DNA from: Haliotis asinina | Lineage: Eukaryota; Mollusca; Gastropoda; Lepetellida; Haliotidae | DNA: 64,000 bases | Assembly: GCF_037392515.1 (NCBI RefSeq) | Contig: NC_090281.1 | Span: 49,390,645-49,454,644 of the forward strand | Direction: 5' to 3' | Shown: one piece after another, positions 1 to 64,000 of the stretch | How positions within the stretch are numbered: position 1 is the stretch's first letter | Layout: every line of letters begins with the position of its first letter | Position numbers and translations under genes: made by a program | The notes under the pieces: model-generated | Told to the model about the DNA's origin: nothing | The model's input: the letters and a program-made list of their open reading frames with translations, nothing else | The model's database searches: none

Positions 1-86
1 CTGTGTCTACCAAAACCTTCCCTCTTGCACTGATTATGTAGATTTACATTTTACGTATTTGCCCATGGGCATTCCAGATTGGAGGG

Positions 87-270
87 GCTGTGGGGTAGCC
101 TAACCGTTAAAGCATCTTCTCATGATGCTTGGTTCAAATCCCCACATTGGTACATTGTGTGAAGCCTACTTTTGGTTTACACTGCCATGAAATGGCTGGA
201 ATATTGCAGAAAGTTGTGTAAAACACCCAAACTCTCACTCACTCACTCACTCACTCACTCACTCACTCGC
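87..270 (+). repeat. SINE family A (tRNA-derived head)
   Basis: An A-box-like GTAGCCTAACCGTTAAAGC and a B-box-like GGTTCAAATCCCC are followed by the GGAATATTGC core and a (CTCA)n tail. It lies in the first NFRKB intron of the window. I call this family A; the other copies listed here share the same order. Confidence 0.8.
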
Positions 271-726
271 TCACTCCGTATTAGAATTGGTTGTAAGCGA
301 ACATTTGTGTCAGACATTGTTATTTGGTTGGTAGCATTGTATACATTAAGGATTGTCTGTCTGGACAACAGCGATATGAATAAGAACGATAAGTGTTACC
401 TGTTGTGAAATGTGCTGAACAAGCCCCACTTGTTTCCAGGTTTCACTTGTGACATCTTACCCTGACAGTGTTGATTGTTGTGGACAATATTAGTTACTGA
501 TCATAAAAAAATCAGAAACAGTGGGTCATTAAACAAACAGACAAACAAACAAAGAGCCACACAGATAAAATATCTTACTTTCTTACATATCAGCTGTTGT
601 AAGGTAGCTTACAGGACCAACAGAAATTTTACGGGAAAATATTGGAGAAATTTTCTTGGTCTATGGATTGGATGGGTCAGAGTACTGTAATGTTGATTCT
701 GATAATTGTTTGGGCAAATACTGGGA

Positions 727-890
727 CAGTGGGGCAGCCTAGTGCTTAAAGCAATTGTTCGTATTGCCAAAGACGTGGCTTGATTACTCACATGGGTGCA
801 AATCTGAAGCCCGTTCCAGTTGTCCCCACCATGATATTGTCAGAAATTTGCTGAAAGTGGTGTAAAACCATAGTCACACACTCACTCTTG
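727..890 (+). repeat. SINE family A copy
   Basis: A diverged copy with GGGGCAGCCTAGTGCTTAA at the head and CACACACTCACTC at the tail. Confidence 0.75.
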
Positions 891-1251
891 CATAAGTTGC
901 AAGTAATGTGGCCCATGATGATCTTTGACTCGTGTATCTCATGCTTTTTGTATAGAACAAAGGCCTTCAGCAGGGGTTAAAAAGTCCCATTGCCTAATGC
1001 TTTCTTCCGGTCACTTGCCCTGTGGCAAGTGGCTTTTAAAAAACATGTTGAACCTCTACTTCGAGTTCATCTTAAGCATCTTGGCTATTTGGCTATTTGT
1101 GTCCATACTATTTCTAGTATATATAGGAACACGTGAGTGGTCTGACTAACAAATAAAATGACATTGTTTTGATTTGTAGAGACAAATGAGTCTTGAGCTT
1201 ACTTCTGTTTAATGTCCTGGAAGGTAAACATAGACTATCCTTTTTTTTCAG

Positions 1252-1339
1252 CACTGGACCATCAAAGTTGGACAACTTCTTCAGCTTACTGCGTGATGTG
1301 ATAAATGAATTTCCTGATCAGCGAGTAACCACAGCCAAG
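1252..1339 (+). CDS. NFRKB: NFRKB exon a (SLLRDVINEF)
   Basis: The acceptor is TTTTTTTTCAG and the donor is AAG|GTCAGT. It encodes the start of the helical region, with FFSLLRDVINEFPDQRVTTAK. It enters at codon position 3 and leaves at phase 0. Confidence 0.85.
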
Positions 1340-4300
1340 GTCAGTGTGTGTCAGGGAGGTACCATGCTCTGCCATGATTAGATTGACTGGCCTTGCCCAA
1401 CTGTCCTCTCACCATGGTCTGTCAATAAACAGGAGTGGTTGAATGGTATAGAAAGTATATGTACGTGATTTTATAGCCTTTGTTGTTTAAATTTTCTTTT
1501 GTTGGAATGAGTGATGTCTGTTTGGATCAGGTTTTAGCGCCCCTGAACTAGGAATTTCATGTTTAGCTCACCTGAACTGAGTCCAGTTTTGGTTCACCTG
1601 TACTAGGGCTACCATTTCTAGCTCACCCAAACTGGGGTTCCATTTTTAGATCACCTGAACTTGGTCATCCAGTTTTAGCTCACTTTGACAGAGTGTTCTG
1701 GTTTTAGCTCCCCTGAACTTGGTGTTCCAGTTTTAGCTCACCTGAACTTGGACTTCCAATTTTAGGTCACCTTAGTTGGATGTTCCAGTTTTAGTTCACC
1801 TTGACAGGGTGTTCTAGTTTTAGCTCACCTGAGCTTGGACTTACAGTTTTAGGTCACCTTAACTGGATTTAGCTCACCTGAGCATGGTGCTCCAGTTTTA
1901 GCTCGTCTGAACTTGGATTTCCATTTCTAGCTCACCTGTAACTTGAGGTCCCAGTTTTAGCTCACCTAAAAGGGGTGTTCCAGTTTTCACATTTCTACAG
2001 ATGTTTGAACCAGGTCGAATGTGGTTCTATTCATCCTGTTCGTCCCATACAACAGGGCCTGTACTTTATCCACTTCTCCTCAAATACCCCAGCACAAAAC
2101 ACATTTAGATTACATATGTCTTTTATGGAGACTCGAAAGGTGTTCATCTCATGTTTCGATTTTTGTATTGTAAAGATTTCTTGTATGTGTAGAGACATTT
2201 GAACTAAGATAAATTGTGTGTGATGATATTGAAATATGGGATTAAGTCATCCACTAAAACTGCTCAATAGAATTGATTAAGTTTTTACATGTGTTTCATT
2301 GGGACTTGAAAGTTGTGTATCTCATAGTTGATGTAGTTGATGCATAGATGTTTAATGAACTTCCTAGGTAGAAATCAATCACCAGAGCACACTCGGTGTT
2401 GGGAACTCTTCCCATAGCAGCGAGGGCATTGTGTCCCTGGACACAGTTTTGTCTTGTTCTCTGTTCCATGCTGAAAGCAAGGGAGGTAATATTGCTGTTA
2501 TCTGTTCTAGTTGGAAGAGAGGATTCGAGAATGGCAGGAGTCACCATCAAGTTCTCTAAACTCTTGGTTTCCAATCCAGGCCTCATGGGTAGACTGTGTT
2601 GTCTCTGCTCTCAAATTCCTGTCTGGGGATGTACTGGGTGAGATATTGTTCATCAATTTTAACTGATAATGAGTCATATGCATCCGAACAAAGTGAATAA
2701 GAACATGGATATATTGAACATGCATGACAAACTGTTTTCGACAACATGTAGTTCACTTTACCGTACACCATATATTCTATTCCCCACATGGGCACAATGT
2801 GTGAAGCCCATTTCCGGTGTTCCCCTGCCATGGTATTGCTGGAATATTGCTAAAAGTGGCGTAAAAATAAACTCACTCAATTACTCAATCACTTGTACAC
2901 AAAGGAACATTTCAGTTGTGTAATGAATACAGACAGACAAATATAATGACATTCTTTTGAGCTGTTGAGACAAATGATTCTCGGTCTTGAGCTGACATCT
3001 GTTTAATGTCATGGAAGGTAAACATGTAGCGGTCACTTTAATCAAGCCTTCAAGTGCTGTTTTGGATTTAGATTACTTTGTTAATGAGACACTCAGACTG
3101 CCAACATAAGAATATGATTGCATAGTCAGGATACTTGTGTTATGTCTATGTTAGTAATGATAAATCTTGTCAGATAAATGTATAAGGCTCTGTATTTGTA
3201 TTAGGCCTGTCTGTGGACAATTTCATCCCTTATTTGGACTACAAAGAGCGGGCCCAGCAGTGGAAGTGGATTGGAATGGGGAGGGACACAGAAACCGAGT
3301 TAGCACCCTTGTTCCAGCACTGGATGAGGAACAAGGACAATGTGATGGCAGATGGCTTGGACTCAAGTCAAGGCTCACCGCCCCCACCTAGAGCGTCAGT
3401 ATATCAGTACTGCTTCTGTGCATCTCTAAGACCCTCCCAAGATTTACCATTGTCCAAATGAATTTTTTGCAAAACTTAGGGACTTGGGAATATTTTTTAA
3501 CTGTAAAAAATACATCCAATGATAATCATTCTTGTTTCTATTTTGTCCAGCATAGAACAGTATTGAGGGGATAGGGAAATGTGACTTGAGTTGAAGTAGA
3601 ATTGTTCTGTGTTTCCAGGAAGACGGCATTTGTAGTGCGTCCGACCAGTCAGGAGGAAAAAGCTACATTCCAGGAGCAGGTCAGTTGGCTGAGGGGAATA
3701 GTTGTTTGTTTTGTGGTATAGATGGGTTGAGTTTTGTAAGGAAGGGTGTGGGATGGAATATGGATGGAGTGCGTATTGTGAGGAGGGTGTGGGGTGGGGT
3801 ATGGATGGAGTGAGTTTTGTGAGGAGGGTGTGGGGTGGAGTGTGGATGGAGCGAGTTTTGTGAGGAGGGTGTGGGGTGGGGTATGGATGGAGTGGCTTTT
3901 GTGGAGAGGGGTGGGGTATGGATGGAGTGGCTTTTGTGGAGAGGGGTGGGTTATGGATGGAGTGGCTTTTGTGAGGAGTGTGTGGGGTGGGGTATTGATG
4001 TGGTGAGTTTGTGAAGAAGGGTAGGGTATGGATTGGGTGGGTTGTGTAGGGTATGGTACTTTTGCAGCTTGCTGTGTCGAGTTTCGTTGATATTATGGGG
4101 ACTGTATGGTCTGTGCCAATTTACTGAAACTCATTGTTTCAGGAGAAGAAGAGGTTTGAGAATCCCCACAAGGCTTTCATCTACCACATGCATGGCTACG
4201 AGTCTGTGGTGGGGCCAGTGAAGGGTGTCTACAGCAAGGATAATGCCATGAACAAGGCCAGGGAACATGCTCTGCTAGTGTCTGACCGACCAGCATTTGT

Positions 4301-7300
4301 CACCATACTCACATTAGGTACAGCAAAGCCTTTGTCACCAAAATAACATTGTGTAGGTCATTGAGTTTGTCACCATAGTTACATCAGGTAGGTCAGTTGT
4401 TTTGTGGGGAACAAGCTGTTTTTTCTTTGGTTGTGTTGGATACAGCTAATCATATTTTCTTAGTGGATGGATTCATTTTGAGGATATGTTTCCTTCCTGA
4501 ACTATCTCTCTTGTATGCTTTCAGTACGTGATGCAGCAGCTCGACTGCCGAATGGTGAGGGGACAAGGGGGGACATCTGTGAACTGCTGAAAGACTCTCA
4601 GTTCCTGGCTCCCGGAGTCACAGATACACAGGTGGGTGGATCTTCGGTAACCATGGAAACTTGTAATCACATTAATCACGGTTATGGCATAAATTTCCAG
4701 GTTATATGACCTGCATACCCATATTTGCCTGTTTCAATTCAGTGATAACCTATATGTTCATTCTGTATTGGGGAACTTCTCTTTACTATTTATCCCCCAG
4801 CATGTGATGATCATTGCCTCATCCGTCCTTTCTTATGTAATCATCATTCAATATTTTTTAACAAAAATTGGCAGATATACCTAACAACCTAAAGTGGTGC
4901 CTATTGCTATTTACATTTTTTATTTTCATTTTTATTTTACTTGGTCTCTATTGAAAAGATTTGTACTTAACCTAAAAAGGGAGGGTTGGACTTCTTTTCT
5001 GGAGCACAACTTGAAAATCTTTCAATATCTTTCAGCAAAACTTAGCATGTATATATATAAGGCAGATGAAATGTGTAGGAACATTTTACAAGATTAAATG
5101 GTAGATTTCTTTTGGAAATAGTATCAATGGCCTTTATAGATTCTCTTTACATGATACATGTGCATTCCAGTGGCATTAGAACAGAGTAAGTGTTACATGG
5201 GTAATAGAGACTAGTGCTTGTTGTGGACAGATCAACACTGTGGTCAGCGGGGCGCTGGACAGGTTACACTCAGAGAAGGACCCTTGCGTCAAGTATGATG
5301 TCAACCGCAAACTCTGGATATATCTCCACAGAAACAGGACGGAGGAAGAATTTGGTAAACTTGCAATTCTGTTTGCGTCCTTATTTGTAATTTAAAAACT
5401 ACAAACCTACAAGAATATGTACCTCTTTATGTTTTCTACCTCTGAAATCATATTTCATATTCACCTCAGGTTATTGAAGTACAAGTAAGTCAAGGAATGC
5501 TTTAGAAACTGATACTATTAGAATTGTGATAGGCACCATGATCAAATATCTTGCTTTGATGCCTCTGTGAGTTAATGAGGAGGCATGGAGGACCTGTCTA
5601 AGGTTCTACAGTGGAAGGAGTTGCATCCTTTGGGGATGCCAGTATCCTGTAATGTTGGTTGGAATGATGGTTAGCAGTCAAACACTTAAATCTGTTTCAA
5701 ATGCAATTGAATTACGATAACATACCTCCTGAAATGTCTGTCTTCCAGAACGAATCCACCAAGCCCAGGGTGCTGCAGTCAAGGCCAAGAAGTCTCTACA
5801 GAAACCCAAGACCGCAAAAACAGTAAGTCTTGGTACCAGTGTTCTTCCTGTTATTAAGAACAGGTCTGAGCAGTTCTGTGTGATTAGTGACTCACTTGGC
5901 AAAATTCATCCTGTATGACCGTTAGTCAGGTCTGGACCAGATAGTCATGTGATTGAGCTTTGAAAGTGAAAACATGATTGATCCAGTCAATGTGTCTGTC
6001 CTCGTGATCCTCTCTTGTGACAAGTATAGTCCTCCTTTACGACACATTACTACATGCATTGGTAAAGACAATGTGATTGAGAACAGTGGATTGTTGACTG
6101 ATTCCAGCTACATGTGTCAATCAAGTCAGCTATCCTAACAACCAGATCCCGTTAGTCACCTCTTCTGACATGCATGGGTTGCTGAAGATCAATTCTAAAC
6201 AGGTCTTCACAGGTCTGGTGGGATAAATGCTGGTGCTGGCCAGGTTGACATTTGAGTGTTTTGTAGGGCTTGGTTCTGCCACACACTGATGTACTTGTCT
6301 TCTCAATAGAAGATATACTTCTCCTTCACCTGGCAGTAAATGGCTACCCTCTAGCACTTCACATGGCCATGCTGTCTTGTATGCTTCCCTGAAATCATGG
6401 AATGAATGTCTGTCATAACTAAGTCTCGTGAAACCATGACTGATTAGCTATATAGCATATTAAGTTTATGGGTGATTTTATGAGTATTGTTTGGTTTTTC
6501 TTCAGATCAAAGATGCAATATCCGCCCAATCTGCTCCACGCCAGACAGTCTCCACCAATCTTGCCACAGAGGCAGCTGCTGCCCTCAATGTTGAAGATCT
6601 GGCCACTCTGCAGTCTCAGGCTTTAACCAGCCCCTCCATTGTGCACAGCCCCAAAACTCTCGGTCAGACCACGTTCGCACGGACACCACAGTCAAGTCCC
6701 AAGATGGCCTCTCCTAAAAATGCAAATCTGACTTTGACCTCATCTTCTTCCCTCAGTGTTTCTCTTGCTCAATCTCCTCTCAAGAACACAACCCATCTGC
6801 TGACATCGCCCACCAGCCTAGCTCAAACATCCAAACCAGTGGGCATCCCCATGGTGACAGCCACAGTCCCAGGTGCTATCACAGCCATTTCTCAGGTGAA
6901 GGCTGAAACTGTTGGACGTAAAAATCAAACTGTGAACTTGCTGCAACAGCAGCATTTAATAAGACAAGGTGGTGCCATCACCGCAGCATTAGCCAATCAG
7001 CAAGTAGGGCAGAATGTAACCATGACAACAAAGGGCGAGGTGGTGCTGCAGCGCCCAACCAGTACGTCAGTGACTGTTGCGGGCGCTCACCAGGTCCCAA
7101 ACACAACCAAACTTATCTCGTTAGCACAAGTGACAACAGGTATAGGGACGATGACAACTCCGGTGTCGACAGTTGTGAGTTCGATGTCGGGAGCAGACAG
7201 TCAGGCCGTAGCAAGGCTGATACAGCAGGTACAAGGAGGGCCACAGATGTTGTCAGTCAGCAACCTCCTGGCTGCAGGAGGTGCAAGTACACCCAGATTA

Positions 7301-10300
7301 CAGGGTGCAAATCCCCGGACAACAACCATCAAGATTCAAGGTGAGTTCACAGCTTAGCCAAGTCCTGCCTGGTTTTGGATTGGAATTGAATACACAACAA
7401 TGACCACTATCACTGGCCATAGGAGACATGCCAAGTTACACGTCTGAGGGATACACAAAGTATGTGATCTGGGCTACCAGTTACACATTTCTCTGATGTC
7501 AAAGAGGCTGATTGGGTTAGATGGCTGAGTGCTGGCAATTGTATGCCTGACTCTTGAGAGTATGGGTTTGAATCCAGGATGGTATCCAAGAAAAGTACTA
7601 GTATCAGTACTACTTATCAATTCATTTTCATGAGAGATCTTCCTTAGGGTACTTATGAGCGTTAAAATGTCCATTTATAATTCCTACTACAGTTGTAACT
7701 ATGCTTTGAATAAAATATCAAAACAGAAAACTGTGATATACCATGTAATGTGGAGATACGACTTGATTGTTCCAGGAAGCAGCATAGTGCCTCCTGTTGG
7801 AGGCAAGCCCATCCAGATCAGCGGGAAGCCCCTCACTCACTCTAAGAGTCTGATGCAGCTTGGAGGGAAAAACCAGCAATCCTTAGGGATGATCCACACA
7901 CAACAGTTGTCAGCCATCAGTATCATACCACAGACAATCACAACCTGCATTGCCACCCTCTCACAGCCACGCAGTGTCGTATCTTCAGGTAGCCATGTTA
8001 ACACAAAACTGGAGTTGTTGAATTGTTAAAGTGTTTGCTTGACAAGTCAAGTATCTAGCTCCTCATGTCCTGATAAAAATGTCCCCTCTGTTGGATATTT
8101 AAATATATTATTACGTTCAGTTTCCAAATTTTGAATTCATAAGTAAAAATAATTTTCAAGTCATAATCAGTTGTGAAAGTTGTCATTTTGATTCGAGAAC
8201 CATGAACCTTGAGAAAGCTAGTGTCAGTTTTATGCATTGGTCAGAGTTAGTGAAAAAGGTAGTTCTGACCTGACTTTTTATGGGATGTCAGTTGTTTGAT
8301 GTAATGGGCACTAGCATCTGTTTTTTTTCTTGAAAAGTGAATCAAACTTCATAGTGAAGATAATGTAATATAGCATTGAGCTTAATTAAAAGTTTGATAT
8401 AAATGCACAGATGGTATTGTTATGTGGTTTGCAAAATATACAGATTTAAAGATCGTTGAGAAACATTCATGATATGTATATAGAATAGCCTCCCTTAGGT
8501 GTGTCAGGTTCTGCTTTTTGTTTAGTTCCAAGATACTTGATGTCTCCATTTCTTGGTTTCACCAATGTGGTCTTTTACCAGCGTGGCTTTGAACTTTGTT
8601 CCCATATTACGTTGACAAAGGATACTGACAAGTATTTGGAGGAAAGTTAAAGCATACTCATTCTTGTTTTTAGCGACGTCCAACACAGGTGTGACGGAGG
8701 TGTCAACAAGTGGACAGCAGCACATGACGGTCGGGCAACCAAAGATGACCATAGTGGGTCAGGTAGGGCCCATCACATCCACGCAGGCCCAGACAGTGAA
8801 CATGGGAGGTCAGCCCAGGGTCGTGAACACCTCACCTGGAGGGATCTTTGTCACACATCTTGCACCAGGAATCTCACTCAGACCAGGTCAGTTTGGGGAG
8901 GATAACATCTAAAACTCAGTTTGTTCCAAAATAAGTTTTTTGTTTGTTTAATTTCATTTGCTTGACAATGATATTAGAATCTATGTAGAAATGTCGCCTG
9001 TCACAAAATAGTAGAAGAAAAAACTTGTCATCATTTTTCATGTTTGTTTAATGTCGCACTCAGCTAAATACCATCTATATGGCAGTGATCTGTAAGTCAT
9101 AAAGACAATCCTGTGATCAACAGCATGAGCATTGATCTATGCAGTTGGGATACAATTACATCGGTCAACGAATTCAGTGAGTCTGACCACTCGATCATGT
9201 TAGTAACCTCTTGCAACAAGCATGGGTTAGTCCAATTCTAATCCGGATCTTCACAGTTTGAGTCTCATTTGGATGGAATGGCTGATTGTAGGCCATCATA
9301 ATTTGTAGAATGTATCTCATGCATACAACCACTGGTTTTGCTGGCCCAAACTTGAGTAGACTGGCTGTGGTAATATAGGCAAATGGTACTGTGGTGTTAG
9401 ACTCTCAACGCCCTGTTCCTTCCAGGTTTACCAGGGGTGGGCCAGGCCAAGATGGTGTCTGCCAGTCAGGCTGGTCTAGCCCAGCTCATCATGCAGCAGA
9501 CACCGCAGGGACTGAAGACTGCCGGAGGTGAAACTGTCGGGGTCGTGCCCAACGTCTCACAGGGTAAACATGCTTCCACTATTCATGTTATGGCGTTTTT
9601 CTTAGGGAGTTGGATGTTGTTGTATATCACACGGTGTGTCCCTACCTGTGCCTTGATCACTGCCAGATTACCAGTTTCTGTTATGATGCACAGAAACATC
9701 ATGTAGTTGGAATTATGTAATAATTCTCTGTTAATATTACTTTGTTTGTGTGTGAGTGAGTGAGTGAGTGAGTGAGAGAAGATAATGCTGTTTTCTACAT
9801 TTTTAACCTATCTGTGTTAAATTGACTACATTAACCACACCTATACCCTTACTCTGCTTCATGTAACAGGATCATCTGTCCTTACTCTCCTTCATGTAAC
9901 AGGATCATCTATGTCCTTACTCTCCTTCATGTAACAGGATCATCTATGTCCTTACTTTCATTCATGTAACAGGATCATCTATGTCCTTACTCTCCTTCAT
10001 GTAACAGGATCATCTATGTCCTTACTCTCCTTCATGTAACAGGATCATCTATGTCCTTACTCTCCTTCATGTAACAGGATCATCTATGTCCTTACTTTCA
10101 TTCATGTAACAGGATCATCTATGTCCTTACTTTCATTCATGTAACAGGATCATCTATGTCCTTACTTTCATTCATGTAACAGGATCATCTATGTCCTTAC
10201 TTTCCTTCATGTAACAGGAACACCTATGTCCTTACTCTCCTTCATGTAACAGGATCATCTATGTCCTTACTCTCCTTCATGTAACAGGAACACCTATGTC

Positions 10301-10939
10301 CTTACTTTCCTTTATGTAACAGGAACACCTATGTCCTTACTCTTTCCTCCACTGTAGCAGAAACACTTGTTCTTGCTCTTTCCTCCACTGTAACAGGAAC
10401 ACCTATGTCCTTCTCTCCTTCACTGTGACAGAAATACCTATGTCCTTACTCTCTCCTTCATTGTAACAGGAACACCTCTCATCGTCAGCAATGCAGGGAA
10501 GGGTGGTCAGAACATCCAGGTGGTTCGGACTGTGTTGTCCCAGCAGGCTGGACTGAAGCCAGGGCAAGCCACCATTCTCATCTCGCAACCCACCCTCCAG
10601 CAGAACCCAGCCACCATGATGTCCACATCCCAGGTCATCCACACCACCAAGTCCGTCCGCGGCTCACCCAAAGGCAAACCACAGCCAGTGTATGCGCGTA
10701 TCATTACACCACCACCAGGGATGAAGCTGACAAACGTGCCTCAAGGCACATCTGTCGGTGCCTCTGGTGTTAGTGTTATACAGACTGTAGGGAAACTTGT
10801 GAACAGTGTGACAACAGCTACTGCACATCATCCTACGGTGACTACAGTGACAGTGGCCACCCCTCCATCAACACCATTAGCATCTGTGGACATCGGAGAC
10901 GGAACAGGAAAGACAGATTCAGGAGAAAGTAAACCGTAG
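1252..10939 (+). CDS. NFRKB: NFRKB (INO80 complex subunit), 3' half of gene, 13 coding exons
   Basis: Nuclear factor related to kappa-B-binding protein is a metazoan subunit of the INO80 chromatin-remodelling complex, where it binds the deubiquitinase UCH37; it acts in the nucleus. Thirteen exons join with consistent phases: 1252-1339, 2511-2637, 3205-3394, 3619-3679, 4143-4317, 4525-4631, 5231-5354, 5749-5822, 6506-7340, 7776-7988, 8674-8886, 9426-9563 and 10470-10939. They give 937 residues and a TAG stop. Hallmarks recalled from vertebrate NFRKB are SSLNSWF, FVVRPTSQEEK, MHGYESVVGPVKGVY, RDAAARLPNGEGTR, KDSQFLAPGVTDTQ and DPCVKYDVNRKLWIYLHR. The middle of the product is the winged-helix domain. 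From 6506 onward it is low-complexity Ser/Thr/Gln/Val-rich, as in the family tail. The first exon begins at codon position 3, so the N-terminal half lies upstream of the window. The intron before the last exon is filled by a minisatellite built from that exon's own acceptor. Confidence 0.95.
1560..1985 (+). repeat. Degenerate ~30-bp tandem array in NFRKB intron
   Basis: About a dozen diverged copies of a unit containing TTTTAGCTCACCTGAACTTG. Read on the minus strand each unit contains TTCAGGTGAGCT, a near-perfect splice-donor consensus. No antisense gene was seen. Confidence 0.85.
2511..2637 (+). CDS. NFRKB: NFRKB exon b (LEERIREWQ)
   Basis: The acceptor is TCTGTTCTAG and the donor is CTGG|GTGAGA. 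The reading frame gives LEERIREWQESPSSSLNSWF, close to the vertebrate segment, then a tryptophan-containing helix ending GDVLG. Phase 0 in and phase 1 out. Confidence 0.9.
2780..2893 (+). repeat. SINE family A, 5'-truncated
   Basis: Only the core from CCCCACATGGGCACAATG onward remains, ending in CTCACTCAATTACTC. Confidence 0.7.
3205..3394 (+). CDS. NFRKB: NFRKB exon c
   Basis: It follows TTGTATTAG. It encodes VDNFIPYLDYKERAQQWKW and then an acidic stretch ending in GSPPPPRA. The donor GC|GTCAGT leaves two bases that the next exon's first G completes to Ala. Confidence 0.85.
3619..3679 (+). CDS. NFRKB: NFRKB exon d
   Basis: A small exon after GTTTCCAG encoding KTAFVVRPTSQEEKATFQEQ, a well-conserved NFRKB segment. 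The donor is CAG|GTCAGT, phase 0. Confidence 0.9.
3720..4060 (+). repeat. GT-rich minisatellite in NFRKB intron
   Basis: Several 50-60 bp copies built around GGGGTATGGATGGAGTG and TTTTGTGAGGAGGGTGTGG, between exons d and e. It is not clearly derived from the neighbouring splice junction. Confidence 0.85.
4143..4317 (+). CDS. NFRKB: NFRKB exon e, winged-helix start
   Basis: It follows TTGTTTCAG. It encodes NPHKAFIYHMHGYESVVGPV and ends in DRPAFVTILTL. This is the conserved entry into the NFRKB winged-helix domain. Phase 1 out. Confidence 0.95.
4525..4631 (+). CDS. NFRKB: NFRKB exon f, winged helix
   Basis: It encodes VRDAAARLPNGEGTRGDICE and then LLKDSQFLAPGVTDTQ, nearly the same as vertebrate NFRKB. 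Acceptor TGCTTTCAG, donor CAG|GTGGGT. Confidence 0.95.
5231..5354 (+). CDS. NFRKB: NFRKB exon g, winged helix
   Basis: It encodes INTVVSGALDRLHSEKDPCV and then KYDVNRKLWIYLHRNRTEEEF, the end of the winged helix. Acceptor TTGTGGACAG, donor TTTG|GTAAAC. Confidence 0.95.
5749..5822 (+). CDS. NFRKB: NFRKB exon h
   Basis: It encodes ERIHQAQGAAVKAKKSLQ followed by KPKTAKT, the basic linker after the winged helix. Acceptor GTCTTCCAG, donor ACA|GTAAGT. Confidence 0.92.
6105..6215 (-). repeat. SINE family B fragment
   Basis: The plus strand shows GATCCCGTTAGTCACCTC and TGCATGGGTTGCTGAAGAT, the reverse of the family B head. The rest is decayed. Confidence 0.55.
6506..7340 (+). CDS. NFRKB: NFRKB exon i, large low-complexity exon
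   Basis: An 835-base exon opening with IKDAISAQSAPRQTVSTN after TTTTTCTTCAG. It is rich in Ser, Thr, Gln, Val and Ala and has no recognisable fold. It ends at CAAG|GTGAGT, phase 1. All remaining tail exons enter and leave in phase 1, except that the last one ends at the stop. Confidence 0.9.
7776..7988 (+). CDS. NFRKB: NFRKB exon j
   Basis: A 213-base symmetrical phase 1-1 exon encoding a GSSIVPPVGGKPIQISGKPL-type tail sequence. Acceptor TTGTTCCAG, donor TCAG|GTAGCC. Confidence 0.85.
8674..8886 (+). CDS. NFRKB: NFRKB exon k
   Basis: Also 213 bases and phase 1-1, encoding ATSNTGVTEVSTSGQQHMTV and ending in HLAPGISLRP. Acceptor TTGTTTTTAG, donor CCAG|GTCAGT. Confidence 0.85.
9043..9258 (-). 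repeat. SINE family B copy
   Basis: The plus strand carries CGCACTCAGC, GTGATCAACAGCATGAGCAT and CAAGCATGGGTTAG in the order expected for a reversed copy. Confidence 0.7.
9426..9563 (+). CDS. NFRKB: NFRKB exon l
   Basis: A 138-base phase 1-1 exon encoding GLPGVGQAKMVSASQAGLAQ and ending in GVVPNVSQ. Acceptor CTTCCAG, donor CAGG|GTAAAC. The following intron holds the acceptor-derived minisatellite. Confidence 0.85.
9838..10469 (+). repeat. 35-bp minisatellite of the NFRKB last-exon splice acceptor
   Basis: About 17 tandem units, 35 bp each where intact (for example acceptors at 9934, 9969, 10004, 10039 and 10074). Each contains CTCCTTCATGTAACAGGA. The unit equals the polypyrimidine tract, AG and first exonic bases of the real exon at 10470. 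Distal units read CAGGATCATCT; proximal units read CAGGAACACCT, which is the exon start itself. Confidence 0.93.
10470..10939 (+). CDS. NFRKB: NFRKB last coding exon
   Basis: It opens with GTPLIVSNAGKGGQNIQVVR after CATTGTAACAG and ends in DSGESKP and TAG at 10937-10939. Its acceptor and first codons are the template of the 35-bp array directly upstream. Confidence 0.88.
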
Positions 10940-12295
10940 GGTATGTTTAGGATCGACTATTCAGGCATTGTAGTCTTCATCATCTACACAGACTACTGTT
11001 GTTTAACAACTCTCGGAACATCAATGATATTGTGTGTGTCTGGTGTGCTTGTTCAGCAGAACATCTCCAGATTTGGAACAACTGGAGAGAATGTCTGAAA
11101 GAACACTGAAATTGTTAATTTTGTTGGGAATTTCAATATTCAGTATCACTGTGTTAAAGAGAACAGAAAGTGTAATACATATTATCTAGCTGTTAGTTCA
11201 AGGAGATGCTGGTTCAATGCATGTACAGTCGTATCGGACATCGGGACAATTCCATATCTGCATTGTTAACAGGAAGAAATCATGAAAATCTAGGAGTGAT
11301 CTGCATTGAAAACTAGGAATGATCTTCATACAGTTGAATGAGATGAAGCAGTGTGAGCCCGGCTTGTCCGAGGTGTGTCATAATTGTGTTCAAGATGACA
11401 CTGTCTCATGCCATTTGACTCAACTAGAATCACCCCTCTAAGTAATCACAGCTACCACACGTAGACTTGTGGCTGTCATAACACTACAATTGCTTGTAGA
11501 ATGGAACCAAGGGCTGCCTTCCTCTACATTTTCACATCTGCCAAACATAGACTTATGACTTTTGTAACAATATGACTGCTTTGTGGAATGGAACCCAGGG
11601 CAGCATTCCTATGTTTTCACAGCTACCATACATAGATTTACGACTGTCGTAACTCTATGATTGCGTTTTGGAACCAGGCTGAGGGTTGCATTCCACTAAG
11701 TAATAACATTACATAGACTTCTGAACAGTGCTGTCTTAATTGTTTGAACAAACAGGGTGAACAGGGTGGTTCTAGACTTGCCCAACCCATATCTGTTGTT
11801 GTTGTGAATTGTACACATTATAAGCATTATTCACTGTTAAATTTCCTTTTTACTTTAAATTAATATCTTGTTGTGGATTTTGTTGAGTGTTTTTGTTCAG
11901 TGAATGCATCCTATTACGTAGGCTTCCTAACTTGTTGGTTGTTCTTGCTTCAGTTCATTGTATGTTCAGTATCCAGATTCTCAAAATTGGTGTGCCAAGT
12001 TAAGGGCTCCAGGCAGCTTACATACAAATACAAATGAAGATTGTGAAAACCACCAACACTCTGCCAAACTTACAAGTCCTATTTCACATGAATTTTGAAA
12101 GGTTTCTTTTAGTACTCAGTATAATATGACTGGCTGACAAGGCGGTTGGGTGTCTCTGTATAAAGGGGTTAATATTTTTGTAACAAAATATTTTTTGTGA
12201 AATGCAGTTGTGTCCCGTTGATGTGTTTTCTCATACTGCATCGAGTATATCATGTTGCTTCATGTTATGTCAACTTACCACAGTGACAAACTGTG
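10940..12295 (+). other. NFRKB 3' UTR and downstream
   Basis: No second gene is seen. The stretch most likely holds the 3' untranslated region. No clear AATAAA was recognised, so the transcript end is unknown. It includes the 85-bp repeats listed separately. Confidence 0.5.
11440..11735 (+). repeat. ~85-bp tandem repeat (about 3.3 copies)
   Basis: TAGACTT-type starts occur at 11462, 11548, 11633 and 11714. Units share CTGTCGTAAC, ATGATTGC and GGAACCCAGGG motifs. They resemble the palindromic elements near 13.4 and 43.7 kb. Confidence 0.7.
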
Positions 12296-12525
12296 AAGGT
12301 CTAGGTTAGAACTGATCTTCAGTAACCCATGCTTGTCGCAAGAGGCGACCAATGGGATCGGGTAGTCAGGTTCGCTAACTTTGTTAATGCATGTCATGTT
12401 ATCCCAGATGTGTGGAACAATGATGTTGATCACTGTATTGTCTGGTCTAGACTCAATTATTTACAGACCGCCACCATTTAGCTGGTACACTGCTGAGTGC
12501 GGCATTAAACAACTACCATAACAGT
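12296..12525 (+). repeat. SINE family B copy
   Basis: Reads GATCTTCAGTAACCCATGC, then AAGAGGCGACCAATGGGATC, then ACAGACCGCCACCATTTAGC, and ends near GAGTGCGGCATTAAACAAC. This is the family B order on the plus strand. Confidence 0.75.
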
Positions 12526-13354
12526 GACAAATATAACATCTGATCAACAATATGACACATGAAAGATGTCTTCATACCATCTCTATGTATTAATCACAAC
12601 ATTCTCGTATGTGTGATGCCTGTATTGTACTATCAATGAAAACATACAGATATGGAAGATAAACAGGATACATTAAATGATTGCACGGGAGATTTTTCTT
12701 TATCAGGGTCGTCATTTGTATTTGTACTTAAGTTATGGTGTATTAATTAGGTAGTGAGGATTTCTCTGAAAAACAATTTCGTCTTGGTTTACAAAACTCT
12801 CACATTTGCAAGAACGCAACAAACTAGGGCAGAAGTGTCTGCATGGTACTGAGGAGCTTGGAAACCGTGAAGCAGTTCTCCCTGAAAAGTCACTGGTCAT
12901 ATTAGGTAGTACTTCTTACGTGATAGTTGTGAAAATAGGAATGATAGGTCATAGTTCAGAGTGTTGGCCAAACTGGTACCATCATTTGTAACTTTGTGAT
13001 GTTGAATACAAGCAAACTGATACTAAACTACTAACTTTCATTGTTTAGCAAGGATTAACAAATACCTAATGGCTGTGGATCCACAATGTGATCTTAGCAC
13101 TACAATGATAATAAGCTTAAGCATGGGAGTTATCACTAAGATGGCTTTGCTGCAAGTGGGCTCAGATCAGTTTTCTAAAGCACTGCCAGAAGAACTTGAA
13201 CATTTGGAACAACCATGCCTGAAACGTTTCATGGTTACAGTTAAAGCTTCTTTCTGTAAGTGGTCAACGTGATTTAGCTCCAAGAAACAATTTCACTCCC
13301 ATGGAACCCTTCAAATGTTTTTGATGTTCATGTCCTGCAATGTAACTCGTGTGA
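12526..13354. other. No gene seen
   Basis: AT-rich downstream sequence with an ATTAAA variant at 12672. Short open frames (longest under 70 codons) show no recognisable protein. Confidence 0.5.
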
Positions 13355-13357
13355 ATC

Positions 13358-13467
13358 AGGGGCTCCTTTCATGAAGAAACCTTTACCTTACCTCCCTTTA
13401 TGTAACATTGCGCTAAGGTTACATTAGTGACTTATGATCACCTTAGTGCTTTGTGAAAGGAGCGCCA
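13358..13467. mobile_element. Foldback (palindromic) MITE-like element, ~110 bp
   Basis: GGGGCTCCTTTCATGAAG at the left is matched in inverse by CTTTGTGAAAGGAGCGCC at the right, giving a hairpin with a short centre. No coding capacity. Confidence 0.65.
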
Positions 13468-14415
13468 GGTAGTTCATTAGGACATGCAGTATATTGCGTT
13501 TTACTTATGACGCTTATTCAGGAATCTGTAGTGTGTGAAGTGATTTGTGTGTGTGTTTGTATGTGTGTATCCATGTGTGTGTCTGTACATGTACATCTGT
13601 ACGTGTTCTTACATGCCTGCTGGTTCAGGTGTTGAGTGTATCTGTGTTTAACCATCATCATTTGCAGAACCATCACTGATTATATGGCACGCATCTATAG
13701 AGGCACTTGCATGACGTTACAGAAATTTGTAAAGATCATTCGTTCAAGTAAATGCAATGACTTTCTGAAAATAATTTCTCTAACAGAACATTTACTGATT
13801 GGTCCCTAATTTTTAAAGCATTTGATAATGGAAAAGATCCCTATAGGCTATACAGTAAAACTATTAATGTCTGGAAAACAAAATCATAATCTCCACCATC
13901 CTCTTCATCATCATCAACCAGTCATTTAACATGTTTATGAGTCATGTTTTTCACACTTTCTGTTTCAGTGAAACAGTTGTCTATGGCTCTTGTTGTCAGT
14001 GTCATATAGACTTCTATGAAGGATCACTTAGTTTCAGAGATCACTTTGTTCAACTTGTTCATTTAGTTGAATTTTGTATGCTGTTACGTATTATTTATGT
14101 TGAAGCCACCTTGGCTTTCTGTGCTATAGTCTCTTTGTGTCTAATCCAGGGACTCGGGTGTTGTTGAGAGAACTATCACAGATGAATGCGTGAGTGAGTG
14201 AATGAGTTTCCACTCCAGTATAGTGAATGATATTAGCTCAGTTGTATATGCAGTAACTGAAGAAATTGTGTATTGTGATATATTGTAAATATGTACATTT
14301 TCCAAAACTCACTTTGAGTCTCTGCTGATGAGAAGTACTGACAATTGAAATATAATTTATTAGATATGTTGGTTTGTGTATTGTCTTTTGTTCTGTTTTT
14401 GTCACAGCATGTGGA
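13468..14415. other. No gene seen
   Basis: Contains a GT-rich microsatellite around 13545-13605 and otherwise unique-looking AT-rich sequence. No exon could be supported. Confidence 0.45.
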
Positions 14416-14650
14416 GCATGAAATTGGATTGATGACACCAGATAAAAATTGTGTCACTGGATTGGGGACAAGGCCAAATAGTGTCATTGGATTGATGACA
14501 CCAGACCAAATGGTGTCACTGGATTGATGACACCAGACCAAATGGTGTCACTGGATTGATGACACCAGGCCAAATGGTGTCACTGGATTGATGACACCAG
14601 GCCAAATGGTGTTGATGGACTGGTTTGCCACCAGATGAAATGATGACAAT
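14416..14650 (+). repeat. ~32-bp minisatellite with internal dyad
   Basis: Six to seven copies built on GGATTGATGACACCAGACC and AAATGGTGTCACT. In each unit GACACCA and TGGTGTC are inverted arms, so the array could fold into serial hairpins. Confidence 0.88.
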
Positions 14651-15861
14651 GGACTGTCATCCACAAAATGGAGATCTGACAACCTTATCCCATGACCTTT
14701 ATCAATAACAACAAATATCATGCAATTTTTGCAAAGGATTTATATATAAATGGTAAACAAACAAGCACGTTGAGCAAGATATCACCTCTGGACTTGATTC
14801 TATGTACAGTATTGCTTCATGTTTTGTACATCATGTCAAGGATGGAACATTTAACCACATATAATATGAGGTTTTCTTTGATCTACAAATGTAAAAAAAA
14901 TGTTTCTCAAAATACTTTCTAGACACTATTATCAACATGATCAATATGGAAAATTAGTTGGTTTTTCAATACACAGGTGATAAGAAAACATGATCAAAGG
15001 TGATTAACACATTATGCACAATAGAAATGTTTAGAGACTAAGCACTTGGGCAATGTGATATTAACGATTGTTTCCATCTACACGCAGGTATGAAGTGAAG
15101 CACCTTCAGGTAGAAGTGTGGTCAAACATGGAGATTTTAAAAATAAGTAACTGAAGAAAGCCCTAAGATACATATTATTTTGCCTCAAACATTCTCTTCC
15201 CACAGAGGGTACTTGTCATACCTTCCTATAAACCTCTTGTACGGCCATATTTCTTGGTTTTCATAAAATCCCCCAGCGGCAAAAAATTACAAGACAAATT
15301 ATCTCCCTTCTTTCTTTCCAATCAGAATGTGTTACTAATACAAGCAAATGTGAGGCAATAGAGTTCTCCCAAGGGACTGCTGTTGATGCGACATAGAAGA
15401 CATTTAATGGTTAACTTGTCCATTCTTAATCATGACAATGGAGATGCCATTGATCCGCCATTACATGACTGAGTTCTGTCTAAAACAGCATCGCTGTGGT
15501 GAAGAGGTTCTTGTTTTCTTGAAGCATACGGAAATTATCGAGGCCTTACGAATGATCACTTTTGAAACGTCACTGATTGTACAACTAAATCTTATTGCAA
15601 CTAATCATTAATCCTGAACACTTGCACACTGAAAGGGCCGTATTAGAACAGAGGTTGTTAGAAGTACCTTCTGTGGGAGGAGAATGTGCCTCCAGTTGAA
15701 ACAAACATTTTAGATCTCACTAGCTTTGGGTTATAAGAAACAATTCAAATATTCAAAATTTAAATGGATGGCTTTGAAATTCATTTAATTATTTACTCAT
15801 GAAAGGGAAGAATCTATTATGTTAAGATTGTGCGTCCACTACTATTAATGCGTGAATTTAG
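14651..15861. other. No gene seen
   Basis: AT-rich intergenic sequence between NFRKB and the Ly6 gene. Nothing structured was recognised. Confidence 0.45.
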
Positions 15862-16165
15862 CCGTAGAGACGAATGAAGGAAATGGATGGTCAAACTATT
15901 GTACTTGATTGATGCAGTGTGCAACCAAGTTTAGCTGTACACCGCACTCTCCAATATTCCCGCTATGTGGTGGCGGTCTGTAAATGATCATGTCTGGAAC
16001 AGACAATACAGCAATCAACAGCATGAGCATCAATCTGCGCAACTGGGATATGATGAAGTGTCAATCAGGTCAGTGAGTGTGGCCATCTGATACCGTTAGA
16101 CACCACTTACGACAAGCATCGGTTGCTGAAGACCGATTCTAACCCATATCTTCATGGGTTCCACA
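15862..16165 (-). repeat. SINE family B, long copy
   Basis: The plus strand reads GAGACGAATGAAGG, then TTGATTGATGCAGTG, then GGTGGCGGTCTGTAAATGAT, then CAACAGCATGAGCATCAATC. The first block also occurs in the copy at 24.6 kb. It lies just 3' of the Ly6 stop codon. Confidence 0.75.
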
Positions 16166-16285
16166 ATCAACAGACTGAAGACATGAAACTGATCACACTC
16201 AATTTCAGTTGAAAATGAAGATTAAAAGCTTCCGATGATTTGGTGGGTTATCCCCAGTATTATTTCTTGTGAAAAGAAAATCAAT

Positions 16286-16482
16286 TCACAATGACAAGTA
16301 TATTGCCATGATACCAGTGACCGTCAACCATGATGCAATGAGGCTGTTGCCGTGGTTACAGTAGTTGGAGTTACATGCACATCGAGTTGTTTTAATGCCG
16401 TTGTACATTACATCATTAGCACAGCCTTCCGTCATCTGGGCCCCACACACTCGGTAAACCTCCACATTCCGAACAGATCCGG
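16286..16482 (-). CDS. Ly6 gene exon 3 (C-terminal half and GPI-type tail)
   Basis: It follows CATCTTCAG on the minus strand. It encodes VYRVCGAQMTEGC and RCACNSNYCNHGN and then the hydrophobic tail, with TGA at 16286-16288. Confidence 0.88.
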
Positions 16483-18668
16483 CTGAAGATGAAGAGAGAA
16501 TATGTAAGAGTATGAGCTGGGTATAACTTCACACACTAACTCCAATTTTGTCATGCTGCATAAAATTGTGGAATTTGAGTCTACAAGGAGTCCTTTTTTT
16601 AAAAATAAGTTTTACCATCAGCTTCCCAGCGGCTGGAACAAACCCAAACTGCATAATCTGCAAGTCCACATTCAAGACAATAATTTCTTCTGAACACTCC
16701 ATGGTTCTACCAGTGTATGAGATATCTGGGCTGCTAAAATAAAAATGTTACCAGCCAAAAAAGTGGATTAAGCTGATCAGACAATCCCAAGAAAATAACT
16801 CAATTTTTAGTTACAATGAATTAATTAATGAGCCTGAGGTGTGTATGTACTCTGTGCATCAGTAAGTGTTGCTGTTTTAGTGGTAATATCATCCTCGATA
16901 TCTCCAGGGTATACATTCCGATAAGTCTCCACTATACCCTGGACGCATCTACGGCTCTGCCAGATAAATTTATTACCTCCCTTTGCTGGCTCCGCCTTCT
17001 CACACTAGCGGTCGCAACTGCGAAGGTTTGCCCACAGTGCGTCCCAGATTTTAGGGAAATCATACAAACAAATTGACAGGTCCGAAACTTTAAAACAACA
17101 TATGCAAGAACGCCTTCTACCTCTTCCAGAGAACCTCTGCATGGTTTCTGGTGCCAAGTATAATCGGTTAGATAATTAAAAAAACGAAAGTGAGTTGTGA
17201 TTGGTTCGTTCAACTTCCCAGCGTAGACACCTGACTGGATGAAAAGACAGTCAAGGGAGGTAATAAATTTATCTGGCAGAGCCGATGCGTCCAGGGTATA
17301 GTGGAGACTTATCGGAACGTATACCCTGGAGATATCAAGGATGTGGTAATATATACTGTGGGAAAAAATAAGGGATCACACAGAAGCACAATTATTCCTT
17401 TATTTTTTTCTAGGTTTTTCACAAGTTTTGCATCTCACAGCTTGTGAAGAAACCTGGCAAACAATAATGGAACACTTGTGCTTTTTTGGGATTCCTTATT
17501 TTTTTCCCCTCAGTATATGTCAGCAGTGTGCTTTGAGCTTGCAATACCATAGTTCAATATTCAAACAGAAATTGTCAGCTCGGTTTGAAAAATATATTTT
17601 AGGATATGGTGAATTTACTCAGATGTATGGAACATGTTATCTAAAATGGTTTACTAAACTGTTATGATGGCAAACTGAAAATTTAGACCATCCATCAGAA
17701 ATCTAGCCCATCTCAGGTGGTTGGACAGGCCTTATTTCAAACACTCAGGTTCCACTTACACCAGCGTTCTCCCCTAATCTTGAGACATGAACCACTGCAG
17801 AAAGAGGTGGGCACCAAGGGCTGGAAGTCATCCCCACACCCTTTGTCAGGGTACAGGCAGGTATAGCAGATGAAGGTCGACTTCACTGAAACAAGGAAGG
17901 GTGAAGTGAAGTTCAGTTGTGTGTGCATCTAAACATTAGCCAACAGGTAGGAGCTCAGCCCTTAACCCCTCCACCCATATCAAAACCAAAATTACAAACT
18001 GACATGCATACCTCACCCTAAATATACACTCAATAAACTAGAACAGGTATAAAAAACAATCAATGAACTTATTTCAGTGTTGGAGTATTACACAGGGGAA
18101 GGTGGAATCATTTATGTAAAACGAGAACTCTTTCCTATTACAATGGGTAAGGACTCCCCTTGAGGAAATTTACTATGTGAAAAGAGGAGGGTAGGGAGCG
18201 GAACTCTTTCCATACAAAGTTGAGAGACTATATTGTTAGTAAGCATGGTTTGTTGATACCATATTGTATTGATATTGATTTAAATTTTATAGTAGCCACT
18301 GAAATGTCATGTCATGTCATGAATTATTCATGACATTCTACATGGCGACTCATTCCGAAATAGCACAGAGTCTAGTTTAGCTAGCTAACTACACAGTGTC
18401 GAGCTAAGAGGAGTAGCTCAGTGCTGTTTGTTCACGCCGCACTCAGCAATATTCTAGCTATATATTCCAGCAACTCCGAAACTTTGAGTTAAACTTTCTG
18501 GGACTGTCAGATTGTCCCATACCTGGATGTGGTTAACTCTTCAATTTGACTCAACGCCATAAGTTACAAGATGTTAACAAAATATATTTATTTTAACACC
18601 AACTCACCTGATGAAATTAGACAAAGGCTAATAACGAAGAGGCCGATATGATATTCCGTCTTCGCCAT
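16286..18668 (-). CDS. Secreted, GPI-anchored-like Ly6/uPAR three-finger protein (3 exons)
   Basis: Exons on the minus strand are 18668-18608, 17885-17760 and 16482-16286, joined by phase-1 introns with GTGAGT and GTAAGT donors and TTTCAG and CTTCAG acceptors. They give 127 residues. Residues 1 to about 21 form a signal peptide with core GLFVISLCLISS. The mature domain has ten cysteines in Ly6 order: CYTC, then GCGDDF, FCSGSC, YRVC, EGC, RCAC and YCN. YCN matches the terminal Cys-Asn rule of the fold. A hydrophobic C-terminus (SWLTVTGIMAIYLSL) suggests replacement by a GPI anchor. Invertebrate relatives include the quiver/sleepless class, which regulates channels or receptors at the surface, but orthology is not claimed. 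The gene is divergent from the lysine-rich gene starting at 19591. Intron 2 holds two MITEs. Confidence 0.88.
16890..17343. mobile_element. MULE-like MITE with ~91-94 bp terminal inverted repeats
   Basis: The left arm 16890-16983 begins CATCCTCGATATCTCCAGGG. The right arm 17253-17343 is its near-exact reverse complement. A 9-bp target-site duplication, TGGTAATAT, lies at 16881-16889 and 17344-17352. Long terminal repeats plus a 9-bp duplication fit the Mutator superfamily. No transposase is present; it lies in Ly6 intron 2. Confidence 0.88.
17356..17513. mobile_element. Tc1/mariner-type palindromic MITE
   Basis: CTGTGGGAAAAAATAAGGG at the left and its imperfect reverse complement at the right are flanked by TA on each side. 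GAAGCACAA and TTGTGCTTTTTT pair further in. It abuts the target duplication of the MULE-like element. Confidence 0.78.
17760..17885 (-). CDS. Ly6 gene exon 2
   Basis: It encodes KSTFICYTCLYPDKGCGDDF and then a segment with two further cysteines ending in RGERW. The donor GTAAGT cuts inside what would otherwise read on as an open frame to a nearby TGA. Confidence 0.88.
18608..18668 (-). CDS. Ly6 gene exon 1 (signal peptide)
   Basis: The ATG complements 18666-18668. It encodes MAKTEYHIGLFVISLCLISS plus the first base of the next codon. The donor is CAG|GTGAGT. Confidence 0.85.
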
Positions 18669-19590
18669 GATATAACATTACATGAAGCTACTTACTACCT
18701 GTCACCTGACGAGCAATATTTCTTCCATTGCTTTGTGACAGCTAGTTTCACACCTGCCCGGTAGGTGTCGCTCGCATCACTTCCGCCCTCGTTTATATGG
18801 TCTCTACGGCAAGACTATGCTATAACGATGCTATCAACATTCATGATGTTCAAAATCGCGGGATACAGCAATAATGCCCAGATACAATTTCGATATGCAG
18901 GGTCGAACATGTCAGTCAGGCTGGAATATTGGTAATTCTTTTGTACAAAGATATAGTTTTGGTCATTTTGGTTCATACATAATTTTACACATGATAGCTA
19001 TAGAAGGCATGGATGTTTTATGGGTACCAGTTTTAATCGAATTAAAATCAAATGAACGTTTCAGAAGTAAATTATTTTTTTCCATTGAACTCTATCCTTA
19101 GGACAGATTTAATACAAACTGACTCTAGGAGCAGAAGTAACAACAGCTGCGTGTTTTGTTGTAACGCAGAACTTAAAGTCTTCCATGCGTTTCACTGTTT
19201 AATAAATCTGCTATTCCATCGTTTCCTAAGTAAAACGCTTGAAAATTCTAAATAACGCGCAATACATCAGAGCATCAAAATATGTTGACTTTGAATTTTA
19301 TATCAACGATTAAAATCACGCACGCACACACCATCAACATACACATATACAATGTATATGTATGTATGGCGTGATGAATTTTTGAAACAATTATTTATTT
19401 ATGTTTCAGTGGATACATTCTACATAATTTTAATTGGTTTTAACTAACATGACGCTTGAAGATTCCCGCAAACAAAGAACCAGACCCTCGAATTCCGTAG
19501 GTAGGTGTGTGGAACAATTTGGCACATCCAAATCGGACTTAAATCAGTTACCATGAGTTAACATTATCCAGCAAAGGTTAACTTGTTTTA
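18669..19590. promoter_or_regulatory. Intergenic region between divergent genes
   Basis: 0.92 kb separates the Ly6 start codon (minus) from the lysine-rich gene's start codon (plus). It should contain both promoters, possibly shared. No TATA box or defined site can be asserted. It includes a 150-bp direct repeat at 18847. Confidence 0.4.
18847..18998 (+). repeat. 150-bp dispersed repeat, copy 1
   Basis: Starts ATGTTCAAAATCGCGGGATA and runs to near ACACATGATAG. Diverged copies recur in intron 1 of both duplicated blocks, near 20059 and 23865. Confidence 0.85.
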
Positions 19591-19773
19591 ATGTTAGTCA
19601 ACATTGGTGCGCCCGGGACAATCGGGCCTGTGAAAGGGGAATATTATTTTGTGTATGACGTCATAATGCATCATAGCGACGTCGTCATTATTGAGACAAG
19701 GCAAGTCAGAGCGGCGCGTATTTTGAAGAAGTTCTCATCGTTTAAAACTGCCACGTACACCGTTGCAGTAAAG
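19591..19773 (+). CDS. Lysine-rich gene exon 1, copy A
   Basis: 61 codons from ATG (MLVNIGAPGTIGPVKGEYYF) to VAVK at donor AAG|GTAAGT. Confidence 0.65.
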
Positions 19774-22700
19774 GTAAGTTGTAATGCTCGTACATAGACA
19801 ATGTATCTATAATTATAAACACAAATGTTTTGAACCGTGTTTTATACATTATACGTGAAACGCCTGCTGTGACCCAGCTCATGGAAAACGTGGAGATAGT
19901 TGAAATGTTCCCGGAGAGCACGAGCCACATGTAACCACGTTAGAGCCAAACTCTCACCAGAGAGCAGAAAATCGCTTTCTTAGACTATATCATTAGACTT
20001 TAAATTGACTCAACACCGAACTATTCAGTGACCATTACGTTGTCTGCTGTGATACTGATGTTCAAAATCGCGGGATACAGCAATAATGCCTAGATACAAT
20101 TTCGTTAAGCTGGGTCGATCCTGTCAGTCATGCTGGAATATTGGTAATTCTTTTGTATAAAGATATAGTTTTTGTCATTGTGGGTCATACGTAATGTTAT
20201 ACATGATAGATACGCAGTTTTAAATACGCACAAAGCCATCATAAACTGGTGTTCGCAATCACGAAAATATATAACCAGGCGACACAGAAATACAATTTTA
20301 ATTCTTTTCTTTACTTTTTTTTGTTTGTTATATATAATGTCTTGTGTCGTAGTCCTGAATTTTTATCAATAGAATTAGAAATAAAACCATTGGAAAATAT
20401 TTTGCCGTTTATCGCAGTCATTGTAATAGCTGAATGCGACTTTGGACAACTCTTTCTAGGTGAATATGTCTCTGGCATTAATAGACCTTGAGATGGAGAG
20501 CCACGTGAGCGATACTGAAAGCACCAGAAAGAAACCTAAAGTGTCACCTTTAGGGTTCAAAACCACAACTGATATCATTGAACACGTCAGCCTCAGGGGT
20601 CATTGCCACATGGATCTCAAAACAGTCAAGGCTGAGAATAAGGATCAAAACAAGGACCAAGTAAATGGTAAGTGGCATCAGCTATTTCCAGAGTATCCCA
20701 GATGAAGCCTTTGTAATCTCAAGAATTATAGGAAACAGCCACAATCAGCCACAATCAGCCTGAACTTAGTTTTACGCCACACTCAGCAATTTTTCATCTA
20801 TATGGCGGCGGTCTGTAAATAATCGACCAGACAATCTAGTGATCAACAGCATGAGCATTGAGAACCGATGATGTGTCAATCAAGTCAGCGAGCCTGACCA
20901 CCCGATCCCGTTAGTCGCCTCTTATGACAAGCATAGTCGCCTTTTGTGGCATGCATGGGTTGCTGAAGATCTATTCTACCCCGGATCTTCACGGGTCACG
21001 GATGCAAGTCATCGTACCCCAAGCGACGGTGCTCATGGTATCAATGGCTATGGTGCCAAGTCCAAACTTGTCTGTTTACTGACAGCCGTCACTGAGTTGG
21101 ATTATTGCTAAATGGCGTTATACAACAAGCCATGAAACAGACAGTAATATCAGATCTAGTTCAAAGAAAATATTTTTCATTGTTTTGTGTCATAAAAGCA
21201 CACGAACAATATTAATAAAACCTTATCTCCTAATAGGGATTAACAACGCCAAAGAGAAGAGAAAATGCAAGAAGGTAAAAGATGCACAGAAGACAAAGAA
21301 TGCAAAATATGCAAAGAAGGCGAAAGATGCCCAGAAGGAAAAGGATGCAAAGAAGGCAAACGATGCACAGAAGGAAAAGGATGCAAAGAAGGGGAAAAAG
21401 CGAGACACGGAAAAGGTGGTGAAGGACGCCAAGTGGGGAACCCTCTGCCGTGTCCTACAAGTAAGGCCACGTCAAACTAGGCTTCTGTTTGTGGCAATCA
21501 CCGCTTCCCTTTTGAGTACACACAATTTAGTCGGATGATGATTGTACGAAGAGACGTTAATGCTCTACAAACCGTTCCCTGTTAAATCAACAAACTCTCA
21601 CCGACTCCATATGTCGGTATGTAGATAACACATAGCTAAACAATACGCATATAAGATGAATGCCACAATCAGTTCCATTAGGCTATATCGCCGTTCCAAA
21701 GGCACGGAATGTCAAGTCACAAGAATAAAAATTCTAAATTTCTCAGTTCAGTATTATGTATGGCCGCCCCGTGCACTCACCACTGCCAAATTCCGTCTCC
21801 TCATCGACTGCCTGATGCTTGTGAACACTTGGTTGGGGATTCTGCGTCATTGCTCTTGCAAGGCAACGCCAAGTTCCTGCAAATTCTGAGGTTGGTTCCC
21901 AAGACCACGAAGCAGTGAATCCCACATGTGCTCTATTGGATTAAGGTCAGGGGACCTCAATGGCCAGTCCATCACGTTGATTTCAGCGTTTTGAAGGAAA
22001 TTTCGTGTCAACATCGCGGTATGCGGCCGAGCATTATCATGCTGGAACTGTAGACCTGGGCCATGAGCCGCCATGAAAGGAACGAGTTCAGGGGTGAGCA
22101 GTTGGTCGCGGTAAGCAGCAGGTGCGAGGTTTCCACGGATGACCTGAAGTCGGGAACGGTTGTTCCCACAGAAAGCACCCCACACCATGCAACTTACACC
22201 CCCGAACCTGTCGACTTCCTATACACAACATTTTGCATACCGTTCACGACGTCGTCCGCGATTCCTGTCTCTCTGGGTCCATCGGAGGTGACGTTGGGCC
22301 CACAGCAGACGTTGACGTTGATGAAACGGCGTCAATATTGGCCCACAATATAGACGTCGAGAATGGAGATTGGCAACCTACAACCGATTTCGAATGGTCT
22401 GTGAGGACAGTCGACCTCTAAACATCTCGACCCTGGTTCGTGTAGCCAGCAGAAATCTGTCACGTAGGTGACGTAGCACGATTTGACGGTCGCCTGCACG
22501 TGACGTCACACGTGGACGACCCGACCTTGGGCGATCAGAGGTGGAGTCAGTTTGTTGTAGACGACCTCGCAAGTCATACACAGTACGACGGCTGCATCCC
22601 ATTGTTCTTGCGACGTCAATAACTGATTTCCCGCTTGCAACATGCCAACGGCACGTTCACGTTGTACATTTGACAATCGTGGCATTTAAAGTACCGTTAG

Positions 22701-24115
22701 AACTGTGGTTGAAAAAAATTGGCACAATTCTTGAGGCCAATGCAAACACGTACACATGAAGAAAACTTCGATGCAAAGATCACATGATCGATTGCACGTG
22801 CAAACCCTGATTTGGCACTAACGTCATTTGCACGACGAATGGATGGGTTTGAGTGGGTTTTGCTAACGTTTTTCTAGAGTCGGAAGATAGGGATCCCATT
22901 TCGGATACACAGATGTCTAGATAATAGAGAAAAATTATTCATTATTTTTTAAAATTACATTTTGTGAAGTTTCTATTTTGACTCAGTATATTACCTATGA
23001 AGTGTAATATACATCACAAATATTTTCACTTTCACAAACCCGTCGAACTTTTAAGCTCTGATGACATTGGCGTCACCTTCCGCAGGCAGTTAGCAAGCCA
23101 TTTTTTTTTTGTGTAAGCGCGATTTTATTCAGATAGTATTGAGGGCTTTTCCAACCCTTTTAGCAGCAATCATGTGAAACCTGGGCTTTTTTCATATTGT
23201 TAGCAGATCCGGAAGCTAGAGGCTCAGGTGATTGCTGGAATACACCGTATTCCATTGCACGAGATGCTTTTTCGCAAACAAAGAACCAGACCCTCGAATT
23301 CCGTAGGTAGGTGTGTGGAACAATTTGGCACATCCAAATCGGACTTAAATCAGTTACCATGAGTTAACATTATCCAGCAAAGGTTAACTTGTTTTAATGT
23401 TAGTCAACATTGGTGCGCCCGGGACAATCGGGCCTGTGAAAGGGGAATATTATTTTGTGTATGACGTCATAATGCATCATAGCGACGTCGTCATTATTGA
23501 GACAAGGCAAGTCAGAGCGGCGCGTATTTTGAAGAAGTTCTCATCGTTTAAAACTGCCACGTACACCGTTGCAGTAAAGGTAAGTTGTAATGCTCGTACA
23601 TAGACAATGTATCTATAATTATAAACACAAATGTTTTGAACCGTGTTTTATACATTATACTTGAAACGAATGCTGTGACCCAGCTCATCAAAAACGTGGA
23701 GATAGTTGAAATGTTCCCGGAGAGCACGAGCCACATGGAACCATGTTAGAGCCAAACTCTCACCAGAGAGCAGAAAATCGCTTTCTTAGACTATATCATT
23801 AGACTTTAAATTGACTCAACACCGAACTATTCAGTGACCATTACGTTGTCTGCTGTGATACTGATGTTCAAAATCGCGGGATACAGCAATATTGCCCAGA
23901 TACAATTTCGTTAAGCTGGGTCGATCCTGTCAGTCATGCTGGAATATTGGTAATTCTTTTGTATAAAAATATAGTTTTTGTCATTGTGGGTCATACGTAA
24001 TGTTATACATGATAGATACGCAGTTTTAAATACGCACAAAGTCATCATAAACTGGTGTTCGCAATCACGAAAATATATAACCAGGCGACACAGAAATACA
24101 ATTTTAATTCTTTTC

Positions 24116-24151
<36 letters not shown>

Positions 24152-27100
24152 TTATATATAATGTCTTGTGTCGTAGTCCTGAATTTTTATCAATAGAATT
24201 AGAAATAAAACCATTGGAAAATATTTTGCCGTTTATCGCAGTCATTGTAATAGCTGAATGCGACTTTGGACAACTCTTTCTAGGTGAATATGTCTCTGGC
24301 ATTAATAGACCTTGAGATGGAGAGCCACGTGAGCGATACTGAAAGCACCAGAAAGAAACCTAAAGTGTCACCTTTAGGGTTCAAAACCACAACTGATATC
24401 ATTGAACACGTCAGCCTCGGGGGTCATTGCCACATGGATCTCAAAACAGTCAAGGCTGAGAATAAGGATCAAAACAAGGACCAAGTAAATGGTAAGTGGC
24501 ATCAGCTATTTCCAAACAGAGTATCCCAGATGAAGCCTTTGTCATCTCAAGAATTATAGGAAACAGCCACAATCACATGGAACGGACTAAAATCGTCCTC
24601 CAGCGAACCATATCAGCCATAAGAGACAAATGAAGGTAACGGGTTGTGAAACTATCGTGCTTGATTGATGCAGTGAGTGAACTTAGTTTTACGCTACACT
24701 CAGCAATTTTTCATCTATATGGCGGCGGTCTGTAAATAATCGACCACACAATCTAGTGATCAACAGCATGAGCATTGAGAACCGATGATGTGTCAATCAA
24801 GTCAGCGAGCCTGACCACCCGATCCCGTTAGTCGCCTCTTATGACAAGCATAGTCGCCTTTTGTGGCATGCATGGGTTGCTGAAGATCTATTCTACCCCG
24901 GATCTTCACGGGTCACGGATGCAAGTCATCGTACCCCAAGCGACGGTGCTCATGGTATCAATGGCTATGGTGCCAAGTCCAAACTTGTCTGTTTACTGAC
25001 AGCCGTCACTGAGTTGGATTATTGCTAAATGGCGTTATACAACAAGCCATGAAACAGACAGTAATATCAGATCTAGTTCAAAGAAAATATTTTTCATTGT
25101 TTTGTGTCATAAAAGCACACGAACAATATTAATAAAACCTTATCTCCTAATAGGGATTAACAACGCCAAAGAGAAGAGAAAATGCAAGAAGGTAAAAGAT
25201 GCACAGAAGACAAAGAATGCAAAATATGCAAAGAAGGCGAAAGATGCCCAGAAGGAAAAGGATGCAAAGAAGGCAAACGATGCACAGAAGGAAAAGGATG
25301 CAAAGAAGGGGAAAAAGCGAGACACGGAAAAGGTGGTGAAGGACGCCAAGTGGGGAACCCTCTGCCGTGTCCTACAAGTAAGGCCACGTCAAACTAGGCT
25401 TCTGTTTGTGGCAATCACCGCTTCCCTTTTGAGTACACACAATTTAGTCGGATGATGATTGTACGAAGAGACGTTAATGCTCTACAAACCGTTCCCTGTT
25501 AAATCAACAAACTCTCACCGACTCCATATGTCGGTATGTAGATAACACATAGCTAAACAATACGCATATAAGATGAATGCCACAATCAGTTCCATTAGGC
25601 TATATCGCCGTTCCAAAGGCACGGAATGTCAAGTCACAAGAATAAAAATTCTAAATTTCTCAGTTCAGTATTATGTATGGCCGCCCCGTGCACTCACCAC
25701 TGCCAAATTCCGTCTCCTCATCGACTGCCTGATGCTTGTGAACACTTGGTTGGGGATTCTGCGTCATTGCTCTTGCAAGGCAACGCCAAGTTCCTGCAAA
25801 TTCTGAGGTTGGTTCCCAAGACCACGAAGCAGTGAATCCCACATGTGCTCTATTGGATTAAGGTCAGGGGACCTCAATGGCCAGTCCATCACGTTGATTT
25901 CAGCGTTTTGAAGGAAATTTCGTGTCAACATCGCGGTATGCGGCCGAGCATTATCATGCTGGAACTGTAGACCTGGGCCATGAGCCGCCATGAAAGGAAC
26001 GAGTTCAGGGGTGAGCAGTTGGTCGCGGTAAGCAGCAGGTGCGAGGTTTCCACGGATGACCTGAAGTCGGGAACGGTTGTTCCCACAGAAAGCACCCCAC
26101 ACCATGCAACTTACACCCCCGAACCTGTCGACTTCCTATACACAACATTTTGCATACCGTTCACGACGTCGTCCGCGATTCCTGTCTCTCTGGGTCCATC
26201 GGAGGTGACGTTGGGCCCACAGCAGACGTTGACGTTGATGAAACGGCGTCAATATTGGCCCACAATATAGACGTCGAGAATGGAGATTGGCAACCTACAA
26301 CCGATTTCGAATGGTCTGTGAGGACAGTCGACCTCTAAACATCTCGACCCTGGTTCGTGTAGCCAGCAGAAATCTGTCACGTAGGTGACGTAGCACGATT
26401 TGACGGTCGCCTGCACGTGACGTCACACGTGGACGACCCGACCTTGGGCGATCAGAGGTGGAGTCAGTTTGTTGTAGACGACCTCGCAAGTCATACACAG
26501 TACGACGGCTGCATCCCATTGTTCTTGCGACGTCAATAACTGATTTCCCGCTTGCAACATGCCAACGGCACGTTCACGTTGTACATTTGACAATCGTGGC
26601 ATTTAAAGTACCGTTAGAACTGTGGTTGAAAAAAATTGGCACAATTCTTGAGGCCAATGCAAACACGTACACATGAAGAAAACTTCGATGCAAAGATCAC
26701 ATGATCGATTGCACGTGCAAACCCTGATTTGGCACTAACGTCATTTGCACGACGAATGGATGGGTTTGAGTGGGTTTTGCTAACGTTTTTCTAGAGTCGG
26801 AAGATAGGGATCCCATTTCGGATACACAGATGTCTAGATAATAGAGAAAAATTATTCATTATTTTTTAAAATTACATTTTGTGAAGTTTCTATTTTGACT
26901 CAGTATATTACCTATGAAGTGTAATATACATCACAAATATTTTCACTTTCACAAACCCGTCGAACTTTTAAGCTCTGATGACATTGGCGTCACCTTCCGC
27001 AGGCAGTTAGCAAGCCATTTTTTTTTTGTGTAAGCGCGATTTTATTCAGATAGTATTGAGGGCTTTTCCAACCCTTTTAGCAGCAATCATGTGAAACCTG

Positions 27101-27874
27101 GGCTTTTTTCATATTGTTAGCAGATCCGGAAGCTAGAGGCTCAGGTGATTGCTGGAATACACCGTATTCCATTGCACGAGATGCTTTTCGTCATTTGCCA
27201 TTACTACATCCCTGTATCGGCAACTCCAAATTCTCACATAAGTGATAAACGTGTATGGTAGCCGTTGTATGTTTCCAGGAATCACCTCCTAACAGGTGTG
27301 ATTTTTGTGCAGGCGTTAACGCTATGGGGACCTGCCACGTTCACGTCTCCACTCAACTGTGATGACTTCGGGTGCGACGACATCAGTTTTGATGGTAAGC
27401 GTTCAGGATATCAGAGTATTAGCTCTGTAGAAGTATTCTAGAAATGTGTTCAGAAAACAATTTTTATGAGTAGTCTAACTGACAAACATACGAAGTCCCT
27501 ACGAGATACACCTTGAGTTTTGAGTGAATAGGAGTCAGGTTACAACGTAAATACAATTTCATGAACTGTTTTAGCTCTGTTCACTTACGCCCCTCGTTAT
27601 ACCACCTTGACGTGTTCATATCACACGTGAGTTTCTATCACCTCTTTAGTAAACTCTTCTGTTCAGGTCACCTGTTCCACTACTCTCCTTAATATACTGC
27701 ATCTTCTGTTTAGGTCACCTGTTTGAATACGCCTCTCGCCCCCCTGTCATCCCAAAGGTTGACGTTCCCCGTCTCCGCCTGCGGCCGACGCTCAAGAAGA
27801 GACTTTACAACATCGCCCACAACATTTTCCGATGTGGATCAATGAAACAAAACAACCAATATACATTGGATTAG
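19591..27874 (+). CDS. Unrecognised lysine-rich protein gene with duplicated exons 1-3
   Basis: I do not recognise this protein. Phase-compatible exons are exon 1 (19591-19773, copy 23397-23579), exon 2 (20460-20667, copy 24284-24491), exon 3 (21237-21460, copy 25154-25377), exon 4 (27313-27394) and exon 5 (27714-27874, TAG). One set of each gives 284 residues. Exon 2 carries a basic RKKPK motif, so a nuclear location is possible. Exon 3 encodes a highly charged repeat of the type KDAQKEKDAKK, likely helical. Exon 5 is basic (RLRLRPTLKKRLYNIAHNIF). The start at 19591 is the first ATG after an in-frame TAA. Exons 2 and 3 together are 432 bases and phase 0-0, so splicing exon 3A to exon 2B would stay in frame. 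No homologue is known to me; the gene may be lineage-specific. Confidence 0.65.
20059..20212 (+). repeat. 150-bp dispersed repeat, copy 2
   Basis: Diverged copy of the 18847 repeat, inside intron 1 of block A. Confidence 0.85.
20460..20667 (+). CDS. Lysine-rich gene exon 2, copy A
   Basis: Acceptor CTCTTTCTAG, donor AATG|GTAAGT. It encodes VNMSLALIDLEMESHVSDTE and the RKKPK motif. Phase 0 in, phase 1 out. Confidence 0.68.
20754..20998 (-). repeat. SINE family B in block A, truncated
   Basis: The plus strand reads CACTCAGCAATTTTTCATC, then GGCGGCGGTCTGTAAATAAT, then CCGGATCTTCACGGGTCACG. The end that starts GAGACAAATGAAGG in block B is missing here. Confidence 0.8.
21237..21460 (+). CDS. Lysine-rich gene exon 3, copy A
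   Basis: Acceptor TCTCCTAATAG, donor CAA|GTAAGG. It encodes repeated Lys/Ala/Asp/Gln units from NNAKEKRKCKKVKDAQK to WGTLCRVLQ. The reverse strand shows an open Phe/Ser/Ala frame that is only its shadow. Confidence 0.68.
21754..22685 (-). mobile_element. Dead Tc1-like transposon (transposase remnant), copy A
   Basis: Minus strand, ATG at 22683-22685 to TAA at 21754-21756. It has a helix-turn-helix (MGCSRRTVYDLRGRL), a GRPR-like link (RPRSGRPRV), then FQHDNARPHTA and SPDLNPIEHMWD, with 34 residues between Asp and Glu (DD34E, the Tc1 signature). Lesions: a frameshift near residue 20, TAG stops after QTIRNRL and after AKCCV, a TGA within the final region, and loss of the segment with the first catalytic Asp. 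It cannot be active. Terminal inverted repeats were not found. Confidence 0.9.
23397..23579 (+). CDS. Lysine-rich gene exon 1, copy B
   Basis: Encodes the same 61 residues as copy A with the same donor. Confidence 0.62.
23865..24020 (+). repeat. 150-bp dispersed repeat, copy 3
   Basis: Block B counterpart of the 20059 copy. Confidence 0.85.
24284..24491 (+). CDS. Lysine-rich gene exon 2, copy B
   Basis: Differs from copy A by one residue seen (HVSLGGHC instead of HVSLRGHC). Same splice sites. Confidence 0.65.
24612..24915 (-). repeat. SINE family B in block B, long copy
   Basis: It carries the extra GAGACAAATGAAGG and TTGATTGATGCAGTGAGTG block, also seen at 15.86 kb, that block A lacks. 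Confidence 0.8.
25154..25377 (+). CDS. Lysine-rich gene exon 3, copy B
   Basis: Translation identical to copy A. It is the nearest copy to the single downstream exon 4. Confidence 0.65.
25671..26602 (-). mobile_element. Dead Tc1-like transposon, copy B
   Basis: Same sequence as the 21754-22685 remnant with every lesion shared. The transposon was already broken before the block was duplicated. Confidence 0.9.
27313..27394 (+). CDS. Lysine-rich gene exon 4
   Basis: It follows GATTTTTGTGCAG. It encodes ALTLWGPATFTSPLNCDDFG and CDDISFD. Donor GATG|GTAAGC. Phase 0 in matches exon 3. Confidence 0.65.
27714..27874 (+). CDS. Lysine-rich gene exon 5 (last)
   Basis: It follows CTTCTGTTTAG. It encodes GHLFEYASRPPVIPKVDVPR, a basic stretch and NNQYTLD, with TAG at 27872-27874. 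Confidence 0.65.
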
Positions 27875-27924
27875 AACCGGGTCATTTGTTCTTGTTGTTG
27901 TCCCTAGTACCACGTTACAATATG

Positions 27925-28070
27925 ATGATGACCTGGCTGAGTGTATGTCACAGTACCCCAGCAGCGTGGATGGGTGGTCATACTATCAATCACTAATTTC
28001 CTGTCCCAGGCAGCCGCGATACTGCTGGAACATATCTGACTGCGGCGTCAAACAACACTCACTCGTATTG
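27925..28070 (+). repeat. SINE-like fragment with family A tail
   Basis: It ends in CGATACTGCTGGAACATATC, CTGCGGCGTCAAACAACAC and TCACTCG. The head is decayed. Confidence 0.5.
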
Positions 28071-28530
28071 TTACTGTATAGTTTTGAAGTTAGATTTGTA
28101 AATTGTATTTAGACCTATGGATTATGTACGCTAAGGCATCAGTACATTGTTAAAGATGAAAAAAAATGTCACTTTAATATATTGTAAAGTCATTTTTAAG
28201 AATTTATGTTTAACAATATTCTTTATAATGCGACATGAGTAAATGCTTCCTCCGAACTTTTTTCTGATTATTGTGTTTATGATAGACCAGTCCATCCAGG
28301 AATGTTATGATGGGGTCTCTTATGTTGATAGATATTGATAATAAGTTTCATCATTGGTGCTAGTGAGGGACAAGCGGATTATTTATTATCTCCTTGGTTA
28401 TAAATCTGCCTTTATGAAGGCTGAAAATCTACATGAATTTTGTCTTGCGTTCTGTTTTCCATCGTAAGTGTTTCAAATCAACCTACCAGTGAGTTGATCA
28501 GTTCCAATACTGTTGTAGTTAATATAATGT
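28071..28530. other. No gene seen
   Basis: AT-rich sequence 3' of the lysine-rich gene, probably including its transcript end. Confidence 0.45.
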
Positions 28531-28534
28531 ATAA

Positions 28535-28576
<42 letters not shown>

Positions 28577-28637
28577 TGATTAATATTAATTGAAGGACCT
28601 AACACACCTATACGCACACGCACGCACGCACACACAC

Positions 28638-28692
<55 letters not shown>
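28535..28692. repeat. Microsatellite cluster (TG)n, (AG)n, (CA)n-(TA)n-(TG)n
   Basis: 28535-28558 is TG and 28558-28577 is AG. 28615-28692 runs from ACGC/CA repeats through TATATA into a long TG run, so it can fold on itself. Confidence 0.95.
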
Positions 28693-28693
<1 letters not shown>

Positions 28694-28735
28694 TAAAAAC
28701 ATATAGACGACAAAACCGAAGAAAATTTATTAATG

Positions 28736-28823
28736 TATTAACGATCCTTACTATTATGAGGACTATAACGATCCTTACTATTATGAGGGCTATAACGATC
28801 CTTACTATTATGAGGGCTATAAG
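28736..28823 (+). repeat. 27-bp tandem repeat, 3 copies
   Basis: Units contain GATCCTTACTATTATGAGG and CTATAAC. Confidence 0.9.
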
Positions 28824-28912
28824 TCTCCCTACACAGTCTGACCATTAAGGGTTCCGTACTATTCGTGGCATTGTTCAATGTAGTCTACATCTACTCAATG
28901 TTCCAACGGACC

Positions 28913-29215
28913 TGTAAAGATCCGAGTTTGAATTGGTCTTCAACAACCCATGGTTGTCTTCAGGGGCGATTTACAGGATCAGGTGGTCAGGCCCGCTAGC
29001 CTGGTTGACACATGTCATCGTATCCTATTGCACAGATCGATGCTCCTACTGTTGATCACTGGTTTGTCTAGTCCACACTCGATTACTTACTTATCCCCAT
29101 CTATTTACACAAAATACAGTGCGTGTATTTTTCAGCAGAGCTATCGTTCTTGTCAAATTAGCAATCACTAGTTTGTCGCCATATAGCTTTCTCTGAGTGA
29201 GGCGTTAAACAGCAA
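28913..29215 (+). repeat. SINE family B copy (interrupted)
   Basis: GGTCTTCAACAACCCATGG and GATCAGGTGGTCAGGCCCGC open it. GCCATATAGC and GAGTGAGGCGTTAAACAG close it, with unrelated bases from about 29085 to 29165. Confidence 0.7.
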
Positions 29216-30167
29216 GCAAGACCATCAACATGCTGATCAGAACTAATGAATCGAAAAACGATACTGCAATACGCTAGGCTATCTTAAGTGATAAAAAAAA
29301 CCACTCCCATTCAGGGAATTGTGAAATGTGATAACAATGCCAAAATGAAATGTGGTACTACAAGGAAATACATAACAATATTTGGAAAGGAACCAACCAA
29401 ATGTAACGGATATAAAGACAACCATTCTTATTTCGTTTTCTAGCTTCAGAAACGTTCACCAGAAAAATGAAACATACCATTCAAGGGCAGATAACTCTAA
29501 TATTCCCTAACAGCTGATAGGGATATTGATCGAGTCATTGACAACTCGACTGTTCACGTCCCGGACAGGTAAGAAGACGACATATTCACGAGCAGTATTT
29601 TAGTTACAGAACAAGGAGGTAATTAGTCGTATTTTGTTAAAACTCAAATTAAGCAATAACAACACGACAACGAAAACCTTCCGAGTTGCATAACCACCTG
29701 TACGTACCATACAAGGATCGCAATTGTCGTCTGCTACTGACGTCTCCAAAGTTTGAATCAATGGAAAATATGGTTGAATGCAACCCTCATCTTTAGTTGC
29801 ATGCCACTGTATTCAGAAAGATCCCTAGAAAGAGGTGACACTTAATTAGACGATGACCCTATATATTATATTGTATTTAATTTTGGGTCTTTTAGTTGTT
29901 TTTGCGAGTTCTCTAGTGATTGCTGTGTAATGGTTTGTGGGCCCTGGTTTGTTAATAATTTTAGGATATATTAATTTATAAGTGTTATTTGGGATTGGGG
30001 ATCCAGATCCCAATAATTCAGTCGCAAAACATTGGCAATCATCTCCAACGTTAGTCAATATTCACTGTGGAATATTTCAGTAATATCTTGAATCAAATTA
30101 AACAAGACTGTTATGCATTCCAGTGTCACTACCTGTTTGTCTTTTGTCAGCATTCACTGTTTGGAAG
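29216..30167. other. NUDT6 upstream region
   Basis: AT-rich with no other gene. It should include the NUDT6 promoter and 5' untranslated part, but no specific site can be supported. Confidence 0.45.
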
Positions 30168-30357
30168 ATGGCACTGTGTAAGACAGCTGGCATGCATGTC
30201 CTAAGATGTATGAGATGTCGGCTGCCATTGTTGACGTCAGTCAGGCGAGGAGTTACTAGTCTGGAATATGAGAAGGATCAACACAATGGTGTGACTGTCA
30301 ACCTTGCCCAGCTTCCATCCAACACAACAGAGAAACAATTCCACACACAACTAAAAG
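30168..30357 (+). CDS. NUDT6: NUDT6 exon 1
   Basis: ATG at 30168-30170. It encodes a leader-like N-terminus and then NGVTVNLAQLPSNTTEKQFH. Donor AAAG|GTACTG, phase 1. Confidence 0.8.
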
Positions 30358-33300
30358 GTACTGAACAGTTCCCCATACAAACTTGAAAGTACCATAGGAC
30401 TTAAAGATACACCACGGTTGGGTGGTTGTTTGTTTGTTTAACACCATGCCAAGTAGTATCACTGCTATATGGTGACTGTCTGTTAATAATCTAGTCTTGG
30501 CCAGACAATCCAGTGATCAACATCATTAGCATCAATTTATACAACTGGGATATGATGACAAGTGTCAACCATATCCGCAAGCCTGAAGGGCACAAAATGT
30601 TGTTAGTTTCATATGCATAAATTTTGCTGTCAGGAAAATTCCATGTTATATTAAAGTGGCCACAAAATATAGCTGTTGATGACATGGGCAAGGATGACAC
30701 GATGCCAAGGCATCAGTTTGTGCATTGTAACATGGACACAGTTGCTTGCCTGTAGTATTGTCAAAATTAAAATCATATTCTTGTTAAAGCGCCTGCTGTC
30801 CTGTAACATTACCAACATATTGTTGGAGCATCTTTAGTCCTGGGGTGTTATTGCTATATTATTACATGAAGTGCCTACATACCTGGGTTGTTACTGCTAT
30901 GTTATTACACAGAGTGCCTACAGACATGGGGTGTTATTGCTATGTTATTACACACAGTGCCTACGGACAGGATGTTGCTGCTGTATTATTTCAAACAGTG
31001 GCCTACAGAGCTGGGATGCTCCTGCTATATTATTACACAGAGAACGAATTGTATTTTTTTTCTAAGATGATGTATTTAATAATTTCTAAGCCTAATTTCT
31101 ATTAATCTATGGCAGAAAACAAACGACGGTGTCTGTGACCTGAATTAAGAATCCTCGCACAGGGCTAACTGATGCGCTGTTCTTTTGACGTGTCAGCCCC
31201 CTACATTAAGACAAACGTTACTAGAAAAACAAATGATGAACAGTTTGGTGAAAGTTTATGTTCAGGTTAAATATCTTCTCTAGATCATTTTAATTTCATC
31301 TGTGATTCTCTTAAACCATACAAGGCAAAATGACCGTCTCATTTCTGCTACCAACGAAAGTTTAGATCAGTACATTTAGCTGAAGCTGACTAGTCATGCA
31401 ACATTCCACGATTGCATTGTGGGAATGTAAACATTGCAAACATGAACGTGTCTCTGTAAAGTTTTGAGTTGAACTATGAGGCATTTTATCCTTCTGAAAA
31501 CATAAACATAATGTTTCCACCGGTGATGTTAGCTGTGTGATGCAGCTGCAAACCGAAAAACGGGAATCAGTTTACTGTGGGAGTCTGTACGAGGGGATGG
31601 CAACTGACATCCATTGTGACGTTGGTTACATTGTGACGTAATGCAAAAAAGTTCGATTACGAGGGGGCAGACTGGAATGGCGCAGCGACGTCAACACATT
31701 GTGATGTAATGCAAAAAGTGTACATTATGGTGCGATAAAGTATTGTCGGTGCCTTTGATCTTTCACCGAAGCATCTTAGAAATTACTACAGAGTGCCTAC
31801 AGACTTGGGGTGTTATTGCTATATTATTACACAGAGTGCCTGCAAATCTGGGATGCTCCTGCTATATTATTAGACAGCGTGCCTACAGACCTGGGATGTT
31901 ACTGCTGTATTACTACACAGAGTGCCTACAGAGCTGGTATGTTACTGCTATGTGACTACACAGAGCGCCTACACAGAGTGCCGTGGGGTGTTATTGCTAT
32001 ATTGTTACACAGAGTGCCTACAGACATGAGGTGTTACTGCTATATTATTACACAGAGTGCCTACAGAGATAGGATGCTCCTGCTGCATCATTACACAGAG
32101 TGCCTACAGACTTGGGATGTTACTGCTATGTTACTACACAGAGTGCCCACAGACGTGGGGTGTTACTGCTATATTATTACACAGAGTGCCTGCAGACCTG
32201 GGGTGTTATTGCTATATTGTTACACAGAGTGCCTACAGACATGAGGTGTTACTGCTAAATTATTTCACACAGTGCCTACAGAGCTGGGATGCTCCTGCTA
32301 CATAATTACACAGAGTGCCTACAGACATGAGGTGTTGGTGCTATATTATTACACAGAGTGCCTACAGAGTTGGAATGCTCCTGCTACATTATTACTCAGT
32401 GCGCCTGCAGGCCTGTGGTGCTATTGCTATATTATTACACACAGTGTCTACAGACTTTGGGTGCTACTGCTATGTTATTACACGGAAGGGCCTACAGAGC
32501 TGGGATGCTCCTGCTGTATTATTACACAAAGAGCCTGCGGACCTTGCTTGTTACTGCTATATTATTACTCACAGTGCCTACAGACCTGGCGTGCTACTGC
32601 TGTATTATTACACAGAGTGCCTGCAGGCCTGAGGTGTTATTGCTATATTATTACACACTGTGCCTGCAAATCTGGGATGCTCCTGCTATATTATTAGACA
32701 GAGTGCCTACAAACTTGGGGTGTTAATGCTATATTACTACACAGAGTACCTACAGACTTTGGGTGTTGCTGCTATATTATTACACAGAGTGCCTACAGAG
32801 CTGGGATGTTACTGCCATATTACTACACAGAGTGCCTACAGAGCTGGGATGTTGTTGCTATGTTACTACACTGAGTGCCTACAGATATGGGATGTTACTG
32901 AAATATTATTACACATTATTGCTCTATCATTACACAGAGTGCCTTTGCTATATCATTACACAGAGTGCCTGCAGTCCTGGCAAGCGGAAGATAGGTCAGC
33001 AGTATGGCTGCAGGTGCCTCTCACACACAGTCGACTGATTGCTGCTGCAGTAGAACACGGCTTCACATTTCACCATGCAGAGGGGGACAAGGCCATGCTG
33101 AAACTGTGGCTCCACCCATCCCAGTCTGACAGAACACCTCGGTTTGCTACCCACCAAATTGGAGCTTCAGGTATCTCCAATAGTACACAGGGATATTCCA
33201 AAGGTTGCAGTATTCCAGAAGACCTCATTTTCTCTGTGTGCGTGTGCGTGTGCGTGTGCGTGTGCGTGTGCGTGTGCGCGTGCGCGTGCGCGTGCGCGTG

Positions 33301-36300
33301 CGCACGCCTTTTAGGAATATTGCACCAATATCACTGCTGGGGACACCAGAAAAGGTTTTGTATAATTTTTCATAATTTCTGGTGACCAGAGTGAAAAAAG
33401 ACCATGCTTTTTCACTCCATAAGTAAGAATTGTTTTCACATAAAATGTTTTTTGAGTTAGTAGACTTGTAAAAGTTTCAAAAGAAGTACTGTTAAAAGTT
33501 TACTTGTTTTATCTATTTTAATCAGGTCTCAACCTCTTATGTAGATATGTGAGTAAAATGGAGAACTTTATATGTTTTTCAAATGGGTTTCTTAGAAATA
33601 TCATATATCATGTGTGTTAACTCTTTACTTCAGGGTTTGTTGTCAGAGAAGATCTTGAACAGGTGCTAGTCATAAAAGACAAAAACAGCAAAGTAAGTAA
33701 TAAAAGTTAATATATAAAGAAAAATATTGCACTGCTAGTGATATATTGTGCTCAAAGTATTGCACATGCTGAATCAGTGCTCATGAAATGACTTGAGCAA
33801 AGACTTTAACATCAAGGGGAGTCAAATCTTAGGACACTTATGTTCATGGTAATGCTAAAAGGGGCTTGAGTCATTGTCAGTTTTTGTTGCTGCCAATTAT
33901 TGTTTAATAACAATTAATTAAGAGTATAATTTTCCTTTTCTGAATGATTAATGCAAAAGTAGTTTGATTTGATGTATTAAGTAGACTAATTGATAAATCA
34001 AAAATCAGTATATTACTATTTCTTGTTTGGTGCAAGATGTTTAGGCAATAACAGTTCTGTTACACCATTTACTGATATTTGTCAAACAAACAGTTTATGT
34101 GGAGCTCGGTAGGTGATAACTCTAATGGGAAAATAGTTCTTTAGGCTGGTTGCCTTTGTTTGACTTCTTGCTACTGTTGAATGTGGACTGGTGTCAAACT
34201 TTTACAGTAACATGTTCTCAGAAAGCTTGTAGTAGCCAGCGCAACTACTACTTACATGTTGGTTTTATCCATTTAATTTAATCAATCATAGATGAAGTGT
34301 TCAGGCAATCAAAGCAAGTTTTCTTTGTCATTGTGGCTTGTTGTCTAAAACCTAAAACTGAAAAATAAACATGCTGAAATGTGTCATCATAGTTTTTTTT
34401 TTCCATTTTGAAACTTTTATGTTAAATTGTACTTAGTTCAAGTGAAGTGGTAAGTCAAGTTAATTTTATTTGAGACAGGAAGAACAGTCTTTAACTGTTA
34501 ACTCAAATCTTATGTGTTTGAAAGTGGCATTCAGAAGTTATACATCTAATACAGAGACAGTGGGAATGTTCACACAGGTAATACCAGTAGTTAATAAATC
34601 TTGACTAAGACGGGCACTAGATTATATATAGATTATGGTTTGTTGTGCAAGGTGATGACTAGGATTGATTGGTTAGACGGCGTGACTGATACTTTTTGAT
34701 GCATTGTATTCCAATCATATGCATTGATGCTCATTGCATCTATCACTGGATTGTCAGGCCTTGACATGGTAAGTGTGACCACAATATACAGACTGCCACC
34801 ACATAGCTGGAAATATATAAACAACATTCAAAGTCCTACTGAAAACGTTGATTTGCTGGTTTGCGGTCTATGGTTGCACTCAGCAATATTCCAGTTATAC
34901 AGTGGTGGTCTGTAATTAACCAAATGTGGACCAGACATTCCAGTGAGTAACATCATGAGCACTGATCTATGTCATTAGGACACAAAGACATGTGCAACCA
35001 TGTCAGCAAGCCTGGCCACCCAATCCCATTTGTTGCCTCTTACAACAAGCATTGGTGACTAAAGACCTGTTCTAACTAAGATCTTTGTGTGGAAAACAGC
35101 AAGGATCTAGGATAAGGTCAAAATGAGTGAAGCTCCAGTAAAATAAGTCTAATGCCTGTTTTTCCTTGTGATTTTCTGACCCTGTTGCTCTTTTCAGTTC
35201 AATTTGTGGAAATTCCCTGGCGGGTTGTCAGATCTAGGAGAGGATATAGGTAGGTACATTATTCACTCTAGGGTGAGGTTATAGGGAGGTACATATTCAC
35301 TCTACTGTGAGGATATAGGTAGGTACATATTCACTCTAGGGTGAGGATATAGGTGGGTACATTATTCGCTCTAGGGTGAGGATATAGGTGGGTACATTAT
35401 TGACTTGAGGGGGAGGATATCAGTAAGTACATTATTCACTCTAGGATGAGGATATAGGTAGGTACATTATTCACTCTAGGGTGAGGTTATAGGGAGGTAC
35501 ATATTCACTCTACTGTGAGGATATAGGTAGGTACATATTCACTCTAGGGTGAGGATATAGGTGGGTACATTATTTGCTCTAGGGTGAGGATATAGGTGGG
35601 GAGGATATCAGTAAGTACATTATTCACTCTAGGATGAGGATATAGGTAGGTACATTATTCACTCTAGGGTGAGGTTATAGGGAGGTACATATTCACTCTA
35701 CTGTGAGGATATAGGTAGGTACATATTCACTCTAGGGTGAGGATATAGGTGGGTACATTATTTGCTCTAGGGTGAGGATATAGGTGGGGAGGATATCAGT
35801 AAGTACATTATTCACTCTAGGATGAGGATATAGGTAGGTACATTATTCACTCTAGGGTGAGGTTATAGGGAGGTACATATTCACTCTACTGTGAGGATAT
35901 AGGTAGGTACATATTCACTCTAGGGTGAGGATATAGGTGGGTACATTATTCACTCTAGTGGGGAAATTGGTAGGCACATTCTTGACTTGAGGGGGAGGAT
36001 ATCAGTAATTACATTATCCACTTTAGAGGAGGAAACAGATATGTACATCATTTACTCTAGGGGAGAATACATTCAGGTACAATATTCACCCTAGGGGAGG
36101 ATATAGGTACGTACAGCATTTAGTCTAGGGTGAGGATATAGGTAGGTACATTATTCACTCTAGGGAAGTATATAGGAAAGTACATTATTCACTCTAGGGG
36201 AGTATATAGGAAAGTACATTATTCACTCTAGGGGAGGAACTGTGTAGGAGAAACCACGACTACAAGGGTTTCCGACTCTCAGGGTTCACAATCTCTTGTA

Positions 36301-39300
36301 AACCTTAGTGGGAGTCTTTATCTGCGGAATGCATATGCTCTGCACACGCTACCCTTGAGAGAGAATGGGTTGCCGGTTTGAAACCAGGTATATTGGAACT
36401 TTCTGATAATGTGATATTTTACTAACAGTGATAGCAAGACAAAGTTATTTCAAAACCTAGACTTAGAAATTGTCAGTGCAAAGTCACATTTCAGGGATTT
36501 CAATACACTTCCCATGGATTTACAATTCACATCCCGGAGATTTACAATACACAGCCCAGGGATTTACAAAACACAGCCCGGGGATTTACAATACACATCT
36601 CTGATTATTTGGTGTAACCATGTGATACAATCTTGAAACGACTGTCTGAGACGACTGTTATACATGGTCCAGGCTGACAAAGGCAGGTGCATTATTCACT
36701 CTGGGGAGTGTGAATTCACTGTGTACACATTTACTTGACTGACTTTCACTGCTTAATTTAAGTAAGCTATCTTATACACTGAATTGTGTGCACACTCAAT
36801 TTAAACATTATTAAACATTTTTATAGCAGTTTTAAGTTTGTCAGAATATATTCCACTCATTTTAAAAATCAAGTTGAGAGGCATTTTGTTTACATATAGT
36901 CAGTAGTGATATTCCAAATAAAATAAAAAGGTATTTTTTCCATATAACATGGTTGTATGGTAAACATGTGTGTATCCTTATCCCTTGGAGTGTATGGTCT
37001 CATGTACCCCTCATTGTAGCAGTGTGATCATGTGCCTGCCGGCTTGGTTAACACTGCTACAAAGAGGAGTACATCAAAATGTGTTACCCTTGAGGAAAGC
37101 ATACAACTTATTATTAAAACTTTTTTTATGAATTAGCCAAGTCTCAAAATGTGAAATGTGACAAAGAAGAAAATGCTAACTGTATATATTCGGCCCACAG
37201 AACATAAGCAAAATGTTACAAAACTTATTTACAATTTGCTGTCAATATGAGTTAATTATTTGATATAACTATGATTAAAACCATTCTTGTTTTCATCTCT
37301 AACATTTCAGAGTACAGTGAATTACCCAACACACACTCGAATTATGACAAATGTGTACCATCCAACACTCACACTCCTCCGTCACTGACTCAAATGCACA
37401 GTTTTGGGAAACTTTGAAAATTAAAATCAAACATAATATTTTATATAAATCACTAAACTTTCAGTGTTAGAAACAGTAATCCTTACATTCTTTATTTCAT
37501 GCCATTCAATTTTGATTAGTGATGCTGGTCTATGAAGCATGCATAAAATCTGCAAAATTTGCCATGGTCTTGTTCAGCCTCACTGACGTTTGTGGTGTTG
37601 TGCCAGTATATCAAGGGTTTACTGTCAGTGTTCTCAAATGAGTCTGGAGATAAAAGACCCCAAAAAGATGTTACAATAAAAATACTGTTATTTATGTGAA
37701 AGAATCTCATGTTAGAGGCAGGAGCACATAGCTCATCTGCGCAGTCATGCTACAAACATATGTCTGAAAACAACATATATAATTTTCATTGAGATGGATC
37801 ATGTTTTAATGAATTTTAAAAAGGATAAATATTTCTACAAATATTTGCAAATTTTATAGAGATGGTGGAGTAGCTTAGGGCTTGAAACATTTGTTTGTCA
37901 CACTGAAGACCCAGGTTCGATTCCTGACATGCGTACAATGTGTGAAAATCTGATGTTCTCTGCCATGATATTGATGGAATATTGCTGTAAGCAGAGTGAA
38001 ACCCAACTCACTCACTCAATACAACTTTCTTAATACTCAGTCAGTAATTCATGCTTATGCTTCAAAAATGAGTGTTAATGCAGAAAATGCAGAATGTGAA
38101 GCAGAAATTCACTTGACACTGTAGCTGTTAACGTTATGTAGGGTGGTCAAGAAGTTGTCAAAGAAGGGTTCCATGTTTAATTTTGCTGGTGGTTTGCAAA
38201 TCCACCACACTGAAAAGTAGAAAAAGAAAACCAAAAAAACAAAATAAAATACCATTCTTGGCAATATTAAATTGAGATAAAGAATGAGATAATGTTAAAT
38301 ATCATTGTAAATGGTTTCTTTGAAAGAGGATTCACTGCTAAAAACAAATACATAGTGCTTGAAATAATACCGATCCAAATGAGCCATGTCCTTATCTATT
38401 CTTGTAGTCTGATAGAAGTAAAAATTGTGACATCCATGTGCCTTCTGAGTGCACTTACAGTGTTCACGAATAGTGTCTGACCCTCTGACAAATCTGGCAG
38501 ATTTGCCAACGGTCAGACAAAAGTCCCCAACCTGCTGGCCCCAGTGTCTGACTGAATATGTCACAATAACTTTTGTCTGAAGTTGTTATTTGTGGCATGT
38601 AATACTTGTTCACTGTTTCTAAATTTATGTTTATAATGTTTGTCATTATATAATGTTAATAATTTCAAAACCAATAATGAGAAATGTGAAATCTGAAGTG
38701 TGTGTTTAATTTTATCCTGTGGGTCCTGTGAATTTTCACTGGGTCAGACAGACATCTGAAAGGATCCAATGTCCTGTGACTGTGAAACACCATTCGTTAA
38801 CACTGCACTTAAGTGGCATAGATTTAGGAAACTGATAACGATGATTTGCTAAACTCTTATTTCAAGCACTGATATGCTCAAATGGAGACAAAATGTACAT
38901 TGTAAAGGTATACATGTAACTGAAATTTGTAAACAAATCCCCATATCAAAATTTCAGAATTTTTAGGATTGACTGGCTCAGTAATTGTCTTGTTGCGAAT
39001 GTAACCTGTAATCCACTGCCATTGTGTGTGACCTGTACAATAAAAATCAGGACAATATTCACAGAACCTTTTGAATTTCTTCATTTCATTCATTCACTCT
39101 TTGTCCTCACAAATGGACTCCCTCCATTGAGCCATGTTTCTATTAATCACACAGCACCTAAATGCCATTGTCATATGCCCTATAAAAATACCACAGCATT
39201 TGAAAAGAATTCAATGACTCCATCTTCACCCATAGCAGAAACACTGTTACTTTGTCCATTCTTCATTGACAGCGTAAGTCCCCAAATCCCTGTCTACTGC

Positions 39301-42300
39301 TTCAACTATTATTTAATGATGATAAATAGTTCCTAATCAAACCTCTTTGTGACTTCAAAGGTGTGAGTAGAACTCCACAGCTCAGCCTAGCCACTCAGAC
39401 ATTTCAAGTAGAGAATTAGTATAGATAATTTCCAATCTACAATAGACGCATGTAAGACAGGGAACTCTCCTCTTTGATGTACAAAGCGTTGAAGGCATTT
39501 TGGGTACCACAAGGACCAGGTCAATGTTGGGGTAACATAGTCCTTGTTTTGACGTACGTGTTCGTCTCAAGTCTTGTTAGTTGCGGGTGTATCGGAAGAT
39601 AATTCGTACCTCTTAAACAGGATAGAGGGAGATAATCATCCACTTAAACTAAGCTTTTGTTTCAACCAGTGAGTGAAGGAAAGTTATGTATTGGCTGTCT
39701 TGCATTATTCACAATTGACATTCAAGCAAAAATCAATTCTTTTTGTCCTTAGAGGGACATTTTTTGTGATGTTTATGACAGCTGTTAGCTTACAGATTTG
39801 AGTTTTGGTTTGTTTTTTTCGTAAGATCTACATTTCTAGAATGTAATGTGGTACATATGTCCCTGAACTGAGATGACCTGCAAATGTATATAACATGCTG
39901 TGATATAGCCAGTATGCCTTTTTCTCTAATTTTTTCTGCTTACTTTTTCAAGGAACTTACAGATCAGGTGCTTATTAGGGTTGTAGGAAAAAAGTCCTCG
40001 GTACAAAAATCCTTTTGTGATAATAAGTGATTTAGTTATATCTATTTGACAAACTTGATTTTAAATGCCTGGTGCTTGTTAGAGACATGGCACTTATTGC
40101 ACTTACTGGATGTACCATAATGAACTGTTAGTGAGCATTACATACAAGTACCCAGTGCTTATTTCTTAAACAGCTGCTTTGCCCCAATACTTATTTGAGA
40201 CCCTCGCTTATCAGAGGAAATATGGTACTGCTGAATACAGCATTAAACAAACCTCACTTACTCACTCATCTCTTCATACAGGCAAAAGATTAACTTGACA
40301 ATTGCTATAAGACTCTGGACACACAACAGTTTGTAATGAATACCAAACCACACCAGCAGATATTATAATGGTTAATGAATTGTTAAATAGATCCAAATAA
40401 ACATGTGCACACTTAATTAAACAAAAGTGTGTTCAGTGCTTTCAAAAAAGTGCACCTTGCTGCTCAATATATGATTATCTGCTGGCACGATCATCTGTCT
40501 GAGAATGGTAATGACAAATCATCTCAGTTAACAAATATTGCTTATCCAACATTTTTGTGTTTAAAAGTGAAATATGCAATGACAGTTTATCTTTTCTGAT
40601 GATATCCAACTAAATATCAGACATCCTTACCAGGGTTTAACATATTCTGTTAAATAAACTACACATTGAATTGTTTGGATAAGGCTAATACAGGCAGTTT
40701 TTCTGTAAGGCAAAAGAGATTTACATTCTTTTTGAAAGATAAGCTTTGCAGTAGATATGAAGCTGTTTTTTATGCTTATGGCTTCGTCATAATATGCTCA
40801 GTTAAGTGAGGTAGAACATTTCTCAGCGTATACAAGATCTCAATGATTGGCAGACAGCAGTAAAGCATACTGCACACCTTGTAGAAGTGCAGGGTATGAA
40901 TGTCTGTTTCACTAAGTGGCAGCTGACTACACAAGTGGCAGGTCAGGATTAGAAACTTATGTTAATTGTATACATGCTTGACAGATTTGTCTGTACTGTG
41001 AATGGAGATCCATTAATGAGGAACTATTTGAAATATTATGTTTGTAACAGGGAAAAAATGAATGAACATGCTACTTTTGTCACCTAACTCCATATAGATA
41101 GACTATTTATCTTAATCTATCATGCTGTCACCCTTAATTTGCTCCACCCATTAATTTAAAAAATGATCTGTTTAGCAATGAAATTGTTTCATGTCTGTGA
41201 TAAACTAGTAACAGATGTTACATGTCTTGAACAGAAACAAGACTAATTATTCAGAAAACATATGTACATTTGTTAACTATATATAGTACAAGCAGTCAAA
41301 AAATGTTACAGGGAATGCAAAACATATTTACAATAATGAAGTATATATTTACTGAGGTAAAACAGTTGTTTAACTTGTTCTGAAGTGTTTCCATTGAAGT
41401 TTTTCGTAAACATTTTTTTCATGAAAATAGTATTTAAGATTGATCGAGAATTTATAGTATCTATATAGTGAAATAGACTACTTACTTGATGTGTTTGTGC
41501 AAAATATGTAGTGAAATGTAGACAATGATTTTTGGATGCGCCTAGCATTCGAAATTAATGTTGGTCCTTTGGCCCAAAGCCAACTGAAAACCACGTGGAC
41601 CCAGACGTTTTGTTTTTGCTCAGCGTTTGCAGCTTTTCAGGGTAAGGGCAAACACTGAATGCACAAGTTAAATGTTCACCTCATTCAGCACTGACAGTCT
41701 GTCTTACAGTCCCTAAGCACATTATTGTCCCTATTGCCTATCCCTCCCTGCAGTGCTGAAGCTCTAAAAGACGCAAGTCTGGATTTCTTGAGTTCTGAAT
41801 CTCACATCTGACAGGGGCTCCTTTTCAGTGTAAATGGGTTTATTTGTTACTATCAAATTTACTAATATTCATAGATGAAGCATTAGTCTGAACCACTGAG
41901 AATCCCCTTTCACAGAAAAGTGACCAGCTGAGTGAATGATAGCAATGGTCACTTGATCAAAGTGACAAGATATATACAATAAACAAGCCAGCTCCATGAT
42001 AAGACTAATACAGCGAGATTTATGGAAAGATGATTCCTTCATAATAAAGATACTGTGCTAACAATATGATTGCATTAGTTAGAAAGCCCGCTTTGTGTGG
42101 TTGAAACTTTCTCCAGTATTGTAGTCATAGGAGTTAAGTGTGACATTTGTGATAATAACCCAATTTGAAGGAGGCCATGTCGAAGCTAAGATCCTCAGAC
42201 TTTTCAGTTGAAGGATGATCTTCTGGCCAGACAGATAAAGTGCGACTGTATTGGAAATAAACAATGTAATCTTCAAGGCCTGTCTGTTGTGGGAAGACTA

Positions 42301-43541
42301 AAGACTGTAATATATGTCTGTACATTTCACACGTTTCTGATCCAGTGTCATGTCCCAAGCTTTATGAAACATGTCTATCTCAATTACACTCTTCTAAGTG
42401 CCTGTTTCCATGTACTCTAAGATACCCACAGTGACAATTTGACATGTAATTGCCATTCTAGATTGAATGTGTGCATACCTACCTTTGTACTTACTTGATA
42501 CAAACCAACATCAAAGGAATATACAAACATATATACTCAAGTTAATCTCAAATGTAATATTCTTTTTCCCTTTCCTAGGAGTAGAAGTTATGCTGTTAAT
42601 GTAATAATCAATGGCAATTGTGTTTCTTTTATAAAGCTTTACCATTTCTTGTCTAGGGGATAGCTAAGTTACTGGCATGAAGGTAATACTGTACAAGACT
42701 TATCACCTAGTGGAGGGGTGGAGAGATTTGAGGGGGCAGACAAAAAATTGATAACACTGGTGTTGTTGTGGGGCTGCAAGGGGCATGTGTGACCTGTTGG
42801 TGTAAGTCACTGTATCTCATTTCGGAGAGTTTGAATCTTCAGCTGATTTATACATAGGTTCTGGGTTTCAACAATGTCCATAAAGTGCTTCACTGAGAGG
42901 GACCGCTGGGGTAGCCTTACGGTTTAAGCATCTGCTCGTCACCTGACGACCTGGATTTGTTTCCCTACATGGGCACAATGTGTGATGTCTACCTCAGGTG
43001 TTCCCAGTCAAGATATTGCTGAAATATTGCTAAAAGTGACATAAGACTAAATTAACACACTCACTTTAGGGCATTACACCCACATTTAGCAGGCCCTTCA
43101 GAACTAACACTTTATTACTGAAATAGCTAATAGCTGAAAGTGGCATTAAAGTCATTCACTTACTCTCTCTAAATCCCCTAGATAAAAGGATTGTGATCCC
43201 AGGTATTGTGAATTTATTTATTGTACTTGGTATGTGTTTCCCAACTGCTGAACACCCCCTGTTTGGCCACTCATCAACCAAAGGACACTCATGTAATCAT
43301 AAACTCAACAGCTGACCCAAAAGTCAGGGACTGCTCACTTACTCAACTTGCCCACCACTTACAACACACACACATGCTCACCCTGTCCCTCAACTGGTCA
43401 ACCATAAACACACTGCTCACGCACTTGTCTACTACCAATACTCACTCAATATTTTCCAATACCCATTCATGAACTCATTGTTTTTTGTTGTAGGTGATAC
43501 AGCAGTAAGAGAGGTATTTGAAGAAACAGGTGTTAAAACAG
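30168..43541 (+). CDS. NUDT6: NUDT6 (Nudix hydrolase 6), first five coding exons
   Basis: NUDT6 belongs to the Nudix hydrolases, which cleave nucleoside diphosphates linked to another moiety using Mg2+. Exons 30168-30357, 32964-33170, 33634-33692, 35198-35249 and 43494-43541 join in phase to 185 residues. Conserved pieces are SAVWLQVPL, HGFTFHHAEGD, ATHQIGASG and NLWKFPGG. The Nudix box GX5EX7REUXEEXGU is complete, running from GLSDLGEDIG at the end of exon 4 to DTAVREVFEETGV in exon 5. The catalytic glutamates of REVFEE are present. The N-terminus (MALCKTAGMHVLRCMRCRLP) is Arg/Cys-rich and could be a mitochondrial presequence. An upstream GTG-initiated extension is open but less likely. The roughly 130 C-terminal residues expected from vertebrates were not found in the remaining 20 kb. 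Introns 1 and 4 contain splice-junction minisatellites. Confidence 0.92.
30427..30600 (-). repeat. SINE family B copy
   Basis: The plus strand reads TATGGTGACTGTCTGTTAA, then GACAATCCAGTGATCAACAT, then ACAACTGGGATATGATGAC. It lies in NUDT6 intron 1. Confidence 0.7.
30838..31046 (+). repeat. 43-bp splice-acceptor minisatellite, upstream segment
   Basis: About five units containing TATTATTACACAGAGTGCC, the NUDT6 exon 2 acceptor and first bases. It is cut off at 31046 by unrelated sequence. Confidence 0.9.
31059..31782. mobile_element. Possible insertion interrupting the 43-bp array
   Basis: About 0.72 kb of non-repeat sequence bounded by TTTCTAAGATG (31059) and its exact reverse complement CATCTTAGAAA (31772-31782). 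No transposase frame was seen and no target duplication is clear. The inside has two diverged copies of a block with TTCGATTACGAGGGGGCAG-like and ACATTGTGACGTAATGCAAA motifs. Confidence 0.5.
31783..32963 (+). repeat. 43-bp minisatellite of the NUDT6 exon 2 splice acceptor
   Basis: About 27 units, for example 31831 and 31874, 43 bp apart. Each carries GCTATATTATTACACAG|AGTGCCT, then CAGAGCTGGGATG or variants. The real exon starts AGTGCCTGCAGTCCTGG, so each unit copies about 17 exonic bases plus the acceptor. No stop interrupts long stretches in any of the three forward frames. Confidence 0.95.
32964..33170 (+). CDS. NUDT6: NUDT6 exon 2
   Basis: The acceptor TCATTACACAG is the last of the 43-bp array. 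It encodes CLQSWQAEDRSAVWLQVPL through LKLWLHPSQ to ATHQIGASG. Donor TCAG|GTATCT. Confidence 0.92.
33235..33306 (+). repeat. (GTGTGC)n / (GCGTGC)n microsatellite
   Basis: An alternating purine-pyrimidine run, grading from GTGTGC to GCGTGC, 65 bp after NUDT6 exon 2. It could adopt Z-DNA. Confidence 0.92.
33634..33692 (+). CDS. NUDT6: NUDT6 exon 3
   Basis: It encodes GFVVREDLEQVLVIKDKNSK, the first strands of the Nudix fold. Acceptor TTTACTTCAG, donor AAA|GTAAGT. Confidence 0.92.
34655..34815 (+). repeat. SINE family B, diverged
   Basis: It has TGCATTGATGCTCATTGCAT, ATCACTGGATTGTCAGGCC and AGACTGCCACCACATAGCTGG. It lies in NUDT6 intron 3. Confidence 0.6.
34868..35085 (-). repeat. SINE family B copy
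   Basis: The plus strand has GCACTCAGCAATATTCCAG, then CATTCCAGTGAGTAACATC, then CCACCCAATCCCATTTGTTG. It sits 110 bp before NUDT6 exon 4. Confidence 0.75.
35198..35249 (+). CDS. NUDT6: NUDT6 exon 4 (Nudix box, first part)
   Basis: It encodes FNLWKFPGGLSDLGEDI plus one base. Acceptor CTCTTTTCAG, donor ATAG|GTAGGT. Its last 16 bases recur throughout the array that follows. Confidence 0.93.
35234..36240 (+). repeat. 35-bp minisatellite of the NUDT6 exon 4 splice donor
   Basis: About 25 units containing GAGGATATAGGTAGGTACA, the last exonic bases and donor of exon 4, plus ATTCACTCTAGGGT. Variants include TTATAGGGAGG and ATATCAGTAAG. A 188-bp higher-order unit repeats: AGGATATCAGTAAG occurs at 35414, 35602 and 35790. 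The final units drift. Confidence 0.95.
36241..37860 (+). other. NUDT6 intron 4, middle
   Basis: No exon seen. It contains a short 24-bp array near 36490-36600 (TTTACAATACACAGCCC units) and AT-rich sequence. Confidence 0.5.
36490..36600 (+). repeat. 24-bp tandem repeat, ~4-5 copies
   Basis: Units read GGGATTTACAATACACAGCC with small changes. Confidence 0.88.
37862..38017 (+). repeat. SINE family A copy
   Basis: GTGGAGTAGCTTAGGGCTTG and CCAGGTTCGATTCCTGACAT (A- and B-box-like) are followed by an AACTCACTCACTCAA tail. Confidence 0.8.
38018..42902 (+). other. NUDT6 intron 4, 3' part
   Basis: 4.9 kb of AT-rich sequence. Scattered open frames under 105 codons match no protein known to me. No exon supported. 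Confidence 0.5.
42903..43067 (+). repeat. SINE family A copy
   Basis: GGGGTAGCCTTACGGTTTAAG at the head, GGGCACAATGTGTGATG in the body and ACACACTCAC at the tail. Confidence 0.78.
43494..43541 (+). CDS. NUDT6: NUDT6 exon 5 (Nudix box, catalytic part)
   Basis: It encodes GDTAVREVFEETGVKT after TTTTTTGTTGTAG. Donor ACAG|GTAACA, phase 1. Confidence 0.93.
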
Positions 43542-43661
43542 GTAACACAATTATGCATATATAATCTTCTGAGACACGATCCACAAACCTGTGCACTATG
43601 CCATTCATAGGCCAATGATGAAGTATAGAGTTCTGATATGTATAGTAATGTTATGATCAGG

Positions 43662-43808
43662 GCTCTGTTTCACAAAGTTCTCGTTAGTCTATGATCTCAT
43701 CACTTTTCTTGTAGCATTGAAGCTTCCTATGTTACAGTGTAGGTGTGTAGGCTATGAGGAAAGTTACGATATCTTAGGCATACAAGAGCTTTGTGCAACG
43801 GGCTGAGG
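43662..43808. mobile_element. Foldback MITE-like element, ~147 bp
   Basis: GGGCTCTGTTTCACAAAG at the left pairs with GAGCTTTGTGCAACGGGCT at the right. It starts 120 bp after NUDT6 exon 5. Confidence 0.6.
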
Positions 43809-45070
43809 ACCCTGAATAAATTCCTTGAGGAGCAATCCATGCAAGGTACAACCCACTGTCCCAAGAAACAATGAACACCTGGAGAACATGGTGACTCACA
43901 CTCATAAGTGCCATTTGTCAGTATGGTTGCAGTTGAGAGAAAATGCATCCTGACAGTGATTGTTAGTCATGTGACAGTGAAAATGGTCAATCTTTGCAAA
44001 ATATTGGTCTTTGTGAATATTAAGTATTTCAATGAGATTTTGTCATGAGACAGGCCATGATCACACAATTACATTTACAAAGTGGTCAAATGTAACATAT
44101 GTTATATTCAGGATATTCTCAGTAAAGCACAGATCTTAGTACTTTTGTTGCATAGAGTCCCACCTAATCAGCAGCCTACAAATTCAGACATCTAACTTAC
44201 CCTGCCACCGCCACTGAGGCAGATCATTGTTTTTTTTTGTTTCATGGACTGTTTCTGAGGCCATTATTCCAATACTCTTTAGAAAAGTACTAGCAAGTGT
44301 CACTGGATTGATTTACGATAAAACATCTATTCAAGTAGAAGTTAAGCAATCATGCAAATAATGTGGAAAATAACTTTTTTTTTATTATAAAACAAAACTT
44401 TTTTTGAAAAGAAAACTTCAATTAGATTTAAAATATTTTGCACAAAAATGTTCCCTAAGATATGGCTGATATAGACAGATAAGAAAGTCTAGTATGATAT
44501 TTGTTTAGAAATATGTGTTTTGCATATTTGGGAAAGTTCACACCAACAGTTCTAAAGACTTTGTCCCAACAATTACAGATGTCTTTGAAAATGAACAAAT
44601 GAACTGTTCCTTTGATTTACTGTCAGGTTGATAAGCCTGTCGATCACACATCAGAGGCAGTACTGATTGTGCTGAACATGCTATTTGTTATCTTTAAGTT
44701 GTTATGAGAAAACTACTTACACCTGAAGGATATTTACAATAAAATGCTTAGCAGGATAATTTGTTTTGTCACATTGGATGGAGAGTTGGAGAGACATCAC
44801 CCAAGTGAAGAATCACCAATCAGCACAAACTTAATCATTTAATGAGATAACCTCTGTCACTGACACTGACACCTCTGCTCCATGCCAGTCACTTCAAGAA
44901 GCATTGAACCATCATGGGCTCTCTACATGTTGTGTGGGGAAGGAGCTAGACTTGGGCAGCCATGCTTTCCTAATGTCTCATGATGACCCAAATTTAATTA
45001 CCTTTATGATGTTGACACAATTCATGATGGCATGACCAAATTTCCAGTGGTGATGTTCCAAATAATACTG
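43809..45070. other. No gene seen
   Basis: AT-rich. It would be NUDT6 intron 5 if the gene continues rightward. Confidence 0.45.
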
Positions 45071-45450
45071 ATTGTGCTGTTGTGACAGTACTGATAGTGC
45101 CTGTGTTGTGACATTACTGATGATGACACTTGTTGTGACATTACTGATATTGACACGTATTGTAACATTACTGATGATTACACACATTTTAACTGATGGC
45201 ACCTGTTCACCTGTTGTGACATTACTGATGATGACACTTGTTGTGAAATCACTGCTGAGGACACCTGTTGTGCTGATGTCAGGTGTTATAACATTACTGA
45301 TAATGACACCTGTTGTAACATTACCAATAATGACACCTGTTGTGGCATTACCAATAACAACACCTGTTGTGACATTGCTTGTAATGACACTTGTGATATT
45401 ACTGATGACACTTGTGATATTACTGAAATACTATTGATAATGGTAGCACC
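45071..45450 (+). repeat. ~28-30 bp minisatellite
   Basis: Diverged units such as TGTGACATTACTGATGATG and ACACCTGTTGT, about 13 copies. No link to a known splice junction. Confidence 0.9.
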
Positions 45451-46720
45451 TGTCACAGTGATGTCACTGAGTATGTATGTAACATCTACTAGTATATGCA
45501 CTTACAGTCATGTTCCCATACAGGGAAGTGATATCCCAAAGGCCAAAAATCTCTCGTCCTGTAAACAGCTTTCAAGCAAAAGGAAACGTGTACCGGTACA
45601 ATTTTGATATATGAATATTTTACCTTTGTGCATGATTAAATGAACTTACTACATCTATCTGTATCCCACCTTCCAATAGAGACTAAAATTATGTGCACTC
45701 TGTTACACAGGACTGTATTAGCCATGTGCATGATTGCCAGAACTAAGAATACTTGTCTGTAAATCCACCCATATTTTTCAGTAGAAGGGAAAACTTGTGT
45801 GTGTGCGTGTGTGTGCGTGCGTGCGTGCGTGCGTGCGTGTGTATTTTTCTGTCATAAGTCTTTATCAAACCAAGGGTACTGACATATGCACTGTAGTGTA
45901 TCTTTCACCTTCACGCCACTCAGCCCCATATACAGGGTTTGACATTACGTGTGGTCTATTATGGTCTCCAGATATCACGTGGGTGCGCCGTCAAAACGTG
46001 TGCTAGTTTTTCCCCCGAGCATAATATACAACAACTTTCGATAAGAAAAGTCAATATACCAAGGACAAGATCTGTCAGCCTGCAGACTTCACACTTTACT
46101 GTTATCGTCAATGCAGGAACTAACCCACCGTACGAAACGTGTGAAAGTTACAGGGGAGACAACTCCCATTTAGGCTGTAATATTCAGCAACTTCAAAGTC
46201 GGAGACAGTGCAACGTTCGTCCTTGGGCTCGACCCATTCATATATACACTTCATTCATTCCCTCACTTCAATGTTTATTTTATCTACATAATGTTCTGAC
46301 CTAGTCGCATTATTAGAGACACAAAGATTCAAACGTGTATTCTTACGCGCTCACAATAAATTTCTTCTATGTCCAAGTTGGAAAGATTTAAGACGTCAAG
46401 CCAATGATATCCGGCTAAACTATATCAAGCGCTTATACGTATGTAGAGGTGTATTTAACGAGTCTGGAATATTTTATTTTCACTGTAGGGATTATGAGTC
46501 TGCCTAAATCACATTATGTTTGCCATAAAATGTCGGAATTTGTTTGCCAAGCACGTGTCTCCCGAGCTCTTTTCAATGAACAATACTGTAAGCTGTAGTG
46601 TACCTATCAACGCATTGCCGCTCCCATACTCGTATTGCGTATAAGCCGACAAGTTGAGCCGATCTGAGGCTGTTTGTATCCGAAGTTCAATATCGGCGAT
46701 CATGTGATCGACCATTCATA
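45451..46720. other. No gene seen
   Basis: Contains the microsatellite at 45797. Open frames up to 121 codons show no recognisable protein. Confidence 0.4.
45797..45842 (+). repeat. (GTGC)n / (GTGT)n microsatellite
   Basis: Simple alternating run with GTGCGTGCGTGCGTGC at its core. Confidence 0.95.
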
Positions 46721-46912
46721 CTAACTCAGAGTAATGTATTCTTTATCAAATTCCAAATTCGATCTTTCTAAATAGTTTGTATACATAGTGGGGAAAGGAT
46801 ATAGTTTCATGGTGGATTGTCCAGTCATTCTTTCAGCTTTTGGGTTGGTGAAATACTGAAAATCTAAAAAGTATTTCTTTGGTATTTTCCTGTTGGTTGG
46901 AGTATCCTGAAT
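46721..46912 (-). CDS. Possible last exon of an unidentified minus-strand gene
   Basis: A CATTTGTCTTTGCAG acceptor on the minus strand precedes a 63-codon frame ending in TAG at 46721-46723. It starts IQDTPTNRKIPKKYFLDFQY and ends EFDKEYITLS. The composition (Tyr, Phe, Pro, Lys) looks protein-like and the exon is exactly phase 0, but no upstream exon was found and I do not recognise the family. It could be a chance frame. Confidence 0.35.
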   Translation of the reverse strand: MQDTPTNRKIPKKYFLDFQYFTNPKAERMTGQSTMKLYPFPTMYTNYLERSNLEFDKEYITLS

Positions 46913-47635
46913 CTGCAAAGACAAATGAATGTTTGTAAATTAATTGTAAATCTGGATTGAGAGCCTTCTTTGTGTTTATGAATGTTTCTCAGATTGAGTT
47001 TACGACAGTCACAGGTGTACGGTGTTTCAAGTTCCACGGACAGAATGGATTTAGTGTTCTAAATGTCTTTCAACTGTTGTACAGGAAAAAAAAACTTTCA
47101 GTATTTTATAAACAGACTCACAGGTCGGGAGGACAGCTGCCACCAGTAACTGGAGCTTAAAATAGAGGATCCAACTCATCAGATTTTGCATGTGTGACCT
47201 TGTGGGGAGATACACACTTGCCTGGGTTTATTTCGTTCAGGTTTGGTGTAAGGTCGGGGTTCGAAACTCCGACCGCGATACTGGATTGTGGCCGACCCTC
47301 ACCCTTCTCGTAGTGTACCAGCTTTGTGACCCTGAACTTTTTTTCGAGACCATCGCAGACATTCGTAGCATAATCCAGCTGATCATCACAAACAAGCAGT
47401 TATGTGCAGTTGGGACACGTCACAAACAAGTAGTGATGTGGGACATGTGTCGGGGTTCTCGGGTCAAATATACTGACATCATTTCCTAGCTTACCCTGTG
47501 ACTGTCACCAATGTGCTTGTGAAGAGCATCCTTCAATTTTACAGTAGTGTGACTTTTACGCCGACCGTTTTGAAAACCTGTCTCAGAAATGCCTCTGAAT
47601 ATCTGCATCAACAAAATAACATGTGATTAGCGAGC
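46913..47635. other. No gene seen; tRNA-like SINE remnant possible
   Basis: Around 47200-47285 a GTCGGGGTTCGAAACTCCGAC B-box-like motif suggests a decayed tRNA-derived SINE of another type. Confidence 0.35.
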
Positions 47636-47637
47636 CG

Positions 47638-47732
47638 ATCCTCAAAGCGTTCGTGACGTTACGACCTGTCGCAACTCCATAGTTTATCATAAACGTATGA
47701 ATGTCGTAGCCCTACGAACGCTTGTGGATCAC
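47638..47732. mobile_element. Foldback MITE-like element, ~95 bp
   Basis: GATCCTCAAAGCGTTCGT at the left pairs with TACGAACGCTTGTGGATC at the right. Confidence 0.65.
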
Positions 47733-48589
47733 TACCTCGAAGTTTAAGTTACGGTTTGATCAGTGCAGGACGTTTTCGTAGAGCAATGCGTTTTCATCGC
47801 AACCATATTCTTAAGTCGTTATATGGATATCATTGGACCAAGTCAACTGGTCACATGGACCCAAAGCATACCAGACGGGCGGGTGGTGATTGGGCTTGTG
47901 GTTATTGTGTTCGCGAAGATGCGGATTGAAATTAATTATGTTCAACCTGGTGGATACCCACATTTCTCTTAACCTGAGCTTTGATAGAGATGTGGACATC
48001 GTTTGTACATATGATTACAACAAACAGATCTATTATGTATTGTTGCTTGGACTCGAAACATATTTGAAAGATATACTTGACAAGAAACATCTCAGCGCCT
48101 TGACACGACTTTGTCTGAATTTCTACATGCAAAGTCTAAAATATTGGCGGAAGGTTGCCTATTGCTGACTTCACTGAACTTGAAATGAGCTCAGTGCCCA
48201 AGATGCGTTTAGTTCCCTACTAATGCTTACTGAATATCGAATTCTGAGCAATGAGGCATGTCATTTAGACATCATACACTGACGAGACCTTTTATATCTG
48301 AGCGTCAGGCAGGGTAAGGACAAGGACCATTATCGATTAGGATAGTATCTTGGTATGACGCAGCCGTGGGTCGAACCCCCGATACTCAACTGTCCGGGAA
48401 AGCATTCTAGCCACAAATCACTGCGGCGGGCTAAATCCATGCGTAGACTTTGACACCATGGATACATGGCTGTGGAGCGTTACCCGCAGGTCGGAGTTCA
48501 AACGCACCTCAAAATCATTTTATTTTCGACTTTGAATCCCTGCATATGCTTTAAGCAGGGATATTGCTCGAGGCAGCGTACGTTCATGC
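47733..48589. other. No gene seen
   Basis: A 92-codon frame at 47890 and a 69-codon frame at 47763 lie here without recognisable features. A GTGGGTCGAACCCCCGATAC motif near 48367 is another tRNA-like scrap. Confidence 0.4.
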
Positions 48590-48705
48590 TGACGTGATGT
48601 ATTTGATGTACAAGTTCGATTCCCCATATGGGTAAAGCCATTTCAGGTGCCCATGCCATAGCATTGCTGAGATACTGCTGAAAACAGCTAAAACTATACT
48701 CACTG
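48590..48705 (+). repeat. SINE family A, head-truncated
   Basis: AAGTTCGATTCCCCATATGG, then AGCATTGCTGAGATACTGC and a short ACTCACTG end. Confidence 0.65.
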
Positions 48706-49337
48706 CCTAGACTCTAGTTTAATGATTTCATGTCACGTCAGTAACCGTGCACTAATCATCTGATGATAATCTTACTGGATAATCAGTTCTGTATCATTAT
48801 ATTAGTAGAAATACATTTTGTTATTTTGAAAGAGGGAATGCGCTGTTTCGAACAAGGGCATTTAGTGTTCTGACGTCGATGACTGAAGGCCGCTAGGTAC
48901 GCTGGTCTCCCGAAGTAGATGACCACGTAACAAAAGATGCGTTGCGGTCGGTCCACAACCTATGGTATAGATTCTACACGTCGATGACATGTACGTTTGT
49001 CGGACTGTCAATCACTCCACAAGTAGGTCGAGGTCACAATGGCAGGTGCGCAGTTATGCAAATGTCATGTCATATGTACCAAAGAGGGGTACTTAGTCAT
49101 GTCACAGTACACAGGTTAACGTGACATTTAAATCTCTTGTCCTGATTAAGGACCGGCTCTAATGTTAAAAGCTAGGATGTGAAATACAAAATGTGGCTTT
49201 TTATAGCCCTAGTTTTGAGTTAACTGTCTCTAAAGTTTGAGTCTACTTTATGACAGATCAAACATAGTCTATGATGAATGCGATATGCCTAGTTTTATTT
49301 CCGACATGTATTTTTGAACGATTTGTCATGTAAAAGT

Positions 49338-49724
49338 ATGATGATGTCCCCGAGCAAGCAAATCTTACAGCGCAGTAATCCAGACTCAAACGATGTAAGT
49401 ACACTGTTTATTGTGGCATCACAAAACAATATTAAAATCAACAAATACTTTATTAGCCCAGACGGTTTGTTTCTCACAGACTTGCACATGCAAGGTAAAC
49501 GGAGTGTTGATACACGGCTACGACAACATAAAAAGTTCAAAGCACAAAAAGCAGTGTTTGTTGTTGGTAACAGTTCCTTCTCTCGCAAACGCAAGGAAAG
49601 ACGGGAAACAGAACCACGACCCAACGTAAAGTCTCCTCAGAGATTACCAGCTACAATGCTTGATCAATCCGTTTTGCCAAGGTCAGAGAAAAAAACTTGT
49701 ATTTTTCTTTCAAAACACTGTTGA
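49338..49724 (+). CDS. Open frame, hypothetical basic protein (weak)
   Basis: A 128-codon frame from MMMSPSKQILQ with a Lys/Arg patch SRKRKERRETEPRP. A GTAAGT at 49396 inside the frame could be a donor. I do not recognise it and see no partner exon; it may be chance. Confidence 0.2.
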   Translation: MMMSPSKQILQRSNPDSNDVSTLFIVASQNNIKINKYFISPDGLFLTDLHMQGKRSVDTRLRQHKKFKAQKAVFVVGNSSFSRKRKERRETEPRPNVKSPQRLPATMLDQSVLPRSEKKTCIFLSKHC

Positions 49725-50591
49725 CTTTGAAAATCAACTACAATGAAGTCTTAAACACCTGCCTAAAAGCGCCCCCTTTGATGTGTAATCAATGTGTTTG
49801 TGACAAGGTGTGCCCACCTGGAAGCTGCCCGCTCAGTGTTGCTAGAAAGGGTCCCTCCCTGCTTTGTTAAAGTAGCCCAACAGCGTAATCTAGCAAACCG
49901 TTTGCTTAATACAGCCAAATTAGCCCAATCCTTCTGTAAATTTGTTTCATTTGAGCGTCATGGGTTGATCCTGTTCTTGCGGTCTGAGGCTGCCCAGTCG
50001 TCTTCCCATTGAGCACATGTGCTTCATTTGCTATCAAATATTGCAACATTTACTCTCCGTCTCTTTCATCTTTATGATCATGGAGGCAGTGTAAATTAGC
50101 CTTAACGATCTCGAGGAGTCTGTCCGGTAATTCTACACCGTCTGAGCCGGAAAGATTGTTATAGAAAATATGATTATAAAATGTATCAGGCCCTTTTAAA
50201 AAAGTGCACAGTTCAAGTCAACATGAAGGGACGTTGACTTTAGCAGATCAGTTTGACAATTCAAAGGTTGTGTACTCTCGGTTTCTGTCGAGTTACAGAT
50301 GTACATTGACCATAGTACATACAACCTTGCAGCACATATTCATTACTTAGTAGCACGTGCATTTGAGAATTATGAAATATCTCACTGAGATTGATGAAAT
50401 TGAAGTTAATAGCGAAATAATGACAACCGTCTGTGTCATTAGTATTTATCTGCGACCATCCACACAGTTTCACGGCATTTTTATGCCAATTTTGGTATTT
50501 GTCGATGTGTCATATTTTCAGGATACATTTAATTTATGAGAGATATATTTTATAATTCTTACATCTGTTATTTCACTTAACAGTATCCCGT

Positions 50592-50800
50592 GAAGAACAT
50601 GCGGGTTAGAACTAATATTCAGTAAACCATGCGTGGTGTAAGAGGCGACTAACAGGATCAGGTGGCCAGGTTCGCTGACCTGATTGACACGTCATCGTAT
50701 CCCTGTTGCAAAGATCGATACTCATGCTCTTGATCAGTGGATCGTCTGATCCAGACCCGATTATTACAGACCGCCATACAGCTGAAATATTAAAATGAAA
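50592..50800 (+). repeat. SINE family B copy
   Basis: CCCGTGAAGAACATGCGGG, then AAGAGGCGACTAACAGGATC, then TTACAGACCGCCATACAGC. Confidence 0.78.
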
Positions 50801-53800
50801 AATAAAACTCACCCACACATTCACGTAACAGTACTGTACAAGTCAGACCACGCTTCTGATATTTATTTGAACAGACAGCATACACACGCATGCACGCACG
50901 CACGCGCACTTTTCAGGTGTGCAGATACACGCGTGATATGCTCCAATCCGGCAATTTACCTTGCAGTATTTAGGTGTAGGTGTGTGACTGAATAATGCAG
51001 GTATGTGGTTGAATGTCATTATAATCCATGGGAGGCAGCGACCTAATAGTTGTACCTACCTTTCGTTCATAAAAGAAGTCAAACAGTCCTGAGGCTTAAT
51101 GGGCCAGGATATTATGCTGTAGGCAAGTCTGATACCCAATACCCGTGAGGCTGAAATTTGGCATACAGTGTTCACTCCTGAGCTATAATTAATTGTTATG
51201 CTGTGCTATCTTTTTATAATGATCACATCGGTCGTCATATCTTAAGTCACAGTTGGAACTATTTATTGATCCTTTATTTCGTCTGAATAGTCGCTACTTT
51301 AGATCTTGTGTCACGGCACACATTAACACAGCTAGGAGCAATATGAGTTTCTGTTTACAACACCCCTTGCCAAGGGTCAGAAACTGAAATGCAAAACAAC
51401 ATGAATTCTCCGTGTCTAGTCATTGAGAATGCATTGTTAAATACTTGCACACCCCAACAGGAAACAGTATTTGCATTATTAAACCATTTTGACAAAAACA
51501 CATTCATCAGGCACATATTTCGAATGGGCATACGTTGACGGTTCTTTGATTAGAAGCCACGGAATCATAACTCCATTCAGGTGAGTTGCTATTTCTCAAT
51601 GAATCAGCGCACTGATCTACAGGGCATGTATTTATCTAATTTACCTTTCATAATAGGCATATTTAGTATTGTTAACATTATATTTTTTATCGGTGTTCGT
51701 TCTGTTAAAGAAAATTCCTATGTAAGTTATTCTGTGTGTGGGCAGGACTGGGCATGGGGATCAAGTTTTGGACGCCATGCTTTCCTAAGTCATCATCTTT
51801 CCCGGAAAATGCCATTGTCCGTCCCTTAGGAATGATTGTATTGACACGAACTTGATGGAGAGGTGCGTCTCATTTACGACTTACCTGAAAGGTATAAGAA
51901 CACAATCACATGTGCGGTATCATTATAACGCAGGAAATGTAATATGTTTTCCATTTGAACTCAGTTATGGCACCTTTAGTACCCAATAAAGAATTAAGAC
52001 GTACATTGAGGATGTCTTGTACGCTACTTCCCTGCTGAGGGCTGATATAACCGCCTAAGTCAATACATTAAACGCGTGGTAAAGATTCCGCACTTATACA
52101 TCGGCAGGTAACGGGTGTGGAACTGTTTCTGTGATATATGGAGGTCAAAAAGATATGTGGCCATGTTGTGTCACGTATATTGTCACGGTGTACACCAATG
52201 GTCGTCTTGTCCAATTCAGCTCAGTCGAATTTGTAAAGCGACTTGACAGGAATATTATTTACTGTATAGTTGAAGATCCGGCGAGGTGTAGACAAAGAAA
52301 GTCTATCTCCTGTGGTAGGTAAAATCTGGCTTTGTCAGCAAACAGCTGATCTGTCCACGTGTCAAGCAGACTATAAAATCCCTTGAATTGCTTGGTAGTC
52401 CTTAAGTGTTGTATGCTAACGTTAACAAGTCCGTAGATCATGATATAGATGCGTCTTTGTTCGACGTGATTGTTGACTGGTAGACATGGGCAGTGCGCCA
52501 GATCGGTTAACAAATGCCGATTGAATCAGCGGTATAATTTCCTAAAAAGATGTGGAAAAATACCTGCCAAAAATACCCGAGACTCGATACTTCTTCAGAT
52601 GTTTCACGTTTACCAAAATTGAGATTAACATTTTTAATAAATGTTATGCCACGGACGCCATCAAGCATGGCTTTCACATTTATGTTGAACATTTTATAAC
52701 GGATGATATATTTCAAAGCAATAACTTTGTTATGTATGTTTTTCTTTTTGCATAAGATGATTATATGTTTCAAGGTTGGAGTAATAGATAACAGGCGCCA
52801 GTTATGTCATATTTGGCATTTCTTTCGAAACGCATGATACTGAATGTCGGAATTCGGCGAAGTGCTCATAAAATTTTGTCACTGTTGTCGAAAACTTTGT
52901 GTTCAGCTAGTGTATGTGATTACTCAAAACTGACAGGACCAGTCAAATTAAAATATATAAGTCTGAGACGAATACTGGTGATGATAACTTTTATTTCATA
53001 AAATCTGGTTAACATTACAACATTAACAGGCTTAAAAACCTCTTTCTGAAGATTTATCGACCCGAAAACGTCAACGACATACACATCAACGTTGAACGCT
53101 TAATCCGGGGTGTATATCTTTTCAGACGACTTGCACTGAGAGAGGAACAAACTTACCGTAGGCGTCGTTACTTTGGTGAAATATGACGTTGCATGGGTGA
53201 TGTTTCAAGCGACAGTGACGTGGTTTGTTCATATTAATTTGGTTAAAATATTGATATTAATTAGAAATATCACAGCCCCCCTCACAATGTAATGTTTGCA
53301 TAGTTGTGCTGTCATGGAAATGCAACTTGGTATGCGTGGTGGTCTGTATGAAAAACTATGATTATTTTTGTTCGTTTGTCTAAAACTTCACTCTGCAATA
53401 TTCCAGCTACAGACCCGTGCCTGTTATATTCGGATATTTGACGTAATTTCCATATACTTACATTTTATTTCAGTGTAGCATAAACAATTTTCTTGAACTG
53501 AGTTTAGGATGTGGCTTTGTAAAATTTGACCGGGAAATATGAAATCATACCTGCCTTGCACACATAATTTCTTTTTGTTTGTTTTTCAATCTCAAGAACA
53601 CATAATGTACTAGATGTACGTAGCAAACTTTGATTCTGACATGATGTTCAGTTTCATCTAAACGTGCCTCTGTTAGAATAAATGAGTGGCGAGGTAGCCA
53701 TCAATCACCCTGTGTATGCCAACAAAGAAGCTGAACTTATGAAATAAGAACGTCCAGACAGCACATACCTGTCCAAGATTCCCGGAGGGCAACTGTTCTA

Positions 53801-54057
53801 AGGGTCGCTGAACTGTGCAAGGTCCAGTATGCGCAAAGCGAGCTCAAAGTGTCGCCTGTTGTAAGGATGAGCTGACTTCGTTTTGTGCATGCGACCCCTG
53901 GATTCCCTCGATCGGTACAGCTGTCTGTCCGCAGCGGACACCCTTGATGGCCTAATCAGTAGTCAATGGTGGTGGCACGTGATCTTTGGTGTAAGCCTCT
54001 ACATAGGTGGCGTTTAAGCAGGTCGTGGTGTCGCCCTTAGTTTGTGGCCTTCCTCGA
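50801..54057. other. No gene seen
   Basis: About 3.2 kb with a small (CGCA)n run near 50885-50910. No exon with convincing splice sites and recognisable protein was found. Confidence 0.4.
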
Positions 54058-54090
54058 TTCGTTCGTTCGTTCGTTCGTTCGTTCGTTCAT
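54058..54090 (+). repeat. (TTCG)n microsatellite
   Basis: Seven or so GTTC/TTCG units in a row. Confidence 0.95.
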
Positions 54091-54205
54091 TTATTTATGT
54101 GCCGTCATTTAAAGGCGACTCACAGCCAGCTAGGGTTGTATAATCCCCAGGGAGATGATAAAGGAAATCGAGTACATACTGGTTCAGTGACGTTGTAATG
54201 GTAAG

Positions 54206-54352
54206 GTGAGTGAGTGAGTTTGTTGTGCGCCGCTTTTAACAATATTCCAGCAACATCACGGCGGGGACATCAGAAGTGGGCTTGAAACATTGTGGCAAAC
54301 CGAACCCGTCTCACCCGAGCCAACGCTTTAACCACTAGGCTACCCTATCGCC
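54206..54352 (-). repeat. SINE family A, reverse
   Basis: It begins GTGAGTGAGTGAGTTTG on the plus strand (reversed tail) and ends AACCACTAGGCTACCCTATC (reversed A-box). Confidence 0.82.
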
Positions 54353-54367
54353 CTGTATTGGTATGGT

Positions 54368-54646
54368 GGTGACCCGTGAAGGTCCCGGGGTAGAATAGGC
54401 CTTCAGCAACCCATGCGTGCCATAAAAGGTGACTATGCTTGTCGTAAGAGGCGACTAACGGGATCGGGTGGTCAGCCTCGCTGACTTGGTTGACACATGT
54501 CATCGGTTCCCAATTGCGCAGATCGATGCTCATGTTGTTGGTCACTGGATTGTCTGGTCCAGACTCGATTATTTACAGACCGCCGCCATATAGCTGGAAT
54601 ATTGCTGAGTGCGGCGTAAAACTAAACTCACTCACTCACTCACTGG
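54368..54646 (+). repeat. SINE family B, near full length
   Basis: Best copy: CCCGTGAAGGTCCCGGGG head, GCGACTAACGGGATCGGGTG, CAGACCGCCGCCATATAGC, then GGAATATTGCTGAGTGCGGC and a CTCACTCACTCACTC tail. The last part is shared with family A. Confidence 0.88.
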
Positions 54647-54915
54647 TATGGTGTTATTAGTACATTTGAGGAGATTGGAAGAAGTGCACGTTATACGCTT
54701 AGTGAAATCACTTATAATCTGCTTGCTCATCGCATTGCATAGGCACAACAAAAACACATTCAAAACGCGCGCGCACGTACACACATTTACATATTACAAG
54801 CTCACAACAGATAGCTGATGGCCATTCACCAAGGCAACTGTGTGTATTGTTGAATGATAATTTCCTGAAGATCGTTCAGTCATTGGTCTACTAACTGGTC
54901 CTCACTGCCAGCTTG

Positions 54916-55076
54916 TCCGGCGAGTTAGCCTAGTGGGTAAAGCGTTACCATGTCACGTCCAACACTCGCCTTCGATTCTCTACATGGGTACAATGTGTGA
55001 TGCCCATTTCTTGTCTCGCCGCCGTGGTATTGCTGGAATATTGCTAAAAGCACCGTAAAACCATACTCACACACTG
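54916..55076 (+). repeat. SINE family A copy
   Basis: GAGTTAGCCTAGTGGGTAAAG head, TGGAATATTGCTAAAAGC core, CTCACACACTG end. Confidence 0.8.
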
Positions 55077-55715
55077 ATGTAACGAGCAGTTTGTATGGAA
55101 TTTGTATTTCATATTGACCGCGTTTATCGTTGTTCATGTTATCAAACTCTTACGTACGCTCTATATCCATAAATCGCTCACACGCAGTGATATGACTTCA
55201 ATACAGTATAGAGCGTCCAAAGCCCAACTCACAAGGACAAACTCACACTCCCTAACCTTTAGAATGAATGCTCTGTGACAAGGTAAGATATCACGTCCCC
55301 AAATCTGAATTAAAGGGCGTATGTCCTCTGTGATATATTGCAAATGGTGTATGGCTGCTTTCCCATAGAATGCTATCAATCTCGAACTTTCGTCTACCAC
55401 CCATCAAGTCACAGACAGTCAACCAGCGGAAATTGCTGTATCATCGTACACGATGGTATCAATGGGGTCGACCTGTCATTCAACATTTTCCCGTCTTCAA
55501 AAAACACTGATATGTCACATGTCAATCAGATGTTTTGATTGACACAAACTGTGAGTGTATGTTGCGCTTGTTTTTCATTGTGTCGTTAGCACTTTGTACT
55601 TTCACAGTTCGGTTGCTTGCCCAGTACAGTCGTAAGCACGGATAATTTCCTCTTTTGGTGACCTAGACGTTATCTACCGGCCCGAGCACCTGGTCTACTT
55701 AGCTCATTTATTTAG
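55077..55715. other. No gene seen
   Basis: Two overlapping short frames on opposite strands (55161-55538) have no recognisable features. Confidence 0.4.
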
Positions 55716-55843
55716 ACTCAAGGGGCGACTGACTGGGTAAAGCGTTCGCTCGTCACGCCAAAATCCGGGTTCGATTCTCTGAGCCCCATTTGTGTGTCCC
55801 CTGCCGTGTTATTGATGGAATATAATTAAACTCACTCGCAAAT
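55716..55843 (+). repeat. SINE family A, shortened
   Basis: GACTGGGTAAAGCGTTCGC and CCGGGTTCGATTCTCTGAG, then a collapsed core and AACTCACTCGC. Confidence 0.72.
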
Positions 55844-56507
55844 TATCTCATACAGTCTAGTTCAAACCCACCATTTGACCCTTCCAGATAACGATTATGT
55901 AGGCGCTAACGACCAAGCATATCACGTCAGAACCAAGCAGTCCATACGGACAAGAAGAACTTGAAATTAACATCATTACGATCATTTGAGAAACTAGACA
56001 TCAGCTATTACATGGTTTAAGTCAGAGAAATCCGTTGAATCTGTTAAAGTAGAATCAACAGATTATCATCATTTCGCTAGTACGGATTAGGCACAGAAAG
56101 GTTTAAGATAGCTTGTGTCTTCATGGGAACGTTTTGTAGGTATTCCTGGAGAGTAGGTACATGCATTACATGCACGTGTGTGTGTATGAGAAACGTATGG
56201 TCACAATGGCTATTGAACACACGGAGCGACCATCTTGGGGTTATTGCCTGCAATCATGTTCGCTGGAAATGTCGGCCCTATAAATAACTGTTCTATTCCC
56301 CTTCCACAGAAAATTAACACATGTTCTGAAATCGGGTTATGACCAGACTACCTCAGTATTTTCTTATCCCAAGCAAAATCACTATGGCTTGTAGATGATC
56401 GGAGTAGGGACCGGCAAACCACTTGCTGGTGCATTATCCAACCTTCCAAGCCCTCGTGGAACGACGACCCTGTGAGCCGTTACGTTACGTCAGTTACGTT
56501 TACGTGT

Positions 56508-56640
56508 ATTCTATTGCGCCGCATTCAGCAATGTCTGTATATGACAGCTGTCTGTAAATAGTTGAATCTGGAGCAGAAAATCCAGTGATTTATATCATCA
56601 ACATCGACCTGCGCAATTGGGATAATCGTGTACCGCCAGT
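56508..56640 (-). repeat. SINE family B, truncated
   Basis: The plus strand has GCCGCATTCAGCAATGTC, AGCTGTCTGTAAATAGTTG and CGACCTGCGCAATTGGGAT. Confidence 0.7.
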
Positions 56641-57637
56641 CGGACCGTAAGACGGGAACAATATGTTTGATGTCCTTGATGGTGATCATGGTTGAGCACT
56701 CCTTTGAGACACGTGCGAAGCAGTTGAAACCGGAATGTTACAGATTCCAGATTAAATCCAATACACAGATAGCTTATTTTTTTCCAACCTTTGGCCTTTT
56801 TTCATCAATCTTTTCGATTGGTTTCAATATTATCTCGCAGGACTCTTGGTGTTAACGTGTAATTACTTTGTTGGTTAGATAAAGATCTATACCCCCTGGC
56901 ACGTGATCAGGTTTGTGGATGCATTGTGGGAAATACACTTAATAGGATCAACCACAACCACGGTGTATAGTAACACAAACATTTGGTTCAGATACGTTCA
57001 GTGATAATTACTCTACTTATTTTGCTATTCCATGCTCTCTGAGCAGCCGCTCCCACCCACCAAGAACACGTTAGGCAGGAGTCTACACATCAGCAGTATC
57101 GGAGCGCCTCATCCCCACGAGTTGAAGGCTGGATGCACGGTGCACCGCCTGCCTTTATGATGCAATCGCGTGTGTTTCTTCATGTCTGGCCCCGTCGCGA
57201 TCGTGACGTTGTTTCTACCTGACCCCCGACTTCAGCAACACGCCAAAACAAAACCTAGAAAAGGATACTACTGTAGAAAAATAAAACCCTTCACCTCCTC
57301 CTCAAGATCGTACATGTGTATAAACATGGGAAGGAGAAGTGTCGATTCTTCCATCATTGTATTTCCAACTTCGTTGTCGCGTGCGGGACTCGCTCCCGGA
57401 GTTGTCACGTAAGCGTGCTGTCGTGTGCGTTCAGCGTTGAATACGTGCAGTTAGGGCACATATCTTTATGTACAAATGGACGGTTTTTTTTCAATACCAT
57501 ATTTTTTACTTTAGTCATCTGAGTGTCTATGCCAGAGCTGCGTAGGTGTCAGTAAGAAACTTTAAAACAATTCGTGGTTACTGTGAAATATCTTCTCTAA
57601 AGAGACAGCTTTGACATCGCAAAGGGTTCAAGCGCAG
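56641..57637. other. No gene seen
   Basis: Short frames only. Nothing assigned. Confidence 0.4.
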
Positions 57638-57815
57638 ATGTGGCGGTAGCCTAGTGGTGAATGCGTTCGCTCGTCAACAGTCGGGTTCGATTCTCCACGT
57701 GTGTGCATTGTGCAATTCCCGACATGGGTGCAGTGTGTTAAGGTATTCCTGGTGTTCCCCGCCGTGATATTGCTTGAATATTGCTTAAAGCGGCGTAAAA
57801 CTCAACTCACTTACT
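57638..57815 (+). repeat. SINE family A copy
   Basis: CGGTAGCCTAGTGGTGAATGC and GTCGGGTTCGATTCTCCACG head, with part of the body doubled, and CTCAACTCACTTACTC tail. Confidence 0.8.
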
Positions 57816-57855
57816 CATTTCTTAGGTTAATACAGGATATGGTTCCCTTTGTATA

Positions 57856-57965
57856 CAGGACCCGTTAAGGTCCGGGGAAGAACAGATCTTCAGCAACCCA
57901 TGCTTGCCATAAAACGCGACTATGCATGTCTGGATCTGGTGGTCAGGCTCGCTGACCTGGTTGAG
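57856..57965 (+). repeat. SINE family B head fragment
   Basis: GACCCGTTAAGGTCCGGGG to GGTCAGGCTCGCTGACCTGG. Confidence 0.7.
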
Positions 57966-58359
57966 TAGTGGAGTGTAACGAAAAGTACTGAGACTAAGTT
58001 TACTTAGACTGTTCAATGACTGACGCAATGGTCATGATGGAAATTGACATTAGATGACATCAACGTTAAGACAATGAACCTGACCACCCGATCTCATACC
58101 ACAAGCACAGCTCGCTGAAAACTCTGATCCGGAACTTTACGGGATGTTTACTAGTATTTTAGGTGACACGTACACTGGTTTAGACGAGAGTTCTTGGCCT
58201 AGATACAGTGATTCAGTGTTAATAATCCACTTATTCCCCCCCAGCAGGGAATATAGTATTAGGCTCATCCGCCTGTACATCCGTCTGTCAGCACGTACGA
58301 ACTGGAATATTTTAAGAACCGTTGACCAAATTCTTATCATATTTGTCACCTATTTTCAT

Positions 58360-58665
58360 CGCATTATGAGAAAGGTCACTGTTAGGTTCGGCGACCTTGA
58401 CCTTTATTTCAAGGTCACACAGGCCCTCTAACATTTTACCCTTGTCAGCGACGTATCTCAAGAACCATTGGTTTTCTTCATATTCAACACCAGGCTTCAT
58501 CAAAGGAAGGAACAGGGCACAGTTGATTTTGGTAACCTTTATCTGTTATTCAAGGTCACAGCGACACATTGAATATTTCAGTTTGTTAACTTACATGTTC
58601 GCCTTGTCAGCAAGACATTTCACAAACGATTCGCTGTATTTTCTTCACACTTGACACAAAGCATC
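58360..58665 (+). repeat. Degenerate AAGGTCAC-bearing repeat
   Basis: TTTCAAGGTCACA, GTATCTCAAGAACCATTGG and a second diverged round (ATTCAAGGTCACAGCG, then ACAAACGATTCGCTG). The unit is about 130 bp; a dispersed repeat rather than a gene. Confidence 0.6.
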
Positions 58666-59179
58666 ATCTTGGTAACGTACAGGTTGACTGATCATGCTTT
58701 TGTTGACGTTATCGTAAAGTACAACCTTCACTTTCATTACCTGTTAAGTTTGATTTGATAATTTGCGGTGGGGGATTATGTCGCCTTAGTGGCAGTGCTA
58801 GTTACATCTACAATCAGATTGACTTTCAGTATTCTGAACTATTTCCAATACTATGCGAAAGTTACATGTTTCTCTATTTGACTGGCGTATATCATATTTA
58901 CCACCGCAGTCTAATCGTAAAAAGTGCAAGTGAATATGATGCTAAGAAAAGACTATAACGAGGCTGTCACTTTATTGTAATATCTTTAACAATTTCGATA
59001 GCGATTTTACTGACATGATACTGAAAGGCAAGTATGCAAAGAATACATGACCTTTAGTGACTGACAAATTGATTTATCTGATAACACGGACAACATCACC
59101 CGAACACATTCACCCTCAGAAACATCATGCAACGTGTGTGGCATGAATGTGCTCCACTCTTCACACATGCACCCTGACA

Positions 59180-59565
59180 GGTGTAAACCTACTTGTCGTC
59201 ATTCCTCTGGCACAACGAGCGGGTCCTGACTTCAGTGTTTGGGATGACAATGCCCGTCCATGGATGATATGACCGAGAAATGGATGTTAACGGTGTTGTT
59301 TAGATCAACAGCATCACGCATATGGCCTAACCTGCAAATCACTTGATCTTAATCCCACTGGAAATGCCTGGGACATTACTAGAAGTTGTGAATACGGTCT
59401 CCATGTTCACACCGAGACTCTGGATAGCCTTGAGCAAGCGTCAAAGAGAGAACGACAGAGCATTCCACAACAACGTTACAGGCTCATTTGGTCAATGCAA
59501 AGACGCGTAGAAGCTTGCCATGATTGTTACACGCGTTGCCGAACAGTGTTTCACTGTCCCTATCT
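59180..59565 (+). pseudogene. Fossil Tc1-like transposase, C-terminal part
   Basis: Translation from 59222 gives GPDFSVWDDNARPW. After a frame break, 59336 onward gives SLDLNPTGNAWD, then DSLEQASKRERQSIPQQRYR and LIWSMQRRVEACHD. These match the Tc1 motifs DDNARPH, SPDLNPIEHLWD and the SMRRR-type C-terminal helix. Stops and frameshifts show it is dead. The catalytic Glu position is Gly here. It differs clearly from the 21.7 kb element. Confidence 0.75.
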
Positions 59566-59974
59566 GACTTGAACCTTAATGTTAACATTTTGCTCCATCA
59601 GTGCAGCATATTTTGCACGACTGTTTCGCGAGAACATGTTTTTGATGATTTGTAAGTCTCTAATTGCCCCATACCATTTCATTTCATGCTGTTAATCGTT
59701 TGTACATATGTTTCACCTTTTTGTTGCAACATTGCATTATTTGCAATTTCAGTAATTGAAAATGCAATGAGACCACATACATATGTTGCTTAACTTTTTG
59801 TGAGGAGTATAAATAACAGTATCTAACATTAGTGTCAGTCAGAAGAGAAAAAGTCTTTGCGCTCATAAATTTAACTGAGACTGCAGCCATCAGGGATAAA
59901 TGACTTTGTAGTCATTATCCCTTTTTCAGCATACACAACCTCTGTGAGGTCATTCGATTGTTGTCTGTTTGTTG

Positions 59975-60110
59975 TTGACGGCGTTTGCTCCGTTCAGCAA
60001 TATTATAGCTATATGGCCACTGCCCGTAGATAATCGACCTGACAATACAGTGGTCGACATTATGAACGTCGATCTGCGCAACAGAGATACGACATCTGCC
60101 AACCACAAGT
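59975..60110 (-). repeat. SINE family B, truncated
   Basis: The plus strand has CGTTCAGCAATATTATAGC, TAATCGACCTGACAATACAG and GTCGATCTGCGCAACAGAG. Confidence 0.72.
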
Positions 60111-62391
60111 TTAAGAAATAAAGTTTTGTACCCATGTATATATACATTCTGTGTTCTTAAAAATTATATAGTTTGGAACATTCCCACTCCTCAAAAATCA
60201 GGAAATGAGGGTTAGCTCTTGTACCTTAGTTACCAACGATTTGAAATAAGGTTTTGTTGGGAAAACGATGTTTTTAAGGAACTATGTGTCATCTGTCATA
60301 TTTTGATTCATGCACATCAGTGATGGCTTAATCCCTGGAGATCAGTGGTGGTTACGACCGACAGTATTTAAATCAAACACCCAGAGGGCTTGTCTTCAGA
60401 TCATATGAAATTCATCAAGAATCCCTTTAATCAAATTAAGTAGTTGTGTATATCCAATGGTGTCATATCACGTCGAACAATTTCAACATCTTGGCATCGA
60501 CTCCTTGTGAACACCTGGTGTCATTGCTGTTTGAAAGTGATTGAAGGGATATAGTCGGAACCGTACAACCATACTCTCTTAGCAGAGAAGATTTATGTTG
60601 TGGAAAAAAGATACTAGAATTTGTAAACTTGCAGTTTGCTAAATAAGTGTAATCCCAAATGTGACATGTTGTATTTGACCTTTTTAACAAGGCATTATGT
60701 ATTCATGACTTCGGCCCCATGGAGCTGGACAGTTGACACATGTCTTAGTGTTCATAAAGTACATTGACTACCAGTTGAAGGTGCAGTGGTTGAAAGGGTA
60801 AGATGGCGATTAGATCCCCCACTCCAAGAGGATCGGTTCGAATCCCGGATAGGACTCAACCCTCAAACGTAATAGCACTATTCTACTGACAAAGTGTAAT
60901 CCCTATAGGACATATCTAACAAAGCTTTTGGTTCTGTCTACTTCGACCTCATAGCGGTAGCCACATGTAAGCGCAAAATGAAAATAGCCAGCGGTGGTAT
61001 AGCTGTGAAGTGAATGCACTCCAGTGACTGTCGCCAGTGTGGTTTATATGTGTATTGCTGACGTCATGCTGTTTGAATAATCTCATTTTTCAACATGTGC
61101 GGAATCCTGCGGTATATTTGATATGCTCCCTACGTATTGTTTTGACGTGATTTGCTCAGCTTCAAGCCATTAGTTCATTAACAAAATATAATGACGTCAA
61201 AACATACTTTTATGCCACCGTTGTCAATCAAATAATCGTGAAATATGACCCTGTGAAATTTCATACACATCTAATCAGGACCACATGTTCCTGTTTGAAA
61301 TCATTCATTGGTTTGTGAACGTTTGATTTGTCCGAAGGCTATATACTACTGGGCATTGTCAGAATAGATTCTTTTACAGGGCATCGCGCCTGGCGGTGTG
61401 ACAGCCCAGTCACGTGACTTACAATGATTGATACCCGGTTGCACAAGACTGCCGGCGGTTGCCTGTTGGGACTCATCTGTCACAATTATTGCCACTAAAT
61501 ATTGTCATGTATAGTTCCTTTTTAATGGCATCGAGTATAGACATGTGCCATCGTCGCCAGCATTGAGGTACACGCCCAAATATATGACTGCTGGTAGGTC
61601 ATCAGTCGGAGTCGACAGCAGTGGGAGATCGAACAGTGTTCGCGATAGACCGACGTTCAATGTGTGAGGCTGCTTCTGGAGTAGCAACACCAATAAATAG
61701 CAGTGCAGTTCATTGTTCAGTGCAGGACAACAAACAATCAACAAACAAAATCAAGTGGGAAGATTCAACACTCTTTTAAGTGCTCTACCCAACTTCAATT
61801 TAGATTCATGTCCTTAGAGCAAGTACATGTGATTAGACGGAAGTAGATGTAGGATGTTATATATACCGCAGCCAGGAGCTGACCAGGTCCAGACAGAGGG
61901 TGATAGCATGAGCAGGTTTCACGTTGCTGGTAAACCATGACACATTGCAATCAGATTACACATTGTCACAAGTCGATTCCTATTTTAACAACTTGGATCT
62001 TACAAAAATGACTTTCATGAAAAATATTTATGTTACACTAAATTAACATGTAAGTCTATAGAAATTACGTCAGGTGTCCGAATATAAATGGCACGGGTCT
62101 GTACAACGATCGTATCGCTGCGATAGCTATGTGAAACGGGGCCCGGTGGTCAGGATCGGTGACATGGTTTATGATATGCCATCGTCACCCAATAACGTTT
62201 TCCTCGTTGCTCATGATGTCGAACACATGTTCTGTTATTTACATACGATCGTAGTATAATATTGACGAGTACTTTTTCAAACACCATATAAAGAATCAGA
62301 TTTATCATATTTTGGGTAACAAACACCAAAATAGGACAACAGTCCTTGTAAAACCTTAACTGCCACACACACCTTTATCACGTAGGACGAA
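60111..62391. other. No gene seen
   Basis: Intergenic. A GATCGGTTCGAATCCCGGAT motif at 60832 is B-box-like and may be an old tRNA-derived SINE. The 79-codon minus frame at 61505-61744 is not recognised. Confidence 0.4.
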
Positions 62392-62901
62392 GTGATATGC
62401 GTGACGACTGAGACCTTTATTTGTAGCTCAAATATGTTTTCGCCTCAACTACAAAAGCGAGATAGATGTTTTGATGTTAAGGAGCATGATGTTTTCAAAC
62501 TGTGGTCACAGGTGTCTGTCTGCCATCTAATTACAGCTTCTGCTTCCATAGATAGACTGTCCTTGTCGCGACAACACAGTGGTACTTCCGGTTTGCCGGT
62601 TGTCACGTTATGCCTGTGTATCCCCGCCCATGCTTATGGGACCAAAAAAGGCCACTCAAGGAATGGTTCCACATGCGATCTAGACGATTGTCAACAACTT
62701 TTGGCCGTTTACGACAAATACCGGTGCCTCATTCCGCCTACACTTACCAATTCAACTTTTCAATACAACCGTTTCGTAATCGCCGGGTTATTGTCGTTGA
62801 CCAGGGGTCGAATTTCTTGCTTTCCGTTTTTAGTGATTCACCGAAAAATGATGACAAAGTTAGCACGTATGGTGCGTGCTCGGCTTCGAGAGATGTTTTG
62901 A
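62392..62901 (+). CDS. Open frame of 169 codons, unrecognised (weak)
   Basis: A stop-free plus-strand frame containing HSGTSGLPVVTLCLCIPAHA and ending in RMVRARLREMF. No domain, signal peptide or splice context supports it, and a second frame overlaps it, so chance is the better explanation. Confidence 0.15.
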   Translation: MICVTTETFICSSNMFSPQLQKRDRCFDVKEHDVFKLWSQVSVCHLITASASIDRLSLSRQHSGTSGLPVVTLCLCIPAHAYGTKKGHSRNGSTCDLDDCQQLLAVYDKYRCLIPPTLTNSTFQYNRFVIAGLLSLTRGRISCFPFLVIHRKMMTKLARMVRARLREMF

Positions 62902-62906
62902 TTTAA

Positions 62907-64000
62907 CGGGGCAAGCATCTTGAAAAGATAAAGTGGTGATATTTCCACCAGGCAAGCACCACTCACTGTCGCCACTGGGCCCTAATTAACATCCCAGATG
63001 CCCAGCACACACGCCATGTTTCTATGTAACAAATACACACTTTTGTTGCAATGTTGTGCTTTCACACGTGTGAGTTGCATCGCAGTAGAAACAATGTGTT
63101 TTCAAGACGATCATTAACGTGAGGCATGTACTCTCAGCTCGTATTGTTGGAAAAGTAGAGCCCACACCCAGTTGTGACTTAGACTGGGTTTATAATAGAG
63201 GGACGGGCTTGACAGTTGTTTCTTGCCAAGTGAGCACTGTTTCCGGTCGGACATCACGAAATATCCATTTCAAAATGACAGTCCGTTCCGCCCTACTCGG
63301 ATTCCAGTCCAGTCTGCCCATAGGTGTATGTCTGTTCCACCTACACCTCACTCACCCCCCCACCCCCCACCCCCCCTGTGCACGTGTTTTCCCCCAAGGT
63401 CTATTCTTAGAAGCTTTTGAAACATTTCTGTTTATTCGTAATAAGACAACTCTCATGTGTAAATTAGATTTATATTGTTTTCTGTTTCTTTTAACATTGT
63501 AATGGGGATCTACCGTTGTGCATCCCTGAACAATCAGTGGTGGGTTAATTGGCGTTAGAACTATTCGTTATCGTTGGAATCGAGGTAGGCGTTGGCTGCT
63601 GACGGTTGTCATCAACTTTTTCAATTTTTAAAGTGTAGTGTAATTCTTCGCAGGCCCTTGTACAACTGGGGAAGGGGGTATTATTGATTTCAACCTATGT
63701 GTTGGTTTGTTAACCTAGTCTTTATGTTTCTATTAATGATTGTGATCATTTAGAAAGAGAACACGAAAACAACTTAATGTCGAAGGACGGCCTCTAATTT
63801 TGAGAGTTAGACGTTTTAGTTATTTCAGATCTTAATAGACCTTGATGTAAATCATAAAATCGCATGATTGTGTTTTGGATTACATCATTTGGCCGACGAA
63901 CGTTGACATTTGTCATCTTTTTATGTCTCATTTATTGGGTACATCTCGGCGTTTATTGGGTGTTTGGAAACAAATTATTTTGTACCATTTGCTATTGGCT
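62907..64000. other. No gene seen
   Basis: Contains a C-rich run (ACCCCCCACCCCCC) near 63355-63378 and AT-rich sequence to the window end. Confidence 0.4.

What the first reader, a model, noticed from the sequence alone, without database searches (positions are those of the whole stretch)
9838..36240. Three minisatellites in two neighbouring genes are each built from a genuine splice junction
Seen directly: the arrays before the NFRKB last exon, before NUDT6 exon 2 and after NUDT6 exon 4 have units that span the exon-intron boundary (exonic bases plus AG or GT). Two amplify acceptors and one amplifies a donor. Chance overlap in all three seems unlikely, since only about 20 introns lie in the window. 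Either junctions are preferred seeds for tandem amplification in this genome, or arrays that carry working splice signals are tolerated or selected. I recall minisatellites over intron junctions being reported in amphioxus, but a general mechanism is not something I know to be described.
Basis: partly seen in the sequence, partly recalled or inferred. Interest (0 to 1): 0.88.

Follow-up and report, generated by a model that had tools for sequence, protein, structure and literature searches.

The report
Minisatellites spanning splice junctions ("mirages")
Some short DNA repeats in this animal genome are tandem copies of the exact place where an exon meets an intron, leaving dozens of decoy splice sites; the same kind of repeat is known from amphioxus, and here it turns up in several unrelated genes of what is probably a mollusc.

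Summary
Arrays of 35, 43 and 35 bp units cover the acceptor of the last NFRKB exon, the acceptor of NUDT6 exon 2 and the donor of NUDT6 exon 4, reaching 8, 17 and 17 nt into the exons. A fourth covers an NFRKB donor (4296-4395). Myosin genes of the same genome, picked without regard to repeats, gave three more, one array stopping 1 bp short, and one predicted. This is the "mirage" minisatellite described from amphioxus, and related repeats are reported at human exon-intron boundaries, so the kind is known; the host is probably a gastropod (inferred).

Sliding arrays within their own introns predicts 1.7 of 19 junction-covering arrays; 7 were seen (P=0.0002). The independent myosin set alone is weaker (3 of 11, 0.79 expected, P=0.034; strict rule P=0.13). 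Decoys keep AG/GT in 90 of 110 copies, with no consistent sign of selection for or against. Best reading: ordinary minisatellite birth, tolerated at junctions because the exon-side copy stays intact, with a probable several-fold junction bias of unknown cause.

The parts
9847..10477 (+). Acceptor mirage: 35-bp minisatellite, unit ...CTCTCCTTCATGTAACAG|GATCATCTATGTCCTTA, ending over the acceptor of the last NFRKB exon
   Evidence: TRF, sequence, BLAST self-match to 10477; AG kept in 13 of 13 decoys aligned
10470..10939 (+). Last NFRKB exon, first 8 bases inside the array
   Evidence: open frame to stop, phase fits exon 12
31782..32980 (+). Acceptor mirage: 43-bp minisatellite, unit ...TATTATTACACAG|AGTGCCTACAGACCTGG..., over the acceptor of NUDT6 exon 2
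   Evidence: TRF rows 31782-32915 and 32919-32970, BLAST to 32980; AG kept in 22 of 32 decoys, both blocks counted
30839..31039 (+). Outlying block of the same 43-bp repeat, about 740 bp from the main array
   Evidence: same consensus unit
32964..33170 (+). NUDT6 exon 2, first 17 bases inside the array
   Evidence: gapless protein alignment to human NUDT6 across the exon 1/2 join
35198..35249 (+). NUDT6 exon 4, last 17 bases inside the array
   Evidence: gapless alignment to human NUDT6 over ...EDIG|DTAVREV
35233..36238 (+). Donor mirage: ~35-bp minisatellite, unit TCTAGGGTGAGGATATAG|GTAGGTACATTATTCAC, starting inside NUDT6 exon 4
   Evidence: TRF, sequence; GT kept in 21 of 29 decoys
4296..4395 (+). 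Short donor mirage: 35-bp unit x 2.9, TTTGTCACCATACTCACATTAG|GTACAG, over the donor of NFRKB exon 4143-4317
   Evidence: TRF, sequence, exon frame

Best explanation
These are mirage minisatellites. A stretch of about 24-43 bp that straddles a splice junction was duplicated in tandem and the extra copies were amplified into the intron by slippage or unequal exchange. The copy next to the coding sequence remains the real splice site (kept by purifying selection); the others are intronic decoys. Growth at a donor pushes copies downstream, at an acceptor upstream, so the reading frame survives as long as splicing keeps using the exon-proximal site, presumably by exon definition. Junctions appear to be hit several times more often than equal stretches of intron, which points to a mutational bias at exon edges or to better survival there. 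Shown: anatomy, exon-edge position, recurrence in other genes, many intact decoy dinucleotides. Inferred: order of events, choice of the exon-proximal site, reality and cause of the bias.
For: Array ends lie 8, 17, 17 and 22 nt inside exons at four of 34 mapped junctions in the window. Myosin-head exons from a family search, fetched without knowledge of repeats (68 of 125 matches): L035 donor CCAATCATGGAG|GTAAGT in a 33-bp x 15.5 array, L039 donor GATAAACCAG|GTACAC in a 41-bp x 12.3 array, and in the same L039 intron the acceptor TTGATACAG|GTGAACC in a 24-bp x 14.4 array. Among 20 arrays in mapped introns or flanks, 8 have an end between -23 and +1 bp of a junction and none has one between +2 and +51. 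Reshuffle: 7 of 19 cover a junction, 1.69 expected, P=0.0002. The exon-proximal copy differs from the array consensus by 0-2 bases on its exon side in the six arrays compared (for array 1 few decoys align there).
Against: The window was picked because it showed the effect; the independent set alone gives P=0.034, or 0.13 under a stricter rule, and two of its three cases sit in one intron. The 25 exons of the C5 muscle-myosin cluster (no array above threshold) and 9 kinesin exons (only 110 bp of flank) gave none. The array end for NUDT6 exon 2 was extended by hand from TRF's 32915 to 32980. Junctions in myosins were called by score, not verified one by one. No transcript data, so use of the exon-proximal site is not shown.
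Confidence: 0.6

Rival explanations
1. Pure tolerance: the genome is so full of minisatellites that some fall on junctions by chance, with no bias toward them.
For: Minisatellites cover 8.2% of 180 kb from 18 arbitrary stretches and 7.8% of the window. Random points in the same introns lie near a copy more often (19-21%) than junctions do (3 of 34). Reshuffling still expects 1.69 of 19. In the independent set the excess is modest (3 of 11 against 0.79).
Against: All-data reshuffle P=0.0002; array ends are concentrated at -23 to +1 with none at +2 to +51. The end-copy rate from TRF is 0.4-0.7% per point, against 4 of 34 window and 3 of 130 myosin junctions.
Confidence: 0.33
2. Arrays of splice sites are selected, for example to buffer or regulate splicing.
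For: Splice dinucleotides are present in 90 of 110 decoys, and in the NFRKB last-exon and L039 donor arrays in every decoy aligned (13 of 13, 11 of 11).
Against: In both NUDT6 arrays these columns are weaker than the mean. Five of eight units are not multiples of 3, and the nearest decoy acceptor of NUDT6 exon 2 shifts the frame and leads to stops.
Confidence: 0.05
3. The introns themselves arose by tandem duplication of an exonic AGGT segment, so the repeats are remnants of intron gain.
For: Proposed for amphioxus globins (PMC3087553, passages); novel introns from minisatellites at exon-intron boundaries are reported in human duplicated genes (PMC2812944, passages).
Against: The donors of NUDT6 intron 1 and of the last NFRKB intron have no copy within 1.5 kb although repeats of the array lie there; the array of NUDT6 intron 4 ends 7.3 kb before the acceptor (that acceptor was not compared with the array unit directly); the L039 intron has different units at its two ends.
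Confidence: 0.03
4. Assembly error or wrong gene models.
For: Single unnamed assembly; no reads seen.
Against: Copies differ from one another, covering arrays occur on three contigs (C2, C4, C13), and frames plus, for NUDT6, protein homology fix the junctions.
Confidence: 0.02

Closest known systems
Mirage minisatellites of amphioxus (Adh3, globins BflGb6 and BflGb9, TnC, PGBD5)
   Same: [quoted passage not shown] many but not all copies keep AG/GT; unit lengths overlap those of Adh3 (10-72 bp; here 24-43 bp) (PMC3087553 passages; PMC3902484 passage)
   Different: Another genome, with 16 contigs of 50-106 Mb, probably a gastropod; 12-28 copies by TRF (2.9 in the short one) against 3-6 units reported for BflGb6; two in one gene in NFRKB, NUDT6 and L039
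Internal tandem repeats at exon-intron boundaries of human genes in segmental duplications (PMC2812944, passages)
   Same: Minisatellites of about 30-bp units lying at exon-intron boundaries (27 intron modifications reported)
   Different: There repeats within exons may be spliced out as novel introns; whether units span an existing junction was not in the passages I saw
Intron gain by tandem genomic duplication (AGGT model)
   Same: Tandem duplication carrying splice signals next to exons
   Different: There the duplicate creates the intron, so both intron ends come from one unit; not seen in the introns tested here
Ordinary intronic minisatellites
   Same: Period and copy number
   Different: One end of the array lies inside an exon

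Membership tests
Mirage minisatellites | Tandem minisatellite-like repeat whose unit spans an exon-intron boundary | tested here: met
   Four in the window, three in myosin genes
Mirage minisatellites | Both 5' and 3' splice boundaries can be affected | tested here: met
   Window: two acceptors, two donors; myosins: two donors, one acceptor
Mirage minisatellites | Many but not all copies keep AG/GT | tested here: met
   90 of 110 decoys over six arrays (the short array 4296-4395 is not among the six)
Mirage minisatellites | Regular mRNA splicing not disturbed | not testable with these tools
   No transcripts
Mirage minisatellites | Length instability between haplotypes | not testable with these tools
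   One assembly
Mirage minisatellites | Boundary copy excluded from homogenisation | tested here: inconclusive
   Exon-side differences of the real copy from the consensus are only 0-2 bases
Intron gain by tandem duplication | Both ends of the intron lie in copies of one repeat | tested here: not met
   NUDT6 intron 1 and last NFRKB intron: donor has no copy although repeats of the array are within 1.5 kb; L039 intron: different units. NUDT6 intron 4 not compared directly
Intron gain by tandem duplication | Intron position is new in the lineage | not tested
   No orthologous genes of relatives at hand

The most novel reading that the evidence does not exclude
Splice junctions are preferred birth sites of minisatellites across animals with minisatellite-rich genomes, so that a few per cent of junctions in this genome carry arrays of decoy splice sites, and the spliceosome of such animals must routinely choose among a dozen or more near-identical sites.
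Probability: 0.35. Interest if true: 0.8.

Novelty: new member of a known kind. Interest (0 to 1): 0.45.

Why it matters
If the host is confirmed as a mollusc, mirages in the strict sense stop being an amphioxus oddity. They are natural tests of how splice sites are chosen: at the acceptors the sequence upstream of the real site is nearly the same as upstream of each of 13 or more decoys, so local signals can hardly decide and exon definition probably does. They also give intron-length change, and possibly cryptic exons, an unusual mutational source. If a junction bias is confirmed, it would demand a mutational mechanism acting at exon edges.

Tried and rejected
Point-coverage test: not used as the main test because any point in the middle of an array counts; reported because it goes against the claim. 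A copy-in-flank test at called junctions missed the L039 acceptor and the short 4296-4395 array, so counts use TRF ends. Splice-like motifs in array units: among 45 arrays not counted as junction arrays, 3 reach P<0.05 for donors and 3 for acceptors (one of the acceptors is the predicted L039 array), no excess; among the 9 counted ones 2 and 1. Flanks of arrays in the 18 arbitrary stretches and the window were translated and only looked over by eye; no library search was made with them. A Pfam scan of ten window ORFs gave nothing useful. Paper searches failed. Searches (phrase 'mirage minisatellites'; a repeat string) found nothing; one search did not name the species. PMC7931591 (gastropod hemocyanin introns, passages) holds no word beginning 'repeat' and does not bear on this. 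Paper look-up by a recalled DOI failed.

Rows dropped: the block 30839-31039 (same repeat and intron as array 2); five window arrays outside mapped introns (11446, 14425, 21294, 25211, 28739). L011 (a satellite) was left out of the arbitrary sample. The third L039 array was counted as not covering a junction. Of 18 kinesin exon edges two donors without a plausible site were set aside.
Full report
OBSERVATION. I built exon models: 13 NFRKB exons whose junctions read AG and GT and join to one open frame with a stop, and five NUDT6 exons (the NUDT6 exon 3 start was one base off and was corrected). The genes may have more exons outside what I mapped, and other genes of the window were not modelled. 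The NUDT6 protein aligns gaplessly with human NUDT6 over the two joins that matter (3fxt...FHTQLKECLQSWQAEDRSAVW; 3h95...EDIGDTAVREVFEETG; query side given). This places the acceptor of exon 2 at CACAG|AGTGCC, eleven bases upstream of another CAG one might first choose, and the donor of exon 4 at GATATAG|GTAGGT. The arrays reach 8 (NFRKB last exon), 17 (NUDT6 exon 2) and 17 (NUDT6 exon 4) bases into the exons. A fourth array, 4296-4395, covers an NFRKB donor by 22 bases with only 2.9 copies.

HOW SURPRISING IS IT? The genome is rich in minisatellites: 29 arrays in 180 kb from 18 stretches at fixed, arbitrary positions (a nineteenth, all satellite, left out), 8.2% coverage, and 7.8% in the window (period 15-120, score at least 80, at least 2.5 copies). 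A random point in the same introns has a nearby copy in 19-21% of cases, against 3 of 34 junctions by the same test. So lying in a repeat is not remarkable. But a junction can only lie in the end copy of an array, and end copies are rare: 0.4-0.7% of points by TRF, 1.5-2.5% by a looser copy test. The fair null is to slide each array within its own intron, allowing it to overhang exons by up to a unit less five bases. This gives 1.69 junction-covering arrays expected of 19, with 7 seen (P=0.0002). Window alone: 4 of 8, 0.89 expected, P=0.002. With at least five exon bases by TRF ends: 5 of 19, 1.44 expected, P=0.008. P values come from 20,000 slides; the window was the discovery set and must be discounted.

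INDEPENDENT GENES. I searched the window's own genome (1,143,192,487 bases; window at C2:49390645-49454644) with the myosin-head family (125 matches), fetched 20 stretches around exon matches and later four from the C5 muscle-myosin cluster: 68 of the 125 matches, 130 called junctions. Junction calls rest on splice-site scores near the match edges and were not each verified. Three arrays cover a junction: L035, a myosin exon ending ...VLASNPIME (read by eye) with CCAATCATGGAG|GTAAGT at the start of a 15.5-copy array; L039, donor AAGATAAACCAG|GTACACTTAG at the start of a 12.3-copy array; and in the same L039 intron the acceptor TTGATACAG|GTGAACCC at the end of a 14.4-copy array of a different unit, so this intron of 855 bp consists almost wholly of two mirages back to back. 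L032 has an array that ends at an acceptor without exon bases. As an independent test: 3 of 11 arrays, 0.79 expected, P=0.034; 4 of 11 if a one-base gap is allowed, P=0.006; 2 of 11, P=0.13, under the strict rule. The C5 cluster had no array above threshold. Nine kinesin exons out of 128 matches gave none at 16 usable junctions, though with only 110 bp of flank and the less sensitive test.

A PREDICTION. A third array in the L039 gene has units ...TCTTCTTTCTGTCACAG|CTAAGATGACCC. The preceding exon ends in phase 1 after ...GGIVG; G|CT AAG ATG ACC CA reads A-K-M-T-Q (both read by eye), as in the myosin motif VGAKI..YLLEKSRV (motif recalled).

WHAT THE COPIES SAY. Over six arrays the decoys keep the splice dinucleotide in 13/13, 22/32, 21/29, 10/11, 11/11 and 13/14 copies, 90 of 110. 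The picture against other columns is mixed: above the mean in the NFRKB last-exon array (1.00 against 0.89) and the L039 donor array (1.00 against 0.96), about level in L035 and the L039 acceptor array, and in both NUDT6 arrays the G of AG or T of GT is among the weaker columns (0.75-0.76 against means of 0.91-0.93). That fits neutral homogenisation, perhaps with some loss of decoys; it gives no consistent sign of selection to keep them. Use of the nearest decoy acceptor of NUDT6 exon 2 would shift the frame and meet stops.

MECHANISM. The simplest account is tandem duplication of a junction-straddling unit and expansion into the intron. The exon-proximal copy stays functional. For acceptors the upstream context of real and decoy sites is nearly identical, so choice by local sequence alone is unlikely; exon definition is the natural candidate (inference). 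Whether junctions are seeded more often, or junction arrays merely survive better, cannot be told from these data; chance is still possible at about one in three in my judgement.

WHAT IS KNOWN. The structure has a name: mirages, in amphioxus Adh3 and globin genes (PMC3087553, passages read), with TnC and PGBD5 added (PMC3902484, passage read). The globin paper says that the mechanism of their generation is unclear and that RT-PCR suggested no interference with splicing. Minisatellites at exon-intron boundaries are also reported in human genes of segmental duplications, where they can form novel introns (PMC2812944, passages read). Apart from PMC7931591 (passages), the other papers returned were seen as listings only, and four later searches failed, so I make no claim that junction-spanning arrays are unreported in molluscs.

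HOST. Sixteen contigs of 50-106 Mb, a window GC of 40.5% and repeats that I recall from abalone sequences suggest a vetigastropod; amphioxus chromosomes are much smaller (recalled). A search for the recalled repeat string in papers found nothing, and one for an abalone assembly with 16 chromosomes did not identify it. The host is therefore an inference.

Noticed in passing
window 19467-27188: Tandem duplication of about 3.9 kb: 20761-23271 matches 24678-27188 at 99.9% and 19467-20747 matches 23273-24575 at 97.2%.
   Followed up: partly
window 31040-31781: About 740 bp of other sequence separates two blocks of the same 43-bp repeat, as if something inserted into the array.
   Followed up: no
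window 1531-1987: A 29/87-bp array in an NFRKB intron whose reverse complement carries a strong donor-like CAG|GTGAGC in its unit (donor score 6.3, P=0.04 uncorrected); no antisense exon recognised.
   Followed up: partly
L039 2034-2301 and L053: Third array in the C4 myosin gene, unit carrying a strong acceptor in the phase that the preceding exon needs; predicted acceptor mirage of the next exon.
   Followed up: partly
L040-L043 (C5 muscle-myosin cluster): Twenty-one kb of tandem myosin paralogues without a minisatellite array above the thresholds used.
   Followed up: no
L011: The whole 10-kb stretch from C10 is one 172-bp satellite array.
   Followed up: no
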